Below, piece by piece: positions 1 to 64,000 of a stretch of DNA of 64,000 bases. The notes beneath the pieces are model-generated. The model was given only the letters and a program-made list of their open reading frames with translations, searched no databases and had not been told where the DNA came from. The stretch's first letter is position 1, and each line of letters opens with the position of its first letter. The position numbers and the translations under genes are program-made. The stretch is from Arenicola marina (lineage: Eukaryota; Annelida; Polychaeta; Arenicolidae), in assembly GCA_964019135.1 (NCBI GenBank), contig OZ025253.1, positions 11,909,059 through 11,973,058 of the forward strand, given 5' to 3'.

Positions 1-4
1 GGGG

Positions 5-105
5 CCTACGAAATGGAATACTGTAGTAAATAATAGGCGCGAGTAATAAGTGAGCTATACTGAAACAATGGCCGCTCTAACATGAAAGGACCAAGTTTAT
101 CAACG
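5..105 (+). repeat. Dispersed repeat, copy A
   Basis: This sequence (CTACGAAATGGAATACTGTA and following, through GAAACAATGG and CTCTAACATG) aligns to 30847-30947 in NEURL4 intron 4 in the same orientation, with scattered mismatches. The family is unknown and the left end is cut by the window edge. Confidence 0.6.
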
Positions 106-767
106 TTTGTCTTAACCGAAGTCGTTGAAGGCGGGATCTCTGCAACGCCATTTTCTTATGGCGACGATTGCGTGGACAATTATGTTGGTTGTCTACAATA
201 TTATGATTAGAGACCCCGCCTTTAACACGGGTATCGCACCGCAAATATTAATGAGCTATATTTGCACCACAAGATTGTTTTTATTGCTTCGTATAGTATA
301 CACCATGGTGATGTTGTCACGTATTCACTCCGGTTGGTTTGCTTGTGTCTGTCAGTGTATATGTATGTACATACTCCCCATGCTGTCTTTCCGTACACAG
401 ATCTTCATATATATATATCTCTTGTCGTTTTTCCTGAGCTTTGCCCTTTGTACCAGTCTTACACCCACCCTACACGTCGATTGGAGTAACATATACCTTC
501 ATTTCGCTCGGCCAGCTCATGCGGCGCGGTGGCGCTGCTGTGCAAACATCTGTGCACGGGTAAAGGTCCCACGTGTATCTTCGTAAAGAGTCCGATCGGG
601 TTAGATCCGCAGTGATGGTTCCTCTCCACCTTGACCCGTGCTATTGTCGCGATATGACCTACAGGGGGTTAAGCGTCCTACTTTAGACCATCATTCCGTC
701 CATTAGAAAATCTCTGCCTGGAAGTTGTATCCCCATTACTTTTAAATCCTTTTTGGAAGCTAGTATG

Positions 768-794
768 ATATATATATATATATATATATATATA
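768..794. repeat. (TA)n microsatellite
   Basis: About 13 uninterrupted TA dinucleotides in AT-rich DNA. Confidence 0.9.
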
Positions 795-2292
795 CCCTTT
801 TTGTTATTATAATTTTTCTTGTATAATAAGGTATTCCGCCTAGATAACGGCGCAATCCCATATGTGGCTGGTGTTCGCCAAACAAAAGTGGTGTGTTACT
901 GGTATAAAGACAGGGGACGGGCATTCAATGCGCCGCCGACACTTAGATTTAGATTTCGCCCCCATCGGACACGCAGCCTACTGTAGGACCCATCAGTCAG
1001 TATAAAGAAAAGTCCTATTTTCCTGTCCTACCCCGGGCTGGATAAAGAACTTTTTTTTTTTCACCCACCTGATCCCGCCTCTCACCGCACAGCTGAGCGA
1101 CTCCCCCGACCCACCCCCGCCCATCCCCTACACTCATCCAGCCCGCCAACTACTGTCCCGTTTCAGCAGCCATCGCCCCCCCCCCCCCCACCCTCCAGCA
1201 TCCACCTCGTCTAGCCTCCAAAACCTGGTCAAATTACAAAGCTTTCAAGGAGAAAACGCAAGAAATATATCATCGTCCGCATACCTTTACCCTCGTCAGT
1301 TTTCGTTTTCATCCCTTTCACCCTTCAACTGACCCATACTTTGCCCATGCAACTAAACCAATTTTCTCTCCCATCGTGTTCTACATGCACTTTACCCGCC
1401 TTACTCTTGCCTATATCTCCCTTTTATCGCCCTCTTTATTGGCTTCAGTCTCTTTGTTGTATGCGAGGCGTGAAGAGACTGCGCTCTGTTCAGCTCTGCC
1501 ACCCGCCATGTTGTTCTGGGTACTCAGAACGAGTCTACCACTTGCGGAGCCTCGATCCCATGGTGGTTTGTGAGCGCGACAAAACCTCCCAAAGCCTTAT
1601 CTACCCGTCCAGAAAGGTCAAAAAGGTAAAACACGGATATGCTGTCAAGCCTCGATTAAAGTCTCGCGCCATAATGGAGAAGACGTAGATTATGTGAAAA
1701 TTATTACAAGATGATTTAGGGTTGAATTTATGGGGCGTTAACTTTTGTTAGATAATGACAGACCATCATGTTTCCTCTTCAATATGAAATTTTTTCTCTC
1801 CGTCCACATCTTTCACTTCCTCTCTCTTAACTTCTATCTTTATCTCTCTCTCTCACTATTTTGCTGCCGACATGGCATACAGTTGGGTATACGACCGTCT
1901 TCGCTTCGTGTGGCGTTCGCATGCTGTCACACGAGAGAACGGCAAATTAGTTATAATATTAATCAGTAACCAGAAGTATAATCTATTTTGTGATCAGATT
2001 TTACGAGCGAACTTCAGTGATAGCAAAGCGTTTTATCTCTTTTGTCAATTATCCCGGCTTATCATGGTACTTTTCTAATGAACCCCTATTGGTAGGTCTC
2101 GCCCTTAGATATAGTGAAGTATCTTGTGTCAATTTTCGGATTCCAAACTCCCTTTGTAACATAATAAATGGATCCTATCAACGAAAATATATGTAATATT
2201 ATATAATACAGATGTATACAGATGTATGGGGAGTAATATCACACATATGTTCGTGCACATACTGTGCCTCAGATGCCTAGTAAATATTCATT

Positions 2293-2560
2293 ATGATATT
2301 TGATAATAATTGAACGATATGATAATGATAGGATAATTTGATAATGTGATAATATGATAATGTGATAATATGATAATGTGATAATATGATAATGATAATG
2401 ATAGTGATAAGGATATTGATAGTGTTAATAAAAATGATATGATAATGATGGGGCAATGAAGTGATGACGTGATAATGTTATGATACTGATATGATAATTA
2501 TCTGATACCAATGTCAGTGATTTGGCAATGATATATAACAAAAACGATTATTAATATAAC
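2293..2560. repeat. GATAAT-rich degenerate microsatellite
   Basis: Imperfect tandem units of the type TGATAATGTGATAATA. They are most regular at 2330-2400 and decay into mixed GATA/TGATAATG motifs on the right. Confidence 0.8.
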
Positions 2561-4194
2561 AATGGTGATGACAGGCCTATGGGTAAACATATGTAGTTCT
2601 TACAGTGCATAACGCGATCTTTCTTTGATCTTTATTGAAACAGGACATTGAGGTAGAGGAGACCCCACGAAACACAATGTTCAACCCACTGCTGTTCCGT
2701 CTGAACCAGGCGCGGTCGGGTAGGCGGTAGGCCGGCCCCGCCACCCCGCTCCCCGCCCAGCCCGGCGGGAGGAGGTGCATCGAACCCCCGCCCAGTGACC
2801 CCACGGGCGCCAGGGTCCCCGCTGACCACGTGCCCTGCTCGCTATGGATATGGACGATTGCCTGTTCAATAACTGTTAAGAAACTCCTTGCTCGTCATTC
2901 ACTTACATCAATTCAGATTATCGAGGGAAATAACAAAAAAGTCGGATGAAGTGACCTTTGATAGATTTCGCTGAAGAAAAGTTATGTCATGAACCATTTT
3001 CTCCTGTTTTTACCTCGAATATTATGGACGATTTCTGAGTACGGTTTCCTTGATATTAAACGTGGTTATTGGTAGGAAAGCGACGAATCATTTGTCGTGT
3101 CCATGCCCATACGTACTGCCAACATTCCCATTGCAGAGTGAACGTCATCATATCGGGTGTCCCTCTTGTCCAAAGAAAGCCAAAGGATATATAGAAACGG
3201 ATGTTTTCAACAAATAAAATAAATATACTTTGTGTGTAGTGCCTCATCTAAATATTCCTATATTTTCTTCTTTGGTACTGTGGCATTGTAGCATTTATAC
3301 CAACATTGAAGCTGGTGCCAAATTGTCCTTTAGTTATTTATACACAATTGGTAGTCAATGAATGCCAATCAATGGCGACCATCTAATTAGTATGCAATTC
3401 GTCTCTACTACACTTCGTCACTTCAAACCATACAAATACACAAGATATTGTCATATAATTAATACCTGTTATTCCAAAATTAAACCAGAATTAAACTTAA
3501 TTATTAGCTGAACTTGGACACTGTCTGTGTTTATTAATAGCTTGAAACATGAAGCAAGTGAAGCAATATTATATAACTTTGGTTTTTCTTGAAGACAAAT
3601 TGCATGAGACATTTCATTAGATTATGAATGGCACGCCGCATAATACCAATGGCTTTAAGTATATTAATAGATTACCAATAAAGGCGATGCGATAATATCT
3701 TAGCCACGAGAGCTTTATTTGCGTTGGAATGGTTTCCCCATTCAAGACATTTTACGCCAGCTAAAGAAATATTGTTTTCTAAACTTACAACTCCGTTTTA
3801 CAGTTGCAAAGCTATCAGTTCAATGACTATAATCATCATACTTATAATTTTCAGCGAATAATGTATATGCAAGGACATTGTTTCATAAGATCTGTCATTA
3901 TCCAGATACGCAGCAATAAAGACCTTCTTCATATGGGAGTCTCAGTTCATTTGTTTTCACTTGTGTGTTTATTGGACATTGAGATGTCCACGGTGGTCCA
4001 GTCGGCTGCGTGGCGCTAATACAGCCACCAAGAACACAACTACTGGCTTCAAATACGACCTGCCAACGCAGCAAGGTCCAGCTAAGAAGAGGATTATGGC
4101 AGGCAGATCATTCCCACGACAACAAAGTGGTATACCAGGCAGAGTGCCCCATCTTAGAATCAAGTTATGACATGTGAGGCAGCAGGATTCCATC

Positions 4195-4566
4195 TCAGTT
4201 CACTGTGACAGACAGATTGCCCCTACACCAAATTTCACTGTGACAAACAGATTGCCCCTACACCAAATTTCACTGTGACAGACAGATTGCCCCTTCCTCA
4301 GAAGTTCACTGTGACAGACATATCGCCCCAACCTCAGAAGTTCACTGTCACAGACAGATTGCCCCTACATCAAAGTTCACTGTGACAGACAGATTGCCCC
4401 AACCTCAGAAGTTCGCTGTGACAGACAGATTGCACCTACCTCAGAAGTTCACCGTGACAGACATATTGCCCCAACCTCAGAAGTTCACTTTGACAGATTT
4501 CCCCTTCTTCAGAAGTTGACTATGACCGATTGCCCCTACCTCAAAAGTTTACTGTGACAGACACAA
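4195..4566. repeat. ~36-bp minisatellite
   Basis: Ten or so imperfect units built on TTCACTGTGACAGACAGATT followed by GCCCCTACCTCAGAAG. Early units have ACACCAAAT in place of CCTCAGAAG, and late units lose bases. Confidence 0.9.
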
Positions 4567-7500
4567 TTCGTCACCAGGCCAGCAGATCAAATCTGCCCCC
4601 GCCCCCCCGCCCCTTACCCGCCTAGGCCACACGTACGAAATAAAGATTGATGTCACCCACTCATCAATAATACATATAGTACGTCATCGTGGTCTCAAAG
4701 CTGGCGATTAAAAATTAATCCTGTATTCTCGTAGAATGATTATGATCCCTTGTCCCCGCTGCTCCCCTATGCACCAGGAGTCGCCCCGATAGCTCAGTTG
4801 ACAAACACTATGCACCATCCAATAGTTTCTTTACGAAATATAATTTTCTGTTCTACTTTATTTCATCCACATCTGCATTTAGTGGCGTTGTGAGATGGCC
4901 TATTCGATCTTGTCCAATGGGTGTGACCCGCCATTAGGGCCACAAAATAAATCAGAATCAGAATCTGAATCGTTTTATTTTGGTCAAGCATACATAACAA
5001 AACAAACAGAGAAAAACAGAAAAAAACACATTGTTGTAAAACATAAACACGGAGAAATTAAACAGGGTTCCTTGATCGAGGAGATTCACATTAAGACTGC
5101 TGGGCCGTCGCTAGCATGTGAGCCACCTCACAAAAGCACAAAAGGACGAGCGTGATAGTAAATATAGTGTGCCGATGTTTTGCCGAACTATGACAATGCG
5201 AGGATTTAGATGGTGGCTGTCGATTGTGAAAGGAGGCGAACAACATTGAGTTTCTGTCGCCACAAATGACATTTTTTGCTCTCGATCTTCTTTAGCACTC
5301 CATGACCTATAGCCTCAGTCTGCGCATGTGCACCATAGGGCCTATTCAACACTACAAATGGACATGGAAGACTGTGTAACAGCTTTAGCATGATACCGCC
5401 CCGCTGCCACGCCTTCCCTCTTAATTCCCTTGCAAAATCCACTTAACTACATTGTAATGCCCATACACGCAGGAGACAACTCAGAAAAATCGAAACGGGG
5501 ACCTGGCGAAAGTTAAACAGAGAGCCGAGCGTTTAAATTTGCATGTGGAGCATAAATTCGTCAGTTTCCGATGAGTTAAGTTGACAAGGGTCCCTGCGAA
5601 GAGTGAGGATCCGCTATTAGTCACTCGTTCAGGGCAGCAGCAACGTCGATCAGATCGTATTAGTAGTCAGGTGCCCTCTCCTCTCCCCACTAATAAATCA
5701 ATTACCGTAGTCCGCCGCTTTGTAGCCCACCAACGCGGTATCCACGGCCTCCGCTGCCCGCAATCACCCACCACCCTCTGCGGAGTTGCGGCGCAACCTA
5801 GGAAACCCCTTGTGGGTTAATGGTGGCCCGCCCTCTCCGTCACTTACATCACTTAGACCGCTCCTACCCACTGTCCATGCCCTTTTAATAATGCATGTTA
5901 ATGTCGAAACAAAATGGCCGACCCAGACACGTTGGTAATAACGTGATATGCGGTATGTGGGAAATTCTATAATTCGTACTCATTTCACGTTTTCGTTACA
6001 TAGTTGCGCACTGTTGTGAAAACACAGACTACTTAATTCTGTCTATCAGCCCTTCTTTATATTAAAAAATACACGTGTTTGCATGGCAACAGTGTCGGCT
6101 TACTCGTGGTTTTCATACACTATTAGCCAGACATTTCCGGTCTGTTTTGCTTTATTGCTTGCTTAACGAATCCCGGTTGAACCATAATTATAAATCAATG
6201 GCAACTGATTTATTTCTGGTTATGCGTCAGACGCACAACTACAACTCCTGGTGAATATATATATATATATATCATTTCTGTGCACAAAGAGTTATGCACC
6301 TGAGGATAGCCAGAAAGAAATCAGTTGATGTAAACTATGTTTTGCATGCACTAAAAGACGTCGCATTTAACCGATGGAAATGGTTGTTTGTCCTCAGTTA
6401 GCCCACTGCCCACTTTGTTCCCCGTTTGTCCCGACTTTGATGCATTAAATTACAACTTACGAGATCAAGAAAAGCAAGATCACTTCAGAAAACTTATGCG
6501 AGTAATACTCTAAATTAAATAACTCCTTGCCTAAATGGAGAAACAGTCATCACTGGAACTACATAAAGTGAACAAGGTGGTAGGCGGTCTGCTCTGACAG
6601 TGGGGAAATCGGCGGGTAAGCGGTCACAGCTGCAGACCGATCCCGGGGGGGGGGGGGGGGCGCTATTATACAAATCTGGTGGGGGGGCTGGTTCCGTGAG
6701 TGTCGTGATGCCTGAGAGAGCGGCTCACTTGTGATGAAAGATATACCCCTATAGAGCGGATATTTTCAAACTTGCGACCGGGGGGGGTGGAGGGGGAGGG
6801 GAGGGGGGCTCTGAAAATGTGCGTTCATGGAACGGGTTGCCGCGAAATACCCCTTCCGAGCGGATTTTGGCGGTGAAAAATTGGGGGGGGGGAGCTTTAC
6901 CGCGGATCCCCCTCCCAACCCCCCGGGGAACCGATACAGAATAAACTCACCTAGCCTGCATCTGGGTCTTGTTTCCGTCAATCATGCTTCATTGTTTTAA
7001 GCACAAATATCGTCGTACCAGAAAACGCACAGATATTAAATGAAGCTTACTTACCAGTTAAGCTGTGTGGGTTCATTGCACAGCGACAAATCGCACAATG
7101 ACGACAATGGAGAAAGACATTTGTCAACGCGTCATTAATAATTCCAGGTGATTAAATTAATCTGATGGGAGATTTATGCGACTGGCATTTCGCTGAGGTT
7201 CATCTTCAGGTAAGATACATAGTACACGGCACATTTGAATAATGGAAGCCATATTCTCACATCTGATCTCACTATTTTGGAATCCATCTTTCAATGGTTG
7301 CCCGGATGTAAACGCGTCATCCGTACTTATGCGAATAATGACACTGGCGCGAAAAATCGACAGTAATTAAAATACCGCTGGCCTGCCTGCCGTTCCCCCT
7401 CGACCCGTCACAGCCACCTCCGTCCTATCATGCAACTTTTGTTACGTACGTCAGAACCTTTTACAGCAGCCTACTAATACCCTAACAGTAGTAACTCCCC

Positions 7501-7686
7501 CATACTCTTTCCGCATTCCCTTCCATCACCCCCCCCCCCCCCCCCACGCACGTCCTCCTATTATAGCCCGTTCTAGGCTGCGTACTCAGTCACGCCCTTC
7601 CGCAGCTCCGCCAAAGCCGGTAGCCGGCGAGTAGCCTAACTGAAGCAAATAACATATGTGGGGGGGGGGGGGGGGGGAGGGGGGGG
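4566..7686. other. Non-coding stretch with repeat fragments
   Basis: No gene is supported. A tRNA-like head (CGATAGCTCAGTTGACAAA) lies at 4787-4806. A possible LINE 3' end with AATAAATCAGAATCAGAATC lies at 4948-4970. TA and G runs occur at 6256-6272 and 6644-6660, and G-rich tracts at 6780-6900. The rest looks unique. Confidence 0.5.
4940..5040 (+). repeat. Possible retroposon 3' end with AATCAG tail
   Basis: ACAAAATAAATCAGAATCAG followed by AATCTGAATCG and a T-rich then A-rich stretch resembles the short-repeat 3' tails of CR1- or RTE-type retroposons. No coding sequence accompanies it. Confidence 0.3.
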
Positions 7687-7977
7687 GGGCAAGGGGATCG
7701 CGTTCCCAGATTACGAAGAATAAACTTCCTTATTACCAGTTCACGATGAATTCAAAAGGAAAACTTCTAGCATTTATAGGAAGGGCGGATACATGATATA
7801 TATGAGCGATTTCACGCTTCACAGCTATTTAAGATTAAAAATCCCAGTTCACGATTAGAATTGATCACGAAGGTCGGTTAATACGCCATTCCCAGTTCAC
7901 GAAGAATTATTTGCCTCATTTCCAGCTCACGCTGAAATGACAACCCTATTCCCGAGGAGCGGAAATACCCCTTGCCC
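7687..7977 (+). mobile_element. Short inverted-repeat element (MITE-like), copy 1
   Basis: The element is bounded by GGGCAAGGGG on the left and CCCCTTGCCC on the right, which are exact reverse complements. The interior (CGTTCCCA, TTATTACCAG, CACGATGAATT, GATACATGATATA, CCCATTCCCAGTTCA-type motifs) matches a second copy at 10.9-11.2 kb in the same orientation. It has no ORF, so it would be non-autonomous. Poly-G at the left end may hide the target duplication. Confidence 0.6.
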
Positions 7978-9110
7978 GCCCCCACACGTCTGCGAGCTTA
8001 TGATCACTGATTACCTGACCTCGGCGATTCAGGTTCCAGGTTTGATGTTTGATTTTTGATGTTCCATTGTTTGATGTTTGATGTTCCATTGTTTGACATT
8101 AGATGTTGTCCTCCACCGCTTTACACAACGCTTATTGATCCAGTCCAGAAAAAGACGGGACACGGCAGGAAGTGACGTCATTGTGAGGCGACCCTTTTAT
8201 GGATTCCCCGATTGAGACAGTGGGACGGACACAGGGTGCGTGGGTGAGAGTGTCAGGTGGGGCACCCCAACAACACACTGGGGAGTGTGGGGGGGGGCAT
8301 TGGAGAGTGGAAGCAAGGATTCGGGACCCTATGCAAGGGGTCTGGAAGGTGGGGGGGGGTCCAGTGTCCAGTGTCCAGTGTTTTTTTTTCAAAATTCGCA
8401 CTGTCGAATGTCGATTTTTCACGACGTTCCGTGTCGCTTTTAGGCTAGGTGACAATGTCGGCTCTTTTCTTCTCAAATACCAATACACTGTTTCTGTGTC
8501 GATGCCGCTAAACCGATAATATTTGTCAAACTAATAGCAAAAGTCACACTTAGCCAAAGGGATTCTAGTCATAAGGCCGTGTGAGACTGCCGGCACTACC
8601 GAACGGAACGGGGGGGGGGGGTTGCATGGCGACCATATTTAAATGTAGCTCAGGCACTACTCACGACTAACACATACTAACATAATCGATTTAGTGGATG
8701 CTGCTACTGGGGGGGGGGGAAAGTCAGCAACTGCCGTCGACAAAATGAGGTAAACACCTCTAGGGGATGGCGGGGGCGGGAGTACACGAGGCTGATATAT
8801 ACATTTAATATCTGCGGTAGAAGGCCATGAATAGGCTTTTGCAAATTAACAGCATTGAAAGGAAAATATAGCTATATTGCCGAAACAGCACAATCTAAAG
8901 CTGGTGTCCAACCTAATCTAATCGCAATCTGTACCGAAAATTTACATCTTAAAATAAAAATAAAAAAATTGGCGAGTGTTAACGCTTCGTTTCGGCCGAC
9001 TGGTAAGGAGAATAAAATTAAGCCAACCCGCCCCCATCAACGTCGAGCAGCGCGCCATTTGACCGGAGCAAGTGACGCATATTGTGATCTTTCAAGTGGC
9101 GCCGCCTTAC
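7978..9110. other. Non-coding stretch
   Basis: Apart from the dispersed repeat at 8348-8445 and a TGTTTGATGTTTGATGTTCC duplication at 8030-8100, I see only G-runs (8288-8296, 8611-8620, 8709-8718) and AT-rich sequence. No supported gene. Confidence 0.5.
8348..8445 (-). repeat. Dispersed repeat related to 20.65-20.89 kb
   Basis: Read on the - strand this gives AAAAGCGACACGGAACGTCG, then GAAAAATCGACATTCGACAG and TGCGAATTTTGAAAAA. This matches the segment at 20685-20745 in the + orientation. A short CCAGTGT triplication sits at one end. Confidence 0.55.
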
Positions 9111-9230
9111 GTTAGAACTGGAAGTTATCTCGCGGACACAGTGGAGGCACCGGGGAAACGCGTGAAACGAGAGACCAGGGCCGCGATTTACGAATGAATT
9201 GCGGCAGCTCCAAGCCGCGCAGTAGACCAT
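9111..9230 (-). CDS. THAP-domain-like first exon (isolated)
   Basis: From an ATG at 9230 on the - strand the translation begins MVYCAAWSCRNSF and continues to GLSFHAFPR. This is the typical THAP zinc-finger start: C-x4-C at residues 4-9 and the SFHxFP block at about residues 21-27. THAP domains bind DNA, in host THAP proteins and in P-element-type transposases. A donor is possible at 9110 (GTAAGG) or just after FPR. I did not find the second half of the finger (C-x2-H, AVPTIF box) nearby, so this is either exon 1 of a gene with a far intron, or a fragment. A CCAAT box on the same strand lies at 9421-9430, about 190 bases upstream. Confidence 0.5.
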
Positions 9231-9420
9231 GATCTTTGTGTTTCATGGAAAAATAGCATCCAAACATATTGATATATCTCTTACAATAATTGCCCCTGTA
9301 AAAAAGCCATGATTTTAGTTAGAATCGCAGCTATTTATATTTGAGACGATCACGCGCTCTTGTTTTGCTCACACAGTAGGCGTCATTTCCGGTTTGAATA
9401 TAATTAGCCTATCGCCTCTT

Positions 9421-9430
9421 GATTGGTCAA
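9421..9430 (-). promoter_or_regulatory. CCAAT box upstream of the THAP-like exon
   Basis: TTGACCAATC on the - strand, about 190 bases upstream of the ATG at 9230. A 12-base palindrome AGGCGGCCGCCT at 9451-9462 lies just beyond. Both fit a GC-rich promoter but are short motifs. Confidence 0.3.
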
Positions 9431-9462
9431 TTGCGAACACACACCCAAAAAGGCGGCCGCCT

Positions 9463-10774
9463 GGTTAGGCGGCGAAAGCGTGGCTGGCGGTCACTTCTAA
9501 ATTGTGTTGTGAGCTACAAACAGAACGGAAAATTCTGTAATTTGGATAGACATTTGGGTATCATATGAATCGGTAAAGCAGCATTAGCCAGGCTGGCAGG
9601 CTGGCAGTTTCCTTTAAGCCATAGCATGAAGTGTGTCACCCACTGACACCACACTTGTCACCCTAACTCTTTAGGCCTTAGCATGAAGTCTGTCAGACCG
9701 TTCGTATTGAATGCAATGTCATACCACTGAGACGATTCTACTTCAGATAACACTGATATTAAGTTTCCAACCATTCAATCACGTGACTAAAGCTAGATCG
9801 TCTGAATGTCTGTCCGTCACGACTCAACTCCACCTTGAAACGGTGTCAGCCGCAGTTACCAGTTGCTCTTCCAATTCATTGTTGTTATATAAATAAATAT
9901 ATTTTGAATGTGTTAACGCGAGTCGCTTGTCCTCACTCCATGGTGACTACGTCCATTATCGCCATGTCGATATACAGCGGCGAAATCTCACCTCGCCCGA
10001 AGTAAAGTGCCTGGGAGCGACGAAGCTAGATACGCATAACCTTGGATCTGAGGGTGAATTAAGGTAATAAAAATGGTGCCGTAGGGAAGTAACCGGGTAA
10101 ATATAAATTACAGGTGCGTGTTAGGACAGATGTTGCACATCCGTCCTTGTGTTCGCCAGGGGAATGATACCGCAAAGGTACGAATTCTATCAGCATTCTG
10201 ACAAATATATACGTGAAACATTCAGATGCGTGAAACGTGAAACGCTTCAGATGAAACGACGCTGCTTCATGCAATCTACCACTGAGATGAAAGATGGTGC
10301 CTGGTAGATATCATACACTGCAGGTTGTCGCCACTATCAAATGTACCAGATCTCGTTCACTGGCACATTACACGAGACCTGCTTTAAAGGTAAAACATGA
10401 AAGTTACGTTTTAACCGCTGTATGCATCAACTGACTCCACGGTTCTAAGCTTCAGTTCATCCATTTCATCAAAGCCAACTTCCTAGGACCCTTGGACAAG
10501 ATATTCTGGTGTCGATTTCCTAGTAATGAGATCGGAAACGAACCAGGACTGACAATAAGAAAGTACATTCATGGAGAAATATATGCAAAATGTCAAAGCA
10601 ATCATATAGGTAGAGTCTTCACCTGTCAAACCGATTAGAGGTGCATGGAGTATGTTGCTCTCCCGAGGTTGCTCTCGAAGTGGCTGCATCGACCACCGAG
10701 GGTGACTGGGAGGATATCATTGTCTCTGAAGGGGGGGGGGGGACTGAAAAAAAGCGCAAATTTTGATCTTGTAT
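9463..10774. other. Non-coding stretch, nothing recognised
   Basis: There is a small duplication (AGCCATAGCATGAAGT and GGCCTTAGCATGAAGT) at 9618-9690. Otherwise I see no gene, RNA or element. Confidence 0.5.
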
Positions 10775-10860
10775 TGACGCTTCCATTGTATGCGAGCAAT
10801 TCTTCATTTAATTCGTCGTGACCTGGGAGTAAAGAAATGTATCCTTCGTGGATACCCCCT
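10775..10860 (-). mobile_element. Inverted partial copy of the same MITE-like family
   Basis: TTCATTTAATTCGTCGTGAC and CTGGGAGTAAAGAAATGT are the reverse complement of the part of copy 2 around 10965-11005 (ACATTTCTTTATTACCAG, CCACGATGAATTAAAAGGAG). The two can pair as a stem about 70 bases long with a ~110-base loop. Confidence 0.6.
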
Positions 10861-10916
10861 CCCCCCCCCCCACCCCCTTGCCTCCCCTCCACCTCTGGAA
10901 TCACTGGTGTTTTACG

Positions 10917-11206
10917 GGGGGCAAGGGAGGGGGGAGAGGGGGTCGTGTTCCCAAGTCACAAAAAAAACATTTCTTTATTACCAGGCCACGATGAATTAAA
11001 AGGAGAAGTCCCCATATACGATGGAAGAGGCAGATACATGATATAAATTGGCCATTTCCCAATTCACAGTTATTTAATGCGAAAATTCGGGATTAGTTCG
11101 GGATTAATGAAAATCCTCGATCACGGCGGTCGGCTAATAATATCCCATTCCCAGTTCAGGGTGAAATAAAAAACCAATTCCCGTGGAACGGAAGTAGCCC
11201 TTGCCC
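10917..11206 (+). mobile_element. Short inverted-repeat element (MITE-like), copy 2
   Basis: Same family as 7687-7977, with ends GGGCAAGGG and CCCTTGCCC and shared interior motifs GTGTTCCCA, TTTATTACCAG, CACGATGAATT, GATACATGATATAA and ATCCCATTCCCAGTTCA. Indels and substitutions between the copies suggest age. Confidence 0.6.
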
Positions 11207-11294
11207 CCCCCCCCCCCGCCCCCCTTTAACAACCGGCTGAAAGGAGGATTACGCCTCCACCTCGCACCAGAACCGACAACCATAACCTTCCGTG

Positions 11295-11566
11295 AGCGCT
11301 TTCCGCAAGTAGTTTCGTTGTATATTTAGGACGCTTTAACCACTTTTGGTCATGTCGCGTCAATGGGAGAAGGAAGGGAGAGTGGAGCCATGTCCCCGGG
11401 GGTAACCCCTTACTCTTTGCGAAGAAGGACATGGGATCTTTATCCTGCGACCACACAGACATGGCCATGCATAGCGGGGCTTGAACCAACGATCCACGCG
11501 CCGTGAGGCTCTCAGGTGGCCAGAGCACTCAAGGCAAGCGCTTTAACCCACTGAGCTATCGGGACT
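11295..11566 (-). mobile_element. tRNA-derived SINE, copy 1
   Basis: On the - strand the head reads CCCGATAGCTCAGTGGGTTA (box A) and 60-70 bases later GGTTCAAGCCCCGCT (box B), as in a tRNA promoter. It is followed by a body with GTCTGTGTGGTCGCAGGATA and GGGGACATGGCTCCACTCTC that recurs at 46.3-46.4 kb. Both pol III boxes look intact. It is a retroposon rather than a tRNA gene, since no cloverleaf acceptor pairing follows box B. Confidence 0.75.
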
Positions 11567-11849
11567 TTCAGCGAGGAGGCGACGTGAACATCGTCGCTAA
11601 AGCGACCTCTAAGCAACTACTCATATATTAGCATATCAGACCAAATAAACTAAAAAATATTATGAAGACAGCTATTTTTGCCACGAGCAAGGTATTGCAA
11701 GGATTGGTGTTTTATTTAACGTATTTTGAATTATGGGCCTGATGGCTATAGAAACGAAATAAATCACTATCTTCTTATGTCATAGCGATCAGACAAGTGT
11801 CGTCTTTATGTGTCAAAGCGATCATATAAATATTGTCTTTACATTCTCT
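11567..11849. other. Non-coding stretch, AT-rich
   Basis: No gene or element recognised. The right end carries two similar segments (ATGTCATAGCGATCAGACAA and GTGTCAAAGCGATCATATAA) leading into the 12-bp minisatellite. Confidence 0.5.
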
Positions 11850-12832
11850 CAACGCTGGTGTTGACGCTGGCGTTGACGCTGGCGTTGACGCTGGCGCTGG
11901 CGTTGACGCTGGCGTTGACGCTGGCGTTGACGCTTGTGTTGACGCTGGTGTTGACGCTGGTGTTGATGCTTGTGTTGACGCTGGTGTTGACGCTGGTGTT
12001 GACGCTGGTGTTGACGCTGGTGTTGACGCTGGTGTTGAAGTTGGCGTTGACGTTGGCGTTGACGCTGGCGCTGGCGTTGACGCTGGCGTTGACGCTGGTG
12101 TTGACGCTGGCGTTGACGCTGGCGTTGACGCTGGCGCTGGCGTTGACGCTGGCGTTGACGCTTGTGTTGACGCTGGTGTTGACGCTGGTGTTGATGCTAG
12201 TGTTGACGCTGGTGTTGAAGTTGGCGTTGACGTTGGCGTTGACGCTGGTGTTGGCGCTGGCGTTGACGCTGGCGTTGACGCTGGCGTTGACGCTGGTGTT
12301 GACGCTGGTGTTGGCGTTGGCGTTGACGCTGGTGTTGGCGCTGGCGTTGACGCTGGCGTTGGCGCTGGCGTTGACGCTGGTGTTGACGCTTGTGTTGACG
12401 CTGGTGTTGACGCTGGTGTTGACGCTGGTGTTGACGCTGGTGTTGACGCTGGTGTTGAAGTTGGCGTTGACGTTGGCGTTGACGCTGGTGTTGGCGCTGG
12501 CGTTGACGCTGGCGTTGACGCTGGAGTTGGAGTTGACGCTGGTGTTGGCGTTGACGCTGGTGTTGACGCTGATGTTGGCCTTGACGCCGGTGTTGGCGTT
12601 TACGTTGGTGTTGACGCTGGTGTTGGCGTCGGCGTTGACGCTGGTGTTGGCGCTGGTGTTGGCGTTGACGCTGGTGTTGGCGTTGACGTTGGTGTTGAAG
12701 CTGGTGTTGGCGTTGACGTTGGTGTTGACGCTGGTGTTGGCGTGGACGCTGGTGTTGACGCTGGTGTTGACGCTGGTGTTGGCGTTTGCGTTTGCGTTGG
12801 CGTTGGCGTTGGCGTTGACGTTGCTGTCGACG
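11850..12832. repeat. 12-bp minisatellite (GACGCTGGTGTT)
   Basis: About 82 units of GACGCTGGTGTT and variants (GACGCTGGCGTT, GGCGTT hexamer insertions). A marker block GTTGAAGTTGGCGTTGACGT recurs at 12027, 12207 and 12447, showing higher-order copying with 180 and 240 base spacing. The period is a multiple of 3, so long open frames appear on both strands; they are not genes. Confidence 0.95.
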
Positions 12833-13117
12833 TCTTCATTCGTAAGGTAGGTTTCACGTCTTAAAATATTTACACAACGCACCTGTTAGAGCACCGTTTG
12901 TATGCACATTGCACTCGGGGTGTCGAGGCGTTTGAGGCACAATACCATCATCCGAGCAAGTACAGAGCCCGTATCTGTGCCATCACTACTGTCGGCCAGA
13001 TTTTCTGGCTGTCATAAAACGCGACAACTAGCGGGAACACTTTCCTTACTTCCTCGAATGTCGCACCAAGTCATCCCATAATACCCCTCTCTACAGCTCC
13101 CTCGGGGGCAATTCGCA

Positions 13118-13916
13118 CCACCTATCACCGCTCTATCACCACTCTATCACCGCTCTAACACCGCTCTACTACCGCTCTACCAGCACTCTATCACCGCTCT
13201 ACCACCGCTCTACCATCGCTCTAACACCGCTCTAACACCGCTCTACCACCGCTCTACCACCGCTCTACCACCGCTATACCATCGCTCTAACACCGCTGTA
13301 ACACCGCTCTAACACCGCTCTAACACCGCTCTAACACCGCTCTACCACCGCTCTACCACCGCTCTACCACCGCTCTACCACCGCTCTACCACCGCTCTAC
13401 CACCGCTCTATCGGCACTCTATCACCGCTCTAACACCGCCGCTCTCCCACCGCTCTAACACCGCTCTAACACCACTCTACTACCGCTCTAACACCGCTCT
13501 ATCAGCACTCAGTCACCGCTCTAACACCGCCGCTCTACCACCGCTCTAACACCGCTCTAACACCGCTCTAACACCGCTCTACCACCATTCTACCACTGCT
13601 CCACCACCGTTCCACCACCGCTCTACCACCGCTCTACCACCACTCTACCACCACTCTACCACTGCTCTACCACCGTTCCACCACCGCTCTACCACCGCTC
13701 TACCACCGTTCCACCACCGCTCTATCACCGCTCTACCACTGCTCTACCACCGCTCTACCACCGCTCTACCACCATTCCACCACCGCTCTACCACCGCTCT
13801 ACAGCCGCTCTACCGGCACTATAATGGCGTTCCACCACCGTTCCACCACCGCTCTACCACCGCTCTACCACCGTTCCACCACCGCTCTACCACCGTTCTA
13901 CCACTGCTCTACCACC
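13118..13916. repeat. 11-bp minisatellite (ACCACCGCTCT)
   Basis: About 70 units of ACCACCGCTCT with variants AACACCGCTCT, ATCACCGCTCT and ACCACCGTTCC. Variants cluster, so neighbouring units were copied together. The flanking 12870-13117 is unique-looking. Confidence 0.95.
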
Positions 13917-14049
13917 GATGAAAAAATGAAAATGTTTCGCACGTTGCATATATGCAATAGTCTTATAGTTTGTCTTCTCCGTCGACAAATATTCAGTCCC
14001 ACGGACGACGAGCCTGCTTTTCTGGTTTATTTCCCACACGTTCCTACTC

Positions 14050-14256
14050 TGTTCTTTATTTTGTGACCACACCGACATCAGGGGGGAGGGAATCTAGGGT
14101 AGCAAGTTTTCAGAGTAACCCCTCCCCTTTGCAAATTCCTAGATCTGCCCCTGGACATGACCACAGCGGGACAGTTCGAACTACCAATCCCCCTGCCGTT
14201 AGGCCGTCACGTGGCCAGAGCACGCAATGCGATTGTTGTAACCCACTCCGCTATAG
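14050..14256 (-). mobile_element. Diverged tRNA-derived SINE-like copy
   Basis: On the - strand it reads TATAGCGGAGTGGGTTACAA, CTCTGGCCACGTGACGGCCT and GGTAGTTCGAACTGTCC, aligned to the heads of the two better copies, then GTCGGTGTGGTCACAAAATA aligned to their body. A middle segment (GGGGCAGATCTAGGAATTTG and after) is not shared and looks like a later insertion. Confidence 0.55.
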
Positions 14257-15103
14257 GTTCAATGAACCGCTCGTGTGATCATATATCAGAGGGACATGCA
14301 TATATATATACATACATATGGGAGCGACAACTGGGCGAGTGAGTGTTCCCCATATTCAAAGCGGAGGTGTAGAATAAGGACAAATATATACATATAATCC
14401 ACATATAATATATATTTACTTATAAATATGTATTAAAATATGTAGGCCTATACGACAACAGGTTAATCCCCTCCCCCAGTGTCATGGTGCTCAGTTAAAC
14501 CCGCTTTGGCGAACCGTTTAATTGCAGTAGAGGTACCGTGGGGTTTTTTTTGCGACCATGTATAAACGCTCACCATGCCTCGGTAAAGATATATGTGAAT
14601 TCTAGTTGTCTTGGAAGTTACCGGTTGCGGTGAAAGCAAGTTTTCTTTCATTGCTCGCGAGGGAGGTGATTTTGACTTTATTATTATACGTCATATAAAG
14701 GAAACGTTATATTCTTTGAAACGTTATTGCAACTACATTAATGACAATGAACTCGCTTTATTGAATATAACTTCTCGGCTTTTCGGGCGTAACTTAATTA
14801 TGATGCATGCCGGGCGATAATGGGTGAATTAGAGGCACCACGCATGGCTCCCCGGCTTATCGCTAGGTTACGAAGCTTGAGAGCATGGATAATTCATAAT
14901 GAAGTAAATAATGTATGTTTATTAGTCCCTGGTGACCGATCAGTGCCCCTGCAAGGCGGCGGGGTCGGTGGGGTGCAGCAGTACATGAATGAGGTCGTTA
15001 CGTTGGTAACGCGGTGGGTGCTAGGCACACGGTGACCGTGCAGCTGCATGGACGTCCAAGGAGGGGGGGGGCAATGGGGGGGGGGGTCCAAACGAAAAGC
15101 CCC
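14257..15103. other. Non-coding stretch
   Basis: Contains a TA/CATA-rich tract at 14300-14450 and G-runs at 15060-15086. No gene recognised. Confidence 0.45.
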
Positions 15104-15430
15104 GTCCAGATGACAGGTTTTTCCTATAGGTCTGTCCCATAGGTTTTTCCTGTGGTTTTTTACCTAACAGAACATCTCTCCACATGGTAGGATTATCCCA
15201 TAGGTCAGATCCGTATCACCGAGTCGAAAAACAACAAGGCATGCACTGATTGGCCAGAGATTTTATGACATATAAGTGTGACCTATCGAATAGAGAAAGT
15301 TCTATTCCACCCGACAATATGACCTATCAGTCATAAAATAGCCCATGGGTTTGTCCCAGCGCCTGCCCAAATGGTAGGATTTCATGACCCGTAGGCGTTA
15401 TCTATAAGTAAAATCTTGTCGTTTGGATAG
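15104..15430. mobile_element. Possible foldback MITE
   Basis: The left end CGTCCAGATGACAGGTTTTT is an imperfect reverse complement of the right end AAAATCTTGTCGTTTGGATA. The interior has several partly inverted CCCATAGGTTT / TGACCTATCAG motifs. There is no ORF and the target duplication is unclear. Confidence 0.4.
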
Positions 15431-16784
15431 GACTTAGGATAGCGGACTTTACAATTTAAAACAGGACACTTTGTTCCCCCACCCCCCTCTCCCCCCACCG
15501 CACACTTTTTATTGCCTGTACAAATTCTAACGTTACTTATATACAGTCAGCAGTTAGAATTTCCTTCCGTAATATAACATCAAGGTGATGAGAAATAATG
15601 CCCATTGCCGGGCTGACCAAGCAAGTAGGCTTCATTACGTAGATAAACACTGATTAATGGGGTTTGGATGGAAATTAATATACTCAAATATGAGCAGTTC
15701 TAAATATATTCTTCAAATGCGAATCCATTGCTTTTATAACGTCATAAAAACACACACAGTTCCAATGGACACAGATGTATATCTCCTTATGCTTCGGTCG
15801 TTTCAAATTTACGATTCCAGATAGCTAGAGACATGCAGTCATTCACTGCACGAGTTGGTCACGTAAAAAGGTTTAAAGTTTAAAGTTGACGGACGGCTAA
15901 GCGGCGCTTTACAATGGGTTTTCTTGATTTTGAAGTTTTTAATCGATTTTGTCCGGATCCCAATGCCCTTCATCGCAAAGAGTATGGAGTATGTTAATCC
16001 CAGAGACATGACTCAACTATACCAGTTTCCCCGATGGACGCGATGACCAGAGATTATACCATCTCTGATATGACCAGAGATGATACCATCTCTGATATGA
16101 CCAGAGATTACACCATCTCTGATATGACCCTCGTAGATTAAAATTCCTTTCTGAACATACCAACAATCAACTGATCATACCCGGGTCATGTCCTACGACC
16201 CACTCCCCCAGCCTTCCTTCCAGCCTTTCTTCTTCAATCATACGTACATTGACGCTTGGTATAACCCGTTGACAGACGCATGGCGGTTCCGAACTAGGAT
16301 GGCCGCTGTTTCGACAGCGTAAATGCCGTGCATCAGATTCGATAACTTGTTTGCCCGTTTATGAGCTTCATAACTGTGGTACTGTAGTGTCCGATTGTTT
16401 CTATTGTCAAATCAATGGCGAAGCCACGTAAATCAACCTAACATCTGGAAACACTGAACGATTTAGAAAGGAGTTACCTGTGGTGTATTAAAAACAGCTA
16501 TTTATTAAGTGGTCATTATATTAAGCAACCTTACATAATGGCCGTTAAAAATTCTGTCATGACGTGCCCCCCTTGACAATGGATCATAACGGGCCTATAC
16601 AGGTTTCCGGCGGGAAACGCTAGGCAACCAAGTTCGGTTCGCTAGTGTTAGAATGCCAAAGACCGTGCCATGCAAATTCGCGCTGTCTTACTACAATTTC
16701 GAGTAGTAATATTTTCTTCATAAGGTAACTTGGTCGATAAGCGAGATTTATCAATTGACTACCCATATTTTACCCATACTAAGC
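15431..16784. other. Non-coding stretch with a small palindromic tandem
   Basis: At 16042-16128 three units of about 29 bases contain CCAGAGATGATACCATCTCT, each palindromic about ATGGTATCAT. The rest is unremarkable. Confidence 0.5.
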
Positions 16785-16986
16785 CCCTAACGACCACACT
16801 TCATCCCAGCCAATGCCCCCAGCGACCACACCTCATCCCAGCCAAGCACCCCAGCGACCACACCTCATCCCAGCCAAGCCCCCCAGCGACCACGCCTCAT
16901 CCCAGCCAAGCCCCCCAGCGACCACACCTCATCCCAGCCAAGCCCCCAAGCGACCACACCTCATCCCAGCCAAGCCCCCCAGCGAC
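16785..16986. repeat. 32-bp minisatellite, left part
   Basis: Six units built on GACCACACCTCATCCCAGCC followed by AAGCCCCCCAGC. The array is continuous with 17950-19827 once the inserted element is removed. Confidence 0.95.
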
Positions 16987-17949
16987 CAGGCATGGGGTGA
17001 TTACATTGTAAATGTAATCGATTACGATTACTTGGGAATTTCACGATTACGATTACGATTACAGGAAATATGAAAGTAATCGATTACGATTACGATTACA
17101 TTCAATGTAATCATGATTACAATCGTGATTACATGGGCTGTTTTTCGACGTAATTGAAATAAAAAACACAACACTGACTGATAATCGCACCTCTATCTTG
17201 CTGGATTCATTTAAACTTTAGAACTTTACGATTCTCGCCGGAGAGGGAGGTGTCGCGCGTAAAAACTTATTACCTCTATGTTAAATACCATGGAACTAAA
17301 GGAAGCCACACCGTTTTATGACACAAGGGAATTTAGTCCAGCCACCACACCATACATCGCCGCGCACCGGTCCTGACCGAATCGAGTTCGTTTTATAACA
17401 ACACCTCTTCCAATCAATCTATATACTGAGAACAATAACACAAGCATCTACCACCCTCCCATCACAGCCCCCACCTACCTACCCAATGCAGCCCCCACCC
17501 ACCTACCTGCTCCCAACATATAGACCCCTAAGTCGCTCTGGACTACTTCTAGCTATCCAATGCAAACAAGATAATGAGGGGATTAGAATGTGGTACCCCC
17601 AGCCAGCTTAATTGGTCATGTCTGGTTATTTGTCGGGTGGGGCAGGAAGGGCCAGGGTGGTTTCGAGGGGGGTCGGATCTCTACAGTAAGACTGCAATGG
17701 CGAGTTTCCGTATATGATACAGGCGATATGGAAAGTATGACGATCAATTGGAGATCAAACAACCCGAGTGAACATATCAAAGTAATCATCAAAAGTAATC
17801 ATGATTACGATTACATTGGCAATGTAATCGATTACGATTACGATTACATTGCCTTAAAAACCAATGTAATCGATTACGATTACGATTACTTGAAAAATGT
17901 AATCGATTACAATCGATTACGATTACTGATTATGATTACCCCATGTCTG
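16987..17949. mobile_element. hAT-like non-autonomous DNA transposon inside a minisatellite
   Basis: The ends are CAGGCATGGGGTGATTAC and, inverted, CAGACATGGGGTAATCAT. Eight bases CCAGCGAC flank both sides (16979-16986 and 17950-17957). Removing the element and one CCAGCGAC restores an exact 32-bp repeat unit. The 8-bp duplication and CAG-starting ends are typical of the hAT superfamily. The 963-base interior has clusters of GTAATCGATTACGATTAC just inside both ends, as subterminal transposase-binding repeats often are, and no transposase ORF. Confidence 0.8.
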
Positions 17950-19827
17950 CCAGCGACCACACCTCATCCTAGCCAAGCCCCCCAGCGACCACACCTCATC
18001 CCAGCCCAGCCCCCCAGCGACCACACCTCATCCCAGCCAAGCCCCCCAGCGACCACACCTCATCCCAGCCAAGCACCCCAGCGACCACACCTCATCCCAG
18101 CCAAGCCCCCCAGCGACCACACCTCATCCCAGCCAAGCGCCCCAGCGACCAAACCTCATCCTAGTCAAGCCCCCCAGCGACCACGCCTCATCCCAGCCAA
18201 GCCCCCCAGCGACCACGCCTCATCCCAGCCAAGCCCCCCAGCGACCACACCTCATCCTAGCCAAGCCCCCCAGCGACCACACCACACCACATCCCAGCCA
18301 AGCCCCCCAGCGACCACACCTCATCCCAGCCAAGCCCCCCAGCGACCACACCACATCCCAGCCAAGCCCCCCAGCGACCACACCACACCTCATCTCAGCC
18401 AAGCCATCCAGCGACCACACCACACCTCATCCCAGCCAAGCCCCCCAGTGACCACACCTCATCCCAGCCAAGCCCCCCAGCGACCACACCTCATCCCAGC
18501 CAAGCCCTCCAGCGACCACACCTCATCCCAGCCAAGCCCCCCAGCGACCACACCTCATCCCAGCCAAGCCCCCCAGCGACCACACCTCATCCCAGCCCAG
18601 CCCCCCAGCGACCACACCACATCCTAGCCAAGCCCCCCAGCGACCACACCTCATCCCAGCCAAGCCCCCCAGCGACCACACCTCATCCCAGCCAAGCCCC
18701 CCAGCGACCACACCTCATTCCAGCAAAGCCCCCAGCGACCACACCTCATCCCAGCCAAGCCCCCCAGCGACCACACCTCATCCCAGCCAAGCCCCCCAGC
18801 GACCACACCTCATCCCAGCCAAGCTCCCTAGCGACCACGCCTCATCCCAGTCAAGCCCCCCAGCGACCACACCTCATCCCAGCCAAGCCCCCCAGCGACC
18901 ACACCTCATCCCAGCCAAGCCCCCCAGCGACCAAACCTCATCCCAGCCAAGCCCCCTAGCGACCACGCCTCATCCCAGCCAAGCCCCCCAGCGACCACAC
19001 CTCATCCCAGCCAAGCCCCCCAGCGACCACACCTCATCCCAGCCAAGCCCCCCAGGGACCACACCACACCTCATCCCAGCCAAGCCCCCCAGCGACCACA
19101 CCTCATCCCAGCCAAGCCCCCCAGCGACCACACCTCATCCCAGCCAAGCCCCCCAGCGACCACACCTCATCCCAGCCAAGCCCCCCAGCGACCACACCTC
19201 ATCCCAGCCAAGCCCCCCAGCGACCACACCACATCCCAGCCAAGCCCCCCAGCGACCACACCTCATCCCAGCCAAGCCCCCCAGCGACCACACCTCATCC
19301 CAGCCAAGCCCCCCAGTGACCACACCTCATCCCAGCCAAGCCCCCCAGCGACCACACCTCATCCCAGCCAAGCCCCCCAGCGACCACACCTCATCCCAGC
19401 CAAGTCCCCCAGCGACCACACCTCATCCCAGCCAAGCCCCCCAGCGACCACACCTCACCTCATCCCAGCCAAGCCCCCCAGCGACCACACCTCATCCCAG
19501 CCAAGCCCCCCAGCGACCACACCCCATCCCAGCCAAGCCCCCCAGCGACCACACCTCACCTCATCCCAGCCAAGCCCCCCAGCGACCACACCTCATCCCA
19601 GCCAAGCCCCCCAGCGACCACACCTCATCCCAGCCAAGCCCCCCAGCGACCACACCACACCTCATCCAAGCCAAGCCCCCCAGCGACCACACCTCATCCC
19701 AGCCAAGCCCCCCAGGGACCACACCTCATCCCAGCCAAGCCCCCCAGCGACCACACCTCACCTCATCCCAGCCAAGCGCCCCAGCGACCACACCACATCC
19801 CAGCCAAGCCCCCCAGCGACCACAAAC
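17950..19827. repeat. 32-bp minisatellite, main part
   Basis: About 58 units of the GACCACACCTCATCCCAGCC type, with indel variants (GACCACACCACACC, CACCTCACCTCATCC). Most neighbouring units are identical, which points to recent homogenisation. Open frames here are repeat by-products. Confidence 0.95.
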
Positions 19828-20050
19828 TTCGACATTTTCGAAATTTTTACAGATGGGAGGTGGGGGGTAAATAACGATTCGGCGATGTATTCTATATCCA
19901 GGAAGGGGAGGAGCGGGGAGGCGGTCGCTCGGAACTAAACAGGGGGTCCAGTACTCACAAGGAGGGGGAGGGGCAGACATGTTTCGATGTTTTTCAAAAT
20001 TGGAGTTTTTGACTATATAGTCCAGTTGATCTTGAAAGTGTTCAAATAAG

Positions 20051-20275
20051 TACCCAGCTAACACATAACGTTTTTAGAACCTTTTTATAACTTCTTTTTT
20101 GGTTTTTGTTTGGTTATAATAAATCATAACGTTTTTATAACCATATAAAAACGTTTTTAGGTGTAATACTTTTCAGGCTCGTAATTTAAAACGTTTTTCT
20201 GCGGTTTTAAAGAACGTTTTTTGATCTGGAAAATTTAGGTGCGGAGAAGACGTTTTTGTCGTTGCAAAATCACGA
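20051..20275 (+). mobile_element. AACGTTTT-rich inverted-repeat element, left end
   Basis: Begins TACCCAGCTAACA, followed by many AACGTTTTT motifs. The 13 bases are the exact reverse complement of TGTTAGCTGGGTA at 24906-24918. TA at each outer edge may be the target duplication. Either this is one end of a 4.87-kb element or a truncated copy of a MITE. Confidence 0.5.
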
Positions 20276-20642
20276 TTCAAACTAAATAATTCACAAGATG
20301 AAAATAAGATACATCACTTGAAAGTGAAGACAGGGAATACAGTCAAAGTATCGGTGAGCAACAGATTCCTGGAAAGAGCCGCATGAAGACTGTCTGGCTG
20401 AAACCTGCGCCTGTTAACTCATGGCAACTAACCCCCCCCCCCCCACCCCCCGCCCCCCCCACCCCCGGCCGCGACTGGACATGATTCAAAATGGTTGCAA
20501 ACGTCCACTCCTTGCTGCATATATTGTATATAGTTAAATAAGGGTCTAGAAGCGGTAAATGGCGACACGTGACACATGTATATTTAAAAAATCGACATCC
20601 GACATTGACCCCCCAAACGCAGGCACTGAGGATCTGAAAAAG

Positions 20643-20890
20643 CTTCGATACGGAAAGTGGCATTTTAGAAAAAAAAAACGACACGGAAAAAGGCGATGCG
20701 GCACGTCATGAAAATCGACATTTGACACTGCAATTTTTTTAAACATCGACATTTGACACTGCAAATTTTTTAAACATCGACATTTGACACTGCAAAATGT
20801 GAAAAAACGACATTTGACAATGCAAAATGTGAAAAAACGACATTTGACACTGCGAAGTTTGAAAAATCGACGCTGGACACGGGCCTTCCA
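20643..20890 (+). repeat. Dispersed repeat with internal tandem (GACATTTGACACTGCAA)
   Basis: Starts CGACACGGAAAAAGGCGATG and then repeats a ~33-base unit with ATCGACATTTGACACTGCAA about five times. The first part is the same family as 8348-8445 in opposite orientation. Confidence 0.6.
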
Positions 20891-23860
20891 GCCAAGTAGC
20901 TGCACTTGGTCCACATTTATTTTCACCAAAGCCCCAATCGTGCCAGGTGTTGGGACATATGTTTCCGTATTAAATGTGTTCGTCTGCCGTAATGCGAGGT
21001 CTGTCCACTTAATCTGAAAAGAATTGAATTATTGAAGAAGAAATATGCCCAATCGATATCGATCAGAAAAAGATCGGATGTAATTAGGGACCTCTCTCTC
21101 CTAGCTTACACCAGACATCGGCCCCTTATAAGGTTGATGATTATCGTTCATCAGACTCAAAATATCATGGACGCTTGCATAGGCAATGCCTTTTCAATTC
21201 CTAACATCGGCAACACCCATTTTCCGTCATTGGGGTCGGTGGCCTAGCTTAAACATGTGGGAAAAGGAAAACCTACATAATGATATGGGTCACCTTCAAA
21301 TGACCACGACGCCCTTAATATTGTAGATATAAACTTCTGGTTATTGTTAGCGCTCTTGCCATGCTCTTGCCGTGTATGCTTTCTATGTCACTATCCCTAA
21401 CTTTTATTTTAAAGTTACGTAAACAAACCAATTTGTCATCATAAAAAAAAAAAAAAAAATTCACTTGCAGATACCTCAAATACCTCCAAATCGGTCGAAA
21501 CTCATCTGCAAATGTGTTAAACATACACGATGGTTGGCTTTACTACAACAATCGACAAAAACATTTGCCAAAAATATCTTTACTATAGCTATAAAGAGCA
21601 AAGACGCTACTTAACAGCCAAAATCAATATTTTGGCGGGAAAATTTGAATTCGTGATTTTAGGACTTTTTTTTATCATATCAGTTTGTACCCTCTAGGTA
21701 GTGATATAGTACGACTTCCGAGCTTTCTTTTCGTGTGTTTATAATATCCAGACGATCATTATTTCTTACCGAACGCCTCATAAATTGTCGACCATTTTGA
21801 TCATTTTGGTCTATATTTCCGTTTTCAAGGTCAAATCGCGTCCCATTTCAATCGATATTGTTCTGATCGATATTCATCCATACACTGCAGTCAATTTGGT
21901 ATAGTTCTCACTCAAACCCTGTGCCAAACGGACTTTTTATAGTGGCGAACGACACATTTAATAGGCTAGGGGGGCGTCAAATTACCTTATAATCTAGCTT
22001 GACCTGTTGCATGACATACTCGAAGGACAACCTCTAAGGTCGATGGCAAGGGTGCGAAAACATGGCAATATCGTATATTAGTGTTTTAATGTGTGATTGT
22101 TTGCATATGCATTGATTAAGTTATTACATATGTCATGTGCAGTTTTTACCTTTGGGGACCATCCGTCCATCCATCCCTCCCAGTGTGCACACACCATACA
22201 TTCCACGTGATTTACTCGGCACCACCGACGTTCCACAAATATTTCACGTTCATTTTGTATACAAGAATTCAACGTGAACAAATCATACGTATTCCACGTG
22301 ATTTATACCTAGAAACAAGCCAGAGTGGTGCCAGCACCAAATGTTGACAGACATTTTTTGTCATATTTCCATGTTGGTTGAATCCTTTAAAGTAATAATA
22401 ATACTAGTAGAACTGCACCCAACTAACATTGGGTCAATACCGGCACATTGGCAGATTACCAATTCATGTTAATTCATGTTAAAGATCGAGTAACGACGCC
22501 GAGAGACTCAAACGCGGTTTCGCGGTGTGACATGCAAAAGTGTCCCCCCAGGCCCCGGGCCCCATGCGCAGATGCCCCCCCCCCCCCACCATCCCTACGT
22601 AAAACACATAGGGTAATATTTAGACCCTCTTCGCTCATGTTTCCGAACGGTGCCACAAATACAGGGGGATATCTCCGCGTAGGGTCGATCCCGCATACCA
22701 CACATGCGGAAAATAGATCTTTTCGCGTGCATGTGCCCTGGAACATGATGATGCTCCCTCACCCCTCCCCCTCCATCACAACCTCCACCCCAACCCCCTG
22801 TCCCTTGAAAGACTGTGGGAGACGCTAAAATGCGGCCAATCATGCACCTCCATACAGCGGAAGTGGTGACCTCCTTAGAAGCTATTGGGTGGGAGAAAAG
22901 CTTGCGGTCGCGCCGGGCTTCCAAATGTTTTGGCGGAAGATGTCGTCTGTGGTTTGGAGACAAGAGCTTGGATATTTTACGCACAGTTTTAGAAGTTTCG
23001 TCTCATTGCCCTTGGAACTATAAAGGTATGAAGAACAACTTGACAAATTGATAAGGACCGTTTACTTCTGTACTTTCTGCAATCGACGGCCGAAGGGCGC
23101 TGATTTTTAAATCAACAATCGCAACCGACACTGGCTTCATGGCCCTCCGGCCCGCTCCCCAGAGCGGATAAGCCAGGGAGGGGCATGCAACAGGGCTAAG
23201 TCTCCTCCACATCCCCCCACTGGCGCTGCGTGCACGCTCACTCAGATGCGAGCGGAGTGGGGCTATGACAGAGCCCACGTTTGAGCCCACCAGCAGGTCA
23301 CTCTGTCATCACTGGTGTGTCCGCCCCTCTACTGCCGATGCTGACACTCCACCCCTCCCCCATTACTACCCCTCCCCACCCCTGCCCCCGGCTATGTTCC
23401 CTCCCTGCAGTCACCCCTGTCTCACCCACTTCCAGATCACCCCATGCCGCCCATCTGTTCCCTTGTCCACCCCTACCTGTTTACCGCCTGCACCCAACCC
23501 CTACGTCTGTCGTCTGTATATATACCCTTAGCTTCTACAGCCTACACGTTGAAGGTGAACTTACTACCACAGATGCAACTAGATGTAACTTTAATGGTCC
23601 AATTTTTATTATTTTATTATTATTATTACATATTTGCATATTCTTTGCAGAAGCATGCATGAAAAAGCACAGTTAGGTCAGCCAAAAGAAGGCGTTAGAT
23701 CAAGTGGCAACCTTCACGAACCCCGCCAGAAAAGCGGCCGACTTTACCAGGCAAGTATAAGACTAGTCTTGCTTCCTGTGACTACATTAATGACTTCTGC
23801 GATATGATCGCAGCAACGATCGTACGCAAAGGGTTTCAATCAAAATATACCATTATCAGA
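20891..23860. other. Non-coding stretch
   Basis: No supported gene. Notable only: a ~16-bp A-run at 21443-21459, two ATTCCACGTGATTTA motifs at 22200 and 22290, C-runs at 22568-22578, and a GC-richer patch at 23090-23290. That patch has an open frame on the - strand without recognisable family or splice context. Confidence 0.45.
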
Positions 23861-23861
23861 A

Positions 23862-24000
23862 CAGGGGTGGGTCCAGGAATTTTATAGGGGGGGGGGGGCA
23901 TTGAAACTTGCGCCCCGGGGTGGGGGTGGACCAAGCCTCAGGTAGCATCCTTCCTCAAACTGGGGGGGGGGGGGTCCGGGACCCCCTGGACCCGCCCATG
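23862..24000. mobile_element. Short hAT-type MITE
   Basis: The left end CAGGGGTGGGTCCAGG mirrors the right end CCTGGACCCGCCCATG. G-rich tracts lie inside both ends. These CAGGGG(C/T)GG(G/A)TCC ends recall common hAT MITEs. The 8-bp flanks (TATCAGAA and TCAGGATA) match only partly, so it is old or its edges have shifted. Confidence 0.5.
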
Positions 24001-24283
24001 TCAGGATATAAGTTACACTGGGCACCAATTTCGAGAATATAATTCAAGGCCTTAAATTATGCTAGTGATAAAGTAGTTGTTTGGTCTAGTGACACGCTCA
24101 CTTTGACCAGGCATGACACTGAGCTGTGTGTCTGGTATATTTAGACCACAAGACTTAAATCAGCTACGGCATTCATATTTGAGGTTTCAATTATGTATTT
24201 GAGTGTCCTCCTGTTTTAAAGCGGCGTACTGTTTTGGAGTAGCTTGCTAATTAGAATAGTTCTCGAATGTTGATTCGCTTCAG

Positions 24284-24403
24284 GTGACACCTGCCCCGGT
24301 TGCCCATCAGGAGGAAGATTCGGTGGTCACCGACTCGGCGGACGACCGAGTGAGGCGTGAAAGGAGATGCGTATATTCTGCTGCAAGTTATCGGGACCTG
24401 TAG
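24284..24403 (+). CDS. Possible coding exon, unassigned (perhaps a terminal exon)
   Basis: After an acceptor-like TGATTCGCTTCAG, 39 codons stay open to a TAG at 24401-24403. They read VTPAPVAHQEEDSVVTDSAD, then DRVRRERRCVYSAASYRDL, with gene-like GC-rich codons in AT-rich surroundings. An AATAAA follows at 24538-24543, which suits a terminal exon with a short 3' UTR. Alternatively an internal donor (CGA|GTGAGG near 24350) could make it an upstream NEURL4 exon. A second frame is also open for 26 codons. I recognise no family. Confidence 0.3.
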   Translation: MTPAPVAHQEEDSVVTDSADDRVRRERRCVYSAASYRDL

Positions 24404-24554
24404 TACTCCATTATGGCATGAGCACTAATCGTTAGAACCGCTTCTGTCACAATGGCGGACAAAAAAAAGTCAACATAAGAAGTTGAATAGAATGATATCT
24501 AGGAAGATCCTGCATGGCCGCTGTATATAGCAATCATAAATAAAGCGATAAAAT

Positions 24555-24918
24555 GAAAATTAGTTTTTGCCTCGTTGTGTCAAATAAGGTTTTCGTAAAA
24601 CGTTTTGTGGGGGGCAAATAAAAACGACATGGAAAGACGTTTTGTGGGGGTAAAAATAACGACTTTTTGTGGATAGAAAAACGTTTTGTGGAGGTAAAAG
24701 TTAGAAAAACGTTTTAAAACCATTTATTGCCCGTCTGAGATAAAAAAAAACTTCCGAAAACGTTTTTTGCAGGTAAAAAAACGTTTTAAAATAACGTTTA
24801 TTTTCCGTTTATAAGTGTCCACAGAATAACGCGATTCTAACGTTTTTATTTAACGTTTTTTAAACTTTTGTGGAACATTTTCAACACATAAAAAAAACGT
24901 TTTATTGTTAGCTGGGTA
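24555..24918 (-). mobile_element. AACGTTTT-rich inverted-repeat element, right end
   Basis: About a dozen AACGTTTT motifs in degenerate tandem, ending TGTTAGCTGGGTA, the mirror of the 20051 end. This composition and terminus resemble MITEs I remember from several invertebrate genomes. Confidence 0.5.
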
Positions 24919-25457
24919 ACCTCCATATTCGACTTGGTCATGAATGCCTTTTTAACCAAACAAGTCTGTCAATGCCTATTTTAGCTGCCTTTTTTAGAAA
25001 AAAAAATCTCTCTCAATGACCACAAAGTCACGCACATTTATCTCGCTCTCCAAATGCTCTCTATGGCATGGGCAGCGCACCCCCACCACTACAGTAATGT
25101 ACTACCGCCCCCCCCCCCCCTCCCTCCACCCCCCCGGGCCTTGGATCCCCCCATCTTGGAGTATAGGCCTACTTTTCAGACTCATTTCCCCCAATATTCC
25201 TTGATCTGTATTATATCATTACGAAGCTGCACCATGTAGAGTCTAATAAAGATCTAGGCCTAGTAGTTACAAGTTCTCGGCAGCAACATTACAACTTTGG
25301 TATATTATTCCATACCCTTCCATGGCGTTGCGTTGGAACCGTTAGCCGTCTTTGCCTGGTTCCTGGGCGCAACCTGTAGTGAAGCGGCGGCACCAGCTCA
25401 ACAGCGGCACGCCCTCTGCCGGGAGATTGATTCGATAAGCAAGTGCGAGATGAAAAC
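24919..25457 (+). promoter_or_regulatory. Region upstream of NEURL4 start (putative promoter/5' UTR)
   Basis: This stretch lies between an AACGTTTT-rich repeat and the NEURL4 initiator. The last 150 bases are richer in GC and CpG (GCGTTGCGTTGG, GAAGCGGCGGC) than the DNA further upstream. No TATA box stands out at a sensible distance. C-runs near 25108-25133 are simple sequence. The assignment rests on position only. Confidence 0.3.
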
Positions 25458-25619
25458 ATGGCAGCATTTCACAGAAGAACTGGCTGTCTTGTGACGCTGT
25501 CAAACAATAACAGAACAGCAACCCGAGATCAGCCCTCGCAGGAATTCAACAATGGAGTCGTTATTTCGGTGGAACCGCTCAAAGACAATCAGTTATTCGA
25601 AGTCCAGATTGACAAAAAG
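25458..25619 (+). CDS. NEURL4: NEURL4 exon 1: start and first third of NHR1
   Basis: 54 codons in phase 0, beginning MAAFHRRTG and ending FEVQIDKK before donor GTACAT. It contains the NHR signature RTATR, EFNNGVV and FEV. The ATG at 25458 has a good context (AAAACATGG) and an in-frame TGA lies 30 bases upstream at 25428, so this is the likely initiator. The alternative is an upstream exon spliced in between 25431 and 25458, but I see no convincing acceptor. The domain begins almost at the initiator, with none of the glycine-rich leader I remember in human NEURL4. Confidence 0.85.
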
Positions 25620-28600
25620 GTACATGTCTCACTGACACAACTTTTACGTCTTTTGCCCAGGCCGTCACTCTTCAGCTCTTCAGCTCTTCACTCTTTTAGG
25701 ATTTAGGGATTGCAGTAAAAACAATCTGTGGCCTATTTCACGTACATAGTTTAGCCGGCTACGGGGCTTAGACGGCTAAAATCGCCTAAACTGCGTTCGT
25801 GAAATCCGCCACTGGGTAATTCACTGATGTAGGCCTACTTCCGATCTGCCGACCTAGTCCCCTAGTCTACTTTAAGTGGGAGCAATGTTGATGGCCCCTT
25901 TTTCATGATCAAATTAGTCAAATTCATATTGATATTTCCTGTGATTCGCTGTAACTGAAGAAAGTAAGCTGGCTATACAAAACTGTGTGATGATAACTTA
26001 CCCAACTTATCACCGCACTAAGTCTTACAATTTTTTTTTTTTTACAACAAGCAATATTTCTACTGTTTACGCTTAACAGAGGCACTTTAGCGAATATAGG
26101 GGTCTGGAAAGAAGTATGCAGTGTAGTTTTCAAAATTCTCAGTATCCGATATCAATTTGTCATAACATTCTGTAATAAGAACTTACTTTTTTGTGAAGTT
26201 CAACGTCTTTTTTCTTTTTTTTTCAAAAATTGGTGTTGATTGTCACTGTTTCAAATCCTCAGTAGATTTATCTAAATTTAAGGATCAATATTTAATGTTG
26301 ATTTTTTAAATATAGTTGTATTGCATGTCACCAATTACCCCCCAAAATATATTAAACCACACGTCATAAAATTATCTAGTTGCCATGGCGCTGTATATGC
26401 TTTGAAAAATAGCCTCTCTATTTTTACATAGGCTATATGCACACTATAGCAACTGGATTCTTTCATTGTCTGTGATTTAGTCTATTTGCAACAATGAAAT
26501 GTTAGCATGAAGAAACATTGTTTAGTTCATGAAGAAGGATAAAATCTCAATTATACTTATATAATTATAAGTTTGGTATCATTAAAATGGTTTTGTACTG
26601 GTTTTGCTTAGCGATTTTGAGATTGATTGCAGCAAAGTCGCTGATAATATAGGTAGAAATGTCACTTTGCAATATATATGACTTTGACTTTAGACGATTT
26701 TGGGTCCATCTAGTCTATTTTGACTGCAAATATGGCCGCTTTGGGACTTTTCGCTAGCTGTTTATACCAGATCGATCGGCACAAAGTGGTCTTAATGGCC
26801 ATATAGGAAAAGGCTCTAATATTTAATTTAGATATATCATATCACACTTAAAATGGAATATTTATAACAATGAACATATACTTTATCCATATTATATATA
26901 GCAGATCAGAACCACATCAGGGAATCAATCTGGCCAGTGAAAACATTAATGAAACCAGAAATCACATCTTATATAAGGAAGTTCACATCTCTGTGAATCA
27001 AGTGTAGCTATGTGACGGCAGAACCTTGCCTTGTAGTTGTAAATACATTTGTATGGTATAGAATTAGAAGGTATAAGGGCCTCACAATAGTAAAAAAAGC
27101 ACCCATTGGTAAGGTTAGGATTAGGGTTAGAAACAAGTGTAGAATTGGGTTTTAGGCATATGACCTAAGCATGGTGTTAATCATCAAGCAGCTTAAAAAT
27201 CTGGTTGATCTGTTATATTAAGTGCAGGTAGTAAGTTCAACATCAATATTAAGGCGTGGGTCGCAGTTTAACGTTTCATTACTTAATATTGGCCACAGAG
27301 ATGTTGGCTAAGGGAATACTGGGATGTCAGAAAAAGTGGGATATTAGCATGGGGAGGCCTAGAGATTGGAGGCTAGCTAGTGGCAGATCTATTTATGTAA
27401 TTCAACTTATCAATTACTTTTACGAATGCCTGATTAATAATGTATATATGCCTAATTTGATGCCTATGATATTGCCTTAAAGTTACTCATAGATCTACCA
27501 GCCTCAAGACTTTACCTCACAATTATGAAAAATCCTTTGAAAAGAAATGATATCTTTAGATTTTTAGTGTATAGGTACCCCTATAGGCATGTAATATGTA
27601 CCAGAGCATGTTGAAAAGGCATTATCGGCAAAGGCATGATCGTGATTATGCCTTCAAATTCCATGTTCCAAATTATCATAACACTGCCACCGTAGGCACC
27701 AACATAACATATAATTTGTACACTTTCAGGTGAACTCCTGGAGTGGGTCCATAGAGATTGGGTTGACTTCATGTGACCCATCACAGATTGACTTCCCAAC
27801 CAGTGCCACTGGCTTTCGTGAGGGCACCTGGGTCATGTCAGGATGTTCCATCATGAAGGATGGTCACACTATGATAGACGAATACGGCCAGGACTTGGAT
27901 CACCTGGCCGAGGGAGACAGGGTAAGGATGGTTGACAAGTCTGTATGACACCTGGATGAAGGATTAACAGTATTTTAGTTTGTATTTTAGTATACATGCA
28001 TCTACTGCATTATGCTATAGTGAAGTATCTAGTCCAGTGCTACAGGTCCTACATTTCTCTATCAAGACACGGTTTGGCTTTATCCTGTTGTTCTTCATAG
28101 ATAAGTATGTTTGGGATCTGGACGAAGGATTAACAGTATTTCAGTATACTGCATTATGCTATGGTGAAATATCTATTCCGGTGATACTTCATTTCTCTAT
28201 CAAGACATGGTTTGGCTTTATCCTGTTGTTCTACATAGATAACTATGTTTGGGATCTGGACGAAGGATTAACAGTATTTCAGTATACTGCATTATGCTAT
28301 GGTGAAATATCTATTCCGGTGATACTTCATTTCTCTATCAAGACACAGTTTGGCTTTATCCTGTTGTTCTTCATAGATAAGTATGTTTGGGATCTGGACG
28401 AAGGATTAACAGTATTTCAGTATACTGCATTATGCTATGGTGAAATATCTATTCCGGTGATACTTCATTTTTCTATCAAGACATGGTTTGGCTTTATCCT
28501 GTTGTTCTACATAGATAACTATGTTTGGGATCTGGACGAAGGATTAACAGTATTTCAGTATACTGCATTATGCTATGGTGAAATATCTATTCCGGTGATA

Positions 28601-31600
28601 CTTCATTTCTCTATCAAGACACAGTTTGGCTTTATCCTGTTGTTCTTCATAGATAAGTATGTTTGGGATCTGGACGAAGGATTTCCAGTATTTCAGTATA
28701 CTGCATTATGCTATGGTGAAGTATCTATTCCGGTGATACTTCATTTCTCTATCAAGGTATAGCTTTTTCCTGTTGTTCTTCGTACATGTGCCTGGCAGGT
28801 CAACATGAGGTCGATGCAGGTAAGTGTGCTGTAGCCATCTTTTGACTGATGTGTATCAATGAAATGAAATGCTCATGTTTTACGCCGGCTGTTATGGACG
28901 TGAAGGCTAAATTGAGCAGGCAGGCGTCCCAGGCCTCTGCCAGAGGACGTCATTGGACCAATGTGTTTCTGGCCGAGGTCATTGTTAGACCAATGTTTAT
29001 GTCTCACGCAGGTCATTGTTAGACCAATGTTTTGTCTCGCAGAAGACATCGTTAGACCAATGTTTATGTCTTGTGTCTCGCAAAGGTAATTGTTAGACCA
29101 ATGTGTGTTTCTTGTGTCTCGCAGAGGTCATTGTTAGACTAATGTTAATGTCTCGCAGAGGTCATTGTTAGACCAATGTTTATATCTCGCAAAGGTCATT
29201 GTTATACCAATGTTTATGTCTCGAAGAGGTCATTGTTAGACCAATGTTTATGTCTTGTGTCTCGCAGAGGTAATTGTTAGACCAATGAGTATTTCTTGAG
29301 TCTGGCAGAGATCATTGTTAGACCAATGTTAATGTCTCGCAGAGGTCATTGTTAGACCAATGTTAATGTCTCGCAGAGGTCATTGTTAGACCAATGTTTA
29401 TTTCTTGTGTCTCGCAGAGGTCATTCTTAGACCAATGTTTATGTCTTGTGTCTGACAGGTCATTGTTGGAGCCATGTTTATGTCTTGTGTCTGACAGGGG
29501 ACATCATTGGACCAATGGACGCCGTTGTAATGCTATCACCCTTTGACTAGTGTTTCTGTCATGTTTCCTGTAGGTCGGTGTCATGCGGACGTCCAGTGGT
29601 GAACTCCACTTCTATGTGAACGGTGTGGACCAGGGATCGGCGGCCGGCGCCATCCCGACCCCTGTGTACGCCGTGGTCGACATGTACGGCAAGTGTGCCC
29701 AGGTGACCGTCGTGGACGACCACAGCAGGGAACAAGGTTAGTGCAGCAGTGAACAGGGTTAGTGCAGCAGGGAAAGGGTTAGTTCAGCAGAAAACAAGGT
29801 TAGTCCAGCAGGGAACACGGTTAGTCCAACAAGGAACAAGGTTAGTCCAGCAGGGAACAAGGTTAGTGCAGCAGGGAACACGGTTAGTCCAGCCGGGAAC
29901 AGGGTTAATACACAGCAGGGAACATGGTTAGTCCAGCAGAGAAAAAGGTTAGTACAGCTGTGAACAAAGTAAATGCAGCAGGTAACAGGGTTAGTCTAGC
30001 AGGGAACAAGGTTAGTACAGCTGTGAACAAAGTAAATGCAGCAGGGAACAGGATCATTACATTACAGGGAACAGGCTCATTACATTACAGGGAGCAAGTT
30101 TATTACGGTAGGGAACAAGGTTATTACAGTAGGGAGCAAAATTAGTACAGCAGGGAACAAGGCTAGAACAGCAGAGAACGTGGTTATCCAGCAGGGACAA
30201 GGGGTTTATACGGCAGGGAAGGCGGTTAATACGTCAGGGAACAGGGTTAATACCAAGTGAACGCAAAACAGTGTCAGTGCACAGCAGAGTTAATACAGCA
30301 GGGAACAAGGTAAATGCAGTAGGGAACAAGGTTCGTACAGCAATGAACAAAGCAAATGCAGCTGGGAACACAGTCAGTGCAACAGGGAACAAGATATTAA
30401 TACATCAGAGAACAATGTTATACTACCAGGGAACAATGTAGACAAACAGGGAACAAAGTTTCCTTGCAGTATTACCTTTGTATCCCTCAATTATTACTTC
30501 CCTCTGTACGACCTCAGTATTGCAACTATCTGTATCTTTGCAGTGTTGTCCAACGAGATGCACAACGAGGCTCTGGTGGAGGCCTCGCTGGGCGCCGCGC
30601 TGTCCAACGACCTGCTCCTGTTCCACGAGCGCTGCGGCACGCTCATCAAGCTGAGCAACAGTCGCCGCACGGCAGAGCGACGCAAGCCGCTCGACGAGTT
30701 CAACAATGGCGTCGTCATGACAAACAGGCCTCTCCATGACGACGAGATGTTTGAGGTTGGTTGTCTGGGTGACGAGGTGTAACTGTTCTCTGGTGGTTCT
30801 GTGTATGTCACAGGGCAGTGAATCAGGTCCATCCTCCATGTAAGAACCCCCACGAAATGTATTATTGTAGTAAACGTTAGGCCTGAGTAATTACGTGAGC
30901 TAAGCTGAAACAATGGTTCACCCTAGCATGGAAGAACGACCGTTAATAAGGTACTGAAATGAATTGCAATTGAATTTAACATCAACTTTGCTGTAGTAAA
31001 TTGTAGTAAATTGTTACTCCGCGGTTAAATGAGTGCCTCATCACGTGTAAACATGTGTATTGCTCCGCGGTTAAACAGGGCCTCTTTACAGCGCTGTATA
31101 TTTCTTTGCAATTAAAACAGGGCCTCTTTATTACTTACTGCTCAAGCGATGCCTCTGCCGTTCAAGCAGTAACCGCTGACGCCGCTGCGTGTCTCTACCG
31201 TTCAAGCAGTATCCGCTGACGCCGTTGTGTGTCTCTGCCGTTCAAGCAGTACCCGCTGACGCCGCTGCGTGTCTCTGCCGTTCAAGCAGTACCCGCTGAC
31301 GCCGCTGCGTGTCTCTGCCGTTCAAGCAGTACCCGCTGACGCCGCTGCGTGTCTCTGCCGTTCAAGCAGTACCCGCTGACGCCGTTGTGTGTCTCTGCCG
31401 TTCAAGCAGTACCCGCTGACGCCGCTGCGTGTCTCTACCGTTCAAGCAGTATCCGCTGACGCCGCTGCGTGTCTCTGCCGTTCAAGCAGTACCCGCTGAC
31501 GCCGCTGTGTGTCTCTGCCGTTCAAGCAGTACCCGCTGACGCCGCTGCGTGTCTCAGCCGTTCAAGCAGTACCCGCTGACGCCGCTGCGTGTCTCTGCCG

Positions 31601-34600
31601 TTCAAGCAGTACCCGCTGACGCCGCTGTGTGTCTCTGCCGTTCAAGCAGTACCCGATGACGCCGCTGCGTGTCTCTGCCGTTCAAGCAGTACCCGCTGAC
31701 GCCGTTGTGTGTCTCTGCCGTTCAAGCAGTACCCGCTGACACCGCTGCGTGTCTCTACCGTTCAAGCAGTATCCGCTGACGCCGCTGCGTGTCTCTGCCG
31801 TTCAAGCAGTACCCGCTGACGCCGCTGCGTGTCTCTGCCGTTCAAGCAGTACCCGCTGACGCCGCTGCGTGTCTCTGCCGTTCAAAAAGTACCCGCTGAC
31901 GCCGCTGTGTGTCTCTGCCGTTCAAGCAGTACCCGCTGACGCCGCTGCGTGTCTCTGCCGTTCAAGCAGTACCCGCTGACGCCGTTGTGTGTCTCTGCCG
32001 TTCAAGCAGTACCCGCTGACGCCGCTGCGTGTCTCTACCGTTCAAGCAGTATCCGCTGACGCCGCTGCGTGTCTCAGCCGTTCAAGCAGTACCCGCTGAC
32101 GCCGCTGTGTGTCTCTGCCGTTCAAGCAGTACCCGCTGACGCCGCTGCGTGTCTCAGCCGTTCAAGCAGTACCCGCTGACGCCGCTGCGTGTCTCTGTCG
32201 TTCAAGCAGTACCCGCTGACGCCGCTGTGTGTCTCTGCCGTTCAAGCAGTACCCGATGACGCCGCTGCGTGTCTCTGCCGTTCAAGCAGTACCCGCTGAC
32301 GCCGTTGTGTGTCTCTGCCGTTCAAGCAGTACCCGCTGACACCGCTGCGTGTCTCTACCGTTCAAGCAGTATCCGCTGACGCCGCTGCGTGTCTCTGCCG
32401 TTCAAGCAGTACCCGCTGACGCCGTTGTGTGTCTCTGCCGTTCGAGCAGTACCCGCTGACGCCGCTGCGTGTCTCTGCCGTTCAAGCAGTACCCGCTGAC
32501 GCCGTTGTGTGTCTCTGCCGTTCGAGCAGTACCCGCTGACGCCGCTGCGTGTCTCTGCCGTTCAAGCAGTACCCGCTGACGCCGTTGTGTGTCTCTGCCG
32601 TTCGAGCAGTACCCGCTGACGCCGCTGCGTGTCTCTGCCGTTCAAGCAGTACCCGCTGACGCCGTTGTGTGTCTCTGCCGTTCGAGCAGTACCCGCTGAC
32701 GCCGTTGTGTGTCTCTGCCGTTCGAGCAGTACCCGCTGACGCCGCTGTGTGTCTCTGCCGTTCGAGCAGTACCCGCTGACGCCGCTGTGTGTCTCTGCCG
32801 TTCGAGCAGTACCCGCTGACGCCGTTGTGTGTCTCTGCCGTTCGAGCAATACCCGCTGACGCCGCTGTGTGTCTCTGCCGTTCGAGCAGTACCCGCTGAC
32901 GCCGTTATGTGTCTCTGCCGTTCGAGCAATACCCGCTGACGCCGCTGTGTGTCTCTGCTTGCAGATCCGCCTGGACCACCTAGTCGACAAGTGGTCGGGG
33001 TCGATCGAGGTGGGCATCACCACCCACGACCCCTCCGCCCTCGACTTCCCCGCCACCATGACGAACATGCGGTCAGGTAAGGCCCGGGACACTGAGACTT
33101 CATGTAAGTACAGACCCCTGAGAGGGTGGCTAGCTAGCCCCGCACCGGCTCGCCCCCCCCCCTCTCCCTGCACCGTGTATTACATGTGGCGTGTAGCCTG
33201 TACCAATATATACATAGCACGTGTTGGTTCGTCTTGTATATATTGTGTGTGTCACGTTGTTCCTCGTTCGGCTGTGGTTACTTTATCACCTTTCCGTTTA
33301 GGCGCCTGTGTGTCCACCCTTGGATAGGGGGATGGGGTGGTGGGGGGTGCAGTCTCCGATCCAGAATTCCCCGATATCCGGTGAACATCCCGCTTGTTTC
33401 TGTGAGGAAGGTGATGATATCGTCCAGGTCTTTGTCTCTTCCAAATGTGTTCTCATTCTCTAAAATTTATTAATAAAAATGTCTTATTGTTCTTTTTCCG
33501 CGAAACAGAATAGTGGGGACTCTTACGTTGGAGAAAGCGATAGCAATGATATTGACACCGGTGGGGACTTGAACCCACAACCCTTGCACAGTTACTTGCA
33601 CACATTATGGACTCGAACCCAAGACGACAATTGTTCGACTGCTGGCTGTCCCTACACAGACAATGGCACACATGTGCCATTCGACCCGCGGGGAGGGGAG
33701 GGGGGAACACAAAGCTGTACAGTAAGGGTGCTTCAGTTTAGACAGGCCACCAGCCAAGCCCGCTGCCACCCCTTGTCTTGTTGGTATTATTGTTTGAGTG
33801 TGACTTACTGTGTATTTGGCGTCATCATCGCAGTGTGGGTCACGTGATGCTAAGGACACGGTGTGTGTCGCGTGATATCATAAACGTCGCCTGGGTGACG
33901 TGATGTCATAAACGCTCTGTGCATCACGTGATACCCTAAACATCGTCTGCGTCATATGATGCGATGAAGTTTTTGGCGCGCGAATGTTTTCTTGATGATT
34001 TGTAACCACCAATTTGTGGTCAACGTATCATTCAATGCCTGTTCTGTTCTGAACTGCCTTTCATTTGGCATTTACCTAGTATCCGTTTCAACTGTTAAGC
34101 ACATGTGTGTTTGGTGTATGCAGGCTTTTTTTTAATGAGGACCTCATCTGTTCTCTATTTAATGTTTTTTTAAAGTTAATTTAGTTACACACCTACACGC
34201 TATTCTTGTCACACCACGTCACTTTATGTCACGGGTAATACCATGACATCATTCGTTACACATGTCATCAGATAAACTGTGATTTATCATTATGCACTAA
34301 TTTCAACTTCTTGGAGTTTAAATCCATAATGACGTTTACTGTTCGTTTTGTGTCACTTTCGTTTGTTTGGAATGTCTTTGTTTGTGCAATATGTTTCTTC
34401 TAATGAGTGTGTATTCATAATTAAGCTTACCTACTTTCAATGTAATGACAATATAGGCTTGTTTGTTTGTGACTATTCTAGATCCTTCATTCTTAAAAAC
34501 GATATTTTGTGCTCTATACTGTTGGAATAAAGAATCCAATTTTTTATGTATTAAATTAAAAGATAATGGTCCAATACTATTAAAACTACATGATATTGAG

Positions 34601-37600
34601 CTATAAACCATATAAATGACAAAACTAAATTTATTAGAATTTAAATTACAAGTTAATAATTCAATTGCATTAAATTATAATTTTAATTAAGCTTGCTAAA
34701 TTATTGTTAAATCAATTAGCTTTGGTGTAGTCATATAATCAGGGTGCAGAAGTCTTGTGTTTTAACGCCTTCTGATTACGTACATCAAGCCTTAGTAACC
34801 AAGGGTTAACTCATGGCGTTGATTACCACTGTGACATCCCACTTAGGGTCAGATCGCATTGACCTAATAAGGTCATTCAGTGTTGTCAGAATAAAGGGTG
34901 ACCTAATAAGGTCATTTAGTGTTGTCAGAATAAAGGGTGACCTAATAAGGTCATTTAGTGTTGTCAGAATAAAGGGTGACCTAATAAGGTCATTTAGTGT
35001 TGTCAGAATAAAGGGTGACCTAATAAGGTCATTCAGTGTTGTCAGAGTGAAGGGTGACCTAATAAGGTCATTCAGTGTTGTCAGAGTAAAGGGTGACCTA
35101 ATAAGGTCATTCAGGGTGAAGGGTGGGGCACGGAGACTTCAGTTTGTTAAGGTCAAGGTCATGTCTTATCTCAGTCTGTAGTTCCAAGAACAAAGAAGAA
35201 TGTTGAGCCTTACTTCTCAGCTGCAAGTTGTAGTTGTTTATTTCTTTGTATATTTATTCGATAGTCCTGTGACAGCTGTTGTAATTCGTAGCCTGGACGA
35301 TCCTGATGCTGTTTTTTTCTGATTATGTTTCTGGTTCCATAACGGCTCTCTCATTGGATGCACAGTGAATCGATATCTAATCTCTGCCTTGATTCTGAGT
35401 CTATGGTTTGCTATTTCCCCTTCTGAGTCTGACCACCACGAACCACCCTTCCTTGAGCGGGTTTTAGCGATCACCCCTCTGTTTCTCGATACTGTATAGC
35501 GCATACTAGTCCCACCCTTGACTCAGATTAGAGAAATTCTCGATGCCAAGCCTTGTATTAAAGCTGTTGTGTGAGGATGTTGTTATTGGCATGAGTTGAC
35601 CCCATAGTGCTCTCTCAGGTACCATAATGATGAGTGGCTGCGGTATCCTCACGAACGGGAAGGGTACGCGCAGGGAATACGGAGACTTCAACCTCGACGA
35701 ACTGCGGGTAAGGCTTACTCTTGGCTGCCTCCTTAAAGAGGGCATCCATTGCTTGCCTTCTTAAAGAGTACATCCATTGCTGCCTCCTTAAAAAGGGCAT
35801 CCATTGCTTGCCTTCTTAAAGAGTACATCCATTGCTGCCTCCTTAAAGAGGTCATCCATTGCTGCCCCCTTAAAGAGGGCATCCATTACTGCCTCTTTAA
35901 AGAGGGCATCCATTGCTGCCTCCTTAAAGAGGGCATCCATTGCTGCCTCCTTAAAGAGGGCATCCATAGCTGCCTCCTTAAAGACGGCACCCATTGCTAC
36001 CTCCTTAAAGAGGGCATCCATTGCTACCTCCTTAAAGAGGGCATCCATTGCTGCATCCTTAAAGAGGGCATCCATTGCTGCCCCCTTAAAGAGGGCATCC
36101 ATAGCTGCCTCCTTAAAGAGGGCATCCATTGCTGCATCCTTAAAGAGGGCATCCATTGCTGCCCCCTTAAAGAGGGCATCCATAGCTGCCTCCTTAAAGA
36201 GGGCATCCATTGCTGCCTCCTTAAAGAGGGCATCCATTGCTACCTCCTTAAAGAGGGCATCCATTGCTACCTCCTTAAAGAGGGCATCCATTACTGCCTC
36301 TTTAAAGAGGGCATCCATTGCTGCCTCCTTAAAGAGGGCATCCATTGCTGCCTCCTTAAAGAGGGCATCCATAGCTGCCTCCTTAAAGACGGCACCCATT
36401 GCTACCTCCTTAAAGAGGGCATCCATTGCTACCTCCTTAAAGAGGGCATCCATTGCTGCATCCTTAAAGAGGGCATCCATTGCTGCCCCCTTAAAGAGGG
36501 CATCCATAGCTGCCTCCTTAAAGAGGGCATCCATTGCTACCTCCTTAAAGAGGGCATCCATTGCTACCTCCTTAAAGAGGGCATCCATTGCTACCTTCTT
36601 AAAGAGGGCATCCATTGCTGCATCCTTAAAGAGGGCATCCATTGCTGCCCCCTTAAAGAGGGCATCCATAGCTGCCCCCTTAAAGAGGGCACCCATTGCT
36701 GCCTCCTTAAAGAGGGCATCCATTGCTGCCTCCTTAAAGAGGGCATCCATTGCTGCCTCCTTAAAGAAGGCATCCATTGCTGCCTCCTTAAAGAGGGCAT
36801 CCATTGCTGCCCCCTTAAAGAGGGCATCCATTGCTGCCTCCTTAAAGAGGGCATCCATAGCTGCCTCCTTAAAGAGGGCATCCATTGCTGCCTCCTTAAA
36901 GAAGGCATCCATTGCTGCCTCCTTAAAGAGGGCATCCATTGCTGCCTCCTTAGAGAGGGCATCCATAGCTGCCTCCTTAAAGAGGGCATCCATTGCTGCC
37001 TCTTTAAAGAGGGCATCCATTGCTGCCTCCTTAGAGAGGGCATCCATAGCTGCCTCCTTAAAGAAGGCATCCATTGCTGCCTCCTTAAAGAGGGCATCCA
37101 TTGCTGCCTCCTTAGAGAGGGCATCCATTGCTGCCTCCTTAAAGAGGGCATCCATTGCTGCCTCCTTAGAGAGGGCATCCATAGCTGCCTCCTTAAAGAG
37201 GGCATCCATTGCTGCCTCCTTAAAGAGGGCATCCATTGCTGCCTCCTTAAAGAGGGCATCCATTGCTTGCCTTCTTAAAGAGGGCATCCATTGCTACCTT
37301 CTTAAAGAGGGCATCCATTGCTACCTCCTTAAAGAGGGCATCCATTACTGCCTCCTTAAAGAGGGCATCCATTGCTGCCTCCTTAGAGAGGGCATCCATA
37401 GCTGCATCCTTAAAGAGGGCATCCATTGCTGCCCCCTTAAAGAGGGCATCCATAGCTGCCTCCTTAAAGAGGGCACTCATTGCTACCTCCTTAAAGAGGG
37501 CATCCATAGCTGCCTCCTTAAAGAGGGCACTCATTGCTACCTCCTTAAAGAGGGCATCCATTGCTGCCTCCTTAAAGAGGGCATCCATTGCTGCCTCCTT

Positions 37601-40600
37601 AAAGAGTGCATCCATTGCTGCATCCTTAAAGAGGGCATCCATTGCTGCCGCCTTAAAGAGGGCATCCATTACGGCCTCCTTAAAGAGGGCATCCATTGCT
37701 GCCTCCTTAAAGAGGGCATCCATTGCTGCCTCCTTAAAGAGGGCATCCATTGCTGCCTCCTTAAAGAGTGCATCCATTGCTGCATCCTTAAAGAGGGCAT
37801 CCATTGCTGCCGCCTTAAAGAGGGCATCCATTACGGCCTCCTTAAAGAGGGCATCCATTGCTGCCTCCTTAAAGAGGGCATCCATTGCTGCCTCCTTAAA
37901 GAGGGCATCCATTGCTTCCTCCTTAAAGAGGGCATCCATAGCTGCCTCCTTAAAGAGGGCATCCATAGCTGCCTCCTTAAAGAGGGCATCCATTGCTACC
38001 TTCTTAAAGAGGGCATCCATTGCGGATTGTTTAATTATACTCATTGCTGGGCGGTTAAATGGTGTACTTATTGCTAATCGGGAAGGATTGTAATCATTGT
38101 TTATTGGTTAAGCATTATACTAATTGCTGATCTGCTTAAAAGTTATTCATAGCTCGTTGGTAAAATAATGTACTAATTTCTGATTGATTAAAGTATAAAC
38201 CCATTGCTGATTGGTTCAGAATTGGGCTTATTGGTTACTCTGACAGATATCCCAGTTGTTGCGAAACCTTACGGCAGTGCAGTTTAAAGACTGCTCATTT
38301 CTGACTGGTTAATATGTAAACTCATTGCTGACTGGTTAAAATGTAAACTCATTGCTAATTGGTTCAAAATGTTACTTATTAGTTAAATAACTGTCTGGAA
38401 AATTAACAACTTTTCCCCAGGCACATATTCTCATCGTTTGTAACTATTAATGTAAAAGAATACTTGTGTAATGTGTCGGTTGCGATGTCTGCCGCTAGGA
38501 GGGAGGCCGTATCGGGCTGATGCGGCTGTCCAGCGGGGCTCTCCATTACTACATCAACGGCCTGGACCAGGGGGTGGCGGCCGCGCGCGCCCCTCAGGTC
38601 GTCTGGGGCGTCGTGGACCTCTACGGCATGGCGGTCAAGGTCACTATCATCGACTCAAACGCGCCGCTCCCCGTGCCGGCGCTGCCCGTCACAGCGCCCC
38701 CTATGGTGGAGAGCTGCACCACGATCAGCACTCGCGCCAACACCTTCATCCAGTCGCTAAGGGATACCGTGGAACACGAGGGTGCGTCCTGTGTCTGCTG
38801 TACGCGCGGATAAATATCCATGCGTCTATATATATCTTTTATAATATATATACATCATCAATATTTTGCAGCTTTGTATGATTGACAATATACTCCTGAG
38901 TGACTATCTGGCCCTGATTGAGAATGTACTCCTGAGTGACTATCTAGCCTTGATTGACAATATACTCCTGAGTGACTATCTAGCCCTGATTGGCACTGTA
39001 CTCCTGAGTGACTATCTAGCCCTGATTGACAATGTACTCCTGAGTGATATCTAGCCTTGATTGACAATATACTCCTGAGTGACTATCTAGCCTTGATTGA
39101 CAATATACTCCTGAGTGACTATCTAGCCCTGATTGACAATGTACTCCTGAGTGACTATCTAGCCCTGATTGACAATATACTCCTGAGTGACTATCTAACC
39201 CTGATTGACAATATACTCCTGAGTGACTATCTAGCCCTGATTGACAATGTACTTCTGAGTGACTATCTAGCCCTGATTGACAATGTACTTCTGAGTGACT
39301 ATCTAGCCCTGATTGACAATGTACTTCTGAGTGACTATCTAGCCCTGATTGACAATGTACTCCTGAGTGACTATCTGGCCCTGATTGACAATGTACTTCT
39401 GAGTGACTATCTAGCCCTGATTGACAATGTACTCCTGAGTGACTATCTAGCCCTGATTGACAATGTACTCCTGAGTGACTATCTGGCCCTGATTGACAAT
39501 GTGCTCCTGAGTGACTATCTGGCCCTGATTGACAATGTACTTCTGAGTGACTATCTAGCCCTGATTGACAATATACTCCTGAGTGACTATCTGGCCCTGA
39601 TTCACAATGTACTCCTGAGTGACTATCTGGCCCTGATTCACAATGTACTTCTGAGTGACTATCTAGCCCTGATTGACAATATACTCTTGAGTGACTATCT
39701 GGCCCTGATTGGCAATGTACTCCTGAGTGACTCTCTAGGCCTGATTGACAATGTACTCCTGAGTGATTCTCTAGCCCTGATTGACAATGTACTCCTGAGT
39801 GACTCTCTAGCCCTTATTCAGTGTACTCCTGAGTGACTATCTGGCCCTGATTGGCAATGTACTCCTGAGTGACTCTCTAGCCCTGATTGACAATGTACTC
39901 CTGAGTGACTCTCTAGCCCTTATTCACAGTGTACTCCTGAGTGACTATCTGGCCCTGATTGGCAATGTACTCCTGAGTGACTCTCTAGCCCTGATTGACA
40001 ATGTACTCCTGAGTGACTCTCTAGCCCTGATTGACAATGTACTCCTGAGTGACTCTCTAGCCCTTATTCACAGTGTACTCCTGAGTGACTATCTGGCCCT
40101 GATTGGCAATGTACTCCTGAGTGACTCTCTAGCCCTTATTCACAGTGTACTCCTGAGTGACTATATGGCCCTGATTGACAATGTACTCCTGAGTGTTCAT
40201 CCAGTTTCTCTATAGACCGTTTAGGAATGGAGTGGCGTCAGCCGTATGCCGCTGTATGCCTCTGTATGACAATGTATGCCGCTGTATGACAATGTATGAC
40301 AATGTCTGTCTCCTTGCAGAGAACTCCCCAGTCGCGGAGGTGGAGAGCCTGGTGTTCCACCCTCACTGCGGCTGTCACGCGGCGGTCATTAACGGCAGGA
40401 GGACCGCCCACCGACCCAAGTGAGTCCCCCCTCCCACCCCTCACCGCCCATCCCTCACTCCTCACCGCCCACCCCTCACCGCCCACCGACCCAAGTGAGT
40501 CCCCCCTCCCATCCCTCACCGCCCATCCCTCACTCCTCACCGCCCACCGACCCAAGTGAGTCTCCCCTCCCACCCCTCACCGCCCATCCCTCACCCCTCA

Positions 40601-43600
40601 CCCCTCACCGCCCCCCGACCCAAGTGAGTCCCCCTCTCCCACCCCTCACCACCCACCCCTCTCCGCCCACCCCTCACTCCTCACCGCCCACCGACCCAAG
40701 TGAGTTCCCCTCCCACCCCTCACCGCCCATCCCTCACTCCTCACCGCCCACCGACCCAAGTGAGTCCCCCCTCCCACCCCTCACCGCCCATCCCTCACTC
40801 CCCACCGCCCACCGACCCAAGTGAGTCCCCCCTCCCACCCCTCACCGCCCATCCCTCACCCCTCACCGCCCACCGACCCAAGTGAGTCCCCCTCCCACTC
40901 GTCACTGCCCACCCCTCTCCGCCCACCCCTCACCCCTCACCGCCCCCCGACCCAAGTGAGTCCCCCTCTCCCACCCCTCACCACCCACCCCTCTCCGCCC
41001 ACCCCTCACTCCTCACCGCCCCCCGACCCAAGTGAGTCCCCCTCCCACCCCTCTCCGCCCACCCCTCTCCGCCCACCCCTCACTCCTCACCGCCCCCCGA
41101 CCCAAGTGAGTCCCCCTCCCACCCCTCACCGCCCACCCCTCTCCGCCCACCCCTCACTCCTCACCGCCCCCCGACCCAAGTGAGTCCCCCTCCCACCCCT
41201 CACCCCTCCCCGCCCACCGACCCAAGTGAGTTCCCCTCTCCCACCCCTCACCGCCCACCCCTCTCCGCCCACCCCTCACTCACCGCCCCCCGACCCAAGT
41301 GAGTCCCCCTCTCCCACCCCTCACCGCCCACCCCTCTCCGCCCACCCCTCACTCACCGCCCCCCGACCCAAGTGAGTCCCCCTCCCACCCCTCACCCCTC
41401 CCCGCCCACCGACCCAAGTGAGTTCCCCTCTCCCACCCCTCACCGCCCACCCCTCTCCGCCCACCCCTCACTCCTCACCGCCCCCCGACCCAAGTGAGTC
41501 TCCCTCTCCCACCCCTCACCGCCCCCCGACCCAAGTGAGTCCCCCTCTCCCACCCCTCACCGCCCACCCCTCTCCGCCCACCCCTCACCGCCCACCCCTC
41601 ACCGCCCACCCCTCTCCGCCCACCCCTCACTCCTCACCGCCCCCCGACCCAAGTGAGTCCCCCTCTCCCACCCCTCACCGCCCACCCCTCACCGCCCACC
41701 CCTCACTGCCCACCCCTCACCGCCCACCCCTCTCCGCCCACCCCTCACTCCTCACCGCCCCCCGACCCAAGTGAGTCCCCCTCCCACCCCTCACCCCTCA
41801 CCGCCCACCGACCCAAGTGAGTTCCCCTCTCCCACCCCTCACCGCCCACCCCTCTCCGCCCACCCCTCTCCGCCCACCCCTCACTCCTCACCGCCCCCCG
41901 ACCCAAGTGAGTCTCCCTCTCCCACCCCTCACCGCCCCCCGACCCAAGTGAGTCCCCCTCTCCCACCCCTCACCGCCCACCCCTCTCCGCCCACTCCTCA
42001 CCGCCCACCCCTCACCGCCCACCCCTCTCCGCCCACCCCTCACTCCTCACCGCCCCCCGACCCAAGTGAGTCCCCCTCTCCCACCCCTCACCGCCCACCC
42101 CTCACCGCCCACCCCTCACTGCCCACCCCTCACCGCCCACCCCTCTCCGCCCACCCCTCACTCCTCACCGCCCCCCGACCCAAGTGAGTCCCCCTCCCAC
42201 CCCTCACCCCTCACCGCCCACCGACCCAAGTGAGTTCCCCTCTCCCACCCCTCACCGCCCACCCCTCTCCGCCCACCCCTCACTCACCGCCCACCGACCC
42301 AATCGAGTCCCCCTCTCCCATCTCTCACTGCCCACCCCTCACCGCCTACCCCTCTCCGCCCACCCCTCACTCCTCACCGCCCCCGACCCAAGTGAGTCCC
42401 CCTCTCCCACCCCTCACCGCCCACCCCTCTCCGCCCACGCCTCACCCCTCACCGCCCCCCGACCCAAGTGAGTCCCCTTCTCCCACCCCTCACCGCCCAC
42501 CCCTCTCCGCCCGCGCCTCACCCCTCACCGCCCCCCGACCCAAGTGAGTCCCCTTCTCCCACCCCTCACCGCCCACCCCTCTCCGCCCACGCCTCACCCC
42601 TCACCGCCCCCCGACCCAAGTGAGTCCCCTTCTCCCACCCCTCACCGCCCACCCCTCTCCGCCCACCCCTCACCCCTCACCGCCCCCCGACCCAAGTGAG
42701 TCCCCTTCTCCCACCCCTCACCACTCGCCGCCCACCACTCACTCCTCACCGCCCACCGACCCAAGTGAGCACCCCAAGACCACGTGACGTACTACGTGAC
42801 CACCATGTGACCACCACGTGCCTCTCTCTCCAGCGCCCTCGAGGACTTCAACAACGGCGTGGTGTTAACTGCCCGGATGTTGCACCCCAACGAGATGTTC
42901 GAAGTGCGCCTAGACAAGATGGTTGACAAGTGGGCGGGGTCAATCGAAATCGGGGTCACGACGCATGCGCCGTCCGACCTGGACTACCCGTCCACGATGA
43001 CCAATATCCGATCCGGCACGTGGATGATGACCGGAAATGGCGTCATGCACAACGGGACGACGGTCATCGACGTATACGGCCAGAACCTGGACCGGCTGAA
43101 GGTAAGGGTGAGGGGAGGGGTTGGGGAGGCCAGAACCTGGACCGACTGAAGGTAAGGGTGAGGGGAGTGGGGAAGGGAGGGGGGGGAACGGAAGGGGCGC
43201 TGGGTGAGGTGTACGGCCAGAACCTGGACCGACTGAAGGTAAGGGTGAGGGGAGGGGGGGAGGGAGGGGGCGCTGGGTGAGGTGTACGGCCAGAACCTGG
43301 ACCGGCTGAAGGTAAGGGTGAGGGGAGGGGGGGAGGGAGGGGGTGTACGGCCAGAACTTGGACCGGCTGAAGGTAAGGGTGAGGGGAGGGGGGGGCGCTG
43401 GGTGAGGTGTACGGCCAGAACCTGGACCGCTTGAAGGTAAGGGAGGGCTGGGTGAGGGGGGGTTATGCAAGGTTAGGGTGAGGGAAGAGGCGAGCAGCAA
43501 AGTGGAGCGGAGATAGGAAAGAGACAACACCTGGACCGACTGAACTTGGTTGGGTTGGTGTAGGAGGTGTGAAGGGTGTACAAGCGTAGGGTGGGGAAGG

Positions 43601-46600
43601 GTGTACAAGGGTAGGGTGGGGAATGGTGTACAAGGGTAGGGTGGGCTAGGGGGTACAAGGGTAGGGTGGGGAAGGGTCTACAAGGGTAGGGTGGGGAAGG
43701 GTGGACAAGGGTAGGGTGGGGAAGGGTGTACAATGGTGGGGTGGGGAAGGGTGTACAAGGGTAGGGTGGGGAAGGGTGTGCAAGGGTAGGGTGGGGAAGG
43801 GTGTACAATGGTGGGGTGGGCAAGGGTGTACAAGGGTAGGGTGGGCAAGGGTGTACAAGGGTAGGGCCTTGTAGGGTTTCAAGGGTAAGGTGGGGAAGGG
43901 TGTACAAGGGTAGGGTGGGGAATGGTGTACAAGGGTAGGGCGTTGTAGGATTTCAAGGGTAAGGTGGGGAAGGGTGTACAAGGGTAGGGTGGGGAATGGT
44001 GTACAAGGGTAGGGTGGGGAATGGTGTACAAGGGTAGGGTGGGGAAGGGTGTACAAGGGTAGGGCGTTGTAGGGTTTCAAGGGTAAGGTGGGGAAGGGTG
44101 TACAAGGGTAGGGTGGGGAAGGGTGTGCAAGGGTAGGGTGGGGAAGGGTGTAAAAAGGTAGGGCGAGGAAGGGTGTACAAGGGTAGGGTGAGAAAGGGTG
44201 TGCAAGGGTAGGGTGGGGAAGGGTGTAAAAGGGTAGGGCGAGGAAGGGTGTGCAAGGGTAGGGTGGGGAAGGGTGTGCAAGGGTAGGGTGGGGAAGGGTG
44301 TAAAAAGGTAGGGCGAGGAAGGATGTACAAGGGTAGGGTGGGAAAGGGTGTGCAAGGGTAGGGTGGGGAAGGGTGTAAAAGGGTAGGGCGAGGAAGGGTG
44401 TACAAGGGTAGGGTGGGAAAGGGTGTGCAAGGGTTGGGTGGGGAAGGGTGTAAAAGGGTATGGCGAGGAAGGGTGTACAAGGGTAGGGTGGGGAAGGGTG
44501 TGCAAGGGTAGGGTGGGGAAGGGTGTACAAGGGTAGGGTGGGGAAGGGTGTACAAGGGTGGGGATGGGAAAGGTGCACAAGGGTAGGGCGAGGAAGGGTG
44601 TACAAGGGTAGGGTGGGGAAGGGTGTACAAGGGTGGGGATGGGAAGGGTGTACAAGGGTAGGGCGAGGAAGGGTGTACAAGGGTAGAGTGGGGAAGGGTT
44701 ACAAGGGTAGGGCGAGGAAGGGTGTACAAGGGTAGGGTGGGGAAGGGTGTACAAGGGTAGGGTGGGGAAGGGTGTACAAGGGTAGGGTGGGGAACGGAAG
44801 GAAAGATGAGGGAAGGGCGAGAAGCAAAGTGGAGCGAAGGATTATCATGTTCTCTTGGAAAGAGAAACTAAGCCGGCTGTGGTTGGCTTGGTAGCTTTTT
44901 ATTAGGTGTAACTAGCCGCCACTAATAAACGAAAGAAATAACAGTATGACAGTATTTTGTTTTATACGTCAAATAGTAGCAGGCAGAAGGTAGACATTGG
45001 GCAGAAATAATATCGATAATTATATTGACATAAATTGAGACCGGGAGCTACTGAATAACGGGAAATAAAAGTTAAGGATATTTAAACACTTTCTGTGCAA
45101 TTATTGTGCATCCAGTACAGAATACTCAAATTGCGGCTGAAGCACGCTAATAAACGAATATCAGTCCAGTAAAACTAAGGCCCAAGCTCACATTGATTGG
45201 GTAAAAAAAAAGGGGCTGATTGAGTAAAAAAAAAGGGGCTGTTTCCCGCCCGTTCGTCCTTTAACGTACCTTCAGTGGACAGAATTTGCTACTGATGGGA
45301 AGTTGTGGACGCGAGACAGTACGGGATTTGTTTGTTTTGATGACGGTTCGGGCGATAATGCGTTGGGAAAAATATTATTACTGTTGGCACCAAGCCAGGT
45401 AGCCCGCCGCAGACATGGTCAGCATGCGGGATAAGCACCCGAAAGCGATACTATGCGCGGGATAAGGTGATAAGCGGTAGTGTTGACACATGCGATAGCG
45501 TTGACACATCTAAGAGCGAAAATGTTGATACATCCAAGGCGGACCATGCAGTGCATGCAGTGGTTCAGTTGGATATAGGTTCAAGGCGGCTGCTGGTGCC
45601 AATGTGCTCTTGCATGCAGCGGCATAGTGGGACAGACAGCTTCATTTTATTAGTATAGACGTCGTTCAGTTCCATGACAGAAGTGATTACAAAATGGGTG
45701 CGCTGACAGTTGTCACATGACCGGCGTTCTTGTTAAATCCCATACAAAAGATGTCCGAATTTAGCCTGACATATATCTCCGTATTTACAATACTTTACGA
45801 GGATAGGAAAGGGGCAGCAGCTGAACGGGATCTCAACCAGGGTGGGGAGGGGAGGTGGGGATGGCGTATCACAACCTGGCGCGGCGATGTGGGAATGACA
45901 AAACCTGCACTGCCGAATAAAATGAGCACCACACGATCAAATAACTATTGTTATCGCCACTAGATGGTGCCCCCGCAGTTAATTCTCATACGGACGCCAT
46001 CTGCTGGTGGGTATAATAAGAGTTTGCCCCCGCGTGCGGATCAGTCCCTGTTTAAATCAATACCGTAACAGTCATGTACGATTTACCCTCACCTAAACTA
46101 GGCGTGAGAAGCCATCCTGCGTGGGCTACTGAAAACTAAGTATGTTTTTTGCTAATTAGCGGTAGGATATCCCAGTTTGTGTGGAACTCCACACAAACTA
46201 GGGGCCGCCTCGATAGCTCGGTGGGTTAGAGCACTCTCATTCAGTGCTCTGGTCGCCTGAGAGCCTAACGGCACGTGGATCGGTGTCTGTGTGGTCGCAG
46301 GATAAAGATCCCATGTCCTTCTTCGCAATGACTAGGGGGTTACCCCTGGGGACATGGCTCCACTCTCCCTTCCTTCTCCCATTGACGCGATATGACCTGA
46401 ATATACAACCAACAACTACGCAAAATATTATTTACTGTAAGTTAACCCAAACGCGAAGACGCACATGTGGTCTTCGTGACGTTTTCTGTCACGTGGCGCA
46501 TTGTTTGTAAACACCAGACCTATACAACAGTTGACATCCGCGCACATAACAGATCGTGTTGTGTTAGTAACAGTGGAGTTATTACAGAGCCAGTTGTATA

Positions 46601-48115
46601 TTAGATAGATACATATATGTTTATTCATTATAGTGACATGGTACGTCACAACATGAAAAGAACAACATAACAAGAAACAAGTACCCAGCTCTCCTTGGGC
46701 TTATATTAGAAGCAATGTTCGGTCTAATGTGGCATATGACTTGTGAAACTAGCCTAAAGGGCCTTGTTCTAGAGACACATGCCCTGCCCCCCCCCCCCCC
46801 GGCCCTTCACGCGCGTCATGTCCGTGCCAATAATGCCGTATGACATACGCATACCGTATTACACATTCCTCACGCATACAAAATCCATGTTGCAAGCTTT
46901 GAAATTGACTTGGATTCAAAAACTTATCCGGCAAGATGGAGCATGGCAAGATTTGTTCTGTGATACTATTTGTGGTGAAAAAGTACATTGTTGGGAATTA
47001 GATTTGCATTCATTAAGAAATTTTATTAAGGTAGAAAACCCATTTTGGGCTGATGTTTTTAATTCCTTGTACTGCTACCGGCAAGTGAGCAAGGATATTG
47101 AGATTACCCGTAATGTGTTGGAGTATCCTTTGTGGAATACTTATTTTATGACTAATGAAAATGTTACATGTAGAAAGACCGAATTTATCAAGAAAGGTAT
47201 AGTTTTTGCTAATGATGTTATTAACGAACAAGGGGAGTTCATGGGCTGGAATGATTTTTGCATAAAGTTTGATATCCGCATAAATTTTGCGGATTTCTAC
47301 GGGCTGATCCATTCTATTCCCAGAGAATGGAAATATGAAATGTTAAGAGGAGGTATAAAGCTAAAATCAGTTGTTTGTAAATTTACGAATCATATAAAGC
47401 AGATGAAGCGTGTGTGCAACGAAACTTATAAAACATTAGTTAAATCACTGACATACGGGCGGAATAATGAGCGTAAATGGTCAGATATTTTAGGTGTACA
47501 AATAGAAAGGGATACATGGAAAACATTATATAAATTACCGGTGAACGCCACTACGGATGAGAGAACGAGAAGTTTTCAGTTTATGATTTTACACAGAACA
47601 ACCGTAACGAATAAGTTTTTATACATGAGTAAAATAGTTAACTCTGATATGTGTGGCTTTTGCGGTAACGAGTGTGAGACGATAGAACATCTATTTTATT
47701 ATTGTCAACCAGTGAAATCATTATGGTCAGAATTTATAGCTTTGTTTAGAAATCTCACTGAAGAAGACATTGGCACATTCATTTCGGCTCAGACTGTGAT
47801 GTTAGGAGTGACAACCGCGCCGTTTTCTCGCCTGCTTAACCATATAATTATCATTGGAAAAAAATATATCTATCAGTGTAAATGGGCTCAGGTTACCCCT
47901 GTTCTCTGTGGCTTGATAAATTGTATTAAATATTATTACGATATAGAAAAATTTGGAATAACAGAACGATACCGTAGCGAGACAATATTTCTAAGAAAAT
48001 GGAAACCGGTCATCCCTCTTCTAGCATGATCCCTCTCTTGCACAGTTGTATATTCTTAACAATATAACATATATTCTGTCTGCCTGATGTCACAACTTGC
48101 TGTACGATTATGGAA

Positions 48116-48155
<40 letters not shown>

Positions 48156-51100
48156 CCGTATGACAGTGATCTACACGCACGGGTACACTCGACCTGGTGT
48201 TATTCAACTGACAGACAATGGATAGGGGGAGAGGGAGAGGGGGGGGGCGGATAATGGGGGGGGGGGTGGGGGCAAGCCTGGACAGAGTCTCACTATTACG
48301 CTGTCTAACTGAAACCAAATCAACCTCCCGGTTGACGCGCTGCCGGTACTGCAGTATACCGCAATGACTGGGTGACATGGGATAGGGTAACATATATCTC
48401 CGCTCGCTGTACAATCTGAACATGGACTGTGAGGATATGAAGGTGGGTGATAAAAACGCGGGATAGGACAGTATCTCGATGGGCCTCGATTAAATATTAT
48501 CTGTGACGTCACTCGGGGTTTCGCTTCGACTGGGAACGTGTCACTCAGTCTTTCTCCATGAGAGGTGGGCGGAGCGGGGTGGTGGTGGGGCGAGGTCCCT
48601 AGCTCAGCTGGTAAGCAGGCTGAGATGCAGATATCAACAGGTCGTGGCTTCAAACCTTGACACCAGCATCGGGGGGCAAGTTGTATTCAAACCATTTCTT
48701 TGTCGCGAGAGATTTCCTGGCCCTATATATTTGGCCTTCACGTGCACAAAGGCGACTTGACACACCAACATTCGGTTCTCTGTAGGAAGGGTTGGCGAGG
48801 TTAGAAACATTCGGCGATTGTTCCTTTGGAGCTTGCACGTATAAGTATACGCCATCTACCCCTAAGCAACAGGTGTACCGTGAATATAGCTACCTATCCA
48901 GCGTGGTTATGGATATGTATTAGATAGTATATAGCCGGCTACCGGTGGATCTATATGTAATCCAAGCTTCGAAGTAGAGAAAGATGTATTTGTATGATCA
49001 TACAGTCATAGAGAAAATAACAGAATGCACCCACGTTGAAATTAAACTTAACGCTTTTGCAAATGGCAGTAACCGCACTAACGAGGTTGCGCTAAAACTC
49101 AGGGGAACTATGATGGTTGTAAAGGGAGCTGACACGCCCTCCAGCGGTATGAGTACGTTTTGTGCCCTTAAATTGTACCGTAATATTGTCCTACCCCGCG
49201 CCCTATACGGTGCAGAACTATGGTACGGGCTTTCAAAAGCTGAAACTTCTAAACTCGAACGTGCCCATACTTTCTGCATACATTTTATAAGGGGATTGCC
49301 ATAATACAGCAGCCTCACTATGTCACTGAACGTGTTGGATCAAGCAAGTTTGGAATGTGAAATCGATGTTAAGCAGTCACTGTTCCTCGGTAGGCTCTGC
49401 CGATTGCACCACTCGACACTGGGGAAGGCTGTATTTAAAGAACGCTTGTACCAGCTCTGTCAGAAGCAAACGTCGTGCGCGTGGCTTTTTTTTAGTAAAT
49501 ATTGTGGGTGTTCTCGGCAAGTATGAATTGTTAGGGTATCTCGACCAGTACCGTTGTGAATGACGCTTTCCGTCTAAACAGGTGTGGAAGAATGTTGTGA
49601 GATTGGCCGTGAGACGGTGGCGGGAGAATCAGCTCGCTAATAATGTGTATGGTCACATTCCACATATCCACAGTATATGGAAATTGGAACACGGGCTGCC
49701 TGGACATAAGACACATGTTAGAGACCTTGCCAAACTTAACTGTGTCGTAAGCCAGGGACCCTTCATGCAATCGTGCCCGCACTGCACAATGCCTTGCGTT
49801 GACATGCTACCACATTTCCTTCATCACTGCGAAAAGTACCGTGAGGCCAGAGAATTATTTTGGAATTTAATTGTCAATACATGCAGTGTACGCCTCAGCT
49901 CATATTTATATAATGCAGAAGAAGAGTCACTAACATCCCATATTTTAGGAAAATCGATCAATATTGAGCTCGACGAGAACGAATTTGAGAACATGTTAAG
50001 CATTAGTGCGTCTTGCTGGCATAGAGCATCTTATGACCATGCAATGAAATATTTTTAGACTAATCTGTATTACTATTTCCAAATGACTAATATCGGTCAT
50101 TCTTTTGGTTTTGCACTTTGTAAATGTTAATGTTCCACGTTCCTGACTCTCCAGCAAATGGAGGAATGAAGTACATTCATTCATTCATTTATATATTAGG
50201 TATAGCAAGTATATAGCCGGCTAAATATGGATATACGTATATATTAGATACTGCGATTATATAGTGGGCTAAATGCTGACACACCAGCGACCCAATAATG
50301 TGCGCTGTTACTGCTGTGCTTGGTTTAATCGTTGTTATTTTTACAATAGGATACGAGGGTTCCAACTATGATGTGTGTATATGTGACGCACCCTTGCCCT
50401 TTTATGTCTTGTCGCCTGCAGCTTTCAACTGTGGCGGATTTCACGAACGCAGTTTAGCCGACTACGGGGCTTAGTCGGCTAAAGTTACCATGTAGAGGAT
50501 GGGCGATTTTGGTCGACTAAGCCTCATATCCGGCTAAACTATGTACGTAAAGTAGGCCATTGGTGTCGCACCCCCAATTATCGACTGTGACTTGTTTCAC
50601 TCTCTCACGTGGTGGCGCTATCTGTGTTAGGTCACTCCCTAGCCCTGGTGGGCTGCATATCTACAAGTTGTGGGTTCGAAGCCTGACTGTTGCACCTGAG
50701 GCATGTTTCATGCAATCCCATTGCATCGTCGCGGGAGGGTTCGTGCCCCAAAACCTAAAGCGGACTATAATACCAACGTTTGATTTCTATATGTGTGTGT
50801 GACTTTCAGGCGGGTGACCGGGTCGGGGTAATGCGGACAGACGCTGGCGTCCTCCACTTCTACGTCAATGGCGTCGACCAAGGTTCTGCGGCGAGCAGCG
50901 TGCCTGCCAACGTCTATGGCGTCATCGACCTCTACGGCCAGGCGGCTCAGGCGACGGTGGTCGACCAGCAGGGTGAGTGGCTGTATAGCCGGCAGGGTCA
51001 GTGACTGTATCTGTGTAGGGTCAGTGTATAGCCGGCAGGGTCAATGACTGTATCTGTGTAGGGTCAGTGTATAGCCGGCAGGGTCAATGACTGTATCTGT

Positions 51101-54100
51101 GTAGGGTCAGTGTATAGCCGGCAGGGTCAGTGACTGTATCTGTGTAGGGTCAGTGTATAGCCGGCATGGTCAGTGACTGTATCTGTGTAGGGTCAGTGTA
51201 TAGCCGGCAGGGTCAGTGACTGTATCTGTGTAGGGTCAGTGTATAGCCGGCAGGGTCAGTGACTGTAACTGTGTAGGGTCAGTGTATAGCCTGCAGGGTC
51301 AGTGACTGTATCTGTGTAGGGTCAGTGTATAGCCGGCAGGGTCAATGACTGTATCTGTGTAGGGTCAGTGTATAGCCGGCAGGGTCAATGACTGTATCTG
51401 TCTAGGGTCAGTGTATAGCCGGCAGGGTCAGTGACTGTATCTGTGTAGGGTCAGTGTATAGCCGGCAGGGTCAATGACTGTATCTGTGTAGGGTCAGTGT
51501 ATAGCCGGCAGGGTCAATGACTGTATCTGTGTAGGGTCAGTGTATAGCCGGCAGGGTCAGTGACTGTATCTGTGTAGGGTCAGTGTATAGCCGGCAGGGT
51601 CAGTGACTGTATCTGTGTAGGGTCAGTGTATAGCCGGCAGGGTCAGTGACTGTATCTGTGTAGGGTCAGTGTATAGCCGGCAGGGTCAGTGACTGTATCT
51701 GTGTAGGGTCAGTGTATAGCCGGCAGGGTCAATGACTCTATCTGTGTAGGGTCAGTGTATAGCCGGCAGGGTTAGTGACTGTATCTGTGTAGGGTCAGTG
51801 TATAGCCTGCAGGGTCAGTGACTGTATCTGTGTAGGGTCAGTGTATAGCCGGCAGGGTCAGTGACTGTATCTGTGTAGGGTGAGTGTATAGCCGGCAGGG
51901 TCAGTGACTGTATCTGTGTAGGGTCAGTGTATAGCCGGCAGGGTCAGTGACTGTATCTGTGTAGGGTCAGTGTATAGCCGGCAGGGTCAATGACTGTATC
52001 TGTGTAGGGTCAGTGTATAGCCGGCAGGGTCAGTGACTGTATCTGTGTAGGGTCAGTGTATAGCCTGCAGGGTGAGTGACTGTATCTGTGTAGGGTCAGT
52101 GTATAGCCGGCAGGGTCAGTGACTGTATCTGTGTAGGGTCAGTGTATAGCCGGCAGGGTCAGTGACTGTATCTGTGTAGGGTCAGTGTATAGCCGGCAGG
52201 GTCAGTGACTGTATCTGTGTAGGGTCAGTGTATAGCCGGCAGGGTCAGTGACTGTATCTGTGTAGGGTCAGTGTATAGCCGGCAGGGTCAGTGACTGTAT
52301 CTGTGTAGGGTCAGTGTATAGCCGGCAGGGTCAGTGACTGTATCTGTGTAGGGTCAGTGTATAGCCGGCAGGGTCAGTGACTGTATCTGTGTAGGGTCAG
52401 TGTATAGCCGGCAGGGTGAGTGACTGTATCTGTGTAGGGTCAGTGTATAGCCGGCAGGGTCAGTGACTGTATCTGTGTAGGGTCAGTGTATAGCCGGCAG
52501 GGTCAGTGACTGTATCTGTGTAGGGTCAGTGTATAGCAGGCAGGGTCAGTGACTGTATCTGTGTAGGGTCAGTGTATAGCCGGCAAGGTCAGTGACAGTA
52601 TCTGTGTAGGGTCAGTGTATAGCCGGCAGGGTCAGTGACTGTATCTGTGTAGGGTCAGTGTATAGCCGGCAGGGTCAGTGACTGTATCTGTGTAGGGTCA
52701 GTGTATAGCCGGCAGGGTCAGTGACTGTATCTGTGTAGGGTCAGTGTATAGCCGGCAGGGTCAGTGACTGTATCTGTGTAGAGTCAGTGTATAGCCGGCA
52801 GGGTCAGTGACTGTATCTGTGTAGGGTCAGTGTATAGCCGGCAGGGTCAGTGACTGTATCTGTGTAGGGTCAGTGTATAGCCGGCAGGGTCAGTGACTGT
52901 ATCTGTGTAGAGTCAGTGTATAGCCGGCAGGGTCAGTGACTGTATCTGTGTAGGGTCAGTGTATAGCCGGCAGGGTCAGTGACTGTATCTGTGTAGGGTC
53001 AGTGTATAGCCGGCAGGGTCAGTGACTGTATCTGTGTAGGGTCAGTGTATAGCCGGCAGGGTGAGTGACTGTATCTGTGTAGAGTCAGTGTATAGCCGGC
53101 AGGGTCAGTGACTGTATCTGTGTAGGGTCAGTGTATAGCCGGCAGGGTCAGTGACTGTATCTGTGTAGGGTCAGTGTATAGCCGGCAGGGTGAGTGACTG
53201 TATCTGTGTAGAGTCAGTGTATAGCCGGCAGGGTCAGTGACTGTATCTGTGTAGGGTCAGTGTATAGCCGGCAGGGTCAGTGACTGTATCTGTGTAGGGT
53301 CAGTGTATAGCCGGCAGGGTCAGTGACTGTATCTGTGTAGGGTCAGTGTATAGTCGGCAGGGTCAGTGACAGTATATGTGTAGGGTGAGTGACTGTATCT
53401 GTGTAGGGTCAGTGTATAGTCGGCAGGGTCGGTGTCTGTATCTGTGTAGGGTCAGTGTATAGCCGGCAGGGTCAGTGACTGTATCGGTGTAGGGTCAGTG
53501 TATAGCCGGCAGGGTCAGTGACAGTATCTGTGTAGGGTGAGTGACTGTATCTGTGTAGGGTCAGTGTATAGCCGGCAGGGTCAGTGACTGTATCTGTGTA
53601 GGATCAGTGTATAGCCGGCAGGGTCAGTGACTGTATCTGTGTAGGGTCAGTGTATAGCCGGCAGGGTCAGTGACTGTATCTGTGTAGGGTCAGTGTATAG
53701 CCGGCAGGGTCAGTGACTGTATCTGTGTAGGGTCAGTGTATAGCCGGCAGGGTCAGTGACTGTATCTGTGTAGGGTCAGTGTATAGCCGGCAGGGTCAGT
53801 GACTGTATCTGTGTAGGGTCAGTGTATAGCCGGCAGGGTCAGTGACTGTATTTGTGTAGGGTCAGTGTATAGCCGGCAGGGTCAGTGACTGTATCTGTGT
53901 AGGGTCAGTGTATAGCCGGCAGGGTCAGTGACTGTATCTGTGTAGGGTCAGTGTATAGCCGGCAGGGTCAATAACTGTATCTGTGTAGGGTCAGTGTATA
54001 GCCGGCAGGGTCAGTGACTGTATCTGTGTAGGGTCAGTGTATAGCCGGCAGGGTCAGTGACTGTATCTGTGTAGGGTCAGTGTATAGTCGGCAGGGTCAG

Positions 54101-57100
54101 TGACAGTATATGTGTAGGGTGAGTGACTGTATCTGTGTAGGGTCAGTGTATAGCCGGCAGGGTCAGTGACTGTATCGGTGTAGGGTCAGTGTATAGCCGG
54201 CAGGGTCAATGACTGTATCGGTGTAGGGTCAGTGTATAGCCGGCAGGGTCAGTGACAGTATCTGTGTAGGGTGAGTGACTGTATCTGTGTAGGGTCAGTG
54301 TATAGCCGGCAGGGTCAATGACTGTATCTGTGTAGGGTGAGTGTATAGCCGGCAGGGTCAGTGACTGTATCTGTGTAGGGTCAGTGTATAGCCGGCAGGG
54401 TTAGTGACTGTATCTGTGTAGGGTCAGTGTATAGCCGGCAGGGTCAATGACTGTATCTGTGTAGGGTCAGTGTATAGCCGGCAGGGTCAGTGACTGTATC
54501 TGTGTAGGGTCAGTGTATAGCCGGCAGGGTCAATGACTGTATCTGTGTAGGGTCAGTGTATAGCTGGCAGGGTCAGTGACTGTATCTGTGTAGGGTCAGT
54601 GTATAGCCGGCAGGGTCAGTGACTGTATCTGTGTAGGGTCAGTGTATAGCCGGCAGGGTCAATGACTGTATCTGTGTAGGGTCAGTGTATAGCCGGCAGG
54701 GTCAGTGACTGTATCTGTGTAGGGTCAGTGTATAGCCGGCAGGGTCAGTGTCTGTATCTGTGTAGGGTCAGTGTATAGCCGGCAGGGTCAGTGACTGTAT
54801 CTGTGTAGGGTCAGTGTATAGCCGGCAGGGTCAATGACTGTATCGGTGTAGGGTCAGTGTATAGCCGGCAGGGTCAGTGACAGTATCTGTGTAGGGTGAG
54901 TGACTGTATCTGTGTAGGGTCAGTGTATAGCCGGCAGGGTCAATGACTGTATCTGTGTAGGGTCAGTGTATAGCCGGCAGGGTCAGTGACTGTATCTGTG
55001 TAGGGTCAGTGTATAGCCGGCATGGTCAGTGACTGTATCTGTGTAGGGTCAGTGTATAGCCGGCAGGGTCAGTGACTGTATCTGTGTAGGGTCAGTGTAT
55101 AGCCGGCAGGGTCAGTGACTGTATCTGTGTAGGGTCAGTGTATAGCCTGCAGGGTGAGTGACTGTATCTGTGTAGGGTCAGTGTATAGCCGGCAGGGTCA
55201 GTGACTGTATCTGTGTAGGGTCAGTGTATAGCCGGCAGGGTCAATGACTGTATCTGTGTAGGGTCAGTGTATAGCCGGCAGGGTCAATGACTGTATCTGT
55301 CTAGGGTCAGTGTATAGCCGGCAGGGTCAGTGACTGTATCTGTGTAGGGTCAGTGTATAGCCGGCAGGGTCAATGACTGTATCTGTGTAGGGTCAGTGTA
55401 TAGCCGGCAGGGTCAATGACTGTATCTGTGTAGGGTCAGTGTATAGCCGGCAGGGTCAGTGACTGTATCTGTGTAGGGTCAGTGTATAGCCGGCAGGGTC
55501 AGTGACTGTATCTGTGTAGGGTCAGTGTATAGCCGGCAGGGTCAGTGACTGTATCTGTGTAGGGTCAGTGTATAGCCGGCAGGGTCAGTGACTGTATCTG
55601 TGTAGGGTCAGTGTATAGCCGGCAGGGTCAGTGACTGTATCTGTGTAGGGTCAGTGTATAGCCGGCAGGGTCAGTGACTGTATCTGTGTAGGGTCAGTGT
55701 ATAGCCGGCAGGGTCAGTGACTGTATCTGTGTAGGATCAGTATATAGCCGGCAGGGTCAGTGACTGTATCTGTGTAGGGTCAGTGTATAGCCGGCAGGGT
55801 CAGTGACTGTATCTGTGTAGGGTCAGTGTATAGCCGGCAGGGTCAGTGACTGTATCTGTGTAGGGTCAGTGTATAGCCGGCAGGGTCAGTGACTGTATCT
55901 GTGTAGGGTCAGTGTATAGCCGGCAGGGTGAGTGACTGTATCTGTGTAGGGTCAGTGTATAGCCGGCAGGGTCAGTGACTGTATCTGTGTAGGGTGAGTG
56001 TATAGCCGGCAGGGTCAGTGACTGTATCTGTGTAGGGTCAGTGTATAGCAGGCAGGGTCAGTGACTGTATCTGTGTAGGGTCAGTGTATAGCCGGCAGGG
56101 TCAGTGACAGTATCTGTGTAGGGTCAGTGTATAGCCGGCAGGGTGAGTGACTGTATCTGTGTAGAGTCAGTGTATAGCCGGCAGGGTCAGTGACTGTATC
56201 TGTGTAGGGTCAGTGTATAGCCGGCAGGGTCAGTGACTGTATCTGTGTAGGGTCAGTGTATAGCCGGCAGGGTCAGTGACTGTATCTGTGTAGGGTCAGT
56301 GTATAGTCGGCAGGGTCAGTGACAGTATATGTGTAGGGTGAGTGACTGTATCTGTGTAGGGTCAGTGTATAGTCGGCAGGGTCAGTGTCTGTATCTGTGT
56401 AGGGTCAGTGTATAGCCGGCAGGGTCAGTGACTGTATCGGTGTAGGGTCAGTGTATAGCCGGCAGGGTCAGTGACAGTATCTGTGTAGGGTGAGTGACTG
56501 TATCTGTGTAGGGTCAGTGTATAGCCGGCAGGGTCAGTGACTGTATCTGTGTAGGATCAGTGTATAGCCGGCAGGGTCAGTGACTGTATCTGAGTAGGGT
56601 CAGTGTATAGCCGGCAGGGTCAGTGACTGTATCTGTGTAGGGTCAGTGTATAGCCGGCAGGGTCAGTGACTGCATCTGTGTAGGGTCAGTGTATAGCCGG
56701 CAGGGTCAGTGACTGTATCTGTGTAGGGTCAGTGTATAGCCGGCAGGGTCAGTGACTGTATCTGTGTAAGGTCAGTGTATAGCCGGCAGGGTCAGTGACT
56801 GTATTTGTGTAGGGTCAGTGTATAGCCGGCAGGGTCAGTGACTGTATCTGTGTAGGGTCAGTGTATAGCCGGCAGGGTCAGTGACTGTATCTGTGTAGGG
56901 TCAGTGTATAGCCGGCAGGGTCAATGACTGTATCTGTGTAGGGTCAGTGTATAGCCGGCAGGGTCAGTGACTGTATCTGTGTAGGGTCAGTGTATAGCTG
57001 GCAGGGTCAGTGACTGTATCTGTGTAGGGTCAGTGTATAGTCGGCAGGGTCAGTGACAGTATATGTGTAGGGTGAGTGACTGTATCTGTGTAGGGTCAGT

Positions 57101-60100
57101 GTATAGTCGGCAGGGTCAGTGTCTGTATCTATGTAGGGTCAGTGTATAGCCGGCAGGGTCAGTGACTGTATCGGTGTAGGGTCAGTGTATAGCCGGCAGG
57201 GTCAATGACTGTATCGGTGTAGGGTCAGTGTATAGCCGGCAGGGTCAGTGACAGTATCTGTGTAGGGTGAGTGACTGTATCTGTGTAGGGTCAGTGTATA
57301 GCCGGCAGGGTCAATGACTGTATCTGTGTAGGGTCAGTGTATAGCCGGCAGGGTCAGTGACTGTATCTGTGTAGGGTCAGTGTATAGCCGGCAGGGTTAG
57401 TGACTGTATCTGTGTAGGGTCAGTGTATAGCCGGCAGGGTCAATGACTGTATCTGTGTAGGGTCAGTGTATAGCCGGCAGGGTCAGTGACTGTATCTGTG
57501 TAGGGTCAGTGTATAGCCGGCAGGGTCAATGACTGTATCTGTGTAGGGTCAGTGTATAGCTGGCAGGGTCAGTGACTGTATCTGTGTAGGGTCAGTGTAT
57601 AGCCGGCAGGGTCAGTGACTGTATCTGTGTAGGGTCAGTGTATAGCCGGCAGGGTCAATGACTGTATCTGTGTAGGGTCAGTGTATAGCCGGCAGGGTCA
57701 GTGACTGTATCTGTGTAGGGTCAGTGTATAGCCGGCAGGGTCAGTGTCTGTATCTGTGTAGGGTCAGTGTATAGCCGGCAGGGTCAGTGACTGTATCTGT
57801 GTAGGGTCAGTGTATAGCCGGCAGGGTCAATGACTGTATCGGTGTAGGGTCAGTGTATAGCCGGCAGGGTCAGTGACAGTATCTGTGTAGGGTGAGTGAC
57901 TGTATCTGTGTAGGGTCAGTGTATAGCCGGCAGGGTCAATGACTGTATCTGTGTAGGGTCAGTGTATAGCCGGCAGGGTCAGTGACTGTATCTGTGTAGG
58001 GTCAGTGTATAGCCGGCAGGGTTAGTGACTGTATCTGTGTAGGGTCAGTGTATAGCCGGCAGGGTCAATGACTGTATCTGTGTAGGGTCAGTGTATAGCC
58101 GGCAGGGTAGGGTCAGTGTATAGCCGGCAGGGTCAGTGACTGTATCTGTGTAGGGTCAGTGTATAGCCGGCAGGGTCAGTGACTGTATCTGTGTAGGGTC
58201 AGTGTATAGCCGGCAGGGTCAGTGACTGTATCTGTGTAGGGTGAGTGTATAGCCGGCAGGGTCAATGACTGTATCTGTGTAGGGTCAGTGTATAGCCGGC
58301 AGGGTCAGTGACTGTATCTGTGTAGGGTCAGTGTATAGCCGGCAGGGTCAGTGACTGTATCTGTGTAGGGTCAGTGTATAGCCGGCAGGGTCAGTGACTG
58401 TATCTGTGTAGGGTCAGTGTATAGCCGGCAGGGTCAGTGACTGTATCTGTGTAGGGTCAGTGTATAGCCGGCAGGGTTAGTGACTGTATCTGTGTAGGGT
58501 GAGTGTATAGCCGGCATGGTCAGTGACTGTATCTGTGTAGGGGCAGTGTATAGCCGGCAGGGTCAGTGACTGTATCTGTGTAGGGTAAGTGTATAGCCGG
58601 CAGGGTCAGTGACTGTATCTGTGTAGGGTCAGTGTATAGCCGGCAGGGTCAGTGTCTGTATCTGTGTAGGGTGAGTGTATAGCCGGCAGGGTCAGTGACT
58701 GTATCTGTGTGGGGTCAGTGTATAGCCGGCAGGGTCAATGACTGTATCTGTGTAGGGTCAGTGTATAGCCGGCAGGGTCAGTGACTGTATCTGTGTAAGG
58801 TCAGTGTATAGCCGGCAGGGTCAGTGACTGTATCTGTGTAGGGTCAGTGTATAGCCGGCAGGGTCAATGACTGTATCTGTGTAGGGTCAGTGTATAGCCG
58901 GCAGGGTCAGTGACTGTATCTGTGTAGGGTCAGTGTATAGCCGACAGGGTCAGTGACTGTATCTGTGTAGGGTCAGTGTATAGCCGGCAGGGTCAGTGAC
59001 TGTATCTGTGTAGGGTCAGTGTATAGCCGACAGGGTCAGTGACTGTATCTGTGTAGGGTCAGTGTATAGCCGGCAGGGTCAGTGACTGTATCTGTGTAGG
59101 GTCAGTGTATAGCCGGCAGGGTCAGTGACTGTATCTGTGTAGGGTCAGTGTATAGCCGGCAGGGTCAGTGACTGTATCTGTGTAGGGTCAGTGTATAGCC
59201 GACAGGGTCAGTGACTGTATCTGTGTAGGGTCAGTGTATAGCCGGCAGGGTCAGTGACTGTATCTGTGTAGGGTCAGTGTATAGCCGGCAGGGTCAGTGA
59301 CTGTATCTGTGTAGGGTCAGTGTATAGCCGGCAGGGTCAGTGACTGTATCTGTGTAGGGTCAGTGTATAGCCGGCAGGGTCAGTGACTGTATCTGTGTAG
59401 GGTCAGTGTATAGCCGGCAGGGTCAGTGACTGTATCTGTGTAGGGTCAGTGTATAGCCGGCAGGGTCAGTGACTGTATCTGTGTAGGGTCAGTGTATAGC
59501 CGGCAGGGTCAGTGACTGTATCTGTGTAGGGTCAGTGTATAGCCGGCAGGGTCAGTGACTGTATCTGTGTAGGGTCAGTGTATAGCCGGCAGGGTCAGTG
59601 TCTGTATCTGTGTAGGGTGAGTGTATAGCCGGCAGGGTCAGTGACTGTATCTGTGTGGGGTCAGTGTATAGCCGGCAGGGTCAATGACTGTATCTGTGTA
59701 GGGTCAGTGTATAGCCGGCAGGGTCAGTGACTGTATCTGTGTAAGGTCAGTGTATAGCCGGCAGGGTCAGTGACTGTATCTGTGTAGGGTCAGTGTATAG
59801 CCGGCAGGGTCAATGACTGTATCTGTGTAGGGTCAGTGTATAGCCGGCAGGGTCAGTGACTGTATCTGTGTAGGGTCAGTGTATAGCCGACAGGGTCAGT
59901 GACTGTATCTGTGTAGGGTGAGTGTATAGCCGGCAGGGTCAGTGACTGTATCTGTGTAGGGTCAGTGTATAGCCGGCAGGGTCAGTGACTGTATCTGTGT
60001 AGGGTCAGTGTATAGCCGGCAGGGTCAATGACTGTATTTGTGTAGGGTCAGTGTATAGCCGGCAGGGTCAATGACTGTATCTGTGTAGGGTCAGTGTATA

Positions 60101-63100
60101 GCCGGCAGGGTCAGTGACTGTATCTGTGTAGGGTCAGTGTATAGCCGGCAGGGTCAGTGACTATCTGTGTAGGGTCAGTGTATAGCCGGCAGGGTTAGTG
60201 ACTATATCTGTGTAGGGTCAGTGTATAGCCGGCAGGGTCAATGACAATTTTAATCTTCATGTGTACCGAAGTGGGCAAAAAATACCCAACATTTCCTTTC
60301 TAGGCTTAATTTTAACCTCCATTTGCGGAAAAATGGCCAAAAAGTTCAATATTTCTTTTTCATTTCACTTTGTTTCCTGACTCCCTGCCAGACCCGAGCT
60401 GCCTGCCGCACGTGGAGATCTGCGTGGAGGGTGCTGCAGACGAGCTGCGCTTCCACGCGATGCACGGCCGTAACGCCCTGATCACCCACGGGGGGCGGGC
60501 CGCCACGCGACCCCGGGCCCGCGAGGAGTTCAACGACGCCATCGTCATCAGCAACCGGCCGCTCAGGAACAACGAACTGTTCGAGGTCGTCATCGAGAAG
60601 ATGGTCGACCGCTGGTCCGGGTCCATAGAGGCTGGTCAGTGCCTGGGGGCTGGAGGGGTGGTGGGGGGTAGAGTGGAGAGGGGAGGGGGGGGTGGCGGGG
60701 GCCAGGGGCTGTGCTAGACCGCCAGCCGGCCGCTCAGGGACAACGAGCTGTTTGAGGTCGTCATCGAGAAGAGGGTCGACCGCTGGTCCGGGTCCATAGA
60801 GGCTGGTCAGTGCCTGGGGGCTGGAGGGGTGGTGGGGGGTAGGGTGGAGGATGGGGGGGGTGGTGGAGAGGGGGCGGTGGTAATAGATATGGTAATAGGT
60901 GTGGTCGGCGATGGCGGAGTGGGCGGTAGTAGAGAGGGAGACTGTCCGATGGGGAGAGGTGCGATGGATGCAAAATAAATATTAAGTGAAAGAAACCCTT
61001 GGATATATCTTTGGAGGCTTTACTAAGAAGAATCTTTACCTCGACTAAATAAAATTCGTAACCTAAATCTTACGAGTACACAATTACAATGATCGGTGAT
61101 TGTATTGGGAGTAGGAGAACCATATTGACCGATGCAACCGAAGCCCAGATTAACTCCAACAGAAGTTGTCATGGTTACCGCGATGCAGGTGTGACGTCGA
61201 TTCTGCCCCAGGATCTGGAGTTTCCCAACACCATGACGGACATTGACTACGACACGTGGATGTTGAGGTGAGCGGCAGATCCTCCAGGCTACCTAGGTAC
61301 TGTCTCTATGTGTAACATTGGCTTTGTTATTAACACGATGGACTCAGTTTCAGTCTAGTTAACACTGCAGATACTGTCCTTTACAGTCGAACGAGTGCAT
61401 CGAAGATGAAATACATTCTGTCAAATCCTGTCCTTTGCTCGAAGATATTCGAGTTATTATGTGTTGTCCCCGAAAATGGATGGCCACTTTTCGTTTTACA
61501 AATTTCATAATGACTAAAGATAACGATGTTCATAAGTGACATTTGCATTTGTTTTTCATGCGTATCACTTTGTGTAACTCACACTAAACGATTTCATTTC
61601 GCAATTGAGTATACAGTACAGTGCTGCCCTCTACTGGCCGAACCATTAGTTACTCCTGTGTGGAGGGCGGACTTTTGGCCGCATGTGTGATTCCTTCACC
61701 AGATGGCGCCACTGCTCACATCTCACCAGATGGCGCCACTGCTCACATCTCACCTCTCACCAAACACTCAACCTTTACCGGCGTCCGTAACCCTGATGTC
61801 TACATACGTCTTCCCTCTACCCCACCCCACCCCACCCCGCCGACCCACCCTTCCTCCCACCCTCGCCCTTCCTATGCAGCGGGTCGGCCATCATGCAGGA
61901 TGGCGCCGCCATCCGGAACGGCTACTCCCTGGATCTGGACTCGCTCTGCGTCAACTCCAGGATCGGCATGATGCGCTGCTCGGACGGGACGCTGCACTAC
62001 TTCCTGGACGGTGTGGATCAGGGCGTGGCCTGCACCGACCTGGCGCCAGGTCAGTCAGTCGTCGTCATGGGCAACAGCCGTTACCATAGCTACCTATTGT
62101 TGTACGTCATAGAAGGACTAACTTACCAGCGGTTTTGTTCTCAGTCGGTGGTCTTCGTTGTTGTTCAAGGGTTTCATTTAATGGGTCGGATGACGTAGTC
62201 GTATATTATGCGTCATTGTTGATTGAATGTTGAGCGTACGCAGTGATTGACCTGTACTGAATGTTACAGATGTCTACGCAGTGATTGACCTGTACTGAAT
62301 TTTACAGATGTCTATGCAGTGATTGACCTGTACTGAAGGTTACAGATGTTTACGCAGTAATTGACCTGTACTGAATGTTGCAGATGTGTACCCAGTGATT
62401 GACCTGTACTGAATGTTACAGATGTCTACAGTGATTGACCTGTACTGAATGTTACAGATGTGTACAGTGATTGACCTGTATTGAATGTTACAGATGTGTA
62501 CGCAGTAGTTGATTGTACTGAATGTTGCAGATGTGTACGCAGTGATTGACCTGTACTGAATGTTGCAGATGTGTACGCAGTAGTTGACCTGTACTGAATG
62601 TTGCAGATGTGTACGCAGTGATTGACCTGTATTGAATATTACAGATGTATACAGGGATTGACCTGTACTAAATGTTGCAGATGTGTACGCAGTAATTGAC
62701 CTGTACTGAATGTTACAGATGTGTACGCAGTGATTGACCTGTACTGAATGTTACAGATGTGTACACAGTGATTGACCTGTACTGAATGTTACAGATGTGT
62801 AGGCAGTGAAAGACCTGTACTGAATGTTACAGATGTGTAGGCAGTGAAAGACCTGTACTGAATGTTACAGATGTATACAGGGATTGACCTGTACTGAATG
62901 TTGCAGATGTGTACGCAGTGATTGACCTGTACGGCCAGTGCGCTCAGGTATCCATTACCAGCTGCTCCGGGGTGAGACCTCACGAGAACATCGCCGTGCC
63001 CGCCGAGATCGAGGCCTCCATCAGCTCTCCGTTCAGCGCCGGTATGTGTCTCTTCTCCCCCACCAGATGGCGCCACAAACCGTGTATTCCCCTTTCCAAC

Positions 63101-63643
63101 CTTGGACAGAGGCGCATTTGTCCCATTATCCACGTAGCAGAAGGCCGGGTTGGATTATTGGTATTTACAGACGCGTGCATGTTGTCAAATCTTTTTCGAT
63201 TTTGTTTGTTGTTTTGTGTTATATATGTATCAGTATGTCCAAGGAACTCAACATCACCAGATAATAATAGAGTCCGAGGGCGAAGCAGTGTTATAAATCG
63301 AAATCCTATTGAACCAATAAACCATATAGATTCTGATCGCGATGCAGTCGGATCTGTTCTCGACGGAAGTGAATGATTCCTAAGCACCAGCTCCCGCGGT
63401 GTTTGTTATGGCTTCTGTAGCTGGTTTTGGCGTTATTAAGGCCACGTGGACGCAAAGTAAGAGATTTATGTATTTATTTTATTTCTGTTTCTCCCACACC
63501 TAGAGCTGACACACCACTTCAGCCAGTGCTGCGGAAAACACGTCACCTTGAAGAGTGGAGGGAGGTCCGCCGTGAGAACGACGGGCTACGACCACGGCCT
63601 CCTCTTCAGCGCCGAACCCCTCCGTACGGACGAGGTGTTTGAG
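25458..63643 (+). CDS. NEURL4: NEURL4 orthologue, partial gene (15 exons, continues past right edge)
   Basis: The exons join in frame into 837 residues without a stop. They form four complete neuralized homology repeats (NHR) and the start of a fifth. Each repeat shows the family pattern: FHxxxGxxxxLS, R-T-A-x-R, EFNNGVV, PLxxxxxFEVxID, [10 protein letters not shown], LDFPxTMTNxRxGTWMM, G-DRVGVMR, LHxYxNGVDQGxAA and VxAVxDLYGxxAQVT. From memory of the human protein, NHR1 ([24 protein letters not shown]) matches NEURL4 rather than NEURL1 or PDZRN, and six NHRs are expected in total. NEURL4 is known as a RING-less neuralized-family adaptor that binds HERC2 and acts at centrioles on CP110; that role is family knowledge, not visible here. 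Introns total about 35.7 kb against 2.5 kb of exon. The remaining NHR5-NHR6 exons should lie to the right. Start-codon choice is less certain than the exons. Confidence 0.93.
25620..27729 (+). other. NEURL4 intron 1
   Basis: 2.1 kb, mostly AT-rich unique sequence with donor GTACAT and acceptor TTTCAG. It contains the palindromic MITE at 25728-25814 but, unlike most other introns here, no minisatellite. Confidence 0.7.
25728..25814 (-). mobile_element. Palindromic MITE, copy 1 (intron 1)
   Basis: Outer ends TTTCACGTACATAGTTTAGC and TGCGTTCGTGAAATCCGCCA enclose inverted AGCCGGCTA / CGGCTAAA motifs. On the - strand it begins GTGGCGGATTTCACGAACGC, identical to the start of the copy at 50.4 kb. 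This copy has a shorter middle. Confidence 0.65.
27730..27921 (+). CDS. NEURL4: NEURL4 exon 2: middle of NHR1
   Basis: 64 codons in phase 0 between acceptor TTTCAG and donor GTAAGG. It reads [11 protein letters not shown], then DFPTSATGF, a [10 protein letters not shown] segment, EYGQDLDHL, and ends EGDR. The VNSW and YGQDLD features are the closest match to NEURL4 NHR1. A 138-bp tandem array begins within a few tens of bases after the donor. Confidence 0.93.
27950..28762 (+). repeat. 138-bp tandem array with dimeric order (intron 2)
   Basis: Marker GGGATCTGGACGAAGG occurs at 28113, 28251, 28389, 28527 and 28665, exactly 138 bases apart. A degenerate first unit starts near 27935, close to the exon 2 donor. 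Two unit types alternate: one with ACATGGTTTGG and CTACATAGATAACTATG, the other with ACACAGTTTGG and CTTCATAGATAAGTATG. The true repeat is therefore a 276-bp dimer. The 260-codon open frame is a by-product (138 = 46 codons). Confidence 0.95.
28940..29525 (+). repeat. 34/45-bp minisatellite (intron 2, acceptor side)
   Basis: Units of GGTCATTGTTAGACCAATGT plus TTATGTCTCGCAGA, some with an extra 11 bases (CTTGTGTCTCG). Many units contain TCTCGCAG or TCTGACAG, which look like weak acceptors, and the true exon 3 acceptor TTTCCTGTAG follows 50 bases after the last unit. Confidence 0.9.
29574..29736 (+). CDS. NEURL4: NEURL4 exon 3: end of NHR1
   Basis: 163 bases, entering in phase 0 and leaving in phase 1. 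It reads [27 protein letters not shown], and [16 protein letters not shown], then HSREQ before donor GTTAGT. The last bases (CAGCAGGGAACAAG) together with the donor are the seed of the 21-bp minisatellite that follows. Confidence 0.93.
29722..30440 (+). repeat. 21-bp donor-bearing minisatellite (intron 3)
   Basis: The unit GCAGCAGGGAACAAGGTTAG plus one base is a copy of the end of exon 3 with its GTTAGT donor. About 30 units follow, decaying to the right. Period 21 keeps short frames open. Confidence 0.95.
30544..30755 (+). CDS. NEURL4: NEURL4 exon 4: linker and start of NHR2
   Basis: 212 bases, phase 1 to phase 0, between acceptor CTTTGCAG and donor GTTGGT. A linker [17 protein letters not shown] leads into [20 protein letters not shown], then [15 protein letters not shown] and DDEMFE. 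The intron after F-E is in the same position and phase as after exon 15 in NHR5. Confidence 0.93.
30847..30950 (+). repeat. Dispersed repeat, copy B (NEURL4 intron 4)
   Basis: This copy begins CCACGAAATGTATTATTGTA and shares GAGTAAT, GTGAGCTA, CTGAAACAATGG and CTAGCATG with the copy at the left edge of the window. Both ends of the match fade gradually, so the element boundaries are unclear. Confidence 0.6.
31141..32958 (+). repeat. 40-bp minisatellite running into an acceptor (intron 4)
   Basis: About 45 units with GTGTCTCTGCCGTTCAAGCA, GTACCCGCTGACGCCGCTGC. Many units vary at fixed sites (TATCCGC, CGTTGTG, TTCGAG). Units with TTCGAGCAG are confined to the last ~530 bases beside exon 5. The exon 5 acceptor TCTCTGCTTGCAG|ATCCGC is a diverged unit. 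Confidence 0.95.
32965..33076 (+). CDS. NEURL4: NEURL4 exon 5: NHR2 core
   Basis: 112 bases, phase 0 to phase 1. Reads [38 protein letters not shown]. The acceptor (CTGCTTGCAG) is the last, diverged unit of a 40-bp minisatellite that fills most of intron 4. The donor is GTAAGG. Confidence 0.93.
33555..33650 (-). repeat. tRNA-like fragment with two box-B motifs (intron 5)
   Basis: On the - strand CTTGGGTTCGAGTCC and, 40 bases later, GTTGTGGGTTCAAGTCCCC both fit the pol III B box. No clear A box accompanies them, so this is at most a decayed SINE or a tandem of 3' tRNA halves. Confidence 0.3.
34857..35125 (+). repeat. 39-bp minisatellite with palindromic core (intron 5)
   Basis: Seven units of TGACCTAATAAGGTCATTTA, GTGTTGTCAGAATAAAGGG. 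The core TGACCTAATAAGGTCA is an inverted repeat with a 4-base loop. The 13-codon period gives a false open frame. Confidence 0.95.
35619..35707 (+). CDS. NEURL4: NEURL4 exon 6: NHR2, short exon
   Basis: 89 bases, phase 1 to phase 0, between acceptor CTCTCTCAG and donor GTAAGG. It reads [15 protein letters not shown], then [10 protein letters not shown], aligning to the [19 protein letters not shown] part of the other NHRs. The short length and exact phase fit make this exon convincing. Confidence 0.9.
35723..38035 (+). repeat. 27-bp minisatellite (intron 6)
   Basis: About 85 units of GCTGCCTCCTTAAAGAGGGC, ATCCATT, starting only 15 bases after the exon 6 donor. The 27-base (9-codon) period leaves long frames open, up to 757 codons on the + strand and 499 on the -. 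They have no start context, no splice logic and no protein family, so they are not genes. Blocks of several units recur (35905-36070 and 36325-36490), showing higher-order copying. Confidence 0.96.
38499..38781 (+). CDS. NEURL4: NEURL4 exon 7: end of NHR2 and inter-domain linker
   Basis: 283 bases, phase 0 to phase 1. It reads [51 protein letters not shown] proline-rich linker and a short helix-like stretch ([18 protein letters not shown]) follow. The acceptor is GCCGCTAG and the donor GTGCGT. It keeps the NHR ending motif V-DLYG. Confidence 0.93.
38874..40195 (+). repeat. 36-bp minisatellite (intron 7)
   Basis: About 37 units of CTGATTGACAATGTACTCCT, GAGTGACTATCTAGCC. Early units carry ATATACTCC and late units GACTCTCTAGCCC. 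Period 36 gives a false 259-codon frame. A short CTGTATGACAATGTATG tandem at 40244-40303 leads to the exon 8 acceptor. Confidence 0.96.
40320..40419 (+). CDS. NEURL4: NEURL4 exon 8: start of NHR3
   Basis: 100 bases, phase 1 to phase 2. Reads [33 protein letters not shown], with the NHR start (FHPHCG, RTAHR). It ends CCGACCCAA before donor GTGAGT. This exon end plus donor is repeated about 31 more times through intron 8. Confidence 0.92.
40403..42770 (+). repeat. Donor-bearing C-rich minisatellite (intron 8)
   Basis: The junction CCGACCCAA|GTGAGT of exon 8 recurs about 31 times. Units of variable length (about 40-120 bases) are filled with CACCCCTCACCGCCCA-type sequence. Unit variants (CCGCCCACCGACC versus CCGCCCCCCGACC) and long duplicated blocks (41640-41825 resembles 42058-42240) show stepwise expansion. 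Confidence 0.96.
42834..43101 (+). CDS. NEURL4: NEURL4 exon 9: NHR3 core
   Basis: 268 bases, phase 2 to phase 0, after acceptor CTCTCTCCAG. It reads [56 protein letters not shown], then [10 protein letters not shown], and donor GTAAGG. Here the introns after F-E and after RSG found in NHR2 are absent, so one exon does the work of three. Its last ~35 bases with donor recur five times downstream. Confidence 0.94.
43070..43440 (+). repeat. Donor-bearing tandem repeat of exon 9 end (intron 9)
   Basis: GTGTACGGCCAGAACCTGGA, CCGGCTGAAGGTAAGGGTGA recurs five times after the true junction (near 43129, 43211, 43283, 43345 and 43410). Spacers of G-rich sequence separate the copies. The copies retain an intact AAG|GTAAGG donor. 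Confidence 0.95.
43560..44790 (+). repeat. 25-bp G-rich minisatellite (intron 9)
   Basis: About 49 units of GTACAAGGGTAGGGTGGGGA, AGGGT. Each unit has four runs of three or four G separated by one or two bases, a strong G-quadruplex pattern on the coding strand. All three - strand frames stay open as proline-rich 25-residue repeats, which are by-products. Confidence 0.96.
44791..46205 (+). other. NEURL4 intron 9, unique-looking part
   Basis: No coding signal. A direct duplication (GATTGGGTAAAAAAAAAGGG and GATTGAGTAAAAAAAAAGGG) lies at 45197-45240. GTTGACACAT triplets lie at 45481-45535. A pair of inverted CTCF-like motifs lies at 45958-46008. Confidence 0.55.
45958..46008. promoter_or_regulatory. 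Pair of CTCF-like motifs in opposite orientation
   Basis: CCACTAGATGGTGCC on the + strand and, 20-odd bases on, GACGCCATCTGCTGG (read on the - strand CCAGCAGATGGCGTC). Each differs by one position from the CCASNAGRKGGCRS consensus. Motif evidence only. Confidence 0.3.
46206..46428 (+). mobile_element. tRNA-derived SINE, copy 2 (NEURL4 intron 9)
   Basis: Same family as 11295-11566: CGATAGCTCGGTGGGTTAGA, CTGGTCGCCTGAGAGCCT, GTCTGTGTGGTCGCAGGATA and the GGGGACATGGCTCCACTCTC body. Compared with copy 1 it lacks about 25 bases that include box B, and it carries a longer CACTCTCATTCAGTGCTC segment. It should therefore be transcriptionally dead. Confidence 0.75.
46846..48152 (+). mobile_element. 5'-truncated LINE (L1/Tx1-like) with target duplication
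   Basis: Flanked by exact 13-base duplications ATGCCGTATGACA (46833-46845 and 48153-48165). The 3' end is a pure A-run of over 30 bases after AATAAA. About 393 codons of uninterrupted frame (46845-48026) hold the C-terminal part of an ORF2-type protein. It ends with a zinc-knuckle-like C-x2-C-x8-H-x4-C ([18 protein letters not shown]), as in the zf-RVT region after reverse transcriptase. Endonuclease and the RT catalytic core are missing through truncation at insertion. The intact frame and clean duplication mean a recent insertion into NEURL4 intron 9, sense strand. Confidence 0.85.
48596..48800 (+). mobile_element. tRNA-derived SINE, second family, copy 1 (intron 9)
   Basis: CCCTAGCTCAGCTGGTAAGC (box A) and GGTCGTGGCTTCAAACC (box B) are spaced as in a tRNA. 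A body with TTGTCGCGAGAGATTTCCTG follows. No 3' tail or target duplication is obvious. Confidence 0.6.
48970..50190 (+). mobile_element. Decayed LINE fragment, second family (CR1/L2-like tail)
   Basis: The first frame (48984-49301) resembles an RT thumb region, with [21 protein letters not shown] stop and a frameshift follow. A third open piece (49582-50055) has VRRWRENQ and a zinc-knuckle-like C-x2-C-x9-H-x4-C ([19 protein letters not shown]). The 3' end is a short ATTC tandem rather than poly-A, which fits CR1/L2-type elements. It is 5'-truncated and inactive. Flanking GTATATAGCCGGCTA motifs occur on both sides (48928 and 50210). Confidence 0.7.
50440..50565 (+). mobile_element. Palindromic MITE, copy 2 (intron 9)
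   Basis: Begins GTGGCGGATTTCACGAACGC and ends CGGCTAAACTATGTACGTAA. The two halves are imperfect inverted copies around TTTAGCCG. It shares GACTACGGGGCTTAG-type and GGCGATTTT motifs with the intron 1 copy, in opposite orientation. Confidence 0.65.
50607..50795 (+). mobile_element. tRNA-derived SINE, second family, copy 2 (intron 9)
   Basis: CCCTAGCCCTGGTGGGCTGC, GTTGTGGGTTCGAAGCC (box B) and CATCGTCGCGGGAGGGTTCG align to the element at 48.6-48.8 kb. It ends within about 15 bases of the NEURL4 exon 10 acceptor, so its tail supplies part of the branch/pyrimidine region. Confidence 0.5.
50810..50972 (+). CDS. NEURL4: NEURL4 exon 10: end of NHR3
   Basis: 163 bases, phase 0 to phase 1. It reads [54 protein letters not shown]. 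The acceptor is GACTTTCAG and the donor GTGAGT. The same length and phases as exon 3 support modular duplication. A 9.3-kb minisatellite starts directly at this donor. Confidence 0.94.
50973..60243 (+). repeat. 43-bp donor-like minisatellite, 9.3 kb (intron 10)
   Basis: About 215 units of GTCAGTGTATAGCCGGCAGG, GTCAGTGACTGTATCTGTGT, AGG start exactly at the exon 10 donor (GCAGG|GTGAGTGGCTGTAT). Each unit has two halves of 20 and 23 bases, both opening AGG|GTCAGTG. Rare variants (ACAGTATATGTGTAGGGTGA, TATAGTCGGC, GTATCGGTG) recur in the same order at about 53.4, 54.1, 56.3 and 57.1 kb, so blocks of up to about 3 kb were duplicated. It ends abruptly 150 bases before exon 11. Confidence 0.97.
60392..60634 (+). 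CDS. NEURL4: NEURL4 exon 11: first half of NHR4
   Basis: 243 bases, entering in phase 1 and leaving in phase 1, after acceptor CTCCCTGCCAG. Reads [78 protein letters not shown]. The donor is GTCAGT, the same variant as the decoy sites in intron 10. The usual SIEIG is SIEAG here, and EFNNGVV is EFNDAIV, so NHR4 is the most diverged copy seen. Confidence 0.92.
60726..60841 (+). pseudogene. Tandem duplicate of the end of exon 11 with donor (intron 11)
   Basis: This copies 60553-60668: CCGGCCGCTCAGG, ACAACGAGCTGTTTGAGGTC, CGCTGGTCCGGGTCCATAGA, GGCTG|GTCAGTGCC. It has a few differences, including ATG to AGG (EKMVD to EKRVD). It has no acceptor of its own and lies past an in-frame TAG, so it is an exon remnant. 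It shows the first step of the junction duplication seen fully grown in other introns. Confidence 0.9.
61189..61267 (+). CDS. NEURL4: NEURL4 exon 12: NHR4, short exon
   Basis: 79 bases, phase 1 to phase 2. It reads [25 protein letters not shown], matching the LDFPxTMTNxRxGTWMM block. The acceptor GCGATGCAG lacks a good pyrimidine tract, so the exon rests mainly on its peptide and exact phase fit with exons 11 and 13. The donor is GTGAGC. Confidence 0.88.
61623..61637 (-). promoter_or_regulatory. CTCF-like motif (intron 12)
   Basis: Read on the - strand, CCAGTAGAGGGCAGC fits CCASNAGRKGGCRS at every position. Motif evidence only, in a lineage where binding is not established. Confidence 0.35.
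61697..61756 (+). repeat. Direct duplication carrying CCAGATGGCGCCAC (intron 12)
   Basis: Two adjacent copies of CACCAGATGGCGCCACTGCT, CACATCT. The same CACCAGATGGCGCCAC occurs again at 63060-63075 in intron 14. The motif is close to a CTCF core but also palindromic around GGCGCC. Confidence 0.8.
61880..62049 (+). CDS. NEURL4: NEURL4 exon 13: NHR4
   Basis: 170 bases, phase 2 to phase 1, after acceptor CCTATGCAG. It reads [58 protein letters not shown], then donor GTCAGT. The NHR core [13 protein letters not shown] is clear. The intron lies inside the last NHR strand, a position not used in NHR1-3. Confidence 0.92.
62265..62906 (+). repeat. 38-bp acceptor-bearing minisatellite (intron 13)
   Basis: About 16 units of TGTTACAG|ATGTGTACGC, AGTGATTGACCTGTACTGAA. 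Each is a copy of the exon 14 acceptor with the first 26 bases of the exon. Every upstream unit has TGA directly after CTGTAC, where the true exon continues GGCCAG. Confidence 0.96.
62907..63041 (+). CDS. NEURL4: NEURL4 exon 14: end of NHR4
   Basis: 135 bases, phase 1 to phase 1. Reads [20 protein letters not shown], then linker [18 protein letters not shown], and donor GTATGT. Its acceptor and first 26 bases are copied about 16 times in tandem just upstream. The true exon is the only copy that continues into GGCCAGTGCGC. Confidence 0.92.
63504..63643 (+). CDS. NEURL4: NEURL4 exon 15: start of NHR5
   Basis: 140 bases, phase 1 to phase 0, after acceptor CCCACACCTAG. Reads [47 protein letters not shown], then donor GTCAGT. 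This is the first third of a fifth NHR, and the rest must lie beyond the right edge. Confidence 0.9.
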
Positions 63644-64000
63644 GTCAGTGCCCTCTAGGGGGGTGGGGGGGGAGGGAGGGATGGTCGTTGAGAACCACGG
63701 GCGACTGGGGGGGGGGGGTGGTGGGGGGTGTATCCTCCTTCCAACAAGCGCGGCAACCAACCTTCAGTATCCAGCCTTATCCAGTGTGGTATATTTCTGC
63801 AGTAAGCGGATTATAATTGAACATTTTATCCGTCTGATAAAATTATAATTGAAGGCTTTATTCATTAAACATTCCTGTTTCATTCCTCGTGGCGGTTCCT
63901 CGTCCTGGGGATCGTTTCACTAAGAGTTGCGAGCTGGTAACCGTATCTTTTACATGCTAATTTAACGACGGATCGTAACTTTACGAGCAACGGAAATGAG
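63644..64000 (+). other. Start of NEURL4 intron 15
   Basis: Donor GTCAGT, then G-rich runs (63658-63730) and AT-rich sequence to the window end. No further exon is visible. Confidence 0.7.

Follow-up and report, generated by a model that had tools for sequence, protein, structure and literature searches.

Minisatellites containing their own splice junctions in six introns of a predicted NEURL4 orthologue of Arenicola marina

Six of the 28 splice junctions of a single gene of the annelid Arenicola marina, located in six of its 14 introns, were found to be repeated in register within their own intron, each copy containing exon as well as intron bases. The copied junctions are the donors of introns 3, 8, 9, 10 and 11 and the acceptor of intron 13. 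In our judgement these arrays rather likely go back to random tandem duplication that is tolerated at splice junctions, and not to a dedicated mechanism. The analysis was performed on a stretch of 64,000 nucleotides (assembly GCA_964019135.1, contig OZ025253.1, positions 11,909,059 to 11,973,058), hereafter the window, in whose numbering all coordinates are given.

The gene was rebuilt as 15 exons separated by 14 GT-AG introns, and the use of the exon-proximal splice sites yields a single open frame of 837 codons. The exons are as follows (a slash marks the border).

25458..25619, + strand, exon 1 as modelled; open frame, donor AAG/GTACAT; the Neuralized domain begins at residue 4
27730..27921, + strand, exon 2; AG/GT borders, frame maintained
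29574..29736, + strand, exon 3 of the gene model
30544..30755, + strand, exon 4 of the gene model
32965..33076, + strand, exon 5 of the gene model
35619..35707, + strand, exon 6 of the gene model
38499..38781, + strand, exon 7 of the gene model
40320..40419, + strand, exon 8 of the gene model
42834..43101, + strand, exon 9 of the gene model
50810..50972, + strand, exon 10 of the gene model
60392..60634, + strand, exon 11 of the gene model
61189..61267, + strand, exon 12 of the gene model
61880..62049, + strand, exon 13 of the gene model
62907..63041, + strand, exon 14 of the gene model
63504..63643, + strand, exon 15; terminates in a donor, the gene continuing past the modelled part

The Pfam family PF07177 (Neuralized) was matched in five stretches of the modelled protein (E 7.9e-194). 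The best solved relative of the first Neuralized domain is 2e63 (KIAA1787; E 5.7e-67), the match to 'Protein neuralized' having an E of 2e-5. The protein therefore combines the two properties used to recognize NEURL4, namely several Neuralized (NHR) domains and the closest similarity to KIAA1787, which we take to be NEURL4, and on the basis of its predicted product the gene is an animal NEURL4 orthologue. A second gene was sought as a control, and no Pfam family was matched in 20 open frames, 18 of which lie upstream and were hand-picked from 59 of at least 70 codons; searches with Rfam (gathering scores) and a tRNA scan also gave no matches.

Repeats are abundant in this gene. Only introns 1 and 14 lack TRF rows with a score of at least 100, the other 12 introns all having them, and arrays occupy 62% of the intron sequence. 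The TRF rows were merged by hand into a set of 16 arrays, from which a poly-A run (48114) and two two-copy rows of intron 9 (45194, 45474) were left out; the end of the intron 11 pair was placed at 60896 or 60860, depending on the analysis. The six junction-spanning arrays, together with that of intron 4, are listed below.

29722..30460, + strand, donor-spanning array of intron 3; 21-base unit of 15 exon and 6 intron bases
31153..32958, + strand, array of intron 4; 40-base unit, 45 copies, stopping 6 bases ahead of the acceptor
40403..42769, + strand, donor-spanning array of intron 8; unit of 41-165 bases, 2.4 kb
43079..43443, + strand, donor-spanning array of intron 9; spacing of 50-87 bases, ~24 exon bases
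50966..60245, + strand, donor-spanning array of intron 10; 9.3 kb, unit of 43 bases comprising two donor-like halves
60555..60866, + strand, two-copy tandem duplication of intron 11; 171-base period
62236..62932, + strand, acceptor-spanning array of intron 13; 38-base unit of 12 intron and 26 exon bases

In order to identify the copied junctions, each junction was represented by a 24-mer (12 exon and 12 intron bases), and ungapped copies matching in at least 18 of the 24 positions were counted in its own intron. The donors of introns 3, 8, 9, 10 and 11 gave 18, 32, 5, 7 and 1 copies, respectively, and the acceptor of intron 13 gave 17, while the remaining 22 of the 28 junctions gave no copies in their own intron at this cut-off, with best matches of 10-16 of 24. 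When all 28 junctions were aligned with gaps to the 16 array stretches, the same six emerged; the own-junction score was 33.6-48.0 in five arrays and 17.6 in intron 10, the weakest case of the six. Junctions from other introns reached at best 8.3-15.6 on these six arrays, which supports the earlier view that the units are unrelated between introns.

Both tests thus recover the donor arrays of introns 3, 8, 9 and 10, the single duplicate of exon end plus donor in intron 11 and the acceptor array of intron 13, all of which had been indicated in the preliminary description. Its count of at least seven affected introns is reduced to six, as intron 4 does not clearly contain a junction. The intron 4 array does come close to the acceptor, but the supposed merger with it is limited to a weak alignment that needs gaps (own score 16.0, others at most 10.5), and this own score is inflated because 18 array bases fall within the segment compared in that alignment.

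The six arrays differ in size and in the share of exon sequence. That of intron 3 comprises 33 copies at 60% identity (34.9 by TRF), and that of intron 9 six copies, counting the real donor. In intron 8, 17 exon bases are common to the next copy, and the 13-base core of exon end plus donor occurs in 32 exact copies, the real one first, and in one copy with 2 mismatches, no others being found within 3. The intron 10 array begins at the real donor, shares ~5-8 exon bases and contains 208 copies at 70% identity. The intron 11 duplication shares 80 exon and ~61 intron bases, including the intron 11 donor. For intron 13, TRF gave 18.6 copies, and a 38-base probe at 70% identity gave 15. Near the acceptor of this intron, the only branch-like motif found lies in the next unit, in the part that derives from the exon.

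Arrays of this kind are a known phenomenon. 'Mirage' minisatellites have been published for the amphioxus genes Adh3, the globins BflGb6 and BflGb9, TnC and PGBD5 (PMC3087553, PMC3902484), the Adh case being that of Canestro and colleagues (2002), as cited in PMC3087553; the amphioxus precedent named in the preliminary description is thus in print. According to the available text of these two papers, the amphioxus units measure 10 to ~160 bases and, as in the gene analyzed here, contain the splice site with exon bases on one side and intron bases on the other (here at six of 28 junctions), and both donor and acceptor borders are affected (here five donors and one acceptor). The same text reports that the mirages do not disturb splicing, the mRNA being normal; in NEURL4, a single open frame is obtained with the exon-proximal sites. 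Length instability between haplotypes or cells is a further amphioxus trait, and our gene is represented by a single sequence. NEURL4 differs in that a single gene carries six junction-spanning arrays, of which those of introns 8 and 10 extend over 2.4 and 9.3 kb. BflGb6 has one array, BflGb9 a single duplicate and PGBD5 two repeats, so that six per gene is extreme among the cases compared, as far as these are described in the available text. Intronic minisatellites of C. elegans are the subject of PMC4039745. No genome-wide survey of mirages was among the literature matches listed, a search whose coverage mostly excludes subscription papers.

Minisatellite-size repeats at exon-intron borders have additionally been described in human segmental-duplication paralogues, where, in the available part of the source, they alter exon structure or help to form new introns (PMC2812944). 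In contrast, the exon structure of NEURL4 appears, to judge from the sequence, to be unchanged.

The reading that we favor can be outlined as follows. Short tandem duplications (~20-170 bases) would arise roughly at random along the DNA, and those within exons would be purged by selection, whereas those within introns would be tolerated. The same tolerance would extend to duplications crossing a junction, since the right mRNA is still produced from the splice-site copy nearest the exon, all extra copies being intronic. A junction-spanning duplication could then expand by slippage or unequal crossing-over; selection would fix the exon-adjacent copy alone, and the other copies would drift, giving rise to a 'mirage' whose decoy sites are presumably spliced out as a rule. 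The abundance of minisatellites outside the gene (nine arrays scoring at least 100 in the 20.7 kb of unique sequence upstream) is in line with such an origin. This arrangement of five donor arrays and one acceptor array, each with between one and about four hundred decoy sites, allows the choice of the spliceosome among near-identical neighbours to be examined in a natural setting, and it illustrates that introns can lengthen through the growth of repeats from their own borders.

Drift of the extra copies is best seen in intron 3, where the likeness to the junction drops with distance from the exon (Spearman -0.47, P 0.007, 32 decoys). The decoys match 13-20 of the 21 unit positions, and GT is kept in register in 23 of the 32, at least one of the losses (29764) being a one-base shift. 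It could be supposed, instead, that the decoys are kept by selection for a function, for example to buffer splicing, to hold U1 or to slow splicing, but we regard this as quite improbable. The nine splice columns of intron 3 average ~75%, compared with 80% across all 21 (calculated by hand), and the splice-signal columns of introns 10 and 13 are likewise no better kept than the rest of the unit. Moreover, judged by duplex energy, 388 of the 413 AGGGT sites examined in intron 10 fall short of the real donor and the other 25 equal it. The idea is favored by intron 8, in which the core is near-invariant and has changed less than the linker (2 of 429 sites in 33 copies, vs 14 of 441 in seven 76-base units; P 0.004), with the reservation that the copies were located by means of this core, so that strongly degraded ones would escape. 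It is also favored by intron 9, in which AAG/GTAAGG is kept in all five decoys and the splice columns are invariant over the six copies (mean 95%). Recent copying, however, accounts for introns 8, 9 and 11.

Use of the decoys would be expected to change the protein. In-frame read-through meets a stop after 1, 1, 15, 10 and 27 codons in introns 3, 8, 9, 10 and 11, respectively. As judged from the coordinates, the stop precedes the first decoy in introns 3, 8, 9 and 11, and decoy use there would therefore truncate the protein; in intron 10, splicing at the first decoy, which lies 24 bases downstream, would lengthen the frame by 8 codons, and only later decoys meet the stop.

The preliminary description had proposed a mechanism that copies whatever sits at exon-intron borders. 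In a scheme of this kind, R-loops or spliceosome-held RNA would cause DNA breakage or disturb replication at splice sites, and duplications would be seeded preferentially at the borders, mainly at donors. We consider it unlikely, and the counts do not demonstrate it. With random starts in the present unique intron sequence, 3.1-3.8 spanning arrays are expected, and six of the 16 arrays were observed to span a junction, or seven with intron 4 (P 0.05-0.12 for six); with one array per intron at the present unique length, six of 12 are spanning (P 0.03-0.07). When the unique introns were set to at least 300 bases, P was 0.01-0.03, and with at least 500 bases the expectation fell to 1.7-2.1 (P 0.003-0.007). 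Omission of four weak arrays (the second arrays of introns 6 and 7 and those of introns 11 and 12) left five of 12 spanning (P 0.05-0.11), a 24-base seed for intron 10 gave P 0.04, and counting intron 4 as spanning lowered each P, e.g. to 0.01-0.04 for all 16 arrays at the present unique length. The spanning count exceeds the expectation under every null tried, which speaks against purely random duplication. The excess is nevertheless clear only if the introns formerly had several hundred unique bases each, and the P values flatter it, since the window was chosen for this pattern.

Only 64-328 unique bases are left in five of the six spanning introns, so that random starts would often straddle the junction; the median is 166 bases in spanning introns and 437 in the others (by hand; Mann-Whitney P 0.08). 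Within the unit, the junction falls at positions consistent with a uniform distribution (KS P 0.62, n 6). Two other calculations were abandoned: an earlier null (18, then 16 arrays) with 4.6 expected and P 0.25-0.27 (0.22 with the 14 strongest) overstated the expectation because too few start positions were taken, and a count of edges within 20 bases of a junction (6 observed against 6.6 expected) overlooks any array reaching more than 20 bases into the exon.

The location of five of the six spanning arrays at donors fits targeting better than purely random placement; however, a bias of just 5 to 1 is also predicted by tolerance, because the spliceosome may pick a copied acceptor before it reaches the real one further downstream. 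As to R-loops, a positive coding-strand GC skew is present in five of the six spanning arrays, but it does not separate them from the others (six of 10; Fisher P 0.59), the skew of the intron 8 array is strongly reversed (-0.74), and donor sequences are G-rich in themselves. We are equally doubtful that splice junctions are true hot spots of minisatellite birth in this lineage, with the constant exon-anchored copy re-seeding the array as a lasting template; if they were, introns would lengthen outwards from the junctions, and exon copies could even supply them with splice signals, as with the branch-like motif near the intron 13 acceptor. Should a junction bias hold genome-wide, splicing or transcription would shape the birthplaces of repeats.

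Two further observations do not favor the tolerated random duplication that we prefer. Arrays are denser in the introns (16 in 13.7 kb) than upstream (nine in 20.7 kb, counted at a score of at least 100; P 0.02), a contrast that also holds without the retroelement stretch (P 0.0006), and the intron 8 core and the intron 9 splice columns are well kept.

The units also recall intron gain by tandem genomic duplication, a documented process in which, according to the accessible part of the source, exon sequence is duplicated together with splice-like sequence (PMC3443670). That the introns were themselves born by tandem duplication of AGGT-carrying exon sequence, as in intron gain of the Rogers type, is nonetheless highly improbable. 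This model needs both intron ends in the copies of one unit, and only one end matches in all six introns; the opposite junctions score 10-16 of 24, like other junctions. Furthermore, introns 6 and 9 lie at the same place and in the same phase in neighbouring Neuralized repeats (LDELR/EGGR and LDRLK/AGDR, compared by eye), and intron 9 therefore probably predates its own array.

Multiplication of the junctions by assembly or sequencing error is very unlikely as well. Long arrays of high identity, such as that of intron 10 (9.3 kb, columns ~98% alike), are hard to assemble, and copy numbers may therefore be wrong, but the copies carry substitutions, as in the imperfect decoys of intron 3 and in intron 11, whose copies differ within the exon part; the units of intron 8 vary in length, and the exons are intact.

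In the gapped comparison, marginal scores were also obtained by a 25-base array of intron 9 with its own donor (10.1, others at most 9.7) and by the second array of intron 2 with its own acceptor (10.4, others at most 9.4), and we do not claim these as junction remnants. Two arrays lie near a junction and do not contain it, in intron 6 (16 bases past the donor) and in intron 7 (14 bases ahead of the acceptor).

The gene that carries the arrays was modelled in the rightmost 38 kb of the window with 15 exons and 14 introns, all of the latter being GT-AG, and the joined exons form a single open frame of 837 codons with no stop. The gene extends beyond exon 15, and exon 1 is given as modelled. The Neuralized domain was found in five stretches of the predicted protein (Pfam, E 7.9e-194); the closest solved structure to the first of these was KIAA1787 (2e63; E 5.7e-67), whereas the "Protein neuralized" structure matched it at only 2e-5. 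KIAA1787 is human NEURL4, and the gene is named NEURL4 here. When inspected by eye, introns 6 and 9 (35708 and 43102) occupy the same site, in the same phase, in successive Neuralized repeats, and both may therefore predate the domain duplication.

Tandem arrays cover 22.1 of the 35.7 kb of NEURL4 intron (the array count, 18, was obtained by merging TRF rows by hand). The sequence across each of the 28 exon-intron junctions was sought again within its own intron, and matches of 18/24 or better were taken as copies. Six junctions recur in this way, five of them donors (introns 3, 8, 9, 10 and 11) and one an acceptor (intron 13); the remaining 22 have no copy at 18/24 in their own introns. The junction-copying arrays noted in the preliminary description are thus confirmed for these six introns. 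For a seventh, in which the intron 4 array was said to merge into the acceptor, the observation holds in part: homology to the acceptor is present, but only with gaps, and the array stops 6 bases short of it. The weakest of the six is intron 10 (best copy 18/24); in a gapped comparison, its junction scored 17.6 against its own array and the junctions of other introns at most 11.4, and the array is directly continuous with the real donor.

Repeat units of the six junction-spanning arrays of NEURL4.
Intron 3, donor: 21 bases, 15 exon + 6 intron
Intron 8, donor: 41-165 bases, with a fixed core of 17 exon bases and the donor
Intron 9, donor: 50-87 bases, about 24 exon bases
Intron 10, donor: 43 bases, two donor-like halves, about 5-8 exon bases
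Intron 11, donor: 171 bases, two copies, 80 exon bases
Intron 13, acceptor: 38 bases, 12 intron + 26 exon

The real donor is the first copy in every donor array, and the real acceptor is the last copy in the intron 13 array. Intron 9 also contains a second array (43571-44794; 25-base unit, 49 copies, GC skew 0.83), which is marginally similar to the intron 9 donor.

Boundary-spanning tandem repeats were named "mirages" in amphioxus Adh3 and are also known from globins (PMC3087553, where further loci are cited), PGBD5 and TnC (PMC3902484). Both sources report splicing to be unaltered, and somatic instability is described for the Adh3 mirage. NEURL4 shows the sequence-level features of mirages six times, and judged by these features its arrays are a new, extreme case of an already known phenomenon.

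Because the arrays occupy most of the intron, random positions along the intron as it now stands are the wrong null for a junction bias. In the null used, each array was collapsed to one unit, whose start was placed anywhere in the remaining unique intron; all the resulting P values refer to a gene chosen for its repeat pattern. At the present unique length, 3.8 of 16 arrays would be expected to overlap a junction, compared with six observed (P 0.12), and 3.1 of 16 when the overlap had to include 5 or more bases of exon and 4 or more of intron (P 0.05). Assuming that each intron had 300 or more unique bases gave 2.3-2.7 expected (P 0.01-0.03), and assuming 500 gave 1.7-2.1 (P 0.003-0.007). Allowing one array per intron at the present length gave P 0.03-0.07; when the intron 4 array was included as the seventh spanning one, P was 0.01-0.04. 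These values suggest, without establishing it, that spanning arrays may be 1.6 to 3.5 times as frequent as expected.

Random tandem duplication, tolerated when it falls across junctions, would account for the position of the arrays, unit sequences that are unrelated from intron to intron, junction positions spread uniformly along the unit, the drift of the distal intron 3 copies, and the lack of extra conservation of decoys (extra splice-site copies inside an array) in introns 3, 10 and 13. Several findings run counter to it: arrays are denser in the introns (16 in 13.7 kb) than upstream (9 in 20.7 kb; P 0.02, falling to 0.0006 when the retroelement stretch is excluded), spanning arrays are steadily above the expected number, the splice columns of intron 9 are invariant (6 copies), and the intron 8 core is conserved (P 0.004), the last being weakened as evidence because the core served as the search handle. 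The alternative put forward earlier, that R-loops seed the arrays at junctions, is consistent with the positive GC skew of the coding strand in five of the six spanning arrays; however, the skew is also positive in six of the ten non-spanning arrays, and so does not set the spanning ones apart, and it is -0.74 in intron 8.

Reading through the intron reaches a stop after 1, 1, 15, 10 and 27 codons in introns 3, 8, 9, 10 and 11, respectively, and by coordinates this stop precedes the first decoy in introns 3, 8, 9 and 11. The first decoy of intron 10 (50973-50997), 24 bases downstream of the real donor, would add 8 in-frame codons with no stop and is a possible alternative donor; the later decoys of this intron meet a stop. 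Judged by the energy of its duplex with U1, the real donor was weaker than a decoy in one case only, among the 32 decoys of intron 3. Decoys were weaker than the real donor in 26/32 cases in intron 3 and at 388/413 AGGGT sites in intron 10, and equal to it in introns 8 (30/31, these decoys having been found by the exact core), 9 (5/5) and 11 (1/1).

The pyrimidine tract of the intron 13 acceptor (62868-62906) is among the two poorest of the 14 (0.52), and the sole yTNAy motif within 57 bases sits 19 bases upstream, where the preceding unit consists of exon-derived sequence. Since yTNAy is absent at 5 of the 14 acceptors, this branch-like motif in an exon-derived repeat is a lead rather than a result.

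Among the other repeats, introns 1 and 9 share two inverted-repeat matches (25729-25812 and 50431-50559; 58 and 31 bases long, at 86% and 97%, respectively), probably one short mobile element present twice in opposite orientation. Intron 9 also contains a 418-codon open frame (46773-48026) in which a zinc-binding reverse-transcriptase domain is recognized (PF13966, E 3e-7); this frame is probably a non-LTR retroelement remnant. Upstream of the gene, two arrays about 1 kb apart (16783-16988 and 17950-19824) have a common 32-base unit.
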